A stretch of DNA of 64,000 nucleotides, from NCBI GenBank assembly GCA_030248295.1, contig JASANH010001018.1, positions 558,001 through 622,000 of the forward strand. The letters are read 5' to 3'. The stretch is from Mesodorylaimus sp. YZB2_4 (lineage: Eukaryota; Nematoda; Enoplea; Dorylaimida; Dorylaimidae). The notes beneath the pieces were generated by a model. That model was not told where the DNA came from and searched no databases. It was given only the letters and a program-made list of their open reading frames with translations. Numbering within the stretch: the first letter of the stretch is position 1; each line of letters opens with the position of its first letter. Made by a program: the position numbers and the translations under genes. This document shows, piece after piece, positions 1-64,000 of the stretch.

Positions 1-703
1 CCAGCCACAGCGTCAAGGGCATGGTCATACCACCGTTTGGTCTACCCCCAGGCACATATGAGTTAGCAGCTAATGCGCTGAACGATGTCATAACTTCATA
101 AAACGTCGCATCATTGTTGAAAATTGCGGGTCTTCCGTAGGCCATTGGTGGCTGGAATAAACCATCTTTTTGCTTTGCACAAACGTCATACGCCTTTGAC
201 CAAGAGCCAGCCGACGCGGATGTCATGACGTAACATTTGTTACCGTATTTGTAGCTGGGAGATCCCAAAGCATCCGGAAATAGGAGGCTATTGACGGGAC
301 ATTGCAAGTCAATGTCACCTGATTAAATGAAATAAAGACATAAGCAATACAAATAAAATCTAGAAATCGATTTTACTGAAAATGTCTCTGTGGGTATCTT
401 AAAGCCTCTTCAAAAGAAGCCTAAATAAGGAGACCATTTGTGTTACTCGAATATTCCGAATTTAAATCTTGACGCAAGAGTGTAATGAGCAAAAAAATAG
501 AAACTGCCCTACGTTATGATCTGCCAATGCATTTATCCCCATTCCCCAAGGGGGGGGGGGCAAATTTTTCTGAATTTCAGTATGTTTTTTGGGGGAGGGG
601 TGAATGCTTGAAGAAAACGGGTGTTTTTCTTACATGCTTGTCCGTATGCCACAAGTTCACCAAAATACAACAACGCAAAAGCGAGACACAAAGAAATGAT
701 CAT
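1..703 (-). CDS. CTLD-mucin-7TM family member A, 5' end only
   Basis: Partial gene that runs off the left edge. Exon 1 (703-634) encodes a 23-residue signal peptide starting MIISLCLAFALLYFG and ends in phase 1 on T|GTAAGA; exon 2 starts at 318 after a ttaatcag acceptor, so the split codon becomes Cys, the same junction found in copies B, C and D. Exon 2 encodes the first ~106 residues of a C-type-lectin-like domain: CYVM..., a Trp seven residues on, MAYGRPAIFNN, then TLWL at the edge, matching the YGR.A.F and WLGA landmarks of the paralogues. The intron is 315 nt, longer than the ~55 nt usual here. The rest of the lectin, mucin, TSP1 and membrane domains would lie left of the window. It sits head-to-tail behind copy B. 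The signal exon is inferred from composition and phase. Confidence 0.7.
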
Positions 704-1203
704 CGTGAAATTTATTGGTTGCGTTCGAAGGACAGTTGTGGCGCTCCTCTATGAAGAGTACAGTAGATGCACCGCCTACGGCACGCACAAAAATAAGACA
801 AATTGGCACTCCTACGAGCTAGCTGTAGACAATGAAAACTGAACGTGGGCAGGTGCGGTGGTCTGAACCAGAGAGGAGACAAATGATCGTCGCCTAGATG
901 CCGTTCAAACCAATGGATACATTGTCTGCCTTTCTTTCTTTTAACTTTTTGTGATGCATGGCTAGAATCTTTAGATGGTAAGCCTACATATGGACGAGTC
1001 CCAAATTTATACTCTGCAAGCCTTGGGAAGACAAGCACAGAATAACCAACTGTAACGTTTTTCCTCGGCCACAGCATCTACTCTAATATTGGCGTTGATA
1101 GAACACCAAACGGGACTCGAAGCAAAGTCCAAGCTACAGTAGCTCCAATACTGTATACCTGTATGTAAACACTGCACAACAGAGTGGCAAGCATTGTGTC
1201 TCG
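704..1203. other. Intergenic spacer between copies A and B
   Basis: About 500 bases between the stop of copy B and the start of copy A. It should hold the 3' untranslated region of B and the promoter of A. I see no further gene or repeat in it. Confidence 0.5.
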
Positions 1204-4200
1204 TTAAAATATCATGCGCTTTACTCGGCGATACAAACTTCTTGCTAAAGATCGAGCCTAAAAGAGGACAAATAATGAACTGACTGCCAGCTCTTTTCCT
1301 GAAAGACACTTACCTTTTGGTTGGAGAAGGCGTGATATATCTGAATAAAAATACCAAGTAAAACATTTATGCCAAATACAACTGTAAATAAGGATATCTT
1401 CTGGTGATAGAGTGCCGTCCACGACATGAACCAGGAGGCGAATTGTGTGCCAAACACGAAAATCAATCCAGCGTGGGCGAGTCTACAACAAAAATTGGCA
1501 AGATGAACATAGTGTCTTTGGTCTTTGTTCTGTCTGACCTGCATGACGTGATAATAAAAGACCGCTGGCGCGTCAGACCGTATCCAGTAGCTTCGAGCAA
1601 GATAACTGTCGGCCAGGCGATGATCGCTATGGGAAGAAACGTTGCCAGCATGACAATGTCGCCCACATTGATCCAACATCTGTGACAAAGATAACTTTTG
1701 GCACTAGTAGACTAGTCGATGAAGCGTGTACGCACGAAAAGTCAGACATAAGCCTGTTGTATGACGTCGCTCCAGTAACGGTGACAATGATTGCAGGCAG
1801 GCCTAAAACTACAAATCATTTTCAGTATTTGCGTCATTCCAGAGTATGCTAGCCATGCTCACCCCAAGAGAGTCCTAACGCTGTTTTCAATTCAATCAGT
1901 GAATTTTGACCAACGACCACATCAGTCAGGACTGCGTAGGCGTGAAGCGCCTCCATGGCTTGCAGCATGAAATTCACACTAAAGAAATACTGAAGGCCCA
2001 GAGCTGCTAGTTTGCACACGTCCTGAAGGCAATGCAGCGATGTGGAATCAACCAGTGGGAAGAAAGGCGTGGCCTCACAAGGCTGATCCGAGAGTCGTCC
2101 CGACTTGCTAAAGTCAGTAGGATCAGATGCGATAAGAACAGGCTTATGTCTTGGTTTGCATGGATGACTTGAAGGTAATAGGTGTGCCTGGCGAAAAGAA
2201 TGTTGCATGTGTGCTTCTGGAAGACTCCTGCAGGCTGTACATCCCTACCTCAGACAAACAAAAATTGCAATCGATAATCCAGTTCCGATCAGGATCCATG
2301 TGCATCCAATATTCATCATTGCAGTGGCGATCGTTTGTTGCGTGTGGGGGCGTTCGGTCATCGGATTCTGGAATAGCAGAATTCTGCACAAATGATACAG
2401 CAGTGTAATTTCTGTAGGTATGATGTAAAGAGTTTGAGTTTAGCTGTGAGCAGTTCTCTGTCTATACCGCGTGCATGCAGTAAGGAAGAGGGACCTCCAC
2501 TATAAGGTCCTCTGCCCCCGCTAAAGTGCAGAAAAGTAGCCGAAGTGCAGAAAATCTCAACCCCTACTGTGCTCAAAAAAGGGACAATGGGTAGCATACA
2601 CATTCTGGTAATTCACAGTCGGCGGACTCGGTTTCAGTGACACAATTTTGCTCAGATATGTTGGCTGGTTGACGTCTCCGTTGTCGAATCACATCAGATC
2701 CGCACGTTGAAGCGCATGGAGTGTACGGCCCCCATTCATCGAATTGGCAGGACGCTAAAAGTTAGTGTTTGATGCGGGGGCAAATAAGGACACGGGTCTA
2801 CAAGCAGCCATGTACCTTGATCACCAAATGTATCACTTGTTGATTGCGTGCCATCAGAAGATAGTACTGGCCTTGACAGTGGCATTGAGTTGCCCCTGCT
2901 CGCAGTGTTGCTGAAAACCCCAATGGTACTACCTGTAGGGTTACTGGAGGATATTACATTGGAGATCGGTGCTTGAGTGGAAGCTGGTGCAGGTGGTTAG
3001 TGAGAATTTAGCTTAGATATCATGCCTAACGTTGTAGTGGCCGCGTAGAAACTATTTTGTTGCTTGCTGGCTGTGACGCTAGGGACTGACACGCTATTTC
3101 CTAAATCTGTGACTTGGGAACTAACTGCTGGGACAGGAGTGACTGACTGAGTTGTGTTGTAAGAGGCTGCACGGTTTTGATTTTCGCTGGGGGTGTTTGT
3201 AGAAATGGGAGCTTTTGATGGGCTAGTTTTTGCCTCCGGCGTACTGGACCTAGTATCTTGACCAGATAATGTGGGAATCCTGGAAGAAGACATCGCAGAG
3301 TCAGCCGGTGTCATAGCAGAAGCCTTCTTGTCATTGCTTTTGCGTGGTGTTGTCCTTGCCGGATCAGCAACTGCAAGAGTTGAGGGATCGGTTATTTCTG
3401 TTGACACCGTTGGGGCACTTGATGAGGACATAGGTGGGTCCTGTGCGCGCGTGACTGCTGTAGTTTTAGGCGTCAGTATCGGATACAGGGTCGTTTTTGA
3501 AGCTGTCACTGGGACAGGAAGATCTGTGGCGGAAGGTGAATTACGCGGTTTTGATGATGGAGATTCTGAAACCCTTTTTATGGCCCCTGTGACTGCAACT
3601 GTGCTCTGTGTTTGAGGAGTGTGGATACTAGATTGATTGATGGACGCGGAAAATGTGACAGCAAGCGTCTCGTTAGCTGGTGACAACTGCGCTTCAATTG
3701 TAGGCCCAGGACGTGGCTGACTGTCTGACAAAGGTGATGCTAATTCAAGAGTACGCTTGCTGGAATTCGTTGAATTCGAAAATAACTTTTTCTGTTCATA
3801 ATTCTGTGAAGTAGTGAGTGCGAGGACGGCGTTTGAGCTAATTGCTTCGACACCCGTCGATGTCGAAATTTCCTGCTTTCCAGCTCTTTCAGTTGTGACT
3901 CTGCTCAAATCTGAAAATGTTGAAGGGACACGCACAGTAGTTCGTGAAGAACCTATTAAGGGGCCAGCTAGCGTGCCTGCCAGTTTGGTGCTGATGGATG
4001 ACTGAAACTGTTGTGGTGAAGGTTTTGTTTGTCCTGAAACGTTACTGCTTGGTGGTAATTCTTGAACTGGAGCAGTTTTCTCGGCAGTTTTCCTTGGCGC
4101 AGTCCAGCCGGGAACGTCCATGGAAGGAGTGTTAATATGAATTGCGGTTCTTCCAGTATTTTCGTCAATCATTGTGCCGACACCAGTTGAGACAGTGAGG

Positions 4201-7200
4201 TTTGGTGGACCCGAGATAGGTTCTAAGCCGTCTTTGATGCTGCTGGTCACTTGAACGGGACTAATTCCGTATGTAGTATTGCTTAAGGCATTCTTTTCTG
4301 GTGCCTTGTCCTTGGGTGTAGTGGGCATTCCATGTCCCACAGTCTGCGAATGAGTAGAAATGTCCAGTAGCTCATGTGTTGCCGCAGTTATGGAATCGGT
4401 GATCTCAAATGGCAGAAAGATGGGATCTTGAGGCGATAGTGATCGTTTAACGTCTACTGGACTACTTGTTGGCCAGTCTTCAAAAACGGGCACGCTTGGT
4501 CGAGTTGTCTGACCGTTTACAGGTGGCGAGTCAGCGGTGACAGTTGCCTGCTGTTTCACCATATTAAATGAGATCGCGCTGCTCGTCCAAAACTGCTCGT
4601 GGGTTGAATGGACGGTTGCATAGGACTGAGCACGGGTTTGCATCTTTTCTAAATCGGAAAGGTGAGGCAAAGTTGTAAAAACAGGTTCATTTGCTGTGCT
4701 TGAACTTCCACCAAGAGAGCTGATGATATCGGCTTCTGTTGTCATCCTCTGTTCTGTTGCCACCGCAGATAAAACTGAGGCAGGCAGAAGACCTTGGCCG
4801 GGAGTCGTCGATGACGCGTCCAGTGCTTCTGATATTGAATGTGGCGGGGTGATAGATGGCGTGTGAAATAAGTCAACACTGGCACGGACACTGGCACTTT
4901 CTTGCATAGGGTAGATGGCTTTGGATGCTAGCGATGATGGCTCTGTGCTTGTTGCAGCTGTGGTCAGGGATAAATCGAAAGTTTGATGTCTTGCTGCAGG
5001 CAGGGGGGTTGGTGAAGGTGTCATCAAAATAGTGACACCACTCCGCTCGTCGTTTGCTGTGGGGCTATGGTTAGAAACTAGCTCTGTGGTTGCCTCATGT
5101 ACGACACCCGCTGTGGTCATTATCTCAGTGCTATGTTGAGAAGTGGCATCGAGTCCAGAAAAAGCAACTTCTGTTGAGGAATAGATTCCTGACAAAGTGG
5201 TTTGCGAGGGGCCTCTGCCATCTGACATTTCATGATTCTGTGGCGTCATGTGGTCAGTACGAGTACCTTTAGTACTACTTCGTGTGCCTGGCGTAGCCAA
5301 ACGTTGTGAACTGTTGATGTGGCCAGAAGTCAGAAGAGTGCTGCTGTAAAGTAACACTGCGCTGGACGATGTCTCCAGTTCTGTATTCTGAATGCTTGAT
5401 ATTAGAGTATCTATGGTTGCAGAGTCCGTGCTTGCAGCGAGCGACCTTGGATCAATGGATGCAAAGACAACCACAGAACTGGTCCGAGCATCAATTGTTT
5501 CAGTCGTATGATAGTGAGGATCTGAAGACGTTTGCACAGTGACATACGCTTCGAAAGATGCGTCGGGTGGCCTTGAGCTTTCCAGCACTGTTTCCGTTGT
5601 GGTGAGGTGCTTCAACGCGGTTTCTTCTGTTGAGCTGTAGCTTGCTGTTATCGAGATGGATAGGGGTGAAGTAACATATACCGCTAGCGCTGGCATAATT
5701 TTCGCAGTATTCCTTACATCCGCACTGAAGTCCTGTGCTGATATTGTAGTTTGTGCTTCACCGAGTATAACTAACTCGTCCGACGAAGATGACACCGCAG
5801 TGGCACTGCCGGAGAATGTGGCAGTGGTGTACTGGGTGCTGGTGGTGAGTGTAGTCTCTATCAAACTGTGTGGACTGATCTTTGAGTGGCTCTCTATCTT
5901 GCTGTGTAGACTTGTGGAATCCATTTTGTCACTATGTGCAGTATAGGTTCTGCTGGTTCCTGCTTTTTTGTCTGGAGTAGTCGGCACATTTGTTGTGCTA
6001 TTAGGCGAAGTCGCTGCACTGTTCGTTGTGCCTGTGCCGCCCGTTGAGGTGCCTTCTGCTGCGGCATGAGATAAAGTTGGCACGCGTGTTGAGTCTGTGG
6101 TGACTGCTTGAATGTTGTGTACTGTAGTCTGTAGCGTGGGCGGTGCTTCTGTGAGGCTTGATGTGGATGTGAATGTGGATGTGGATGCGAAAGCGGATTG
6201 AGATGAGGTCAAACTTGAGCTAATACTTCCAAATGTGTCAAGCTGACTGGTCTTTGACGAACTTCTTGCGGGGAACAGCGTTGTATCTGACAGCGCAGAT
6301 GGGCTGGATGCTGGGATTGAGGCAAAAGTTGGCGATGGGAAAAGCGATGTCTGACCGAGTGTCTTTACAGTACTTAACGATGAGGTTGATTGCTTTTGCG
6401 CTTCGATGCTGGACGATGACAAAGCTATGTCAGTTGAGACAGGAGCGAGTGTTGTGCCTGCAGATAACATGTTATGCGTGAAAGCAGATGTCGCATGCGA
6501 AGAACTGCTACCTGCAGTGCTATAGCTGACATGGGATGTACTGCCAGAGACGGAAAGGGTGGTATCTAAGGTCAGGCTACTACCAGGAGTTTCACTGGAC
6601 AAAGCCGCATGTGTTGAATTCAAGATGTGACCAGGTGTAGTAAATGCCACGTTTTCTGAATTAATGCTAGGTGAAATTGTCAAAGCTGTTGAGCCAGTGG
6701 AGGCTGCTGGAATGCTGACTAAGGGAGTACTTGAGCTAGCATCAGCAGCGGAGACTGATGACGTACAGATGGCCGAAGTAGGCTCAAAATCGGGATCTGC
6801 CACGGATCGATCATTTGATTCTGATCCTGGCAACGATGTCAAAAAGCTGGTCGCTGTGGGTGTGAAATGGTTGCTTGAAAGCGGCACTGTCGACATGGCT
6901 ATTTGATTCGATTGACTTGTCATTCCATCACCAGTAGATGAAAGCTGTGCGGTAGTTGAGGCGAAGAACAGGGACGAGGGCTGCGATAATAAGGCTGAGC
7001 TAGCTTGTGTGAGGATCGGAGTGACGACTGGAGTAGGCACAATGGTCGAAGGAGCATGCGATAGGGTATCAGCTGAATATGGGCTCTCAGCAGTTAAAGT
7101 ACTAACGGTTAAGCCGGAGGACGGCATTGAAGTGGAAAATGACATTGGTGATGCAAGATGTTGGTCTGAGGAGCTCATCGCTGTGCAGTCTGGTAAGGGC

Positions 7201-8822
7201 GCAGTACTCTGCATTGCTTCCTTGATTTGGTTGGCCGCTGTTTCCGTCGCCGTATCCTCTGACGGTATCCCCCAAGACAGTGTAGTAGTAGGTAGCAACG
7301 CTGACACTTCTGAGCTAGCAAATACCGATAACGAACTTGCGGAAATAGTGGTTGTAAAAGTGGGGCTCATGGGAGGAGTTTGTGCTGGAGTGTTTGTAGC
7401 GGAAGGAGTGAGAACAGAGGTTGGAGCTGTATTGGGTGATACCAATGTCGCCGCGGCAGTGCTTGCGGCGATCAGTGGCGAGGTTGGGATGGTGGTGGAA
7501 GCAGGGCTTGTAGAATCTGTTGTGGTACCAGGCAATAGCTGCGTTAAAGCGATCGAAATCGTAGATGTAGCAGCTGCTGCTGCAGTTTCGCCTGATGATA
7601 TCTGAGGTGAGAAGAACGTCGTGTCTGAGACAGGGATAGAGGTGATTGGACTTGTTGCTGTACCAGATGAGGCATCCGTTGAGGCAACTGTATTCCAGAT
7701 ATTGGCTGCGATTGTGGTGGCGTTGGTCGATGAGGATTCTGTGGTACTAGAAGGCAGCTGTGTCGAGTCGGGTGTAGTAGAGGATGTAGTTGCGCCTTCT
7801 ATGTAAGAACTGGAGCTGCTGAAAATTGTTATTGAGCTAGATTGCGCTTGGGGTGTGACCATTGTAGTGGCGGGTGTAGTCGAAGTTGCGGTCGGTGGAA
7901 CCATGCTGGAACTAGTTCTGGTTGACCTGCTCGTGGTTGTAGTTGCGGATGTGGTAGTGTACTCAGCCCCCAATGTGATGTTGCACGAACCATCAGATGT
8001 CGAGCATGTGGTGCCTGCTGGAGATGGACCTGGACACGTGGCTGCTTCGTCAGTACAGCCTAAAGCATGGGCAGAGATTGTGCATATGTAAATTGAGGGC
8101 GTAAAGTTTACGTTCTGGCTTTGCATAAATTATGACTTGGCCCCTAAGACTACTAGATACTTACCAAATTCACAGATGACACCACGCTGCACTGAACACC
8201 GTTGAATGTAAAGCTTTATGGTGATTGTTTTGCCTTTGATCTCGAAATACGCAGATAAACAATATGGCGCGAGCGTACAGTTGGCAAGCAATTCGACTGG
8301 GTTTCTGGAAATTTGCGATCCCACAGTGCTTGCATCATTCATCCAGCAGTAGTCGGTTAGAAGGCAGCCTTTCGTAGAAGCTTTGGCTCCCAACCACACG
8401 AATTCTGGTACTTTCAGTAAACCACCATTAATGTTGCCATTAGGCACTGATTTCTTATATGCCAAATTCGCCAAATTGACCATAACTTCCTTCCACATGT
8501 CATCATTCTGAAACGTGGCAGTCCTGCCATACGCCACGGTAGAATTGAACCAGTCAGCCGCCAGTTTTGTGCACAAGTTGGCCTTGGCTGTCCAACTTTC
8601 GTATACGTCCGCGATGAGTATGTAGCATTTGTTGTTGTGATGGAAGGAAGGCATGTTCGGCCTTCTAAAATCGGAGCAAATCCGGGATATATTACCTGGA
8701 ATGCAATCCGATTTTATCGAGGAATGCAAGGGATAGGCAGCGAACTTACACGATTCTGATACCATTATCACTGCGCCCAGTGCTACCAAACTGAGGAGAT
8801 GCCTTGGTCCAGTAAGAAACAT
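1204..8822 (-). CDS. CTLD-mucin-TSP1-7TM adhesion-receptor-like protein B
   Basis: Eleven exons: 8822-8750 (signal peptide MFLTGPRHLLSLVALGAV), 8695-8165 (one CTLD with CYIL, YGRTATF, VWLGA, DYCWM, PYCLS and terminal CEFG), 8059-2816 (Ser/Thr-rich mucin, ~1,740 residues), 2754-2600 (TSP1: CQFDEWGPYTPCASTCG then spaced Cys), 2367-2249 (TM1), 2187-2079 (TM2), 2022-1863 (TM3), 1802-1736 (TM4), 1679-1539 (TM5), 1482-1314 (TM6-7), 1257-1204 (basic tail). The coding sum is 6,822 nt. TM3 (VCKLAALGLQYFF...), WINVGD before TM5 and FGINVLLGIFIQIYHAF in TM7 fit class B2 receptors. No GPS cleavage motif precedes TM1. An in-frame TAA at 2997-2999 interrupts the mucin; it is either a nonsense change or lies in a 69-nt intron (3052-2984). 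Probably a cell-surface receptor; ligand unknown. Confidence 0.82.
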
Positions 8823-10060
8823 ATTTGGATCACTGGCACTGACGTTCAAATATTTTTCTCTTTTTGCTATTCCGTATCGGATACTAACTTTGCATCTTAT
8901 CGCGCCTATGATACGAGGCTGCTAGGGTGACTCTGACTGCAGTATGTGATCAACTAATTTAATATTCCGAGGGCTCCGAGCAGCCGCTAGCGACAGATAA
9001 AAGGGCACCAGACTACAGTATCACGTTAGCTGGTCCTTTCGAAGGTAGCCTTCTTTATTTGATATTTGGCATCAGGTCGCTGGGCCGGGTAATTAGGCAA
9101 TTTCAATGAGACTAGCAAGATAGAGTATATCGGCTCACTCGCACAGTTGTCACGGTAATTCGTCGCAGATTATTTCGACATTTGGCATCTCGAAACTATT
9201 ATTTATGCGCACTCGTGTGACGCAAGGGCATGCCCATCATGATAGGTAATGATCATTGCCATTGTGAAAACACCTCGAAACGTACACCTACGACAGTCTG
9301 AGGGGTTGGTGTCTAATTGCCAGCGGACTTGGTGCTGTGGGATAAAGGGTTCGAATTACCGCCCATCTGTTATGTGCAGTGGCATGTTTGAATATAAGTG
9401 TAACCCTCGTGCCTGGTAGGCCGTGGAGGGGGGGGAGAGGGTAATCGATCTCCCCTGGTTTGGAAACATCAACCTCTCATGTTTCAGCTGCAGGTATAGT
9501 CGCAAGACCCTCGGACAGTTTAGTAGGCGCAGTTTAGGGGTACGTAGTTTTGGTTTGGAGTATGTACAGTCCTCTGATAACTGCGCACATGGTTATGATA
9601 CACTGACAAGAGTTCTTTCAAGGAAAGCGCAAAGCAAAGCCACAAAGAAAAGAGATAATACATTTCGAAATTAAGTAGAACGAAGCTTATCGCCTTGTCA
9701 GTGAAATCACACTACCGCTATCTCTGAATGTAGAATCAGCCGCATATAAGACCGCCTCATATGAGATACTTACAGCATCTACAGTACTGTAAAACTGAGA
9801 AAGCTTTACTAAACACACTGTAGATGTACAAAGGGTCGTTTCGACCACACTGCGTGCGTGCTCATAGCCAGCACACAATCGCGGAGATCAGAGCGTGTTT
9901 TCAAAATGGCAGTCACCATTATGATGATGTGAACATCCCTCACACGGGCTCTGATTGTGAGAGGGGCTTGACTGGCTGTTTTTGTATCATACATACTGCC
10001 TGCATGGCGTGGATGACTCCCCCCCCCCCCCAGCTGTATGCTCCTGCTTTAGTTACACAC
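8823..10060. other. Intergenic region 5' of copy B
   Basis: No gene recognised. Around 9303-9375 a stretch ends in a tRNA B-box-like GGGTTCGAATTACC and may be a decayed SINE. Short G and C runs occur at 9427 and 10020. The sequence should include the promoter of copy B. Confidence 0.4.
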
Positions 10061-10077
10061 ATCAGCAAACATTTTTG

Positions 10078-10198
10078 CGCCTCGAGGGTGAAAAGACACA
10101 TTGCACAAGAAATGACTTACTTGACCGAGAGTCGAACGCTCGCTGATAAGGGCGCATCGGGAGTGTAAGGCAAAAGCCTAACCCACTGCCCGGCTGGT
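10078..10198 (-). repeat. tRNA-Glu-like SINE, copy 3
   Basis: On the minus strand this reads as the SINE family seen at 26787: an A-box-like region followed by GTGGGTTAGGC, a B-box GTTCGACTC, and the diagnostic 3' part TGTGTC.TTTCACCCTCGAG. Divergent from copy 1, so an old insertion. Confidence 0.7.
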
Positions 10199-10211
10199 CA
10201 CCAGTCAAACC

Positions 10212-10335
10212 CTGCAAGCGGCCGCTGTGGAGCAGCGGTTCGGCATTCGTCTCTCTGTATTGCTCGGGAGCGAGTGGCTGCACTTGTCCCGAGTTCGATC
10301 CTCGGTGATGGAGGACGGTTTGCGAACCACAAACC
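10212..10335 (+). repeat. tRNA-derived SINE, second family
   Basis: A stretch with an A-box-like TGTGGAGCAGCGG and, about 60 nt later, a B-box GAGTTCGATCCTC. It is not a foldable tRNA and its tail differs from the family at 26787, so I read it as a separate tRNA-derived repeat. Confidence 0.45.
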
Positions 10336-10752
10336 CTCATTGACCTTGCACGCCAGGCCGTGGGTGACTCACCCGGTACCCTAGAGGTGCTCCTAGTGGA
10401 GAGACGGACGCTTAACGAGTAGACAGTCTCGGCTGTCCAACACTGACGAGGTTCAAAGCCCACCCGCCATCATCCGAGGAAGTCGGTGTCCTGTCCAGGA
10501 TGCCCCCGCGTGGAGGTGCTCTAAGTGGAGACAAGCAGAGGGAAGCTGCTGTGTGTGCTGGTCCCCGCATAGCCTTGCTTATAAGGTTTTACTGCTGGCC
10601 GGCTAGTGGCAAAAACGGGGTTCGGCCCACAAAAATTTTAAAAAAATTGCAGCATGCCTCGCTGAGTGATATCAGCCGAAGTCCATTCATTCATTCTATG
10701 GCGACCGCGACTCCTAAAAAATTCAGACAAGCCACGCAGCATCATTCAGGTT

Positions 10753-11300
10753 TCAGGGCCATGACCCCATCATCCAATTTATGATTCGTTGCCGGGAACT
10801 ATCATTATTCCAATCAGAAAATTCAGATTTCAGTCGCTCATGCCTATCGTAAATTTCCAAATACTGCTCTGTCAAAAATTTCATGGCCTGCCTCCATCTA
10901 GAGATGCCATTTCGTAATACGACATCGCACGCGGAAGCCATCGGCGCCTTGACCAGGAACCCTCCATCGAATTTACGCAAAACCAGGAAATATTCAACCA
11001 CGTATCCCAAGGAAGACATCGCGGGTCACAGCCGGTGCCATTCCGCGACGATCTCGCAAACTTTGAACATCGATGGCTACGTCGACCACTTTTCCTTCGA
11101 AACGACTCCATTTTATCCCAAAACGATCGCCCGCCAAAAAATAATCGATTAAATCATGATTTGCTGGACAGCAGTCTTAAGATTTTTCGCGTACAGTATG
11201 TGTTCAAGATGTATCCTGTGGTTTTGAAAAAAATTGCCCGTCATTGCCTCGTAGTTCTCCAATCAATACTGCGCCAAATACTTCACGAACGACAAACATA
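10753..11300 (-). pseudogene. Unrecognised protein-coding relic
   Basis: Three protein-like stretches follow one another on the minus strand in different frames. 11290-11158 reads as helical sequence broken by one stop; 11150-10990 contains DYFLAGDRFGIKWSRFEGK and VVDVAIDVQSLRDRRG; 11019-10753 contains YVVEYFLVLRKFDGG and WRQAMKFLTEQYLEIYDRHE. Composition and lack of low complexity suggest former coding sequence, but frame changes and stops separate the parts and I do not recognise the family. It lies head-to-head with the topoisomerase gene. An expressed gene with unseen introns is possible. Confidence 0.3.
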
Positions 11301-11709
11301 GTCAGAATAGCGAAATTGAGGACATTTATCGGAAACAAGTGCAAATTTTGCTGAACTTTTTTAAAATTCTATTACCTGTTAAAAAATGACCCAATTTATC
11401 GTTAAAAATCTACGATTTTCCTGTATCAACGCGGGAAACTTTTGATGCTCAGGTATACTAACGATAGACGTGTAAGGACATTTTTTCGGTCGGCTTGTAA
11501 CTCATTAGAATGGTCCAAAAACAGTTCGGCCTGTGCGTTTCGTGTTAATTTCACGTCGCGGGTTTCTGCAAAAAGGTTTCAGCAATTTGGGATTCAATCG
11601 TAAAGTTTTGTTTTTGATCACCTTCGTCAATTTTTGTGAGCTATTTTTCACTCGTAATTGATTTGATTTGGTTTCGCAATTATTTCCAGGACTCCGGAGA
11701 CTTGATACC

Positions 11710-14700
11710 ATGAGCAACATCAAGACTTATCTGATGGTCGCCGAAAAACCAAAAGCGGCACGTGCAATCGCACATGCTCTGTCCAATGGTGCCTATAAGA
11801 CTGTTTCTCTGGCGTCCAGAGAAAGTCCGCCGAAAAAGTCCTCGAAGTTAAAAGAAATAATAATACCAGCTGTTCACGAATTTTATTTAAGATCTGAATG
11901 GCGAGGAATAAAAGGACGTTTCAAGGTAACGTCGACGATGGGTCACCTTTCTGAATGGGATTTCGAAAAGTTTTTTCGCGATCGAGAAACTACAGGCGGC
12001 AATGGCGAGCTTTTCGATGCCGATGCGAGAAAAATGCTAAAATATCAGGGGAAACGTATCGCTGATCTTTTACGATCACATGCAGATGGCTGCGCTGGTC
12101 TTATTTTATGGCTGGATTGTGACAAAGCTGGCGAAAGTATTTGCCTCGAAGTCGTGGACGCGATCAAGTGGGAACTCAGCAACGAAAATATTTTTCGTGC
12201 CCGTTTTTTTGGTTTAACGGCAAAAGACATTAGGAACGTAAGTACACGAATAATCTGCTTTTCATGAATCCTAACGTGTTGGCCGATCCAACACTCCTGA
12301 CCCGACTCGTAATGCATGATTTTCCCTTTGAAAATTCGAGATGCCATCAAAGAATTCTTGTGCTATCGCATAACGTAAGTGATATGATGTGATCGATAGG
12401 AAAACCTAATTGATCATATTTCATTTCTTGGGCAAGCGTTAGTTACGTATTAAACCTGACCGAGCTGACCCGCAGAGTGGGTCTGGAAGGTAGATAGTAA
12501 TTTCGGAGCCAAAATCGGGAATAATTGTGGAGGTTGCATTTCGAGGTTCCAAATTTTTGAATTATCTTTCCTGAGAATGTTAACATTCTGGCGAATCGAA
12601 TTTTAACCGAACCGATCAGATTTTGCAAAATCGTTGACCAAGGAAGGGCAATCATGCTGTAAACCAGTAAATAAGTTGGCATTTGCTTATTAGTGCAGCG
12701 ACATGTTGGAAATCAGGTGACATTGGTTTCGCAGTAGTTTACTGTGAGAGTGAAAATACTCAGGAAAAAAATCCAATTTTTGACCGGAAAACATTAAAAA
12801 TTCGGGAAATCGTTTTCCGCGCCTTGTCTGAATCCTGTAACAAGGTGGTCTGATTTTGTCGAAATATGTTCCTTCCAGGCTTCGCTCGAGAAAATCAACG
12901 TTGCCGATGCGCTTTCCATCGATGCCTTACAAGAAATTGATCTCCGAATCGGCTGTTCAGGCACTCGATTTATGACTCAAAATTCCCGCGATGACATGTC
13001 TTTACTTCATGAAATGGCCATCGATCTGTACAAGAAAGCCAACGAGGAGGCGAATAAACCCGGTCAGAAGCTGGAACTTCCAACGATATCGTATGGTCCG
13101 TGTCAGTCCCCGGCCCTCGGTTTCGTCGTACGTCGCTATAAAGATTATCTGGCGGCCACGCCAGTGAAGACGCGGGTTATTGTCGGAAAACGGACTGATG
13201 GCCGTAACATTACGTTTCGGTGCGCCGCTAATTCGGTCATGGATATTGCCAAGCATCGTGGAGCCAAAGTTTCGATCGCCGTCACGATGCGGAATGGCCT
13301 GCTTTCGCCCCCGCCCGCATTAAACAGCCGCGAAGCAATGAGAAAGGCGTCGACGTGTCTGAAAATGCTGCCAGGCAAATGTATGACGCGCTTGGAAGAA
13401 CTCTACGTTAACAGGAAGATCAGTTATCCGCGCACAGACGCCAAGAATTATCCGAATAGCTACTTGGAGTCTACAGTTTGGGAGTCAGTAAGCAAACTAC
13501 GACCGTTCCATCCGAAAATAGGCGCGTATATTGATCAATTATTATCAAGCAAATGTTTTGTCCCAACGAATGATTGTGGTACAAGGGTCGTCCATCCGCC
13601 TATTATGCCGTTGGAAGTCGTTCATCGACATGATGAAGTGGCGAAAGTGCAAATGGAATATGAGCAAGCGAAAATGGGCGTGGAAAAAGCGGAGTCAGAA
13701 CTGTTGGAGGCGAAATCGAAATCCAGTGGGCCAGTCTTGGAAGAAGCGAGAAAGACGTTGGTGAAGGCAAAAGAGAAATTAAGTGGTGCGATAAAGAAAT
13801 TAGAAAACGCTGTGGCAGAAGTGGAACGATACGAGTTATATGAAAAAATTGTGGAATCGTTTTTGGCGTCGGTAAGTTCCATATTGGTTTTATTACAATT
13901 GCCAAGAGATTTTGCAGGGTCGAGCCCAGCGGGCGCGTATTGGCAAGCATCATCCGAAACCTAGCCTCTGGTCCGGGGGTGGGGTGATTTGAAATTTGGG
14001 TGCTTGAAGGGGAGCAGAGAGCGAAAGAACCAAGTTTTTTTGTGAACATTGCGTCATAAACTTTTTAGCTTGACAAGATTCATAAAAGGCGCGTAAAATG
14101 ATACTCCCAAAGTTTTGCAAGGTATTGTGTGCCTTGCTCAACCTGAATTTTCAGTCCATCGTGAGGGTGAAGTGTAAAAATCTCGCTTTTTCATTGGTTC
14201 AAAATGATAGTAGTTTTCTAGCATAACAGCTGGAAATCGAAACTAAACAAAGCAAGGTTCATGGAAATTCGATTTTGTTTAGTCGCGCGGTTATAGCTGA
14301 TTGAATGTAAGGTGGTTAGAAATTCGGTCTAAACAACTTGAAATGGAATGAAACTACATGTTTTAAAGAGAAATTTCTGCCAACTCGAAGAATAAGTATC
14401 CTTTTTTGCTGACCAATCATTATCTGGAGTCAAAAGTAATTGTGATCCAATCAGTCTGGTATGTGGGGCCTTGCGATTGTGCTGCATGCAATTGCGTGTG
14501 CGCGTTTGGGGGCCGCTATATACTGTGCCTGCATTACACAAAGAAGGCCTCGCATAGGTCATCCCCATTTTATAGCAGCACAAGCTCCAGCCTGGCGCTG
14601 GAGATCGTTTCAGAGTAGGATGAAGTTCTATTTTTCTGGCATAGTGTCTTGGGCTTATTGTTAGCTCGCTTCTGCAATGGAGGATATTTGACTTACGATT

Positions 14701-16451
14701 AGCTCGACTCCTTCCAGGGGGGGGGAGGGAGGTAGTTGTTATGGATTGGCGCAAGCCCAGGTGTAGGGCCTGGTAAAGTGGCCAATTTTCAAAGAAATGG
14801 TATAAGGGTATAATATAATGGTATAATAATATAATATAATGGTGTAATGGTATAATAAATTCAAAGAAATAATGGGAATATTAATACAAAATTCCGCTGG
14901 CCGACTGGGGGCCACATAGTAATAGTCGTTTCTGCTTCTCGGAGCGAATTACGCAATATTCGCTCTGATTGCCCGTATATTTCAGTAGAAAACCGTGGGT
15001 CGATTAGTTTGAACTGGGTGTTGGTGGTCCTTATCATCTTATCCAGCCCATGCTCGGCATATCATCCGATTTGCTCTTAATCGACGATGTTAAACCAAGT
15101 ATGGGAAAGGAGGGTAGGCGGGGTAACCCCCGTTGGGCCGGCCAGGACACTGAACCCTTCCTCTCGAATCCCCCTCCCCCCCTACCTCAGGTCCAGCAGA
15201 AAGAAAGAAAAGGAAGGAAGCAATAGCGATCAAATTGTATCTGGGCTGGACCAAGACCTTACTCACTCACTCGACCTGACCTGGCCTGGCCTGTCTCACA
15301 CGCGATCAGAACAGGCTTAGGCGATCTGATCTGATCCCTATTTTCCTCTAACCCCTCCCCCCTCCCAAAGCCCCCACCTAACCCAGCCGACTCTGCCCAT
15401 ACTTGCGTTAAGCGTGATTTATTTTTAGCTGGGTCAGAAATGCGAGTACACGATCGGTACTGCCCGATTCGAACTCGATGATTGCGAGTTTACAGCCACT
15501 GAGAAAATTATTCAGAAACCAGGCTTTACGGCGATCTTGTCGGAGAAACTAATCGTGGAAGACGGCCTGGGTCTACAAAATGGTCAAAGGTTCACGATTG
15601 TGGACGTGAAAGAAGAATGGAAAGGTCAAGAGCCGATGACCATCGCGGAATTGATCACGGAAATGGAAAACCATGGCATTGGAACAAATGGGTCGACCGC
15701 CAGTCACATAGAAAACCTGATCCGTCGAGGTTTTGTGACTGTGACGGATGATCATAGATTGATACCAACCAGATTAGGTGCGTACTAAATTTTTACAACT
15801 CTCTTTATCGTAATCTAAAAATTTTCTTGCCTTTTAGGGATGGGTATGATTGACTTGCTTGAAAAGCATTCGCCAGACTTGGTGATGCCGCAATTGCGTG
15901 CGGAAATGGAGGCGGAAATGAATAAAATAACGGACGAGGACACGTACAAAATGATTACTGATAAGTGGTTGTTGAAGTTCAGCGGCCAATTTAACGAATT
16001 TTGCGAAAGTGTCAAGAAAGAGGACATGAAGAGGTCGCACTGGACGAATGAAATGTCGATGTCGGCTGGCGTATGCAGCGGATATGGAGATCATAGTGTC
16101 GGCATTAGCGAGAATGGGCAGCGAATTTTGGCTATTGCCGCTGGCCGTCGACAAGTTGACAGTGTGTATTGGAGGAGCGCGAATGAAGTGGGCTCGGTGA
16201 CCACAAGTCCTCGAAGGACTGCTGGAGAGGACGAGAATGGCCATTGGCGAAGCGAGTATTGGAGTAGCGCGTACAGGGATCAAGGTAAGTGGTTGATTTT
16301 GTGGACTCGCTTTGTAATTGTTGGGTCCTTTTTGGCAGGTGAATCAAGTAAATATCCTGGAAATCGTGTGCTGGGATTTGGCGACAGTCACTTGGCAGAA
16401 CTTGGTGAAGAAAGAGCTTTGATTTTCGAAAATAAAAAGTACAAAAAGTAA
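11710..16451 (+). CDS. TOP3B: Divergent topoisomerase III-beta-like protein (type IA)
   Basis: Five exons: 11710-12237, 12879-13871, 15429-15777, 15838-16284, 16339-16451, giving 809 residues; all joins keep frame. A 5'-UTR acceptor precedes the ATG. Type IA enzymes relax or unlink DNA (and RNA for TOP3B) through a 5'-phosphotyrosine. Seen: the TOPRIM start MVAEKP (catalytic Glu12), LWLDCDKAGES (136-142), DALQEIDLRIGC, SYGPCQSPALGF, and the active-site SYPRT with Tyr359 (codon 13425). The domain order and spacing match TOP3B. Odd: the third acidic residue of DxDxE is Ala140; a Glu/Lys/Ala-rich coiled coil of ~65 residues (429-493) is inserted after HPPIMPLE; the usual Cys-rich zinc region and RGG tail are missing, replaced by a Trp/Ser/Gly-rich tail. 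The last intron (54 nt) is in frame without stops. Activity is uncertain. Confidence 0.9.
13872..15428 (+). other. Large third intron of the topoisomerase gene
   Basis: A 1,557-nt intron, donor GTAAGT and acceptor TTTTTAG. It holds AT-rich short repeats of a TATAATGG type at about 14807-14862, C-rich blocks near 15170 and 15345, and nothing that reads as a further exon. Confidence 0.75.
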
Positions 16452-16865
16452 AGTGTTGAATGTGGCGGAGGTTATGAGATGAGAGTGGGTAGATTAGTTT
16501 TTGTGGTCATCATATTCTTTGGTAACGATGTTTCTTTTCTTGCTTTCCGAAATATGGGTCTTCTGTTGTCTTAGCGTACTGTAGTTGGCGGCAACGTAGT
16601 AAAGTGTAAAGTACTGTACCAGATTTCAGTCTATCCCAGATCTTGGAAACTGCATTCTCACTAGCTAAGGTGTCTCGAAGAAGTTTTGATGAGATGAAAA
16701 GTGGTTGATACATGCTACAGTATGATAGCAGGGAGCGTAAGAGAATGTAGCTTATTGCTTAAGCAAATAAGAAACGTTACCTACGTTGCGAAGGACAAAT
16801 TGTGAAGTTCTTTACGTTCTACAATAACACGATTAGTACAATAAAAATAGACAATGCAAAATCAA

Positions 16866-16938
16866 TGGAGCTGCGGGGTATCGATCCCCGTACCTCTCGC
16901 ATGCTAAGCGAGCGCTCTACCATGTGAGCTACAGCCCC
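16866..16938 (-). tRNA. tRNA-Ala (anticodon AGC)
   Basis: 73 nt on the minus strand. The acceptor stem GGGGCTG pairs with CAGCTCC (one G-U), discriminator A. The anticodon loop reads TTAGCAT (AGC), and the T-arm is GGGGATCGATACCCC. Box A (TAGCTCACATGG) and box B (GATCGATACC) are intact and no intron is seen, so it should be functional. It lies 3' of the topoisomerase gene, convergent with it. Confidence 0.93.
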
Positions 16939-18553
16939 TTCTCCCATTAGGAAAATTTTAATTTTAATTTTGAATATTGTGGTGGTGGGGGGGGGGGGGG
17001 GTACTTTTTACTATTAGAAATCCCTTCTATTTCTTATTTTCTTGTTCGCAAAATCTAGCAAAAAAATAAATATCCCTTCTACTCAAGCGGAAGCAATAAC
17101 AGACAAGTGCGGTGAAAGGTATCGCGTCTTCGCTGAAGGCAAGAACTTTTTGAAATTCAGCCCAGCGTTAGGACAGAAACGTGATTTTACCCTATACCGA
17201 ATCCCCGCTGACCCAACACCAGACAGATGCAGATGGTATGGTCAAGAATGATATACTGTACGCTGTCACAGGCAGGAAATTTTTAAATCTTTGCCAAAAA
17301 TAGCCAATAACCTGATTTCAAAGCGAATTCCTGCCCTAATGGCAGACAAGACTGATATGGTCAAACTCCATCATCAGAAGGAACTACCGGAGTCTTTACT
17401 TTGGAAGTTAAGCTAGCCAGAAAGAACTCACACCATAAATGGCCTTATGTCAAGAAGTTTTCCCCGAGCATCTGGAGCGCGGGAGCGCGCCAACAGGGCC
17501 CGCGCATCGTTTAGAGAAACACGGTTGGGTCAAATAAGGATCGCTGTCAAGAGGGCCCGCGGTTTCTGATGCCTCTAATGCGAAGAGCAAGCACACTCAT
17601 GATCACTCACACGTACTGTACATGTACAGAGAAGTGTGTACAGTGGTGAATCGTTTTCGAATAACGCGTTCCTTGGGGCTTTACAATGGCTTAAGTAATT
17701 GCCGAGAAAGTTCTTAGCGAGTTGCTCACAGAAACTTTGCAGCGTGTAAGCTGCAAAATGACCAGTCATTGTGCCATATTTTCCGCTAACGAAACACACC
17801 CGCAGAAGTCAAAGGAACATTGGAATCATACTAGATTTGCGTTTCATGCGATAAAATTCGATAAAGTGGTCAGCAAGGCATAGTGTGTAATTTACACTCG
17901 CGCCACGATACAAAACGAAATTATGTCGACTAACCCCATTGCGTTCAAAAACGAACAAGTCAAGTGGAAGCCCAGCAATTAAAGCGAGAGGCGAATCAGG
18001 AAGTGCAGAGAGGTCGAAAGCGCCTATTGCAGGCGTACGCGGACAAATCCGAGGAGAGGAGACTACCAAACGATTTTGAGGCATTGACCAAATCGAAGTG
18101 AAAGAGAACTCTCTAACTTATTGAGACTTATTATGTATTCTTATTATTATTATTAACTTATTTATTCCAACTTACAGAGCCGGCCGCGGCATGAGCGTGT
18201 ACAGCTAGAGTGTTGCGATGTTTAGGTTGCTATTGTGCGAAAGAGACGACAGTATGCCCCATCGTAAACAGGGCGTGCAAAGCGGCAGCATCCTTGATAT
18301 CCTGCAGTATACATGCACTGTGACTTGTGCTAGCATCTGCGTGTGAGTGACTAGACTATACATGTGCAGTGTGTGCAGTGAAAAATAATAACTATATGTG
18401 TGTGTAGTGGGAGACCCCTCTCTCTGGTGTTTGGATGCCTCATTTAAGGAGAGAGATTGACAGGATAGGTGTAAGCGTGAGTGGAGAGTATGCTGTGGAA
18501 AGTGTAACTGTAGCCCAATTACTCAGTGAACTACTCAGTGTATCCCCCGTATT
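16939..18553. other. Intergenic region with G-tract
   Basis: No gene recognised. There is a long G run at about 16984-17002, GC-rich inverted words around 17475-17565, and several palindromic TACTGTA/TGTACAGTA words near 17250, 17610 and 17640. Confidence 0.4.
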
Positions 18554-18603
18554 ACATGTGAGGCGGGAGGGTATGCTTGTGAGTGCCCTCTCGCCTCACA
18601 TGT
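18554..18603. repeat. 18-bp hairpin inverted repeat
   Basis: ACATGTGAGGCGGGAGGG (18554-18571) and its complement with one mismatch (18586-18603) are separated by a 14-nt loop. It lies about 230 bases downstream of copy C, so it could sit in its 3' flank. Confidence 0.7.
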
Positions 18604-18830
18604 GAGTACGTTTGGGGATGTGGTTTGTGAGTACCTACTGTACAGTAATCTGGAATCATAAGTTTATTCACACACACTGCAAAGAAAACAGAGAGGCAGA
18701 AGCGTAATTGGTTTTCACATACCCCTTGATATACAGCGTGTACATCATATTTACCAACGTGCTAGTTTTTCGCCTCTTATCAACTATGATTCAAATCTGC
18801 AAAACATTTCCGAGTAAACTAGATTCCGAA

Positions 18831-21800
18831 TTACTTCAACCTGGCAACTGGAGATGGATCCTTGATGCCTCGAATGCGCCGGTATATTTTTCTCAGAACC
18901 ATGCGAGCCTAATGCAAGAAAGAAGTGAGAAAAATAAGTTTGGATTTGAACAAAGTGCATATCGTACTTTCTTGTTCGAAAACACATGATAGACGTAGAT
19001 CAATATGCCCAAGGCGGCGTTAAGTCCAAACACTGTCGCAAATATGTAAATTCGTTGGTAATAAATGGCTATGGCCGACATCAGCCAAGATGCGAACTGG
19101 GCTCCAAACACCGCGCAAAGGCCGCCTTGGGCAAGTCTAAAATAGAATGATCCTAGACGTCAGTCATGGTAAAAAGTCAACGGAACCACAGCACCTGCAC
19201 GATGTAACCACGGCAGTCGTCCTCTGCGTGCTCCCATATCCAGTCGCCTCAAGCAAAATTACAGTTGGCCAAGCTGTGATAATGATGGGCAGAAAAGTTC
19301 CCAGAGCAACTAGGTCGCCCAGGTTTACCCAACATCTAGCCGAGAGAAAATATTCTTGATCAAGTTGGTCAATCTAGCCAATTAAAAAGACTCACGAAAA
19401 GTCGGACATGAGTTTGTTGTAGGCCACTGCTCCAGTCACGCCTGTTGTGATTGCAGGAACGCCTACGTTAGAAAGGATGTTTGGAGGTACTGATCGGGGA
19501 ACATATATGAAACCAGTGCTCACCCCACGCAAATGCCATAGCCTTTTTAGCGCTAAATAAGGCTTTCTCTCCCATGACCACATCGGTGAGTACGGTGTAG
19601 ATGTGCAGGGCTTCCAAACCCTGAAATATAAATGTAACCGAGAAGAAATACTGCAGGCCGAGGGCTGCCAGCTTGCAAATCGTCTGAAAAAACCAATGCT
19701 CGATACTGAGTGATCGTCAATCATTAAAAAGTACGCACATTGCTGTAGCGGTGATCATTCCTCATCGACAGAAATAAGACGAGCAAATGGGCCAAGAACA
19801 GGCTGATATCCTCGTTGACTTGGATGATTTGGAGATAATAGTGGTGTCTGAAATATATGGAACATACATTATCAATAGGGGAATAATATTTCAATACACT
19901 AAATGTGTTGACTAGTCATCATGTCAATGGAACTCCTCTCCTTTGTATCCCCAGAACGTGACCTCGCACAACAAGGGCGGGACCTCGTGGGCAGGCGTCT
20001 GCCTCTCACGCCAGATGCTTAGTAACGGGCTTACGATTAATGAGCGACGGGCAGCTAGGTACCTAAATTATGAAGCCTGTCCCTTCACCATCGAGTGCGC
20101 GTACTCGCGCTCGATAATATCGTGAATTGTAAGCATGAATATGAACAAGAGACGTAGCATGAACTTTTCAGCTTACCTTAGACTGAAATAAGACACGACG
20201 GCCAATGCCAGGCTGACCAGAATCCACACGCATCCAATGTTCATCATGACGTCGCTGGCAATAATTTCGACTTCTGTCATGGGCTTCTAAAATGGCGTTT
20301 CATCATAGCACAGTGAAAAGCACGCTTTACATGACTAATCAGAACTCACGCATGGTTGCACATCACAGACGGCAGTCTCGTTGGGGCAGAAAGCGTTGAG
20401 GCCGGCCAAAGCAGTCCGTTTCCGCTGACGGATTTTCACTGAATACCCGCACTGTGCTGTGCATGCACTGTACGGTTCCCAGTCAATGCGCTCGCAAAAC
20501 TCTGAAAAGTTGTGTCCTACTGACAGAAGAAAGTAGTGGCAAGTGAGCGGCGCTTACGTGGATCATTGACCGGGGTCGCAGCGCTGGTCTGACCCCACTG
20601 GGCTAATGATGTGGTGGAAAAGTTGGTTTCATTCGCTCTAGTTGAAGATGAATTCATTGGGGTTGTCTCCAAGTAGCCGTCGGTGATAGTAGTCTTGAAT
20701 TTCGCCGAATATGTGGTTTTTTCCATGCTCCGTGATGTTTTTTGGGCCAAGGTGTCAGCTGAGGATGGGCTGGTCGAGGCATATTCTAGATTTATAGGTG
20801 CGGTGCTCTGTGTCTCGAAGACATTGACGGGTGTGCGAGGCGGTTTGCGAATGGCATTTCCAGAAATATCATCAATCGAATTTGCTGCCGTTTGCGCGTT
20901 TGTTTGATCTGTTTGTGTTTGGACTGCGCTTCCAGTGCTTGAGTTCGTGGTTTGATTCGCAGTGGAAGCTGATGTCTTACGGTTTAGTACTCGTCCTGAA
21001 TCATCTTCAACAGGTCGAGGAGCAGACATAGTGGCTGGTACACGCAATTCTGTGGTCCTAGCCTTGATGCCTGGAATGTCTTTCGAAGAGGCTGAATCAG
21101 GGATTATCGGCTTCTTTGTATTGACTGGGTGGCTCAATTTAACAAGTCCGTCAAGCTCGTCAGGAAGCAGTGGCGTCACAGGGTGGTTATCCTCTGAATT
21201 ATCTTCTGTTGTTGGGGCCTGACCACCCAGTACTGGACTCAGAGAAGTAGTGTGCTTTGTTGTAGGAATCACAGGTGCGGGAGTTCCAATCGGGGGTGGG
21301 TACCGAAGTGCCACTGTGTCTCCTGCTGCATCAATGCTCTGATCTGAGCCAGAATCAGTAATCATAGGTTTAGAAAACACATCAGATTCTGCCGGACCTT
21401 CTTCAGATTGCATTGGCACAGGTTTTTCGACTTCACCTGCAGCGTCGTCTTCCCCTTGAGGAAGGATTGATGTACTATCCGACTCCATAATTCGATTTAC
21501 AACATTTTGAGATACTGTATTTGAAATTGGTTTCCTGACCTCACCTAAAGCTCCTTCAGGAACAAAACTGCTTGCTTGATTGGTACTTGGAGAAGTTGGC
21601 TGAAAGGTCCATGCATTCTCTACTGCGCCTTGTGGTGAGGTCACATCCTGTTTCCTTGCGAGTTTGTCATCCTGCGTGTTGTCAACTGCAGATTGGGCGA
21701 AGACCATTGATGGCTTGAAGCTTATCTTATCAGCAGAGGCCTCGACTGTTTCTGAGGAGCTGCTTATTTCTGTGTTGCTCTGTAGGAGCTTGTCTGCTGA

Positions 21801-24800
21801 TAAAGGCCCCAAGTCTGGCATTAGTTCAGTTGTGATCAAACGCGTAGGAGTACGCTTATCTGTTGTGCCAACAGAGGTGTCTGCTGTAGTCGTGCTGAGT
21901 AGAGCTGGGTGGGATGCTGGCTCTGCGTTGGAAGTTTTTTTAGTATTGGCAAGGAGCAATGACTGCGTGATTGTGGTTGTTATGAAATCATGTGTGCTTC
22001 TGGGGTTTGCTAAGCGGGTTTCATATGATTCCAAATTCAATGAATGAGAAGAGGCCAGAGTTGTTGCCGCGGTGTACAGTACGACTGGTGCTGCAGTTGC
22101 TACGCCAAGAGTAGAGGCAGCTAAATCAGGACTGTCCGTGGCTAGGAAAGTAGAGGAAGTAGGAAAATCTGATAGGGCAAGGAAATTGAGGGAGCTAGAT
22201 TGCTGTGGTGAGTTAGTAGTAGGCTGGGCTACAACATGAGCTGAAACCTCTTGAGTAGATTGTGCACTAAGGTGAGAGGTCTCAGTGGCAGCAAGCGTGG
22301 TTTCAGTGATTGGACCATCAGGGACTGTTGTTATCAGGGGAAGAATGTTGTAGGAAGTAAAATATTGGGGCCTGGCTTCAATTTGTTCTGATGTGGGCAC
22401 ATCAAATTCTGTCGATGCGGGTGCATCTGATGTAGCGCCTGTGTGGAAGAGTGTGGAACCCATAGTTCGGCTGGCAATGCTTGCGATCATAGGAAGCAAG
22501 GTTGGGCTGCGCGGGCTGTGGGCAACTGATGTGATCGAACCTGTGTCGTGCATAGCGGAAGTTTCCAATGATTCTGCAGTTGTGACAGTGGAGTCAGCTA
22601 ACTCTGTTTGGGTGGGAGATAGGGAGCCTCTCTCACCAGTGGTGCCCTCGAGCTGAATATTAGGGTATGACAGTCTGGCAGAATTTGGTACTGTAACGGC
22701 TATTGAATCTTCCGCAGCCATGCCGATGTTGGGTGCTGTTGATTTGTCTGTTATTGGCTTCCTGCTTGTGAAAGGTGCTACTACAGTTATGTTCAGTGAA
22801 ACAGTCGAGGTGTATGATGCGCTGGAAACGGAAAGATCGCTTGGTACAGCCAATGTACTGTCTAGCTCAGCCTCTGGTTTTGATGAGGTGGAAGCCCTGG
22901 AGGTTGTTTGTGCGTCAGAGATGATCAGTGATTGTTCGGCTGCTGAAATAGTTGTCGATGCCTCGCGCTTTGTGGGCCATTCAGTTGATTCGTTTGATGT
23001 CACAAGAATATTGGTTGAGGAGCTGCTCGCTAGTTCCGCAGGTAAAATGAGGGGCTTCTTTGTTTTTGAGATCTTGGAAATTGGAGTGGAAGAGGGCGGG
23101 TCTGACGTCGTTAGTGCTGTTTCTGTCAGGTGCGTGGTTGTTGGTATCATTGATGGTTCAGTCACTGCTGTCGCCAAGTCTTGTGTCGTCCTCGCAACAT
23201 TTGGTGCTGTCGATGGATATGTTGTTGTTTCCATTCTCGTAGTCAATAATAATGTTGCAGCTGCAGCCAGAGAGCTTGCTGGAGCTGTCGTGAGTATTTG
23301 AAGCAATGTGCCATCAGGCGTAATAGTTGGTGTACTTGCTGCCGGAAAAATGGATGCTGCTGCTGTCCTGGTCGATGTGGTGACTTGAATTGCCATAGAT
23401 GTACTGGTGATCGGGGTAGCGTTTTTGGTCATCGGCTCAGTCAAGATTCCTTTCGATGTTGATATAAAAGTAAAACTTGAGGTTGGCACAGCCAACGTTT
23501 TGACTGCTGGCGCATCTGCTGTCGTGCTGGGTGGCGCACTTGTCAGCGCATCTGCCACTGAGCTGGCTGACACATCTGCCACTGAGCTGGCTGACACATC
23601 TGCCACTGAGCTGGCTGACACATCTGCCACTGAGCTGGCTGACACATCTGCCACTGAGCTGGCTGACACATCTGCCACTGAGCTGGCTGACACATCTGCC
23701 ACCGTAGTCGCTTGCGCATCTGCCGCTGAGCTAGTTAGCACATTTGCCGCTGTGCTCGCTTGCGCATCAGACGCTGTCGCTGGCGCATTCGCCGTTGTAC
23801 TTTCTGGCGCATCTCCTGCTGTGTTGGTTGGCCTATCTGGCATTGTGTTAATTAGCGAAATCGCCACCATGCTCGATTTAGCGTCTGCCATTGTGGTCGT
23901 CGGGTCATCTGTCGCTAAGGTGGTCAGCACATTTGTCATTGTGCTGGTTTTCACAGTTTCCACTGTGTTGGCTGGATCATTTCCCACCGCGCTCGTGGAC
24001 GCATCTGCTGCTGCGCTAATTGACACATCCGTTCCTGTGCTGTATGACACAGCTGCCATTGGGCTCGTCGGCGCATCTGCCATTGTGCTAGTTGGCGCAC
24101 CCAGCGATGTGGTTGTTGGAACATCTCCCACTATGCTGTGTGGGATATATGGCGCTGTGCTCGTTGCCCTAGTTGGCACGGTCGCCACTGTGTTTGCTTC
24201 CGAATTAGCCAGCCTGGCTGTTGGCACACGCGCCAATGTGCTGCTTGGCGCTTTTGCCGTTGCTATACTTGGCACATCTGACGCTACGCTGGTTGGCATA
24301 TCTGGAGTTGTCCTTGTTAACACATCTGCCAATGTGCTTGTTGGCGCATCCGCTTTCATGGTAGTTGGCGCAGCTGCCATTGTGCTAATTGTGGCACTTG
24401 TCATTGTGATCGTTGTCGGAGCTGCAACTTTTTCTGTGGTAGCTGCTTGCGCTTTTGCCGCCGTGACCATTGGCGCATCCTCCGCTGTGCTGGTTGTAAC
24501 ATCTGCCGCAGTACTCGTTGAAACATTCGTCAATGTGCTAGTAGTTGTGGTCGTTGGCGCAGCTACCATTGTGCTTGTCGATCGATCCGCTGGCGTGCTA
24601 GTCGTTGAGCTCGTTGGGGCATCTGCTTTCTTGCTCGTTAGTGCGGTCGTCATTGTGCTTAGATCGATCGCAGTTATGCCTAGTGCTAAAGCTGTCGAAG
24701 CTGAGGTTGTCGGAGAAGCAGGCATTGTGCTGGTTGGCACTGGCGAAAATGTGTCTGAAGGCACAACCGCCATTGTGCTCGTTTGTATTGCTGTAGCTAC

Positions 24801-26286
24801 TGTCGTCGGCAAATCAGTGACTGGCACAACAATAAATGTGCTTTTTGATATTATGCCTTGCGACAAAATCGTCATCGCTGCTGTTGGCGTGGCTGTCAAT
24901 GTGCTCTTTGGTGTGATCATTGTAGTCATGCTAGTTGGCACAATAGGCACGGTTGTTGTTAGCTCTTCTGTCACTGTGCTTAGTGACTCAGATGTCATTG
25001 AGGGGGTTGACAGAATTATCGTTGTGTTTGTTGGAAAAATCGACTCTGCTGCTGTTGGCAATGGTGTAGCGGTCACAAACGTCAGCACCCTTGCTGTTGT
25101 GAGCACTGTTGTGGTCGTGCTTGAGGGTATCTCTATAGTTGTGGTTAGAGTCGTTTCCTGCGTTGCTGTGCTTGATGTCGTTGTGGTAGACGTTGTTGTT
25201 GTCGAAGTTGTAGTCGCCGTAGTGAATGGGTTCGGAGTTGCAGTCGTCGTAGTGGATGGGATCGAAGTTGTAGTCGTCGTAGTGGATGGGATTGGAGTTG
25301 CAGTCGTCGTAGTGAACGGGATCAGAGTTGCAGTCGTCGTAGTGGACGGGCTCGGAGTTGTAGTCGTCGTAGTGGATGTTGTTAAGGTTGTAGTGGATGT
25401 TGTTGAGGTTGTAGTGGATGTTGTTGAGGTTGTAGTTGAAAGCGTGAGATTCAAAGAACAATTTCCAGCTGACCAGGCGCATCTAGGTGGCACACTGGAG
25501 AAAAAAGTGAAGTTGCTGCCACTGCATTTAGCGGTGCTGTCAGTCTTGCAACCTAAAAGTCCGTGAGTATGATTTTTGTATTTGCGGATCGCAGCGAGAA
25601 GGAGCATCAATTTCCTTACTTAGTTGGCAGAGTACCCCCTTACTCTCGCTGCATGGCCTGCCGTAAAATGTTTGTGGCTGAGATATGTTAATGGCCAGAC
25701 AATAAGGATTGCCTGAGCTTGCATTGCTTGATGCTACTTGTACTGGAATTTCACTGGATGAAACTTGAGACCCTGAATAGGTCGCGCTTGCCATCCAACA
25801 GTAATCGGAGAGTGTGTCCCCTTGATAGGTCGAACGCGCCCCCAACCAGAGCAAATGAGTTGTGTTTGAGCTTGACAACGATGCTTGTATTTGGGCAGTG
25901 ACATTTGCGTACATGTTGGATGTACTGACAAATGTGGCCAGCCGCCCGTATCCCATACTTGGATTAAACCAGTTACTGACCCCATTGTTGCATATGCTTG
26001 AGCCACTGTTCCAATTTGTGACACTCCGTTTGACCAGAACGAAACAGCTTGTTCCGTAGTTTGCGACTGCGAGAACATCGTTTTGGACGCTGGCTTTGAG
26101 AGTACTGCAAGGCGAAGAAGTCGTTTGACCTAAAAATGTATGGTAAATAAGTCTGAGAATGGGAAGGGCTGGTCATGACTTACAGCCTGCGACATAACTT
26201 GCGCCACCACTACTGCTTGCGGTAGATCTTTGAGAGATAGAAGCGATGAGAAAAACAGCTAAAACTGTTTTCACCAATGTGGCCAT
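18831..26286 (-). CDS. CTLD-mucin-TSP1-7TM adhesion-receptor-like protein C
   Basis: Eleven exons: 26286-26184, 26129-25620, 25552-20558, 20501-20350, 20286-20177, 19847-19739, 19683-19524, 19462-19396, 19335-19195, 19136-18968, 18908-18831; 6,594 nt, 2,197 residues, no internal stop. Exon 1 is a signal peptide (MATLVKTVLAVFLIASIS). Exon 2 is one CTLD (CFVL, YGRLATF, LWLGAR, DYCWM, PYCLA, terminal CQL). Exon 3 is a ~1,665-residue Ser/Thr/Ala mucin with minisatellite blocks. Exon 4 is TSP1 (CERIDWEPYSACTAQCG). Exons 5-10 give seven helices: MMNIGCVWILVSLAL, DISLFLAHLLVLF, ICKLAALGLQYFF..., WGVPAITTGV, CWVNLGDLVALGTF, GAQFASWLM, and FGLNAALGILIYVYH. The last exon is a basic tail. Lengths of the TM2-TM7 exons equal those in B. 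This is the best intact single-lectin copy. A SINE lies in the intron between TM1 and TM2. Function unknown; surface receptor inferred. Confidence 0.9.
19968..20118 (+). repeat. tRNA-Glu-like SINE, copy 2 (inside intron of C)
   Basis: Contains CTGCCTCTCACGCCAG and the 3' segment GTCCCTTCACC.TCGAGTGCGC shared with the copy at 26787; the middle has diverged and the B-box is damaged. It is antisense to gene C within intron 20176-19848. Confidence 0.75.
23548..23703. repeat. 24-bp minisatellite in mucin C
   Basis: About six near-perfect tandem 24-bp units, coding on the minus strand for repeats of SSVADVSA. Units are almost identical, so the array is recent or homogenised and probably varies in length. 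Confidence 0.9.
25218..25440. repeat. 30-bp and 21-bp minisatellites at the start of mucin C
   Basis: At 25218-25370 a 30-bp unit repeats about five times and encodes Thr-rich decapeptides such as PIPSTTTTTT; at 25370-25440 a 21-bp unit repeats about three times and encodes STTTSTT. They lie just after the lectin-proximal Cys cluster. Confidence 0.85.
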
Positions 26287-26786
26287 TTAAGAAAAATTTT
26301 TCAGCTTCTTCTGGTACACCATAGTTGGGGCAACTGTAACACCAAGTTTTCTCTAGGGAACCCACAAACGAGACCTCCCTTCTTTCGCTTCAATGCGATC
26401 CGTTATGTCAAATAATTACTCTACTGTACATTCTCGACCTTATGTATCTACATTATTTATGATTTTCGACGATAGTTGCCGAGAGGGTAGAACGAAATTT
26501 TTCTATGGTCATACGAGTACGACCGCTGCCCAGCAACTGCACTGTTGGCGAGCCGCCTCCTCACAAGCGAGGCCGCTGCGCTTTCGGATGCTGCTTGCTG
26601 GAGCAGAGACCTTGCTTCGACAGCGTGTTATGTACATAATTTTCCAAGTAAGACAATGGTAAATCTTGTCAAGTGCGCTTCTTTGTGGGCTTTGAAACTA
26701 TTGAGACGAAAATCTATTTGCTTTCGTTAGTGCTCTCCACGCCCACTCTTCCAGTTCTCGAGCGACAACGCGGTTGGCGCCAATGG
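26287..26786. other. 5' flank of copy C
   Basis: No gene seen. It should carry the promoter of copy C; I cannot point to a specific element. Confidence 0.35.
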
Positions 26787-26935
26787 CCGGCCTCGTGGCC
26801 TGGTGGGTTAGGCGTCTGCCTCTCACGCCAGGTGCGCAGTTACGGGCGAGTGTTCGACTCGCGGGCCAGTAAATCATTTCGCGTAAAATGTGTCCCTTCA
26901 CCCTCGAGTGCGCATAAGCGTTTGGTGATGTGGTA
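26787..26935 (+). repeat. tRNA-Glu-like SINE, copy 1 (best preserved)
   Basis: A-box-like TGGCCTGGTGGG, an anticodon-like CCTCTCACG (Glu CUC position), and B-box TGTTCGACTCG, followed by a non-tRNA body ending TGTCCCTTCACCCTCGAGTGCGC. Three further copies in this window share body and ends, which makes this an RNA polymerase III-derived SINE family and not a tRNA gene. Confidence 0.85.
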
Positions 26936-27738
26936 AAACATGAACATGGCAATTTTCGAAGGGAAAATGTGTCATTATCTTAATACCACTGCGTGTCCGG
27001 TTACACACACTTGACGGGTAAAGAATCGACGGCCGACTACCATATTCGGCAAATTTCTGTACGCCCAGCTAGTCCGTAGCGCGTCCAAGACAACGCAAAC
27101 GAATATTTGTGGAACATTTGCGACCAAAAATGAGTGGAATTGCAGAACATTGATGTACTAAGGGTCTTTTACAGCGAAGAGGGAATCTAACTCAGAAATT
27201 GGTCAGTTTCGTCTAAAAATGCGAAAAGACTTCCTATAGAACAAAACTTTGCTTCTTGGTGAATCTGGTAACTTGATAGCCCAATAACTGGATATGCTAT
27301 CCGATCCACCCCTTGTCCCTACGTACACTACTTATCGTTCGTGGAAGCAAGTGGTATAATCAGCAGTGATAGCTGTCTGTTGAAAAAGTTAACTTGTGGA
27401 CTTGACGTCTGAAATACTGTTTAACTGCCAAGAAATCGCGGCACAGTTATCAGTGGTCCAGTTGTAAGAAGTGTAGTGTAGCTCCCTGTGCGCGCAGCCA
27501 GGGCATCAATCAGTGAGTGAAAGCATGTGCATAGGCGGGCCAGGGCCAATTCAATAGGACACGCAAGAAGTATTTGTTGCTGCTGCAGTTACCCCAAATA
27601 AGTTTAGTTTCGGGTTCTCACATTGAGCATAACATGTTGGCTTCATATAGGCTAACTAAACCAACAGCATTTCTCATTCTTGCAACCCTCGATAGCAAAG
27701 CAGATCGCAATTTATTGCGGCATTCCATAAAACGAAGA
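26936..27738. other. Intergenic region
   Basis: About 800 bases with no recognisable gene or repeat; it lies downstream of the kinase relic. Confidence 0.4.
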
Positions 27739-29423
27739 TTATGTAACTCCAAACATCGGGGGGAGCAAAGTCTTCAACTCAGTTGACACTGTTGCGATTA
27801 ATTCCATCATGTTGTTCCAATTTGACGGAGATATCGATTGACCAATTTTAAACAGTTTCTGTTTACAGTATGAAAATGACGGGCGATCAGATTTGCTTTG
27901 AGCCCTGCTCTGACACATGAGTTGGTAGCTGAAAAGGAAAAGGTCAAAAATGAGCACCTTGCTTCTACCAATGTGGTCAGGGTGCCAAGCAGAGTACACG
28001 GCAGAGCACAATATAGCGAACAATGGCATTACTCACACTCTGTTAGGGCAGTGTCTGAGAGCTTCTAGCCGCTCACTTTTGAAAAGCTTTACCAAATGTT
28101 CAGCACACTCGACGAAGGGGTACGGATCACACCCCTAGCTGAATAGCTCCCACAGGACTGTGCCGAATGACCATCTGAAAAACGTGAATCTGTACTTGGC
28201 GGTCAAAAAGAAGGAGTCAAACACGGTAGAGTATGTGACCTATCGGATCCAGTGTAATCCTGGATCAAGATAGCTTCGGGTGGCATCCACTTGAATGGCA
28301 CAGGTCGGCCACCGCGCGACATATCACGCTTGCGCGCTAATCCAAAATCAGACACCTTGACCACGTAGAGGTCGATCAAAAGCATGTTTCGCAGTGCGAC
28401 GTCGCGATGGATTATCTGCGAGCACAGAAACGAGTTTATGCCCCGAGATCCTATTCGGCTCCAGAAACGCGCTTACATTTTTGAAGACCAGAATTCCGCT
28501 CCGCTTGCGATTTGATAAGCAAAGAACAACAAATCTAGTTCGGTGACGACGTTTTCATACGTTTGCTTCTTAAAAAATGGGCTAGAATAATCAGACAGGG
28601 GCTGCTGTGGCCTGCAGCAAACACCCGTACAGCCATGAAATAGATGAAAACACCGTTTGGACAAATACGCTTTGAGGGAGCCGAACTCGCAGTACTCGAG
28701 GACGGCACCCAACCGGCCATCCTTCCGAACTGTGCCCAGTAAATGCAACACATTTTTGTGCAAGCCGCAGTGCATCATCAATCTGCTCTCACCTTTAAGC
28801 AAACCTCGATCAATCGATGCAGAAGCGTTATCTGCAAGAACAGACATGGACTGATAAATAAGTTGACGGCGTAGAATTACCTAGCGAGAATTTTACAGCA
28901 GCTTCTAATTTTCCGCCTTTGCTGAATGTTATATAAACCAGACAGACCACACCGTAGGCTATAGAACCGAGTATGAAATCAGTAACGGCCACGTTGTCGG
29001 GTGATATCTCATAATTTGAATCGCTGGCCGAACGGGATTCTTCGGGGACATTCGACGGCAATAGCGCATGTATTCCAAAATCATCTGCTCGTCAAAAATG
29101 CCTTTTCTCTATAATCACCTGTTTTAAAACATAGGCTGATTTTTGTAATAACTCATCTTGTTCAAAAGCTTGTTCTCGTTCTTGTTTCGGCTCTGGCTCT
29201 GAAATGCATTAGCTGCTTCTGTGACTAAGTTCAACTGTTCTGGGCCAAAGATGCCGAAACGGCGTACGTAGTTGCACAAATATTCGTCTAGCCTCGAGCT
29301 CGTTTCTGAGATCTCCATCGGAGCTTGCTCTTCTTGAGGAGTCTTATCGACAGATTCATATCGCTTCGTTTTTCCCTCTGTGGCTGAGACTTGCCGCCTT
29401 CTTTCATTCCAAAAAGCAATAAC
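27739..29423 (-). pseudogene. Receptor tyrosine kinase relic (PDGFR/VEGFR-like kinase domain)
   Basis: Exon-like pieces give a nearly complete kinase domain. 29423-29124: juxtamembrane (VIAFWNERRRQ...). About 29090-28896: Gly-loop GSIAYGVV and AAVKF with the ATP-binding Lys. About 28850-28477: alpha-C GESRLMM, hinge VLEYCEFGSLKAYL and a kinase insert. 28415-28240: IIHRDVALRNML, SDFGLARKRD, PFKWMPPEAI. 28174-28065: WSFGTVLWELFS, then TAG, then GCDPYPFVECAEHL. About 27920-27739: YQLMCQSRAQSKSDRPSFS. Two breaks: the TAG at 28135-28137 where the family has a codon, and a frame conflict between the exon ending at 28477 (phase 2) and that starting at 28415 (phase 0). No signal peptide, ectodomain or transmembrane exon is visible upstream. 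The HRD, DFG and VAIK-type residues are intact, so the decay looks recent. Assembly errors could mimic it. Confidence 0.8.
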
Positions 29424-29665
29424 CTGAAAACAAGACTATCATCGGTGCTACATTCCACTTTCAAGCTAACTGCTCATAAACTTACACGAGATCGACAGCT
29501 CGACTTGTTGTCCAATCTTATCGTTAGTCCATAGAAAGCCCTCAAAAATGGAATTTTCAATGTCGGGACCTGCCCAATTCGTAGGAGTAGGATAATAGCG
29601 CAATTCAAGAGAGGAAGCAAGGAAAAATAGGAAAAGTTACTTGATTGCTGTTCCTGATTCTTAAT

Positions 29666-30467
29666 CTAGACTCTAGCAGCTAAATAGAGACCTCGCGTTC
29701 CAAGTCGCAAAACCACTGATAGCGCAGCATAAATAAGGAATCGACGCTGCTGTAAATTGAGGGCAGATTTCGTTTTTCTTTGCAGCATACGGAAAGTAGA
29801 GAGCCGTCTCGATTTGGCAAAGCATCGCATTATTATAAACAAGTAGGTATGTGAGACCGAGTACAGCAGTGACCAAGACCACGAGCGAGTTCGTGTAATC
29901 CTCGAGATACGAGTACTGAAAGTGTGTTTCGTATTCTGAACACAGTCCAGTGAAGTCTGGGTCGCGTTTGGCAACGAAATAAGCAGAGCTCGAGGCGCAA
30001 CCCACGGATATGAGAAAGGCCAGTGCACTCATGATAATGAACCAGGATGGGTGACTAGTCGCACCGGAGTGTCTCCATGGCCATCCAGTCGTTATACGAT
30101 GGGTGGCCTCGATCAAAAGGAACATGGTTTGCCAAGAGGACATTGTGAACCCGATGTGAAATGTGGCCAGTATCAGTGAACATGCTACTGGTCGAATGGC
30201 AAAGCAGAATGATGATTGGACAAGGCGAAGCGCACTCAAGGTGAACAAACCCCATGAATAACAACTGTCAGATGCTGCTTGTCCTCCCAGCAGAAACCTG
30301 GTCGATCGAGGGTAATCTGGGAACACGCAGTAGACGAAGACGGCGGTGCCCTGCAGGCCAATGTTGCCTAGTAGTAGAGCTAAAAGGCTTGCTATTCCGT
30401 AAGGGCTTAAGAAAAAGGAAGCGGGGCTGCTTCGTGGCAAAGAAAGTGAGGTCAGGCTCGAAGACAT
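29666..30467 (-). pseudogene. Truncated, frameshifted 7TM receptor
   Basis: The start at 30467 opens a frame with helices at PYGIASLLALLLGNIG (TM1), the YSWGLFTLSALRL region and RPVACSLILATF (TM2-3), SWFIIMSALAFLISVG (TM4) and NSLVVLVTAVLGLTYLLVY (TM5). After TM5 the protein-like sequence continues in the next frame (CFAKSRRLSTFRMLQRK, then QQRRFLIYAALSVV), so one base appears gained or lost between about 29810 and 29870. It then stops at 29666 inside TM6, and TM7 is missing. Without a hidden exon this cannot be a complete receptor. It resembles orphan chemoreceptor-type GPCRs only in general topology; I do not name a family. Same strand as, and just upstream of, the kinase relic. Confidence 0.65.
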
Positions 30468-30889
30468 GAATAGATGTTACAGGAGAGTGCGTGGCTGGTA
30501 GAGGAAACATGGGGGGTAAGGGAAAATATGACTGCAAATGGCGGCTCGTTTATATTAGCGGCGAAGAGCATGCAGATTAACAACAGCATTCATCGAGCAA
30601 GACGGTTTATCGCTGATAATAGGCCATATATCCATCATGCTTATGGTTTATGGACATTCGCTTTCGCGGACTAACGATCCGTCAGGTGCGCCCAGGACTC
30701 TCTTCCCGGCTAAGCTAACAGCTTTAATAAAAGCGGCGTGGCTTTTTTTACGTGCGTTGTTCCACAAATGAAATTGCAATTATGATTCCTTTTTAAAAAC
30801 CATTAAAGCACAATTTCGATTTGCCATCATTGCGTTCACAATTTATCTTAGCATTATTTATCGTAACCTATTTATACTTATTTATCTTA
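30468..30889. other. Short intergenic spacer
   Basis: About 420 bases between the broken 7TM receptor and the lectin relic; nothing recognised. Confidence 0.4.
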
Positions 30890-31769
30890 AACATCCGACG
30901 AAGTTGTGCTCGATGGGGGGTGACTCGGCATTGCAGGACCGTCTTCTGACAGAAATGTTGAAATTGCCAGTGTCATTGGTGCAGCTTGTTCCGAAGTTGC
31001 AGCTACAACTAAACTTGAGGTCGACAAAGTGCTGCCTGTGTTTAGTAACGCTGTTGTAGGGACAGAGATGAGTTCGATAAATGCCTCTTCTGTGGTTTTC
31101 AGCGTGCTGTGTAGTTTGTATGAGCCAAGCGTACTTTTAGCCTTCAGATTATCGTTTACCGTATTTCCTCGAAATTCTCCTCCCCCCTCTGATTATTCTC
31201 CCCGTCTATACCCCGATTGAACATGCATTACGTATGCATCTACACCCCGGCGTATGCGCTACGTATGCATTTATACGTGAGTTTTACCGTATTTCCTCGA
31301 AATTCTCCTCGGGGGAGAAATTTTTTCTGGGCTGGAGAAATTGAATGGCTGTGCTGGATCAGTAGCGAGAGAAAAGGGGTTGAAGCGTCGGCTCCACTTT
31401 TCAAGAGTGTCGTGTTAACTGAAATCGCTTCTGAAGAAACCTGAGATCTGGAAGTCGCGAAATCTTCCATCCAGCAAAAATCAGCCAGCTGGCTGCCAGT
31501 ACCACTGATCTTTGCCTGAGCGCCCAGCCAGACTGCGCTGCCAGCAAGGGTGGTGGCATCCAATTTCTGTTTCAGATTTCCAATGAAGTTCAGATAGTCG
31601 GTCGAGTTCTTTAAAACAGCAGGCCGGGAATATCCATACTTGAGGTTAGGGCAATCTTTAGCTGTGTTCTTCCATGTGTCAACTCTGTCCAATCGGATCA
31701 GATAGCAGATATCGTTGTACATGTAGGTGATTGTGTTTTTGTCTCCAGTGCATGCTGTGGTGGCGTTAC
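30890..31769 (-). pseudogene. Broken CTLD-mucin family copy
   Basis: A CTLD exon opens at 31769 after the same CAATAG acceptor as CTLD-2 of gene D and is very close to it (TYMYNDICYLIRLD, LAGSAVWLGA). It carries a 4-base deletion near 31378 where gene D reads GGGGTTTTTCGAAG and this copy GGGGTTGAAG; the frame is lost before the terminal Cys-Glu. Similarity ends near 31340 at an inserted repeat. Beyond the repeat, 31140-30890 again reads as Ser/Thr-rich mucin (HSTLKTTEEAF, PTTALLNTGSTLSTSS). No TSP1 or membrane exon follows. Clearly a dead or dying relative of gene D. Confidence 0.8.
31154..31325. repeat. Interspersed repeat splitting the CTLD relic
   Basis: The word TTTACCGTATTTCCTCGAA plus ATTCTCCTC occurs twice (about 31156-31184 and 31283-31311), flanking a C-rich spacer with a CATTACGTATGCAT palindrome. 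It sits exactly where lectin similarity ends and mucin similarity resumes, so it is probably an inserted element. Confidence 0.6.
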
Positions 31770-34726
31770 CTATTGAGCAAATTGAACGTAAAGCGCAGTA
31801 AATTAGGGGGAGTAACCGTGGAGACTGATGGAGCTCTAGCACCACGCCAGAAACCCAGGTCAGCGAGCCAAGTCTTATGGCCTGGACCATGGCTGAAACA
31901 TCACCCTGACGGGTGACACACCCAGCTGTAGGTTCTGTGCACAGAATCGACTGAAAAACGAGCCTCTACACTACGATATTTCTAAAAAAATCTGTTATTA
32001 GACAACGAAAAGGTTAGCCCAGCCGCCCTACTCTAACAAAATGCAAGGCGAGACGAGGTTGAGTGGGCCGGTGTATCTACGGTTATGTTACGTTCAGGAC
32101 GAGGCTCACAATCGTACTCTCACATTCACCAACAACGCACGCCTCTGTGATGTACTCGGTGCATCGTGAAATCATGGGGTCGACTCCTTGTGGGATTTTA
32201 TTCTTTCTGTTTTTCACCCAAGGCTAGTACCCACATGAATATATTTATTCCTATTATGGAGTAAGTTTGGAAGTTTGAGGTTTTGGAATACGATTGCCTT
32301 TTGTTACCTCGAACTTACTTAGGAAACAGTGAAACCTGCTGCAGTAAGGTTGCATCTGCCGTGACAGCACGAGTACTGCATGTGTAGCACCTACCCAGTG
32401 ACACTAGAACAGGAAGTTCAGCTTCTGTGGAGCCAGCATGCTAATAGCTTTCGGCGTACAACTTCTGCAATAGAACTAACGGCCAGTGGCCCTTGCGTTG
32501 CCATCTCTCCAGTGCCTGCATGAAGTGGCTGAGGTACGGGACGCATTGTTACACCTTTTATTACTGACAGCGAAGCAATTGTTTGACCACAATTTTTCTA
32601 CAGACGCCGCCGAGGGAGCCCAGCCAACCTTGTCTCGCCTTGCATTTGGTTAGAGTAGGGTGGCTAGGCTAACCTTTTCCTTGTCTGATAAGAGATTTTT
32701 AAGAAATACTAGTACTTTTTTGCACCCACATTTGGGTGGAATTCAGAATAGATAGAAGAAATTGTCGTCCAGTCCCTCCTGAGCTGACGCAAATTTCGTC
32801 CAAAGAAGGTTGCCACGTATGCTCTGTCACTGTAGCCTACTGCGCGTAAGCTCCAGAGTGGCTGGGCTACACAGGCAACTAATGTGTCTGTTGATTGGCG
32901 GGGTTCACACTATTAAGCACTCCATTGACGGTTGTGCTGGTACCGTAATGTGCCAGTTGTGCCAGCAAATAAAACAGACGTTTGAGTTACTTTCTGGTGA
33001 CAAACGGCCTCAAGTTACGCGACAAATATTCTTTGCTACAGACGATGTACAGTAGCTTGCACAGCAGGTAGATTTTTCTAAAATTTTGGGCTTCGAAATC
33101 AAAACAATAAAAAGCAAGCCAACTAATCCTCCAAAGAATAGCAAAAAATTCAACCAGACTAAACAAAAAAGAAGACTCGTCTCGCCCGGGAATTTTTACG
33201 AAGGGTAACTACGGCTAACGGAAACAGCACTTGCGCACCGCACGGCTAATAAAAACATTCCGCCTGCCGGCAGTATGCGTTAAAATCCAGTTTTTCGAGC
33301 ACAAAAAATTAATTAGCGCGAATATTAAAATCCCACCCTCAAAAGAATAATTCTCGCTATGAGAGCTTTCAGAAAAACCAACTCTTTCGTCCGTAGCTTT
33401 AGTGGTTATTGCTGTGGACAGGACGTCGTCGTCTTCCGTCGTCATCTCTGGAGCAGCAAAACTTGCATTTTGGATCTCGAGAACGGCCGAGACATTTCCA
33501 ACAAAACTTTGCACAATTATTGGCCATGATTAACATGGCTCATCCCCAAAATTTTGTGCATTTTTGTTAATTTGTTGTCGAGTTATGGACGGGCAAAGTT
33601 GCGCAGCGCAGACTTTTTGTGCATAGTCCCTCGGCTCATTCAATCAGTAAGTAGGTCTTCTAGAAACATGTAGGTGCAAAGCTGTGATAGAAATGCCATA
33701 ACACCAGCCCCCTATTGTAGTGTACACTGAGGCAAAGCAGTGACAAGAACAGCGACAGGTAGTCGATTTGATAAATTCGAGAAACTCAGACAGTCAGAAT
33801 ACCAGTGGCCTCCTGCATTGGAACCCTATGCGCACTGTTCACACAATCTGATTTGGAAATGGTCAATGGTCAATTTAAGTCATCGAGCATAGCAATGGTG
33901 GGCTTGGGGATAAAATCGGTGAGACAGGAATGTCCTTAAGTGTGATCGTGCCTGCGTTCAAATCCTCCTGCATCTATCAAATTTACTTCTTTTTTTGTCG
34001 TGCAACGACCGTGTCGATTTGTGAGTCGTCATCTTCTTGAACAGGAAATTTTGGCTTGTTCAGGCCAATAAAAGTGCAGGCGCACTTCTAGGTTGCGTGG
34101 GTGAACTTTGCAGCGCAGTGCATTGGAGAATGCACCTCGAAAATCATCTCGCTCGCACAACAAGAACGTCATGCAAATCTTGCGTGCTGCCCGCAAGGAA
34201 TCCTGTGTAAGGCCCGTCCCTGACGAGAAAGCAAATAAATCTAGAGGCGAAAACGGGGAGACATAGGCGACTGTGAGACTGGCAATCAGAGTTTTTACGG
34301 GGGTTTTCTCATAACGGAGTTGGTGTCTGGCTTGTTCGCACAGCAACTTGAACACCAATTATGCTGCTAAAAAACACCAAAAACCTCTCATTCTCGGGCA
34401 TGGAGCAACAATCGATGCTTGTGATCAGGCTTGATGCTTGCTCAAATGATAAAGGAAAGAGAAACTGCAAAACCAGACATTGACCATTGTCCACTGCTTT
34501 AGGCTGTAGAGGCTTTGTCACAGTCTCCAGTAGCGCCGACAATTAGACACAAAGTGAAACATATTTAGGATTTCATAGCCACGGTACTCATACATGGCGT
34601 GCATGCCACACGTTCGAGTAGAAAGAGAAAGATCTCACAGTCAGTGGAAATCCATTCACCGTTTACACTCGGAGAAAACCCCTCGTGATATGAGTGATTG
34701 GGAAAACTCTAAAAGACAGCATCAGC
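31770..34726. other. Intergenic region
   Basis: About 3 kb without a gene I can support. A tRNA-like stretch with a B-box GCGTTCAAATCC lies at about 33905-33975. The minus-strand frame at 33215-33514 has two N-glycosylation sites and one hydrophobic stretch but no recognisable family or clear splice sites. Confidence 0.35.
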
Positions 34727-34835
34727 CCCCCTGTCGGATAGAGCGGAATGGGCGCTGTGTGGCTCAGGAGTTCTAGGCAATGCGCTGGGAATTAACTAGT
34801 TGCGGGTTCTACCCTCATCAGACCCTCTGCTTTTG
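34727..34835 (+). repeat. tRNA-like repeat
   Basis: TGTGGCTCAGGAGTTC resembles an A-box and GCGGGTTCTACCC a B-box with ordinary tRNA spacing, but the stems do not pair into a tRNA. Probably a decayed SINE. Confidence 0.4.
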
Positions 34836-35447
34836 CGACGCTTTTTGTTTCGAAGCTCTACTGTACAGTGCGTACTAGCCTCGCACTTTCGTCAAGACAT
34901 GTTTCTATACTAATCAATTTGTGCTTTCACCACTAGCGCATGCCTGCTGCAGTCAGAGTGTGTGATCAACTACTTTTTATGTGCATGGACAGACTAGACT
35001 TTGAGATTTGAGCAGGGCATCTGATAGGCAGGCATCAGCGCTGCGCCTTATTGATCTTCGGCATTGCAAGACAAACAACAGACAGGCGGAAGGGGCGTAG
35101 AAGATCATTGCAATGTGTTAGTATAGGGGCGACTGGACCAGCCGAGCACACTTATAGAAACCCCTTTTGCGTAAGCGGACTCTCTGGTTCTCGCAACGAA
35201 AATACGAACATTTTCCCGTCCCAAGAATTCCTGGCCGAGAACCCTTACGTATCTCCTTTTAATGGCAAACTCGTCGAAAGTGCAGGAACATCACACCAAG
35301 TCCTTACAACGATCAAATGCGCAGGAGCTTGCTGCTGGGCATTTTGTCTGAGTTTTCAGACCTTCAAATGGCGTCACAGATGTGGTGGTCTGGTAAGAAA
35401 GTTGACATGTTGAAGGCGGATGTCATAATGGTGCGCTTAGACGTACA

Positions 35448-36311
35448 CATGGATACACTATATGCGCCGAAGGCGCTGGATCGACTGCTTAGACACACAA
35501 CGGCGCTGAAAACGGATGTCACGAATGCTATTACCCATTTGTGGCGTGAATATACAAGATATCAAAAAACGGACAACGGCATTGAGGAGGAAATAGGATG
35601 AGTTGGCCCGTTGAAAACGGGGACCTCGAGTTGTTGAATTTAAAAAAATTTTAAATTTGCCGCTCTGCAAGTACAGAGGGCACTTACGTCAGCAAATTAA
35701 TGTCTGCAGGACGCGGTAAGCAGAACAGTGTTGCCAACTTCGCCGGAAACCTTTTGACCCTGTCGCCGGTTTTTCGCCGGTTTTTATCTCAGCTTTCGCC
35801 GGTCGTGTTGTTTCAGGTTGGCAACACTGGGCAGAGAGAGAATGATCGAAAAAGAAGAAAAAAGGCTCTGGCTGGTTGTCCTCGTCGTCTTTTAGCTAGT
35901 CTATAGTAGTGTCAGACTCTCTGGTGCCTGATTTTATTTTATTTTGTGCAGCTGTTCATGGGTTTTCTACGGATACCCTTTGCGAAGAAGAGAGGTTTTG
36001 CCGAAATGATCATCGAATTGCTGCAAAGTCTATCAACAGCGCAAACGGCCGCACAGTCCCTTAGTACGCTCCCTACCTGCATGGCCTAAATTTTAGCGGC
36101 AAATTTAAAATTTTTTTAAATTCAACAACTCGAGGTCCCCGTTTTCAACGGCCCAACTCATCCTATTTCCTCCTCAATGCCGTTGTCCGTTTTTTGATAT
36201 CTTGTATATTCACGCCACAAATGGGTAATAGCATTCGTGACATCCGTTTTCAGCGCCGTGGTGTGTCTAAGCAGTCGATCCAGCGCCTTCGGCGCATATA
36301 GTGTATCCATG
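35448..36311. mobile_element. MITE with 217-bp terminal inverted repeats
   Basis: 35448-35664 and 36095-36311 are almost perfect inverted copies, 217 bp each, beginning CATGGATACACTATATGCGCC. The element (864 bp) is flanked by a direct repeat GACGTACA (35440-35447 and 36312-36319; 9 bp if the next C is counted), a target-site duplication. The 430-bp centre has no transposase; it contains a second inverted pair CAGTGTTGCCAAC / GTTGGCAACACTG (35726-35738, 35817-35829), perhaps a nested insertion. Long termini with an 8-9 bp duplication fit a Mutator-like or related cut-and-paste element, but the family is not certain. Confidence 0.92.
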
Positions 36312-36320
36312 GACGTACAC

Positions 36321-37014
36321 TTGGAAGGCACTCGCATCCTCCAGTTTTAGGATCGGTTTATAATGCATGTGTCCGTTCTGTTTTGGAATATAGCTCTGTA
36401 TGCTGGGATCCGGTTTTAAACGCTGATATTTCTGATTTGGAACGTTCGTAGTTTTATGCGCTCAGGCTGTATCTATAAACGATTTTACGCGAGGATGCTA
36501 TGAACAGAGCTAGCTGGTCGTCATTTAGCGATAGGAGAAAGCGCCTGAACTATGCCATGCCTATGCCGTGCATTCTATGCCTACACCACCCAGCCAGGTA
36601 GCCCGGACGTCTTTTATGACTTTACCAAGCCAATTAACAGAAAATTAATCGACTTTGACAGATGCAGTATTGTTTCTTAGTTTGAGTTGCAGTGTCTGTC
36701 GTTTGCTTAGCACCTGCTTTTGAAGTCGATAAACTGTACTCTCATTGCAGTCAAGCTGTTACCATGTTTAAAATACAGATTATTTCACTCAATTCGCCTT
36801 CGAAGTGCAAGTAAGACCGAGGCAATCAATGATTACACAAATATCAGGACAAAATGTGCATAATTATTGAAATCATTTGGACCTACTGGCCATAATGAAG
36901 GCCTTGATGTCCGCAAATTTTCACGGCGTTCTTAGCGAAAAGTCTTCACAGCAAACCAAAACTCCGCGAAGATCTTCATCATCAAAAGTAGGTTTGCTTT
37001 TATCCGTCCTCCTT
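36321..37014. other. Spacer 3' of gene D
   Basis: About 700 bases between the MITE and the stop codon of gene D; should contain the 3'-UTR of D. Nothing else recognised. Confidence 0.4.
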
Positions 37015-40000
37015 TCATTCTTTTTTTGGAAAGAAACGTCGGTATCCCTTTACTATTAACGATCTCACCTAAAAAAATTACTCTGTAATTAGATGGAAGC
37101 TGAGTGTTGAAATATTTTTAAAAAGCTGTGGTACACAATGTCTATCATTATGAGTCGTCGAGTATCTCACCTGCTGATTAGCAAGCAAGTGATAGAAGAA
37201 GATAAATGCGCCAAGCGCCGCGTTAATACCAAACACAGTTGTGAAATATGCAATGTGCTGGTAATAAATGGCCAAGAAGGTCAGAAACCATGCTGCAAAC
37301 TGTGCCGAAAATACAAAAGCCAGCCCAGCACGGGCCACCCTAGAACGACGGCTTGTCTGGAGAGATCTTAGGTGAGCTGGAGAGGAGGATACTTACTTGC
37401 ACGAATTAATTATGTCCGATTTGCTGCATTCGTTCCAATTGCCAGTCCCTTCCAGAACAATCATGGTGCCCCAAGCCAGGCAGCATACGGGAGCTGCTGA
37501 CAGCATCAAGACTGGCGTGTTGTCGATGTTGATCCAACACCTAAACCTGATAGATCAGGCCACTGTAAATCCCCGAATGACATAAAGCCCTTACGAGTAG
37601 TCAGACATCAGGCTGTCGAACAAGGCGGCCGCCGTGATGCCGGTGAGGACAGCTGGTAGACCTAATAAAGTGAAATGAAGTTGCGGTGGCATTCAAAAAA
37701 CAGCTCCTTCACTTTACCCCAGCCCAATGCCATTGCAACTTTCAACTTGAGCAACACATTATTTCCCATCACCACATTGGTCAACACGGTGAAAATGTGC
37801 AGTGCCTCCAGGGCTTTGAACGTATAGCAGACGGTGAAGAAGTACTGCAGACCCAGCGCGGCCAATTTGCACACGGTCTGTAAAAAATCAGTGCAGTGCT
37901 AAAACCATCATCTGTCATCATCTGGTGTGCATACGTGGCTGAACTTTGAGTCATCTCTCATCGCAAAAAAGAGAACGAGCAGATGCGCAGCTAGCAAACT
38001 GATGTCTTGGTTGGCGTGTATAACTTGCAGGTAGTAGGTGGATCTGAAAACAAAGTTCGAGTCATGTCAATAATTCCTTGCTCTATCAAACTTTTGACAA
38101 TCCAGCACGGTATCTGGGGCTGCCGTGCCTATCGAGACCAATACCCTATGTGTTCTGTCTGTCTGGCATCTCGCATGCTACGGATGCGCTGTTGTCTAAT
38201 GAGCACATACCTGAAAATGATGAACCCGAGAATGGAGCAGCCAAGACCCACGAGTATCCAAATGCAACCCACATTCATCATCACTTTGGTGGCCACCTGC
38301 TCGATTTCAGTCATTGGGGTCTGCAAAAAGAGCCAGCTCGTAGTTCAGCGCACAGGGCACGTCAAACAGGTCCTTTACGCATGGCGGAAGGCGGCAAGCC
38401 TCCGTGGTCGTCTCCGCCGGGCAGTCGTCAATCGTTGCATTTTGTGTTGGAAGGCGGTTCCGGGTTCTGCTCCTGAGGGCTGAGCCGCAGGTCACGCTGC
38501 AGTGAGACCATGCAGCCCATTCCAACGAGAGGCAGACATCTACAGACAGAATTCGATTGGCCGTCCTCCTCTGCTGTGCATAACGAGGTCATACCTGGAG
38601 TCGTTGTCTCCCCAGCTCGAGGTGCTCGCGATGAAGCATCTGGGCTCTTGGTTGTGCTGAAAACCCTTGGATCCGCTGTTGACAAAGAGAAACTGGGGGA
38701 GGTGGTAATCGCTGTTGCGTTTGTTGTGGGATATTGGCCAGTTGGAGACCACGTGGATGAGCTTCCCACAGAACTCTGTTTGAGTGACGCACTGAAACTA
38801 GAAGCAGCTGAATAGGGAGGTGTTCGAGTTGAAGTTGAGACCAGTGTGCTAAAGATCGTTGAGCTATTTGGTGTTGATAAGAGTGGAGATGTGGCTGACG
38901 AAGGACTTGGATGGGAGCTTGATTTTGTTGAGTGCTCGTTGGTTTCGGGGTAGGGCGTAGTAAATCTGGTCTTAGTGCTTTGTGACGGGCTTCTTTCAGT
39001 AATTGCATAGCCTTTCGTAGTGCCGTGTTGGCCCTGTGTAGTATCAGCCCCAGGTGTTGGTGGCCGCCTTCGATCAACGTTTGCCCCAGTGTCGTCAATC
39101 GGACTCGTCTCAAGGTACGGAGAGTCTGACGAAGGGTGCAGCTTCGTTGTCGAAATTTCATTGAAGTAATCACTAAATATTGCCATGGTTTTAACAGCTT
39201 TTTCTGTTGGTGGCAAATCTTCGACTGTGCTGCTTGTTTCTTTTGGAAGCGGGACCTTGGTGACGGATTGTGGACCAGTTGACTTTTCTCGCTTCAAGAC
39301 TGGACCATCCATTTCGTCCACAAATACGGTCGTTGTTTGTGGTGGAACAATAACGCTTTCCGCTTTTTCTGCCTCCAAAGCATTGCCTACAGCCTCATCT
39401 TGACTTTCAAAGGCAATCGTTGTTTTACGGTCTGAGATACCCAAACTAGTAGTTGCACCCCTAGATGATGACTGAAGCGGTGATGTTTCAGGTGGGCTGG
39501 CGCTGGTGCTACGTATCTCGCCAATGAAAGTGGTGGATTTTGTGCGCTTGCCTACTACTGTACGTGTGGCTGGGTATTTAGGATTGGGTGGCGGCTGCTC
39601 ACTTGCAGAAGCTGCCCTCTCGTCCGACAACTCTGGCAGGGTTAGAGCAATAGTCGGGTTGTCAGTAAATGATTCAGTTGTTCGTTTTTTGAAGACTTTG
39701 TGATGCTTGAGAGTGGATGTCTCCTCTGAAGTTGTGGTGGTAAGGGACTTAGTGCTAGGTGCGGCCGTAGTTCTGATCGCGGTCGCGGGAAAGATGGTAG
39801 TGGGCACGAAGGCGACAGGCGTAACGGCTACCACCGTAGTCGGCGTGGTGGATTGTTGCTCAATAGGCGATGTTTCGGTGGTTTGAGTGGCGGAGACTGT
39901 GGTTGATGATAAAGCAGCGAGTGTGGTTTGGGCCTTTGCAGAGCTTGTGGACATTGTGCTCGAGGAAAGTGAAGTTGCAGGGCCGTCTGCAGGCAGCACT

Positions 40001-43000
40001 GTTAAAGTTTCCGTTGTTGTTGGGACAGTGTCTTCCAAGGTTGTGCCTTCGAGGGAATGTGTGGTTGACCAAGTGCTGCTACTTGTTGGCGGCTGGGATA
40101 TCGTGGTGGATGGGTCGGCTGTGGTTTCCAATGTGCTGGATCGCTTGGACGACCCTAGGGATGCACTTGTACTTTTGAGATCGTCGCTTGTTTCTGTCGT
40201 AGCCACGGAGGTTGATGGTGTAGACGTGTCGGCAGGCACAGTCGTCCTGGATTCAGTTGTTGTACTGGCATCTCTAGCTGTGGTAGACAAAACTTGGCCG
40301 CTGCCCGCTGATGTCGATGCCTCTGTGGTTACTTCTTTTGAGCTTGTATTTATTTGTGCCACTGTCGATTTCGACTGGCTGGTGCTTGGTCTCGCTGTGG
40401 TTACTGCACTCGGAGCAGTTTCTGTTCCTGTAGAAGTCATGAAATTCGGTGCTGAGGTTTGATATGTAGTAGATGTGGAAGGGGATTCTGTCACAGTGGA
40501 CGTCAGCTCCATTGGCGGGTCGGTGACCAATTCAGTTGATGCTGTTGTTGAGGGTACGATTTCGACAGTTGATGATGGCTCAGTGGTTGTCTCACCCAGA
40601 GATGAAGATTGGAATGTTGACTTAATGGAAGTTGATCCAGCGGAAGTCGCGCTAGTAGCGAAGGTAGACGTTGTTTCAACAAGGGAAGAAGTCGACATCC
40701 ATTCAGTTGACAGGATGAATGTGGAAATACTGCTGGTCGTGTCTGGTGGCGGTGGTGGCGGAGTTCGAATTTTTCTCCCTCCACGTTTCGACGTTGTTGT
40801 TTTTGGAATGAAAGTGTTCATTATGACTGCGGTTAATCCCGTCGTGGCCATGTTCGTTGTACTTGGGGGCACTGCACTTGACGTTGTTGTCAACGCCCCT
40901 GTGTTTGCTGGTTGTGTCGCTGTTGAAGGCTTTGTTGAAGTGGATAGCGTTTCACTTGTCGACGTGGTGGTTGCAGTCGACTTTGTTGTTGTAGTACTCG
41001 GCCGAGACGCTGTTTTTCTACTTCTGGGAACTGAAGTTGAAGACGAAGTGGTTGAAATAGTGGTGGATGGCGCATCGGTCACAGCTCTGGTTGTGGGATT
41101 CTGTGTTGATGGCGATGGAGAGCTGGTGCTAAAAGGAGTTGATGTAAACGCTGCCATCGAAGTTGTAGGTTTTAGGGTTGATGTAGCCGTGCTGGAGGTG
41201 CTTTGAGTCGCGCTTGTTGGGACGTTGGTAGTGGTCGTGGATGAAGTTTTTGCAGCTGACGAAGTAGGCTGACTAGTAGTAGGGCCAACGGATAAAGTCA
41301 TGGTTGAGCTGGAAGAGCTGAGTGTCGACACAGTCGAAGCAGTTGTGGGGGCTTGTTGAGTTGAGGTCGATGCCGTAGTTGGTGTTGATGTTGTCAGGTG
41401 TGCTTTGCTCGTTGAAAGTCTGGTGGGAGAGGATGAAAAGGACAGAGTAGTGAGCCTCGTAGACGTCGTTTGTTTCAGAGATGTTGATGCGCTAGTAAGG
41501 GGAGCCGTCGATTTGGTGTTTGATGGAGTTGGGGTCGAGTCGAAAGTCAGAGAGGAAGAGCTGGTGATCTTAGCAGAAGATGCAGTGCTGGTGGTTGTAC
41601 TAGTTGGAGTGGGTGTTGATGAAGAAGAAGTCGAAGCGTCGCTCGTAGTTGTGCCTGCAGTTGTTGGCAATGGTGATTGTATATCGCATTTGCCGAGTGG
41701 GCACATTGGATTCAGGGTTGAAGAGCCAGGGCATGTTGCATCCCGAGGAAGATTACATCCTAAAAAAATGCCATTTTTTCTTGCTCTTTTGCTAAAACAA
41801 ACACTTTTACTCACCAAATTCGCATATAAAAGAAGGGGAAAACACCGCTTCTGAACAGGACGATGCAATAAAGTACTGCGGATTCTCAAGTTTTGTTGAC
41901 AGGCAGTAGGGCGCGGGGTCTGATAGGGGAGGGTCGATTGAGGTGAATCGATCGTTGATTTGCGAGCCGTACTGTGACTGGCTAGTCATCCAGCAGTATT
42001 CTGAAACGTCCATTCCGTCACTCGCGTTTGAGGTGCGTGCGGCAAGCCATACTGGGCCAGGTCTGTTTGAAGTGATGTACAGCTGCTGCATGATGTCAGT
42101 GTACATTGTGTAGTTGTAGAAGATGGCCATCCGACCGTAGTCCATGGGTGGATTAAAAAATGCTCTAGCAGCATTACTGCAGATGCTGTAGCTGGAATCC
42201 CAAGATGCCCTCGAATCCTCCAAGACGTAGCAGATGTTATTGTAGTAGACTGCTGGAAGTGAAGTTGCTCTGCAAGCCGCTCCAACATCACCTATGATTG
42301 CAATATAGTCAATTGGAGGAGCTTCCCTGGTTACTTCACTTACATTGTGGAGTCTGAGTTGTGGTGGTGGTCTCTTTTAATTCCATTGTTGTTATTTTTG
42401 TGGAGTGCTTCGTTGAGGGGGTACTTGTTGGAGCTGCATTCGTAACTGTCGTGATCATTGTGGAGCTAGTTGCAGTTGTGGCCTCTTTTGATGTTAGAGT
42501 CGCCGCTTTTGTCGAGTACTGCGTCGAGCGGAAGCTGGTTGAGCTCGCATTCGTTGCTGTCGTGGTCGTTGTAGTGCTGGTCGTGGTTGTTTGGGAACAG
42601 GCGTCGCACGTGCCAAATGTGGCGTTGCTCGCGTTCGTGCAGTCCATTGATGCACAGCCTGCAATACCTGTAATAAGACACCCCTCAATCTCGCATGTTA
42701 CTCTTACCGTATTCATAGATCATTGGGAACACTAAAGAGCCGCCGTCATTGCAATCTACGGCGTATAATTCAAATGGGTACGACAAATTCACTGCAAGGC
42801 AAAATGGGGCCTGCGGAGTTGGGTAATCTCCGGCTGCCACATGGTCTATGTTAATAAAATCTGATTTCGACGACACCTTCAATCCGGGTGTTGACGAGCT
42901 GGTCTTCCAGCAGTAATCTGACAGTTGATCTCCCATTCCTCCCGTTGACATGGCACCCAGCCAGGCAAGCTGGTTGGAAAGGCTGGTGCCACCAAGCTTT

Positions 43001-46000
43001 TGAGACAGAGTAGTCATGACGTCCATGAAAAAGGCGTCGTCCTTGAATATCGCTGCGCGGCTGTACCCCCGGGGGAATGGCAGGCTTTTGTTATGAGCAG
43101 TAGTCCAGGTATATCTCCGATTTGTAAAAATGACGTAGCAGACGCTGCCGGAACTGTAGTGGACTGAAGTGGGGGTGTCTATACACGTTTTGTTCACAGT
43201 GCCTAAAAGTTTAGAGGATTTGTAGTGTATATAGCGCCTGCAGTTATTGCATGTCTGCTAGCATATGGGGTGTGGTAAATTCTTGCTTTTACAAATTAGC
43301 CGTTCGCCAATAGTTCTCCGCATACAGAACGACTCATGGGTATGGGCACGCAACTGCGAACATTCATAGAGTCAACATACATAGTTACATCCCCAGATTA
43401 ATTTCGATATATTTATGCTCATGTACAGAACGAACTATCCTCGGCGGAAATACAGCTGTGTTTTAAACTCACAATGCCCAGAACCCATTTTACGACAGAT
43501 GATAATAGTTCAAGAACGCTTGATTTTCGGCCTGAGTTCTAGTGGGATTGTGGAAGGTAAGGTAACAATTTCGCTGCTGCAGCCCATGAGCAAGGTACTC
43601 TGGCTACAACATTTTAAGCTCCCTACCTAGATCGCAATTTAATCTGGAGCGCATGTGCCTGAACATTTTGACAAAAATAATGGACCTTTCAAGCGTGCGC
43701 CAAAAGCTTCGAATTTGAAATTCCTGCTTGGGCTGCTTATAATAATAAAACAAGGATCCAGCAGATCTGTGCGCGATCGTATGCAAAGTTCGGATGACAT
43801 GGCAAAGATCAATTTTCAACTAAAGTTACTGTCGATAAAAGCATGTGGAAAAATTGCCTTTGTATTATTAGAAAACGAATTTTCAAATTCAACTGGCCCT
43901 CGATGATCTCAAATATTTATTTGATCGATAGAACAAACAGATCTGCTCACCAAGTGACATATTGTCATAAGCAGCCAAGCTACCGTTATCGCGGAAATTC
44001 AAATTTTTCCTGACGCTGAAAAGGTCTATTAGTTAATCGCAATGTGTTTAGGAGGATCAGGGATTTTGCCTGATTGCTAAAGTGGATGAATTTAAGCCCC
44101 TTTTCCTTTTTGGGGATGAGGCGGAATTCATGGCCAGGCTGCCTGATCTTCTTGGACCCATATTGATAGGTTTTTGTAACAACACCCACATGCGCTCCAA
44201 ATTAATATAGCGTTGATCCAATCAGCTGCGCAGGGGCTTGCAAAATCCTGCTGTAACGCCATGTACAAGTATAAAGGGCGACTCAGAGTTTTTTTGCCAG
44301 GGGAAAGGGGAGCTTAATTTATGGCGGTGGAGGACCTCAGTCTAAATATCTTATACCGCCTAGGTGCGCCTTCTTAATTAACCTGGAAGGTGCGCCTTCC
44401 ATTAACTCACACTGTGGGTCAGTTATAGGTGTCGATAAAGTGGTAAAAATGGTCGATGAAGACGTTGGCGACGCTGAAGTTGGGATGGAGGTGCTGAAAC
44501 TCGTAGAAGTTGTGCCGGTGCTGGTAGTCGTGGCCGTTGTCGTCAACAATGGTGATTGTATATCGCACTGGCCCAGTGGGCACACTGGATTCAGGGATGA
44601 CGAGCCAGGACATGTTGCATCTTGAGGGATATTGCATCCTAAAAACCTTTTTCCCTTTCTCTCTGACAAAAAAAGTCTCAATTCCACTCACCAAATTCGC
44701 ATATGAAAGAGGGTGAAAACACCAGTGCAGAGCAGGACGATGCAATGAAGTACTGTGGATTCTCAAGTTTTGTTGACAGGCAGTATGGCGCGGGGCCTGA
44801 CACGGGAGGGGCGAGCGAGGTGGATCGATCGTTGACTTGAGAGCCGTACTGTGACTGGCTAGTCATCCAGCAGAATTCGGAAAGGTCAGTTCCATTTCTC
44901 GAGTTCGAAGTACGTGCAGCAAGCCACACTGCGGTGGTTCTGTTCGCTCTGATGTACAGCTGCTGCATAATGTCAGTGTACATTGTGTAGTTGTAGAAGA
45001 CGGCCATTCGACCATAGTCCATGGGTGGATTAAATAATACTGTAGCAGCATTTGTGCAAACGTTGTAGCCGGCATCCCAAGGTGACCGAATTCTAGGTAA
45101 GACATAACAGATGTTGTTGTAGTAGACAGCTGGAAGCGAGATGGCCCTGCAAGCCGCTGCGGCATCACCTAGGAACGAAGTTATGGCAGATTTCGGCATT
45201 GACTCAATCAAAGTACTTCACTCACATTGTGGAGGTCGAGCTGTGATGGCTGTCCCTTTCGAGGCCGCAGTCGTCGCTTTCGTAGAGTATTGCGTTGTGC
45301 GGAGGCTGGTTGAACTCGCATCCGTGGCTAAAAGAAAACTAGCCAGTTTGGGTTTTGAGATCACGGAAAGATGCACGTGTGGTGAAGTTGACAAGTAACA
45401 ACATTCTCCCATGCATTCTTGAATCTGTTGATCCATTTTTAGAGCTGATCTTGTTTTGAGCAATGCTTTTCAGCTCTAGCCCTATCGATCGCATTGCATT
45501 CCAACTGAGCTGCCCAGAAAGTCGCTACGATCTAGTTGCTGGGCGTGCGGCATGAGAGTAGGGCTCTTAGCAATGAGATGCATGTTACATTTACATCATT
45601 CCTGGGAACATTTTGAGCGCCACATACTTACATTGGTAAGGAATTTCAGTCGTTGTTGAAAAAGATAAAGCGACTGAACTTGTAGCAGTGATAACGTTTG
45701 TTGTGGATGTGCTTGTGGTGCCCGAAGTCGTTGTACTTGCTGTCGTCGTCGTGCTTGAAGTCGTTGTAGTGGTTGATGTGGTCGTAGTCACAGGAATCCC
45801 AAACGGACATGTGGTCCCATCACATGCACCCTTAGGTGAAGCGGGTGGGCAATCGATGGATGTGTATCCGCAACCTACAACCAAGAAATGACAGACATTG
45901 TTCGTTTCGCAGTCGCTATCTCGAGCAGCATGAGCTTACCCAGTTCACAGACCATAGGAAACTTCCTGGTGGGGGTTGCGTCATCGAATACGACAGAGTA

Positions 46001-48760
46001 AAAGTTTAATGGCTGCGCTGGATCAGTAGCGAGAGAAAAGGGGTTTTTCGAAGCGTCGGCTCCAGCTTTCAAGAGAGTCATGTTGACTGATATCGAGTCG
46101 TTGGTAACCTTGGAACCAGGAGTTGCCGAATCAGCCATCCAGCAATAATCAGACAGCTGACCGCCGCTGCCACTGGTATTCGTCCGAGCGCCCAGCCAGA
46201 CTGCGCTGCCAGCAAGGATGGTTGCATCCAATTTCTGTTTCAGAATTCCAATGACGTTCAGGTAGTCTGTCGTGTTCTTGAAAACAGCAGGTCGGGAATA
46301 TCCATACTGGAGGAGCGGGCAGTCTTTAGCTGTGTTCTTCCATGTGTCTACTTTGTCAAGCCGGATCAGATAGCAGATATCGTTGTACATGTAGGTGACT
46401 TTGTTCGAGTCTCCAATGCATGCCGTGGTGGCGTTACCTATTGAGCATATTGAACGAAAATGGCAATCAATTAATAAAATAAGACTTTGAGGAAGATCGA
46501 TTTTATAACTCATGCAAGAGGCGTAAACCATCAGCAGAGATCAGCAAAATCGGTCCATTATTTACTCCTCGCACGCACTGCCGATACTCTTCCTACAAAC
46601 ACTCTAAATCACCGCTACCTTATTTTCATTATCGGCGCCCGACCTTTCCCGAGGTTTGTGACCTGCTTGCCCCTTCTTACTTACATTCTCTCGCACACCG
46701 TCCCGTGTGGCCTCTCGCAAAACATTACCAAAGGGTGCCTAAACTTGTTACCATACTCGAATGACTTTTCTTTTAAATGAAGCAGTTGCACTGCATTAGG
46801 GCTTTGAAAGACGGAGCATATTTGAAGTTCAGGAATAGGCCTAGTGCCAGGGACGATAGCTCGTGCATAGCGCATAGAACTCGTGCCTGTGAGATTCCTT
46901 CAAATGCCGATTAAAAGTGACAAAAATACGTTACGCGGCCACGCGATTTTGAAAAGCCTTGAGCAGGTGCCGGTTACTGTCTCTTTTCCTCGGAAATGTA
47001 CACGCGGCACTATGCGGCAACGTGGCGGACGTGTATATTCCCAAAGAAAACAGGTTATAATGATGAAAATTCGCGGTGAAGTACAGTAGGTTGTAAGCGT
47101 CTCCGCTGGTGTATTAGCAAAGCAGCAACCAAGCTATTTATAGCTTACGAACCCACTACTTACACTATTGGATGCTATCATTGGTTTTATAGCTTTCATC
47201 TGTAACAACTCTTTTTGGGAATCATGCATGTACAGGCTCTGAAAAAGGTGCACCCGCCACAATCGATTCAACGCTAAATAGTGCAAAGCCACCACCACCC
47301 AAATATTTACGCCTTATTAAAAAGTGTGTTCAAATGAGGAAGCGGCAACTGAAGTCACCATTCAGCAAATTCGTGCTGGCGAAATTCGGGAATTAAAACA
47401 TCGATCCATTAATTTTTGCATCGGTCTGCTTGGAGGAAGGTTTCAAAGATTGCAAATACTGTACGATTTATTGTAATTTTTGCTAGTAACTGACTGCCTC
47501 TGAAAATCGGGTCTGGCTCCTTATAGTGTCATGTCATGCCATGTCATACTTTACCCATAGCCAAGCACCATATAACGCACTCGAGGGCTAAGGAACACAT
47601 ATTTGACAATTGCTTATTTTTCCAGGCGGGAGTCCCTGCTCTGTAAATGCGCGCCCAGCGTGAGAGGCAAATGCCTTAACCGCTAGGCCAAAGACCCGGG
47701 TAGCCACAGACCCCGAAAAACACAGGCAAAAAGGCAGCAGTGGGCTGCGCATGATAACCTTTTTGCTATTAAAAAAGTAAAGAAATACCACGAGTCCTTA
47801 CAAGGATCAAAGGCGCAGACGCCTGTGAGTGGGCACTTTGCCTGAGTTGTCGAAACATTGAGTCCAGTTGGCGGCACAAGTGTGGTGGTTTGCGCAGGAA
47901 TTGAACATTTTGCAGGTGGAGAGTTAAAGTTGCAGCCTAAAAAGCAACAGCTACACTTTGCCAATTTTCTGGATTATATGTTATCCCTCACCGAACTCGC
48001 AGAGCATGAAGTATTTATCGCTGCAAGGCTTACCCACAAACACAGTGGGTTTTTTTATGTCATCGACTGCGAGGCAGGATGGCGTCGAGTTTGTGGCCGG
48101 CGTCTTCACGTTGACACTCGTTTGCTGAGCTGACACTTGGGAGCCCATTGCGCATGCCGTGCTCATCCAACAATAGTCAGATATTACCCCGCCACCAGAA
48201 ACAGAAGCGGCGCCTAACCAGATTGGTTTGTCGATGTTAATTTTGGCTGCGAGGCCATTCGTGACCGCTTTGCCGCCAGATAGTATCAATATTTTACTGA
48301 TGACCTCCATGTAGTCGCTGAAGTTAGTGAAAATTGCTGCTCGGCCGTAGTTCATCTCTGGATCGAATGCATCGGCAAGGTCGTTGCATTTCTTATAGCT
48401 ATCTTGCCATGTAGTCGGTGCATTCAACAATCCGTAACATTTACCATTATAACGGAAAGTGACCATTTTGGCGTCACCAAGGTCCAACTCACCGGTGCAT
48501 GATCTGATGTTACCTGCAAAAACCAGAAGTGCACATACACGATCATCATCAGGAAGACCAAGAATACAGCACATACACTCGTTGGGGTCTTCGCTGTTTC
48601 CACCCGTTCCTGGACACGAGCTGCTACCCTGGGGAGGATCGCAAGCCGACAGACGAAGCATTGACAATAAGCATGCTCCTCCGAAGTATCTTATTATGCT
48701 CCTTCGACAAACCATGGCGAGAATTACAAGAAAAGCAAATAATAAAATATGAAGACGCAT
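37015..48760 (-). CDS. Five-CTLD mucin-TSP1-7TM adhesion-receptor-like protein D
   Basis: Twenty exons, 7,815 nt, 2,604 residues: signal 48760-48577; CTLD-1 48513-47992, linker 47936-47802; CTLD-2 46437-45940, linkers 45874-45632 and 45327-45226; CTLD-3 45168-44692, linker 44638-44411; CTLD-4 43202-42708, linker 42658-42344; CTLD-5 42291-41815; mucin 41759-38595; TSP1 38539-38379; membrane exons 38320-38211, 38043-37935, 37877-37718, 37661-37595, 37540-37397, 37339-37171; tail 37068-37015. Every lectin exon starts and ends in phase 1. Each lectin shows C-terminal CEFG or equivalent, WLGA or WLAA, and (except CTLD-4, DYCWK) a YCWM/FCWM motif. CTLD-3 and CTLD-5 are nearly identical with similar linkers. 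TSP1 reads EWAAWSHCSVTCG. TM3 is VCKLAALGLQYFF and TM7 FGINAALGAFIFFYH. No GPS motif. The long introns at 47801-46438 and 44410-43203 leave a small chance that CTLD-1 belongs to a separate transcript. Confidence 0.85.
47582..47702 (-). repeat. tRNA-Glu-like SINE, copy 4 (near intron of D)
   Basis: On the minus strand it reads GGCCTAGCGGTTAAGGCATTTG then CCTCTCACGC, with the 3' region ending GGAACA...CTAAG/CTCGAG-like sequence aligned to copy 1. The B-box is degraded. It lies in the long intron after linker 1 of gene D, in the sense orientation. Confidence 0.65.
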
Positions 48761-49260
48761 CGTATCTTCGGCTGCAGGATCAAGAGCAGAGGTTACCGTG
48801 CATCAAGTCTCTTGTCAACTGAAATCACCCAACAACCGCTTCCCAACAAAATTGAGTCTTCGATGTTAGGACTGCGCAGACTAAGGAAGAATAGACTTTT
48901 CAAGCCGTTGGAGTGGAACTGTTGGAACTTTCTAGTTCACTGCTTCACCTTTTCCCGCATGTCACCTAGAGCAGCCGCTATGTCACCTGTCTTTAGTGAC
49001 GGGGTGTGCACCTTAAAACAAAAGCGCCTAGGAGCATAGATACTATATCCAACGACGAACGCAACGAACCGATATCCGTTGGCGGGTTACCCCAAATTCG
49101 GATGTACCGTCTGACAAATTATTGATGGGCGCGTATGAGCAAAGACAGTGTTTGGCACATCGTACAACATTTTGAATAGATTCTTGCTTGCAAGAAAACC
49201 TCCTCATCTTGTTGAGAACTAGCAGGGCTTACTGGCTGTACAGTAGAGATTTACACCATA
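48761..49260. other. 5' flank of gene D
   Basis: About 500 bases with no gene seen; expected to contain the promoter of gene D. Confidence 0.35.
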
Positions 49261-50037
49261 GGCAGTATGCACATACTGTAGAAATAATGTCGGAAGTAAT
49301 CTTGTGTAGTGTTGGGCCAAGGCCTCGACCTCTACCTCGTGGATGACTACTGTGGCTGAATCAGTGCCATATTTCAGTTAGAAGGCCACATTGTACAGTT
49401 TTATTTCCTAACCCAGTTGAAATAATAATTTCCTCGAGATATCATACGAGCGATCACGGTACTGTGGATCCTAGAAGAAGTAGTATTTCCTAAGGTTAGA
49501 ATATGATAAACAGTAAGACGGCATAGCTCGAGGAATGTGGGGAGCAAATTTTTGACCAGGACAGTTTGAGGCCTCTGTAGCCTTGGTACTACACAAGTAC
49601 AGTGATGTTCGGCCGAGGGTGACTTTTGCCGAGGTCAAGGCTCAACTTTTTCGACCCAAGTTCGAGGTCGAAAGTTTTGCTAACAGTCCCCAACATATTT
49701 TGTGATGTGTGCCCAAAGTTCAAATACATGTCCATGCTTTTCTGACTGTATTTTCAAGGGAAAAATCACCCACAGAAATAAAAAGGCAAGCGATATGGAC
49801 GAAGCAGCCTCCACAGTGATTTTTAATTAAGCTAGCAGAAAAATTTCGGAATATTTGCGTGCGAGGAGCAGGCACACTTGTGCGTCTTGTCTCTAAAATG
49901 CTGAACAGTTCATTGATTGCATCTTGCTTGTGAATTTGGACCCTCGGTCGTTTTTCCACGAGGTAGAGGTCGAGGCCTTGGCCCAACACTACACAAGATT
50001 ACATCCGACGTTATGTCTACAGTATGTGCATACTGCC
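49261..50037. mobile_element. Element bounded by 82-bp inverted repeats
   Basis: 49261-49342 and 49956-50037 are inverted copies with a few mismatches (outer word GGCAGTATGCACATACTGTA, inner GGCCTCGACCTCTACCTCG). The 613-bp middle contains related CGAGGTC words near 49620-49670 and no coding sequence. I find no target-site duplication at these borders, so the true ends may lie elsewhere or the element is old. Confidence 0.75.
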
Positions 50038-52632
50038 CCAGTTGCTACAAGGCTGCCAATGATGAAGGCCCTTTATAACGTGAGACCCGCCTCAGTTAGT
50101 GTCGTTACCAAAACGATGCTGGAGAAACATAGCTACCAGTTCCAATGAATTAAGTCTTTCACATTTTTCACTTGTGGGTGTGTCGTTATAAGCTACCTGC
50201 CAGCTTGAACTAATGAATAAATTCACGAATGTGGGGGCTGTTGGCAATAGCATAGCCGTAGCTTTGGAAACTCGTGCGTCATCAAGTGTGCCTTTAAGAC
50301 AAAAGAAGCTTGAACGATTTTGTTAGCTGGAACCATCAAGCGAAGAAGCTAGGAGCTTTGGCAGGAACGTTGTTTAGGCTTTGGTAGTTTATACTTGGAG
50401 CTGTAGTGATCACGAATATGCAGTACCTGAGGGGTGAATAATAGGGAGTATTGATTAGAGCGGAAATCATCAAGTTTGGAAGCGGTAAGCCTTTATACTG
50501 TGACTAGCTGAGCAGAAGGGGGGTCACAAGGTGGTTGCTGCGGGGGATGTGTTGTAGGTGGAAAAGAGGTAGACGCCACTCCATTAGTGATAAATTACGG
50601 TAATCCTGTAAAAAATATTATCAAGGGGAGTTTTAGGGCTTAATTATAAAGTCGGTCGCCTTCGTACGACTCGTGCGTGTGCGCCATATTCGAGGAGTCG
50701 TCGCTTTCGGGCGATTTTTCTCGACATTTTCCGTGAGAGCTTAGTTGATGTCAGTGACACTTTTGTAGAAAAAAAATGTGCTCTTCAAACAGATATACTT
50801 TCGAGGCTTGATTTTTCGTTTTCAATTTTTATCGAAGAGTTTTTTTGAAGTTTTGCGACTCAAATGGAAAAAAATTTGTTATACACTTAATTAAAGCAGT
50901 AAAAGCAAAACAAATACAACCAGTTGATAGAGCATATTTTTCTCTACAAAATTGTCACCGACATCAACTTAGGTTATCGCTGAAAATTTCGAGAAAAATT
51001 GGCCGAAAGCAGCGACGGCGCAAAAACGCATTTCGACCGGCGCGTGTGCACCCGACTATAATTAGCCCTTACAATTGTCGCAACATCGCGAATGCCCCTG
51101 AAAATTTTTATTAAGCTCGGATATCTTCAGAAAATTATCTTCCTTTCCCTCGGCTGGTCGTGTGGGGTGGTACTGTATACAAAAGTGATATAGTTTTTGC
51201 GGGCGAATCTCTTCTTCGATTATCGATTTCTCTGACAAAGTGCCCAAAGATTTTTTGAGGCCCTAATTGAGTGAACTGCTATGATCTACATATTCGCATA
51301 AAGCTGATAAGAGTATTGCTCAGAGACGAAATGCGCGATTTACTTTGCCTTAAAAAACAGCGATACTTGCATGAAAAACAGGAGAGCGTGGATCAAAGAT
51401 TTGCGACTTTTCTCTTGGTACTACTTTAAAGGTTGATGTTGATGAATTTTAATTCGCGATTATTTCGATAATTTAGCTAAAAGTACATGAAGTCATAAAT
51501 CAATGACATGAACATTCGCAGATACTTGCCAATGTCTGCTACTCCCACTTCCAGAGGCAGTTGCGACGGCAACAGCATTGCATGACTGTAGAATTCGCGT
51601 TATATTCTGAATGTTCGTTCTTTTTATTTACTGGTGGACTAACTCTTCCAGATTAAGAAGGCTGGTCCAGGTTGCAATTTGGGCGATAATTATACCCGTA
51701 GGTTTCACATCGATCGCGCTATGTATATTGTCGTAAATCATAAACCAGGAAAAATATCAAAACAATAAATAATTTCTTGCGCGCGCACAGATTTTGAATA
51801 CATCGACTGCCATCCCGCCACGTAAGAAACTGGTTTTGGGGAAGGATTCAGGACGACTCAGGGAGTTGGCGGAGTAGCACTCGTACTAGAAGTTGTCTTA
51901 CGCGAATACACACAAGGTATACATGTATAGTCGTCCTAAATGAGTTGACTTGTCCTAGCTTTTATGCAACGGGGCCCAGGTTTCACACCTGAATGCAAAA
52001 AATTTTGTAAATCAGCGCGTTCAGGCCTTACACACAACTAAGCGAGTCAAGTGACTGTGAGTGAGAGGGGCTTGGACTCATGCGAAACCTGCATGTGGTG
52101 CAGAGAAAAGCTAGGAGCAGCAGTTCAGTTGTGAGGAGCACGTCAGTTTTGAATATTATTGTTCCTCTGACTTGCATCCAGTTGAATAGGCACTTCGGAT
52201 TAATCAGACAGGAGAAAATGCAGAAAAAGGCGCAAAGAAAAGAACGGTTCAGCCTCATCCGCATGGATGTCTGTACTGGCACGATGTTGAGACAGAGCAA
52301 GGTAAACAACGGCATGACGACTATTTTAAGTTTAGAGAGAGAAGATACCCCAAGGATGAATGGTCCCAAAAACACTGCAGACAGACTTCCTGGGTCGCCT
52401 GAAAGTATCTAGCGGCCAACGAAAGTAACCACATATTATGTGTAAGGCGGCAATCAAATACATAATCTTCTCCGCGGGCCACAGGTCAGAGCCGCAAGCC
52501 TCCTTCTCCATCAGATCTTACCTATACGAAATAATTCGGTTGGGTGCTTACTTTACACTCTCCAGCAGAATCACAGCTTGTGCGGCGGTGATACATATTC
52601 GGTAATTTAGGTCACATCGACAAGCATGGACG
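50038..52632. other. Intergenic region
   Basis: About 2.6 kb. The minus-strand frame at 52375-52028 is hydrophobic (GVSSLSKLKIVVMPLFTLLC, TTELLLLAFLC) and could be a membrane-protein fragment, but it overlaps an open frame on the other strand and has no homologue I recognise. Nothing else is supported. Confidence 0.35.
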
Positions 52633-54014
52633 TTAATGGACATAAAATTTGGATCTCGCGCCCTCCGTCCTAGCACGATATGTCCATAATAGCAACTCTG
52701 TCAGGTAACCCAGTGAAGCAGCAACTGCACCAAGCACATATATGGCGAAGACTCTGTACAAAGAGGATAGCTTAACTGCACTTTCTCTCGTCGGCTTGTA
52801 AGCGAAAGTTTCCTTAGGGCAGGCATTGTCATTTAATCCGTACCTCGACTCCAAGGCAGCAGTCATGCCAATATCGTGGAACAAGGCGGCCATTTGATCC
52901 AAATATTTCCTAACCCTGATATTCTCTTTCCTGATTGGAAACCCATAAATTCCATCAATCTAGTTTTGAATGCGTAGAACCGACAGCCAATATTGTCACC
53001 AGTAATTTGTACGAATTTCGGTCTTGGTGCAACAATGGTCAGAAATAAGTTCTTTTCTTGTAGAATTTCCGTCCCTATTTGGTCATCGGGTACGATCACA
53101 GGGGGATTCTTCTTTAATGCTTTCTGCAATCTCTCCGCGTACGAGCCATCATTAATCAAATGTTGAACGGAACTGTGCGAGAGGGTTGAATCGATGATGC
53201 GGCACCTGCCTTCTTCCACACACGACACGAATCCCCTAATCCCCGTGAAAGGTAGGCTGTGTCGAGTGACCACCCTTTCGCTATACATGACACTGGTGTA
53301 TGTGCTGGACAGAACCAGAGTCAACAGACCCCACAACAGTATGGCTAAACGATTTGAAAAACTGCGCGCTTTCAGTCTTTGGCCACCCATCAAATCCAAC
53401 ATACCCGACGTGGTTGATGAAAGCAAGTACCTCGTATCAGCCCATCTGAAGGCTGTGTGATAAGGGGCCAAAGCCACCATGTGCGAGGTTACGATCAAAA
53501 CTGACAGACCGAAGAAAGCTATTAAAAATGAACACCAAACTGGCCAATCGAACGAATTCAAAATATCCAAAGTGCGAATCTGACTTTGTTGTATTCGATC
53601 GTGGGGCATTCTCGTCACCAGGAACACATCGGTGTTGAAATACGGCTCGCTGAATCCGATCATTTTATCTCGGACAGGATTAGGTGTGAAAATGGGCAAC
53701 GAGGTGTCGAATCGGCCTTCGGTTATGGCGTAAATCATGCCTGTCCAATTGCCTCTGTCGTCCACAAGCCCATAATCTTGAGAGTGAAACCATTCGAATG
53801 TGCATTTCAGGCGCATGAACCGGCACACGTAGATAACTGCCTCCACTAATTCGGTGGCGTACGGTTCTTCGTAGATGACCCCTATTCGAAGTTCTACCGT
53901 GCCATTGTTATCCGCTGGACTAATTATCAGGGTGTCATTCGCAAATCTGACGACCCGCTTAGCTTGCATAGTAAAAGGCAGTATCGACATAAAAAGAAGG
54001 AGATATGGAGTCAT
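52633..54014 (-). CDS. Ionotropic-receptor-like ligand-gated channel subunit
   Basis: Two exons, 54014-53013 and 52959-52633, joined over a 53-nt intron that restores the reading frame; 442 residues. Signal peptide MTPYLLLFMSILPFTMQA. No large amino-terminal domain, as in ionotropic receptors (IR). S1 of the ligand-binding lobe: RIGVIYEEPYATEL, GRFDTSLPIFTPNPVRDKM, IGFSEPYF with the conserved Arg. TM1 WPVWCSFLIAFFGLSVLIV, a short pore region, and TM2 LAILLWGLLTLVLSSTYTSV in place of SYTANLAAF. S2 runs from FTGIRGFVSC to DGIYGFPIRKENIRV, then TM3 VFAIYVLGAVAASLGYLTEL and a short tail. Probably a chemosensory or modulatory cation-channel subunit of the plasma membrane; a neurotransmitter receptor role is less likely given the short form. 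Confidence 0.88.
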
Positions 54015-55889
54015 GGCAATGAATGATAGTACATATCACTGATGGCCAGCAAAATGCCAGGCATGAGCGAGGATTATGGTTCTGTAATTTCCATAATGTG
54101 TTTGCTGAATGGTCTGAGCAGACTTTGAGAATCGCCTAATACCCGCTAAGTATGGCTAGCTTGTTTAGACACTGTGTGATAAATATTTTCAACCTTGAAG
54201 TTCTGCTGTAGCAGCGAAATCGAAGCTCTGTGCAGCAGGACTCACGATCAGATTTCATGAACGTTGCGGGCATGGCACGTAACGCAAATGTTAATATGTT
54301 TGACACGTGATAATCACATGATTGCCACAAGACGGTGGCAAAAAGCTGGCATGTGAGTGTAATTTATGGTCTTTTATGGAGACAGCTATGAAAGGCATTC
54401 AGGCATGACAAATGCAAACAAAGGTTCATACTTTACAATTGTCACTCCCGATCAAGTCATTTCATAAAGTTCATACTAGCCTTGTAGACAACCTATCACC
54501 TTGGACCATGGTGCGCCTCATGACGAAAAATTTGCTCCTCCTCTCTGACGACTAGGTTTTGCGAGTATTCTAGGTAGAAAGCATCCTTTCCAATGATCGT
54601 CATAATAGAGAAGAACCGCTAAACGGTCTGTCAAGAGGCTGCAACATCGAAGACAGCACGGCGTATCAAGCTGCAGAAATGATTGTTCTTTTCCTGTCTT
54701 ACACGAATTAGGTGCTGCTGCCAACCTCTGGCCAAATATTGCACACCAATATGCCCGATTTGGCCAGAGCACCACTTGGAAGGATTCTTGCGCAATGTCG
54801 AAATCACTCTTATGCAATCGCAACTGCGCAACAGTGCTCATCCACCAGCACATAATAGGTTGCCCGAAGGAAGCGTGCGTAGGAAAGAGAAACGTGGTGA
54901 CTTCTGTCTACTCGTACCAGAAGGGTCCAAAAAAGCCATAAGTCACACTTTCGTCGACTGCAGAATCATGCGTTGAACTCGCTTTTTAAAAATACAGTAC
55001 ACAGTACTTGAATGAGCATTCGATAAGCTTGTACTTGATTTACACATGCCCCTTTGCTTTAGACCATTTTAGACCACTACTCTGCGTAGCATATTATGCC
55101 AACACTCTTGGACAGGCACGAGCATTTTCATGCTCTTCTATCAGGTCTACTATCAGGTCAGGTGTAGCGATGTTTCCCTACAGAAGAGAACACAGCTGAT
55201 TTTCGCCAGTCATTTACTGCACACTAAAATATCATCCTACAGCTAATAGGCACAGAATAGCTATGGGAATGGAATGTGGATTGGAATAGAAATCTGTTTG
55301 GGTTAGAAGCAGAGAGTGCGTCAGAATGAACATGTGGGAGACTGATTAGTTTCAGGAAGAGCCGTGAGAAAGGTTACTCATTTAAAAGGAGATGTGATGA
55401 TTCGATGAGAAGGAATGGTCATTATCGCGAGAAATCGAGCCATGCGGTGGAAAAGTTTTGTCAAGCCTTACCATGGTCTTGCCACAAGCGAAAATCCTGA
55501 ATGTTCATCTTACATGAAAGCAATGAAGACAGTGCTGCTCATGAAACGTAAAACATGATCTTGATGCTAAGCTGCGCAGGCATGTACTGTACCAACATAC
55601 AGTATGTTGGCGCACAATGTGGGGGAGACAGGTCATGCTCACTGCAAACCATGTTTTTGATACTCTGACACCGATACAGGCTGCAGCTTGTGCACAGCTG
55701 GTAGAGAGGCTACTTTGCAATGCAACACACACTGAACGCGCGCCCTGATGCTGATCTGATACGCACTATCGCACCAGCGCACAAGTAAGTCCGCCCTCGC
55801 GCGCCTGGGTAACTTTTCCTAGGCGTAACATTTGTAGCCTGCTATCTTTGAAAGGCAAGTTATTCACCGCTTGACCGCTTGGTCATCGC
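54015..55889. other. Intergenic region
   Basis: About 1.9 kb with no recognised gene. It contains the perfect palindrome CCAACATACAGTATGTTGG at about 55600-55618 and other TACTGTA words. Confidence 0.4.
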
Positions 55890-55958
55890 TCCCGGGTAGT
55901 ATAGTGAGTATTCCCGCCTGTCACGCGGGCGACCGGGGTTCGATTCCCCGCCCGGGAG
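55890..55958 (+). tRNA. tRNA-Asp-like gene (anticodon GTC) with shortened D-loop
   Basis: Acceptor stem TCCCGGG pairs with CCCGGGA, discriminator G. The anticodon loop CTGTCAC gives GTC (Asp), with a five-pair stem CCCGC/GCGGG, and the T-arm CGGGGTTCGATTCCCCG is perfect. At 69 nt it is three bases shorter than usual: the D-loop reads AGTGA between GTAT and GTAT, lacking the G18-G19 pair that contacts the T-loop. All stems still pair, so it may be a functional variant or a recent tRNA pseudogene. Confidence 0.8.
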
Positions 55959-56245
55959 AGCTTTTGCTAGTTATATCATTTCTACAGCCGTCCGTCTGCA
56001 ATCTTTTTGTCGCTGTGCCTACGCCCATTATTGTTTTGCCATCACGTGGCTGAGGCCGTAGGGGACCAGCGCAAAATAGTGTCAACGCCTGACTGATAAG
56101 AATGTAGACGAATGGATTTGAGACTGTGTAGGCACTTTTGTATGCGCCCAGTGCACGACCACTGCTTAGTCGATTCTGGTCACAGTCCCATACGACAGCT
56201 TACTAAGGGTTGGGGCCTTCTCGATCCTGAGCTCATCGAATTGTC

Positions 56246-57274
56246 ATGTCCAATTGGACAAATGGTAATTGCGAGGATATCGGCTGGTATCGAATTGCTG
56301 GCAATCAAGCTTACCTGCCAGAATATTATATTATCACACCATTCTACCTCGTCTTGGGCAGTATCGGACACTCGATTCTCTTGTGGGCATTATGCCAACA
56401 AGTCAAAAAACATGTAGCTTATTATTATCAGATATTCGTGGCTATTAGTGAGCTGTTCGAAACCATCACTTACGCAGTTTACACGGCCACATTTGTCTGG
56501 TGGTCAGGAACAGTGCACGTGGGCACCGACTGGTACATGTCATGTTATTCGTGTATGTGGTTCGCTGCCCACCTGGCCACACCTGTACTCAATGCATTCG
56601 TCACCACAACCCTCTTCCTGACCGTGTCTATGGCATCCGATCGATTATTGGCTGTACTGAAACCATTCGCGTACAAGTCGGTCAACCATAAAAGACGCCA
56701 GATCATATTGTTGGTCAGCAGCGTGTTTCTCGGATTCGGCACGAGTGTGTTCGATTGCTTCCGATTTACTGTACGCCAGCCGGATGGGAGAATCGGATAC
56801 GAGGTGATCGTGGACACCGATTTTGTGCGAAGTACTGTTGGAATGGCATTGGCTCAACTGCGGAATGTGTTGAGAATATTGGGCATGTGTGCATTGGTGG
56901 GGTGCAACACGGCCTTAATCATAGTGTATCAAAAACGGGCCAGGCGTGTGGATCCAGGAATTGGCATTGCTAAGGAGAGAAATAATGAAATTGATAAGAC
57001 ATTGATAAGACTGACAATTTGTCAGTCAGTGTTCAACGCCTTGGGTATGTCATGTGTGACTGCTTTTTACGTCGTGGTTTATCTCCTTCCTCAATTTTAT
57101 GCATGCGAAGCATTATTGTGGGCTCCGTTAGTCGATGCTATTTTTCAGATTAGTGATATGGCTGACTTTTTTGTTATGCTGAGTATCAGTAGACGGATTC
57201 GAAGAATGATCTGCTCATCTCTGCCTTGTGCGAGACGATGGTTATTGAATGATGGTCAGGTCAACAACGAGTAA
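56246..57274 (+). CDS. Rhodopsin-like (class A) GPCR, intronless
   Basis: 342 residues in a single exon. The start is chosen at 56246, giving an N-terminus MSNWTNGNCE with a glycosylation sequon. Helices: about 30-50 (TPFYLVLGSIGHSILLW), 58-85, 105-130, 152-170, 200-227, 253-282 and 295-316. TM3 ends SDRLLAVLKPF, the DRY-type motif of peptide (FMRFamide-like) receptors, followed by basic KSVNHKRRQ. TM7 reads SDMADFFVMLSISRR, lacking the usual NPxxY, so it is a divergent receptor. Cys-rich basic tail. Likely a neuropeptide or orphan receptor; ligand not predictable. No partner gene nearby; possibly a retrocopy or a member of an intronless expansion. Confidence 0.85.
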   Translation: MSNWTNGNCEDIGWYRIAGNQAYLPEYYIITPFYLVLGSIGHSILLWALCQQVKKHVAYYYQIFVAISELFETITYAVYTATFVWWSGTVHVGTDWYMSCYSCMWFAAHLATPVLNAFVTTTLFLTVSMASDRLLAVLKPFAYKSVNHKRRQIILLVSSVFLGFGTSVFDCFRFTVRQPDGRIGYEVIVDTDFVRSTVGMALAQLRNVLRILGMCALVGCNTALIIVYQKRARRVDPGIGIAKERNNEIDKTLIRLTICQSVFNALGMSCVTAFYVVVYLLPQFYACEALLWAPLVDAIFQISDMADFFVMLSISRRIRRMICSSLPCARRWLLNDGQVNNE

Positions 57275-57734
57275 AGATGCCTGTCTTTCTGAGCCTCGGT
57301 CATCTGCTGTGGCGCCTATCGCGAGCAATAAATCATTCTCACAACATTTCCAACTTCTCCAAACCAGTTAACATTTCTCGCTTTCTCAACCTTTTTTTAC
57401 TTCATGATCTTTCCCAAAGCGTTACCTCACTAACTACCTTAACCTTTCGTATTGCATGATCTTTCCAAAGGCGTCACCTTTCTAGCAAGGTGACGTCTCA
57501 TTCCTTCTCGCTTTCACTTGCATTCTAGTTTATTCTGATTGGCTTGATATATAAACAAGGAGTTTCGATTAAGTGGGACTCCCCTTTTTTCGATTAGTTC
57601 ATTGTCTCGGTAGTTTTTACCGCTTCCACAATAAAATCATAAACCCCATTTGGATGTGCCCTTAACATCTGCATTATAGGTACGAAATTCATCACAGATT
57701 CTGAGAGGCTATAAACAGATCGAATGACCACCTG
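57275..57734. other. 3' flank of the GPCR
   Basis: About 460 bases; presumably the 3'-UTR and spacer, with an AATAAA-type signal at about 57633 (CAATAAAATC). No gene. Confidence 0.4.
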
Positions 57735-57850
57735 GCATAAACGCTACAAAACCAGCAAGGCGAGGCGAGTCTAGAACTACGTCGGCGGCTGAAACATCAA
57801 CTCAAGGGTTCGATTTTCTGTCCAGGAGAGATCGATACTCTGCCACTCAC
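57735..57850 (+). repeat. tRNA-like repeat, family 3 copy 1
   Basis: Shares GGCTGAAACATCAACT followed by a B-box GGGTTCGA with 60605-60720, and flanking GGCGAGGCGAGTCT matches in part. Probably a SINE family distinct from that at 26787. Confidence 0.55.
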
Positions 57851-58768
57851 CTTTGACCCACCAGACGCCAGGGCTACACATGCCCACGTTTCCCAGCCAG
57901 GGTACTGTAGATCAATTATTGTCTCACCTTCCATAACGCACAGTATCCTGCATGAGGAGGTGTCTCACGATCAGAACCACACATACCTTCCTCGCGAATG
58001 TGTCCACGGCTGCCCAGCCTTTCCAACTAATTAATGCAAGAGAGGTCTGACGTGTCTCCAGGGCTGCCGGATGATAAAAAGAAATAACTGGCATTAGTCA
58101 GGCACTTATTTTGACTTACTTATGAGGATTGATAGCATAAGCAGGGCACCCTGGTATGACCTTCGAAAGGCCACCAGGCAGTTTCAATGCACGTTCTAAA
58201 TAACATCACAGTGCCTGGTATTCAAGACAAATCAGAAGCACAGTACGCCTAACGGGCCTGGCGACTGTACGCAACTCGATGGTTTTCTTCCTTCCTGTCG
58301 TCAGGTAAATTTCATTTTTCGGGTATTCAGTGACGTCTTGCTTTCTTAGACTTTAAACCACGATGCTCTTTTGAAACAGGTCGCGAAATTCTATAAGACT
58401 TCTTGCTGATCTATCAAACTAATTGATACAAACTCGACTCCGTAGCCATGCTGGGGAAAACGTTCGCAGGAGCCAACGAGTAATGTCCCTGAGAGAGATT
58501 TTTATCGGACAGAGACCGCAAGCTGTTGCAAAGTACCTTATCGCGCGCGTTGATTTATTGCACACAATTGTCATCAGACAAACCCAAAATCCAATCGAAT
58601 TCATCTCTAGTACTGTAGATTTATAACAGCCGTATCTACCGCAGCGTCAAGTTTCACAAAAAAATTTCAATGATTGGCGTCACCCTATGCTGCATACGGT
58701 TCTTACAAAAATGAGGGCCAGCCCTGAGCGGGCACACAGCACGTACACCATTAATCGGCAGTAACTAT
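57851..58768. other. Intergenic region
   Basis: About 900 bases, nothing recognised. Confidence 0.4.
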
Positions 58769-60221
58769 TTACTCCAGATGTATATTCGTAACAGGCTGTC
58801 TTTCCACTGGGATCTGCCCATGCTGATCAATTGGAGAGTTCTGCGCGTCGACGACATCCTTGTACGTATGATCCTCTCTGTCCTCCTCCTCCCTTTTTTC
58901 TCGAGCCTCCACTCGTTTGGCCATGGCAGCTTCGGCTACTTTTTGAGCAGTCTCTTCGGTCAAGCCTCGTTTTATCATTTCTCTTTTTTGTATTTCTTGT
59001 ATTTGCATATCGTAATTGTCCATCTCCCGTTCGTACCTGTATCCCCGGTAACCGAGGTAGGGCATCGTGGGGAACTCCTCCTCTTCGTACTCCTCCAAAT
59101 AGGCTGGGATATGCCCCGCTGCGATGTTAGACGATTTGCGTCTCGTCTGGGGCTTTGAGACGAATTGGAAAGATCCGTCATCCGTCTGGTTGCTTTGCAC
59201 TTTCCCTAAACAGAAATTTCAGAGTTCTGCTGGTGGCAAATTTTTCTGCATTTCCGCCGGTACTGTTCGACTCGGCATCGAAGAGCGCATTCACTCGTGT
59301 GTACGAGAACAACGACTGTGCCTGAGGCGGGATTGCGAGCACGAACGCACAACACATGTTTGAACATACAATAGAGCCGGGGTTAGCATTCTACTTACCG
59401 TTTGTGTCCGTTCCTTTCAAATGTCTGTTGGCAGTCCTTTTTTCCACGACCACATGCACCTTCACCTCACTTTCACCTCTTTTATCATGTGCAGGTACAA
59501 TGTCCCCTTTCCCATTGGTTTTTGACACTTCGTTTAATCGAGTTTCTTGAATCCTTGTTGTTTCTATCTCCAATAACTTCTCCTTGATCATATTCCTAAT
59601 CTTCATGTCAGAAATCATGTCATCTAGGAATTTAGAATATCGATTCGTAAAGGCGAATAAAAGCCATTCAAATGGCAGTGCCATAATAACAATTATAGCG
59701 AAAGCCAACACGACTGGCGGATGCCACTCCCCGAATAACCTTCTCTCATCGAAAGGTCCATAAATGGCGCAAAAAAGTACCAGCACTATTATTGAAAAAA
59801 AGCAGACGGAAAATCCTTGATAATAATAAAAAGAGCGAACAAAAAAAGGTCGCTTCTTACAAATTCCAATTAATAATAAAGAGTTGAAGAAAAAGTCAAG
59901 AGCAATTATAATCAGCACTGATACAAAAAATATCTGACAATATTCACAAAACGTTTCCCATACAGAGCGAACGAGTAAAATCTGGACGAATAGAAGGCAA
60001 ATCAGGGAGATAAGAAAAATTATGTGGATAAATGACAGAATCAGAGCAGTTCGAGGTTGGCATGTCACTCGACCACATGCAAGCTTATATTTGCTGTCGT
60101 CAGGATTAAAAGTCAATCGTTTAGCCTCGACTTGTAGTTCTTCTGGTAACACTTCAATCGATAAGTTGGGATAGTGCACAGAAGAACTGGCAGAAAACAA
60201 CTGTTTTAGCCAGCTCGCCAT
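58769..60221 (-). CDS. Four-helix membrane protein with long charged tail
   Basis: Two exons, 60221-59399 and 59205-58769, joined G|GG in frame over a 193-nt intron with GTAAGT and TTTAG; 419 residues. The start MASWLKQLF is preferred over an upstream in-frame ATG because the upstream part is Arg-rich and lacks protein character. A ~55-residue cytosolic N-terminus precedes four helices: ILSFIHIIFLISLICLLFVQ, FFVSVLIIIALDFFFNSLLL, FSVCFFSIIVLVLFCAIYG, and VVLAFAIIVIMALPFEWLLF. This four-span layout resembles LAPTM-like and other ecdysozoan orphan tetraspan proteins, but I see no diagnostic motif. The C-terminal ~200 residues are charged, with a Tyr-rich PYLGYRGYRYER and a predicted coiled coil rich in EAREKREEEDRED. 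Role unknown. Confidence 0.82.
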
Positions 60222-60604
60222 CCTGCCATGAATGTCCACGGTGAAAACTCTGCTGTACCGGAGATGCGCACGTCTGGCCCAATGATCAACACGCCGCAGT
60301 GGAAGAATCTGAAAACTGGTCCTACTGAAAGATTCCCGCGAGAAAATCACGTTCTTGCGAGAGAATTAAATTGCTTAAAGCGACAGAGACGATTAATTGA
60401 TCGCCTGTATCACGCAGCATAATTAAAAGTTGTTTGTAACATTCATAATTCAGGAACTACCAGTAAGTGCTGCCATAAGCTCAAAAGAATATTTCGCTCT
60501 CTCTAATAACTGTCAGATCAATGCGCCCATTTTCGCACAGCAAATTTGTAACCAAAAATGGCGGGCATTGGAGAAATGCGACCAACCAGAGAGAATGGGA
60601 CAAA
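60222..60604. other. 5' flank of the four-helix protein gene
   Basis: About 380 bases, nothing recognised besides the upstream in-frame ATG of the neighbouring gene at 60350. Confidence 0.35.
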
Positions 60605-60720
60605 ACTTCCGACTGGCGCAGGGCAAGTCTTGCGATCGTACCTGCGGCTGAAACATCAACTGGAGGGGTTCAAGTATTCAGCTGCTCGCCATACCCCTCC
60701 ATGCGCCAGATATACAGTGC
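60605..60720 (+). repeat. tRNA-like repeat, family 3 copy 2
   Basis: Second copy of the repeat at 57735-57850: shared GCGGCTGAAACATCAACT, B-box-like GGGGTTCAAG, and a similar downstream CCAGA. It is followed by a short GGACAA repeat at about 60792-60821. Confidence 0.55.
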
Positions 60721-61453
60721 ATGAACAAGCAGATAAAGAACACTGACAATGTACTGTATGGCATTTGATCTCCGCAATACAAGACTCAAGAAGGACAAGA
60801 AGGACAAGGACAAGGACAAGGTCATCTGGGGAAAACAAGGTGGCGAGCACTCTACACTATCTGATCTATGTACAGTTTTTTACTTTTTTCTCTACTCTAC
60901 TGTAGTCTCGTAAAAACAGAGAGGGTAATGTCAAAAAGTTGTTGTAGGTACTTACCAGCTTTGAGTTTTATCCCTAAACGATGTCATGTTGTGCAGGCTA
61001 CACCCCTTGGGGGGCTGCACACACATTCTTGAGACTCTGACCATTGGTCAACATTTTCTACGAGTAGAACAACATGTAGAATGAGATTATGCTATTCGGT
61101 ATTCAACCATTCCTTTTTTGACAGATCTTTCAAAATTCCAGCCTTAACTGATGTGCACATGCTGTTTGAGATTAGTGGCACATTTATTTCATGCTGCGCA
61201 AAGGACTAGTTCGCAAAGAAAAACAGGACACAGCGCCTTACTTATTGTGCACTTTTCACTTTTAAAACACCTGAAGCGCAGATGAACGGTCGACGCTGAT
61301 TGAACTCACGGACGAGTGTCACGCCTATTCGCACAATGATAAATGCTTTCTGCTATATAAACGAGCATACCTCACTCAAGAAGAAAAGACACTTAGTTGA
61401 CCATGCAGTGGTGCCATTCAATTAGTGAAGCGAAATTTTGATCAAACCGTCTG
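60721..61453. other. Intergenic region
   Basis: About 730 bases with a purine-rich tandem GGACAA run at 60792-60821; no gene. Confidence 0.4.
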
Positions 61454-62506
61454 ACTAGTCACGGGCGGATCGGATCGGTCCCATCCGTTCCAATCTGATA
61501 TTCCGTCCGATCCGATCCAGTCCAAAATATCGCCATCCAAAAATTCGGATTGGATCATCCGATCTGAACTATCCGATCCGACATTCTAAGCTGATGGCGT
61601 TTGCAATCACAGTTAGCCAACTGTTGCGCAGTTTTTCTTCAACTTCTCTTGCGTAATGAATGAGACGAAACCAATATTCTTCATCGATGCTTCCTTTCTT
61701 CCTGCTCGTGGTTAGAGTTGCATGTCAACTTCTAATTATTATTATTATATGATACTAGAGAAAACATGGGTGACTCACAAGGGAACATCGCCAACTATTA
61801 ACTCAAACTTTACTAGACCAAAAATTGTAATTTGTTCCTACAGTAGGTACAAAAGTGCAGTAAGCTCTGCAAAATATCAGAGGCGTCTGGCCAACTGATT
61901 AGCGATGGCGGCGGCCTAAAGTCCTGAAAATTTTTAATTCTTGTACGGTGAGGAGCCCAAGCGTTGATAAAAACATGCAACGTTCTGTCCAAACTCAGTT
62001 TTCGGGTTTGGGACTTCCAACACTCGGGTTTCGAGGTTTTTCTCAAAAAACCAAAAAATCCAGAAGAATTTTCAAAATTCCAGGACTTTAGGCGCCGACG
62101 ACTTGGCCAGACGCCTCTAATATTTTGCAGAGAGCTTTCTTTCGCACCTGGGAAAAAAGTACAATTTCTGATTGTGAAGTTCGACGCGCAACGGTCGGCT
62201 CATTCATGAACAGCCTGGATCTTCTTTACTTTGTCAGACTGTAAAGTAGATTCATGATGAGCAGTGTCAAAGCCTTGAGAGGGGCGCTGGTTGTGTCATG
62301 GCACCATGATAATGACTACTGCGTGTTCATCATGGGTAGCAACCTTTCGAGAAAAGTTGATGCGTTATTGATTGTCGAAAAAAATTACAAGTATTTATTT
62401 CCCATGATCCGATCTGAAACTCATCCGATCCGAAGCATCCGATCTGATCCGATCCAATCCGATCCGATAAACCCCCCCCCATCCGATCCGGCCGTGACGG
62501 ACTAGT
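61454..62506. mobile_element. Foldback element with GGATC-rich ends
   Basis: Left end ACTAGTCACGGGCGGATCGG and right end CCGATCCGGCCGTGACGG plus ACTAGT are inverted. Both ends continue into arrays of the 5-10 bp unit GGATC/CGATCC (61465-61590 and 62405-62490). In the middle, 61863-61930 and 62072-62137 are inverted copies (AGCTCTGCAAAATAT...AGGCGTCTGGCCAA). There is no coding capacity. The layout is that of a foldback-type non-autonomous transposon. Confidence 0.75.
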
Positions 62507-63457
62507 TCTGTGAATAGCGAGCCGACCAGAGCTAAAACCGATGTTGTAGAATTCGATTCAGGTCAATTGCCGCGAATATGCATTCGCGCGTTTCCAGCAC
62601 ATAAGTTATCCATTTTCCATTTTATTCTGCTACCTATTTGCCCTTTGATATGGAACCACCTATCCACCTCACCCTTTAAACAGACAATCCTGGTAGATTT
62701 GCAACAGGCCCTTGTTCATGCATGTTCTTCACTGCTTACTTTGGGTTCAATAGCGAAAGGTTGTGCCCCCCTCATGATCAGCCTTTCGACTCGACCTGTG
62801 CAGGCATCCACGAAATTTTGCCATGTCGTGTTAACATCAACCACTTACACTGCGCCTACACGACACCTATCCTCGGTGCGAAAAACCTCGAGAAAAGCTG
62901 GAATTTTGAAACTTTGTAATCCCCGTGTCAACTTTTGCAAGCGCCCAAAAACTCAAAATTTAAATCGAATTCAAGAGAAATCAGATTGCCAGAAAAAGAG
63001 ATTCTCGCTGAGTAAAATTTGTGTCGTTCTATCGCTGGCAAATTGTTGCCTCGGCTAAAAACCCGATCGTGGTCAAACTGTCTCTATTCTATCATCCATG
63101 CACGCAGTGCGGTTTCCATGGCAGTTATCGGTATACATACCCGTGAAGGCACGTTGCGACAAGACTGGCGTCGTAATAGAAAGTAAGTGCATGTGTTTAT
63201 TTGGCATTCAGATAAGGAGTATCGTATTGATCCAAGAACTTCGCCCTCTCCTCTCGCCGGGGTGACTCGGAGCATACGTATCATAAAAGCACTCAGGTGC
63301 TCTGGGACTTCTTGCTGAGACCTTACAGAATTGTTTGTTCCGTGTTGACTGACTAAAATTCACGTAGCTTTTTATTGAGTGAACAAATCATTTATTGGTG
63401 AAAACTTGAGAGACCTTTGTTGCTACTCAAGCAAAGCTGTCTACAACCTTTGTCATA
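62507..63457. other. 5' flank of the FMO gene
   Basis: About 950 bases; should include the FMO promoter. The open frame at 62510-63058 has no protein character I recognise. Confidence 0.35.
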
Positions 63458-64000
63458 ATGGTAAAAAAAGTTGCAATTATCGGAGCTGGTGCGAGTGGTT
63501 TGACAGCGTTGAAAGTGTGCTTCGCTGAATACGGCTTCGATGCGTGGTGTTTTGAGAAAACGCACGACCTGGGTGGATTGTGGCGGTACAAGCCGGAGGA
63601 ATGCGATGGTAAGATGTGTATCATGAGCTCACTAAAATCCATCATATCTTGTGTTTGCTTTGCAGGTGAAGCTTCAGTCATGAAGTCGACGGTGATCAAT
63701 GCGAGCAAAGAAATGATGTCATACTCGGACTTCCCACCGCCAGCTGAGTACCCTAATTTTATGCATAATCGCGATGTGCTAGAGTATTTTCGATCGTACA
63801 GCAGAACATTCGGGCTGTTCGATCGGATCAAATACAATACAGAAATTCTATCGGTCAAACGAGCGGACGATTACGACTCAACTGGCAGCTGGCAGATCGT
63901 GACAAAAAATCTAAAGTGAGCGATCAGAAATGTCACGCAGGAGATGTACTCACGGGCACAGGAGAGTAGTGGATGGGACCTCAGTGATGGGTTGGCTAAA
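63458..64000 (+). CDS. Flavin-containing monooxygenase (FMO), 5' part
   Basis: Exon 1 63458-63608, a 57-nt intron 63609-63665, exon 2 63666-63915 ending at AA|GTGAGC; the rest lies beyond the window. FMOs use FAD and NADPH to oxygenate N- and S-containing substrates, usually at the ER membrane. Seen: the FAD-binding fold AIIGAGASGLTALK at residue 6, the FEKTHDLGGLWRY segment typical of FMOs, SVMKSTVINASKEMMSYSDFP, and NFMHNRDVLEYFRSYSRTF. The FxGxxxHxxxY signature and NADPH site would come later. The sequence is closest in character to nematode FMOs. The first intron is a multiple of three and has no stop, so retention would only add residues. Confidence 0.92.

Follow-up and report, generated by a model that had tools for sequence, protein, structure and literature searches.

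A nematode family of probable class-B seven-helix receptor genes with predicted lectin-like heads and long Ser/Thr-rich stalks

Can a lectin-like domain (CTLD), a giant Ser/Thr-rich stalk, a TSP1 domain and seven membrane helices belong to one receptor, and what would such a receptor be for? The question is raised by the window, the whole stretch of 64,000 nucleotides analysed here (C39:558001-622000, in an assembly of 145 Mb and 1,067 contigs), in which an earlier note had recognized repeated copies of this arrangement. Our reading is that the three complete copies, B, C and D, are probably genes of an expanded nematode class-B (7tm_2) receptor family with lectin-like heads and a predicted function in external recognition.

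Three complete gene models

Gene models were built from a three-frame translation of the minus strand, with exons spliced together at GT-AG sites. Three complete models were obtained, all of them, like the CTLD exons of A and of the 31-kb relic described below, on the minus strand, and with GT-AG introns throughout: B (1204-8822; 2,244 aa, 12 exons), C (18831-26286; 2,197 aa, 11 exons) and D (37015-48760; 2,587 aa, 20 exons). These are the positions at which the earlier note had placed them. Its proposed order of modules (CTLD head, stalk, TSP1, 7tm_2) held in all three, with five CTLD exons in D. The lengths of the TM2 (109 nt), TM3 (160 nt), TM4 (67 nt) and TM6-7 (169 nt) exons were, as the note had said, the same in each copy; the TM5 exon measures 141, 141 and 144 nt and the TM1 exon 119, 110 and 110 nt in B, C and D, respectively, and the last exon encodes 17-25 residues. 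As far as TSP1, the ectodomain introns have phase 1, the extra intron proposed in the B stalk excepted. Intron sizes are mostly 49-114 nt, the exceptions being 232 nt (B), 329 nt (C) and 167, 304, 1,208 and 1,364 nt (D). Each model opens with a hydrophobic signal-like segment, and a secreted N-terminus is predicted.

Gene B begins with an exon carrying the start codon and the signal peptide (8750-8822; hydrophobic peak at residues 3-21). The CTLD exon that follows has phase 1-1 borders (8165-8695), and its fold is taken from the model of the C CTLD, the B sequence being part of the alignment. Next come a stalk exon of 1,676 aa (3031-8059; Ser 19%, Thr 17%), a proposed second stalk exon of 43 aa (2816-2943), the TSP1 exon (2600-2754) and the seven-helix part with its TM1, TM2, TM3, TM4, TM5, TM6-7 and C-terminal exons (1204-2367; 7tm_2 E 1.5e-12). 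The second stalk exon depends on an assumed 87-nt GT-AG intron, by which alone the model avoids an in-frame TAA near 2997; this TAA is possibly a true stop or an assembly error. In gene C the signal peptide, located by hydropathy (26184-26286), is followed by the CTLD exon whose sequence was used for the structure model (25620-26129), a stalk exon of 1,665 aa with short tandem repeats (20558-25552; Ser 15%, Thr 21%), the TSP1 exon (20350-20501) and the seven-helix part with the C-terminal exon (18831-20286; E 4.3e-14).

In gene D, after a signal peptide likewise placed by hydropathy (48628-48760), the five CTLD exons are set apart by short Thr-rich linker exons with Cys. Their order is CTLD1 (47992-48513), linker L1 with Cys and Thr (47802-47936), CTLD2 (45940-46437), linkers L2a and L2b (45632-45874 and 45226-45327, together spanning 45226-45874), CTLD3 (44692-45168), L3 (44411-44638), CTLD4 (42708-43202), L4 (42344-42658) and CTLD5 (41815-42291). 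The stalk exon of 1,055 aa (38595-41759; Ser 20%, Thr 25%) leads to the TSP1 exon (38379-38539) and to the seven-helix part with the C-terminal exon (37015-38320; E 2e-17), which was also found blind at 37716-38027.

Two further elements of the earlier note were correct in part. The partial copy A does reach into the window with the end of its CTLD exon (1-262), and most of the locus lies to the left (C39 550740-558262), with stalk, TSP1 and 7TM at C39 550740-557720; a G-rich run in its stalk (C39:553250-553400) is likely an assembly fault. The relic at 31 kb is a CTLD exon (31372-31764) related to CTLD2 of D and to CTLD1 of locus G2, and it stands alone, lacking an adjacent 7TM of its own.

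Membrane part and TSP1 domain

The membrane exons of all three copies matched Pfam 7tm_2 (47.7-63.7 bits; cut-off 20.6), and a match to another superfamily, which would have spoken against the note's reading, did not occur. Since a simple hydropathy scan of the membrane part counted 6 peaks in B, 7 in C and 8 in D, the assignment of seven helices rests on the 7tm_2 match and not on hydropathy. A B-C-D profile compared with the PDB sequences found ADGRL3 as its top match (E 4.3e-15), then ADGRL2, ADGRD1 and ADGRE5, with nearly the whole seven-helix region covered; its TSP1 part matched thrombospondin-1. Pfam TSP_1 was recognized at or above the cut-off of 21.6 bits in all three copies (D 35.7, C 24.3, B 21.6). 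Identity to D in the membrane part is 47% for C and 51% for B. When the TSP1-7TM part of C was compared with a large set of predicted proteins, none of the 6,110 word-sharing candidates reached E 0.001.

The last cysteine of TSP1 is followed by an invariant P-M-(T/S), and in B, C and D helix 1 comes fewer than about 20 residues after TSP1. The same P-M-(S/T) linker, directly after the TSP1 exon, leads to helix 1 in each of the 13 loci that have both exons. The O-fucosylation motif C-x-x-(S/T)-C-G is present in the TSP1 domains of 11 of these 13 loci and absent from those of C and G5.

A genome-wide search for the GPS, in which the best candidates were scored, gave eight matches, none of them on contigs C39, C83, C62 and C63; six of the eight have an ordinary 7tm_2 match no more than about 1.3 kb away (C58, C72, C130, C249, C2 and C16). 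In the three main stalk exons (B, C and D) Pfam recognized no domain, GAIN included. The hormone-receptor domain (HRM) of secretin-type (class B1) receptors was not found by Pfam in the seven CTLD exons, in the main stalk exons, in the D linkers L2a, L3 and L4 or in the TSP1-7TM parts. The models of B, C and D have the long modular ectodomain with adhesion domains that is expected of an adhesion GPCR, as CTLD, stalk and TSP1 precede the helices. Membership of the canonical adhesion GPCRs was rejected, GPS matches being absent from these loci. Because of this absence and of the short distance from TSP1 to helix 1 we call the family, from its sequence, adhesion-like class-B receptors without GAIN/GPS, a label under which a much-altered GPS could have evaded the profile. 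The class-B2-like assignment of the earlier note is thus upheld by 7tm_2 and by the closest PDB sequences, but with no GPS match at these loci.

The head domains

The proposed check of the CTLD exons against Lectin_C was negative: none of the seven exons of B, C and D matched this Pfam family at E values up to 10, and the one match to another family (E 0.25) was by chance. Therefore the identity of the head rests on a structure model, the cysteine pattern and weak PDB matches, which together support a C-type lectin fold. The model, which bears the weight of this argument, is a single AlphaFold prediction of moderate confidence, made for the C CTLD. A PDB profile search with the CTLDs gave five weak matches over 26-30 positions, all to C-type lectins (E 0.14-1.5). 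With two canonical CTLDs from this genome, an hhalign profile comparison covered only 19 columns, at a probability of 0.7%. Both cysteine pairs of the conserved CTLD disulfides, C1-C4 and C2-C3, are found in most of 30 CTLD rows, which are related sequences, and losses in the ungapped rows are joint, never single. EPN, QPD and WND are the sugar-binding motifs of C-type lectins, and none occurs in the 30 CTLDs. Judged from these sequences, sugar binding is doubtful because of the lack of both the motifs and a Lectin_C match.

Loci in the rest of the genome

Searching the genome by exon gave 140 matches to part of the D helices and 67 to the C CTLD. Of the helix rows, 120 collapsed to 68 seven-helix loci on 35 contigs, a count that includes distant relatives (C58, a GPS locus) and intronless copies. 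Among the CTLD matches 63 lie on a contig with a 7TM locus, and all 63 share the strand of the 7TM closest to them; 58 of the 67 have a same-strand 7TM within 20 kb downstream, where random placing predicts about 0.3. This expectation is crude, and CTLDs within one array are not independent. Elsewhere the genome has 133 matches to Col_cuticle_N, the nematode-specific profile of cuticle collagens, which point to a nematode; an exact copy of the SL1 spliced leader was not found.

Modules were mapped in 126 kb to the left of the window and in stretches of C83, C63, C62, C206 and C78, with profiles made from B, C and D, so that the matches of these three are by construction. C39 carries ten loci (G1-G5, F, A, B, C and D) and the lone CTLD; C62, C63 and C83 contribute three loci spanned from CTLD to helices. 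A CTLD lies upstream in 12 of these 13 loci, the exception being G1, where the upstream sequence analysed ended at 432001 and for which the genome CTLD search also gave nothing. TSP1 was found in 12 of 13, marginally in G4 (E 1.1e-3) and not in G3. G2 has TM1 and then, 7 kb away, only part of TM6-7, with TM2-TM5 not in place. Not every locus is complete, therefore, as G1 lacks the CTLD, G3 lacks TSP1, G4 has a marginal TSP1 and G2 lacks helices 2-5. Between TM1 and TM6-7 of G2 there is a 1,419-codon frame on the opposite strand (C39:471453-478709), possibly an insertion. By position, seven loci have one CTLD, G2 has two, C83a three, F and D five each and G3 seven.

C206 and C78 carry Lectin_C domains, recognized by Pfam, that precede a same-strand 7tm_2-like part, and the genome scan gave no TSP1 row for either contig. 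Between lectin domains and helices lies a 1,736-codon Ser/Thr/Pro-rich stalk frame on C206 and a short Thr stretch on C78; in the search with the D helices the C206 helix exons show 31-37% identity. As this lineage joins Lectin_C to a 7tm_2-like part, it makes the lectin reading of the family firmer.

Substitution rates and possible exchange between copies

Ratios of dN to dS were estimated by the Nei-Gojobori method in 19 comparisons, six of which had saturated dS and gave no ratio. The ratio was below 1 in all 13 others. Between F and D it was 0.09 for the helices, 0.07 for TSP1 and 0.16-0.44 for the five CTLDs; A and B gave 0.06, 0.15 and 0.24 at a dS near 2, and further values were 0.12 (G4-G5 helices), 0.15 (C-D helices) and 0.44 (B-C TSP1). 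The CTLDs change faster than the helices; diversifying selection lacks support, no CTLD pair having a ratio above 1. In the pair G4-G5 the helices are 92% and the CTLDs 40% identical. The order of modules common to the mapped loci and the constraint at protein level seen in these rates are more than chance, and an origin as chance open frames was rejected.

In trees, the helices of D group with those of F (support 82/81), and CTLD2 and CTLD3 of D with CTLDs of G2 (98/89 and 99/93), although the helix tree is without G2, whose helices are too incomplete, and the G2 CTLDs may simply share the history of D. The dS between F and D is uneven, from 0.06 (CTLD5) to 1.27 (CTLD1), and is a better sign than the trees of exchange or conversion between arrays.

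Stalks and continuity of the genes

The stalk exons agree with the length claimed earlier: B has 1,676 + 43 residues, C has 1,665 and D has 1,055, with 36-45% Ser+Thr and few cysteines. A Ser/Thr/Pro-rich frame of 1,056-1,710 codons (40-52% Ser+Thr+Pro) lies upstream of the helices in all 13 mapped loci, and by composition these long regions would qualify as mucin. The stalk frames of F and D, compared from stop to stop with a little flank included, are 85% identical over 1,135 residues (dN 0.082, dS 0.130). Six of their ten indels have lengths divisible by three, and the remaining four jointly restore the frame. Long open frames that continue across a module border, CTLD to stalk on C62 (2,014 codons) and stalk to TSP1 on C63 and C83, were considered as natural fusions, a reading that was dropped because short stop-free introns explain them equally well.

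The gene models are read from DNA alone, and each locus could consist of two adjacent genes wrongly fused, one for a secreted or anchored lectin-mucin and another for a separate TSP1-7TM receptor; in a study of lancelet gene models a false lectin fusion was exposed by ESTs (PMC4967905). We regard this as very unlikely here. In B, C and D the introns between stalk and TSP1 measure 55-61 nt and those between CTLD and stalk 55-105 nt, which leaves little space for the 3' end of one gene and the promoter and 5' end of the next. The joins are consistently in phase 1, CTLD and 7TM are linked in the 58 of 67 cases given above, and a new signal peptide was not seen at TSP1, as all hydrophobic segments lie outside its exon. 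The short introns and the phases argue for ectodomain and helices being parts of one predicted transcript. That most copies are decaying genes is a reading to which the in-frame TAA of B, the disturbed G-rich stretch of A, the interrupted G2 and the lone CTLD lend something, but the open frames of 1,056-1,710 codons at every mapped locus and the ratios below 1 in each of the 13 estimable comparisons make it extremely improbable, and it was rejected on the latter.

Proposed function

In the mechanism that we propose, the CTLD head would bind an external ligand, be it a microbial surface, the surface of another worm or the worm's own surface coat. The stalk, predicted to be O-glycosylated, would hold the head some hundreds of nm off the membrane: a chain stiffened by dense O-glycans extends by roughly 0.2 nm for each residue, which would give a reach of 0.2-0.4 micrometres. 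Binding or pull might then pass through TSP1 and the P-M-(S/T) linker straight to helix 1, and from there to a G protein by predicted coupling, without the cleavage or tethered agonist used by GAIN/GPS receptors. CTLDs bind proteins, lipids or sugars. By analogy, faster-changing heads on a conserved transducer would fit a recognition repertoire, most likely one directed toward microbes. A tentative extension of this proposal, possible at best, is that the family forms a GAIN-less class-B GPCR repertoire for pattern recognition, expanded in tandem, in which CTLD arrays diverge and recombine between neighbours and the TSP1-PM(S/T)-7TM unit turns binding or pull into a G-protein signal. If true, this would be a GPCR counterpart of the Toll or NLR repertoires and a new mode of activation for adhesion-type receptors.

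The proteins might instead be membrane-anchored mucins building the glycocalyx or cuticle coat, with the helices as an anchor or tension sensor and not a ligand-switched receptor. Such a scaffold would suit the stalks of 1,055-1,719 residues that dominate the proteins, the short last exons, the CTLDs devoid of sugar motifs and the lack of GPS matches, owing to which there is no sign of a tethered agonist. It is nevertheless unlikely in our estimate, because the dN/dS of the helices (0.06-0.15 in the four pairs with estimable dS) indicates constraint beyond the need of an anchor, and the heads change faster. A role in the worm's own gamete recognition or self/non-self recognition would also go with faster CTLD divergence on conserved helices, a pattern that would suit reproductive proteins, and in C. 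elegans LAT-1 takes part in sperm guidance and in ovulation (PMC13197933). The number of copies is larger than a gamete system would suggest, and nothing else speaks specifically against such a role, to which we give a distinctly small chance.

Relation to known receptors

The latrophilins (ADGRL; LAT-1 and LAT-2 in C. elegans) are among the closest known receptors, ADGRL3 being the top PDB sequence match of the helices (E 4.3e-15). Latrophilins carry an RBL lectin and GAIN/GPS and have neither giant stalk nor TSP1, whereas the Mesodorylaimus family has CTLDs, a mucin-like stalk and TSP1, with no GPS match. ADGRB/BAI receptors have TSP1 domains ahead of a class-B 7TM, as here; they have several of them, together with hormone-receptor and GAIN domains, and lack the CTLD and the long stalk present in the Mesodorylaimus family. 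Transmembrane mucins and stalked C-type lectin receptors share the long Ser/Thr-rich stalk and the CTLD heads, but they are single-pass anchors and do not have seven helices. The loci on C206 and C78 of the same genome also have CTLDs upstream of a 7tm_2-like part, and differ in being Lectin_C-positive and in giving no TSP1 row.

Latrophilins likewise join a lectin-like domain, of the RBL type, to a 7TM receptor (PMC2430599). In amphioxus, a Lectin C-type domain occurs on an adhesion-type 7TM, as in this family; many of the adhesion receptors there have a GPS, and a mucin stalk is not described in the accessible portion of that work (PMC2246102). Errors are frequent in the gene models of lancelets (PMC4967905). 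In the literature searched, mostly open access, no earlier description was found of CTLD, mucin stalk, TSP1 and 7TM in one protein. The combination is not described in the available parts of PMC7308585 and PMC3534327, and GPCR, 7tm and thrombospondin go unmentioned in the accessible main text of a paper on nematode lectins (PMC5297725).

In nematodes, C-type lectin receptors and GPCRs are expanded and there are no NLRs or PGRPs, and the signalling triggered by invertebrate CTLD proteins is almost wholly uncharted, according to a review (PMC7308585). In C. elegans 83 small C-type lectins are up after pathogen exposure (PMC3534327), and only three adhesion GPCRs are listed for this species (PMC13197933). 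A receptor combining CTLDs with a G-protein-type transducer in a single chain would open CTLD signalling to direct test. The family also raises the question how an adhesion-type 7TM works without GAIN, and contrasts with the three adhesion GPCRs of C. elegans.

Neighbouring genes and other observations

A second lineage with canonical Lectin_C followed by a same-strand 7TM was seen at C206:16041-26929 and C441:11732-57111. Matches to the 7TM that consist of one exon, lie in frames of about 480-840 aa and share 24-28% identity with the D helices occur at C885:767-1360, C130:767-1360 and C253:732-1325, and also on C731, C159, C688, C343 and C24; three sit alike near contig starts, and together they may represent a dispersed or subtelomeric intronless class-B 7TM family. 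On C21 (899552-951506) dozens of Lectin_C matches are packed on one strand, and this contig has no 7tm_2 match.

Within the window, a topoisomerase gene (Toprim, Topoisom_bac) lies between B and C on the plus strand (11662-13964). A 267-aa frame at 29673-30476 has several hydrophobic stretches and looks 7TM-like by eye, with no Pfam match. An ionotropic glutamate-receptor-like gene occupies 52863-54035 on the minus strand (Lig_chan-Glu_bd, E 4.2e-8), and a class-A-like 7TM frame is found at 56231-57274 (7tm_1, E 5e-5, below the curated cut-off). The start of a flavin-containing monooxygenase gene is at 63410-63919 (E 1.3e-42), and two tRNA genes are present, tRNA-Ala (AGC) at 16866-16938 on the minus strand and tRNA-Asp (GTC) at 55889-55959 on the plus strand.
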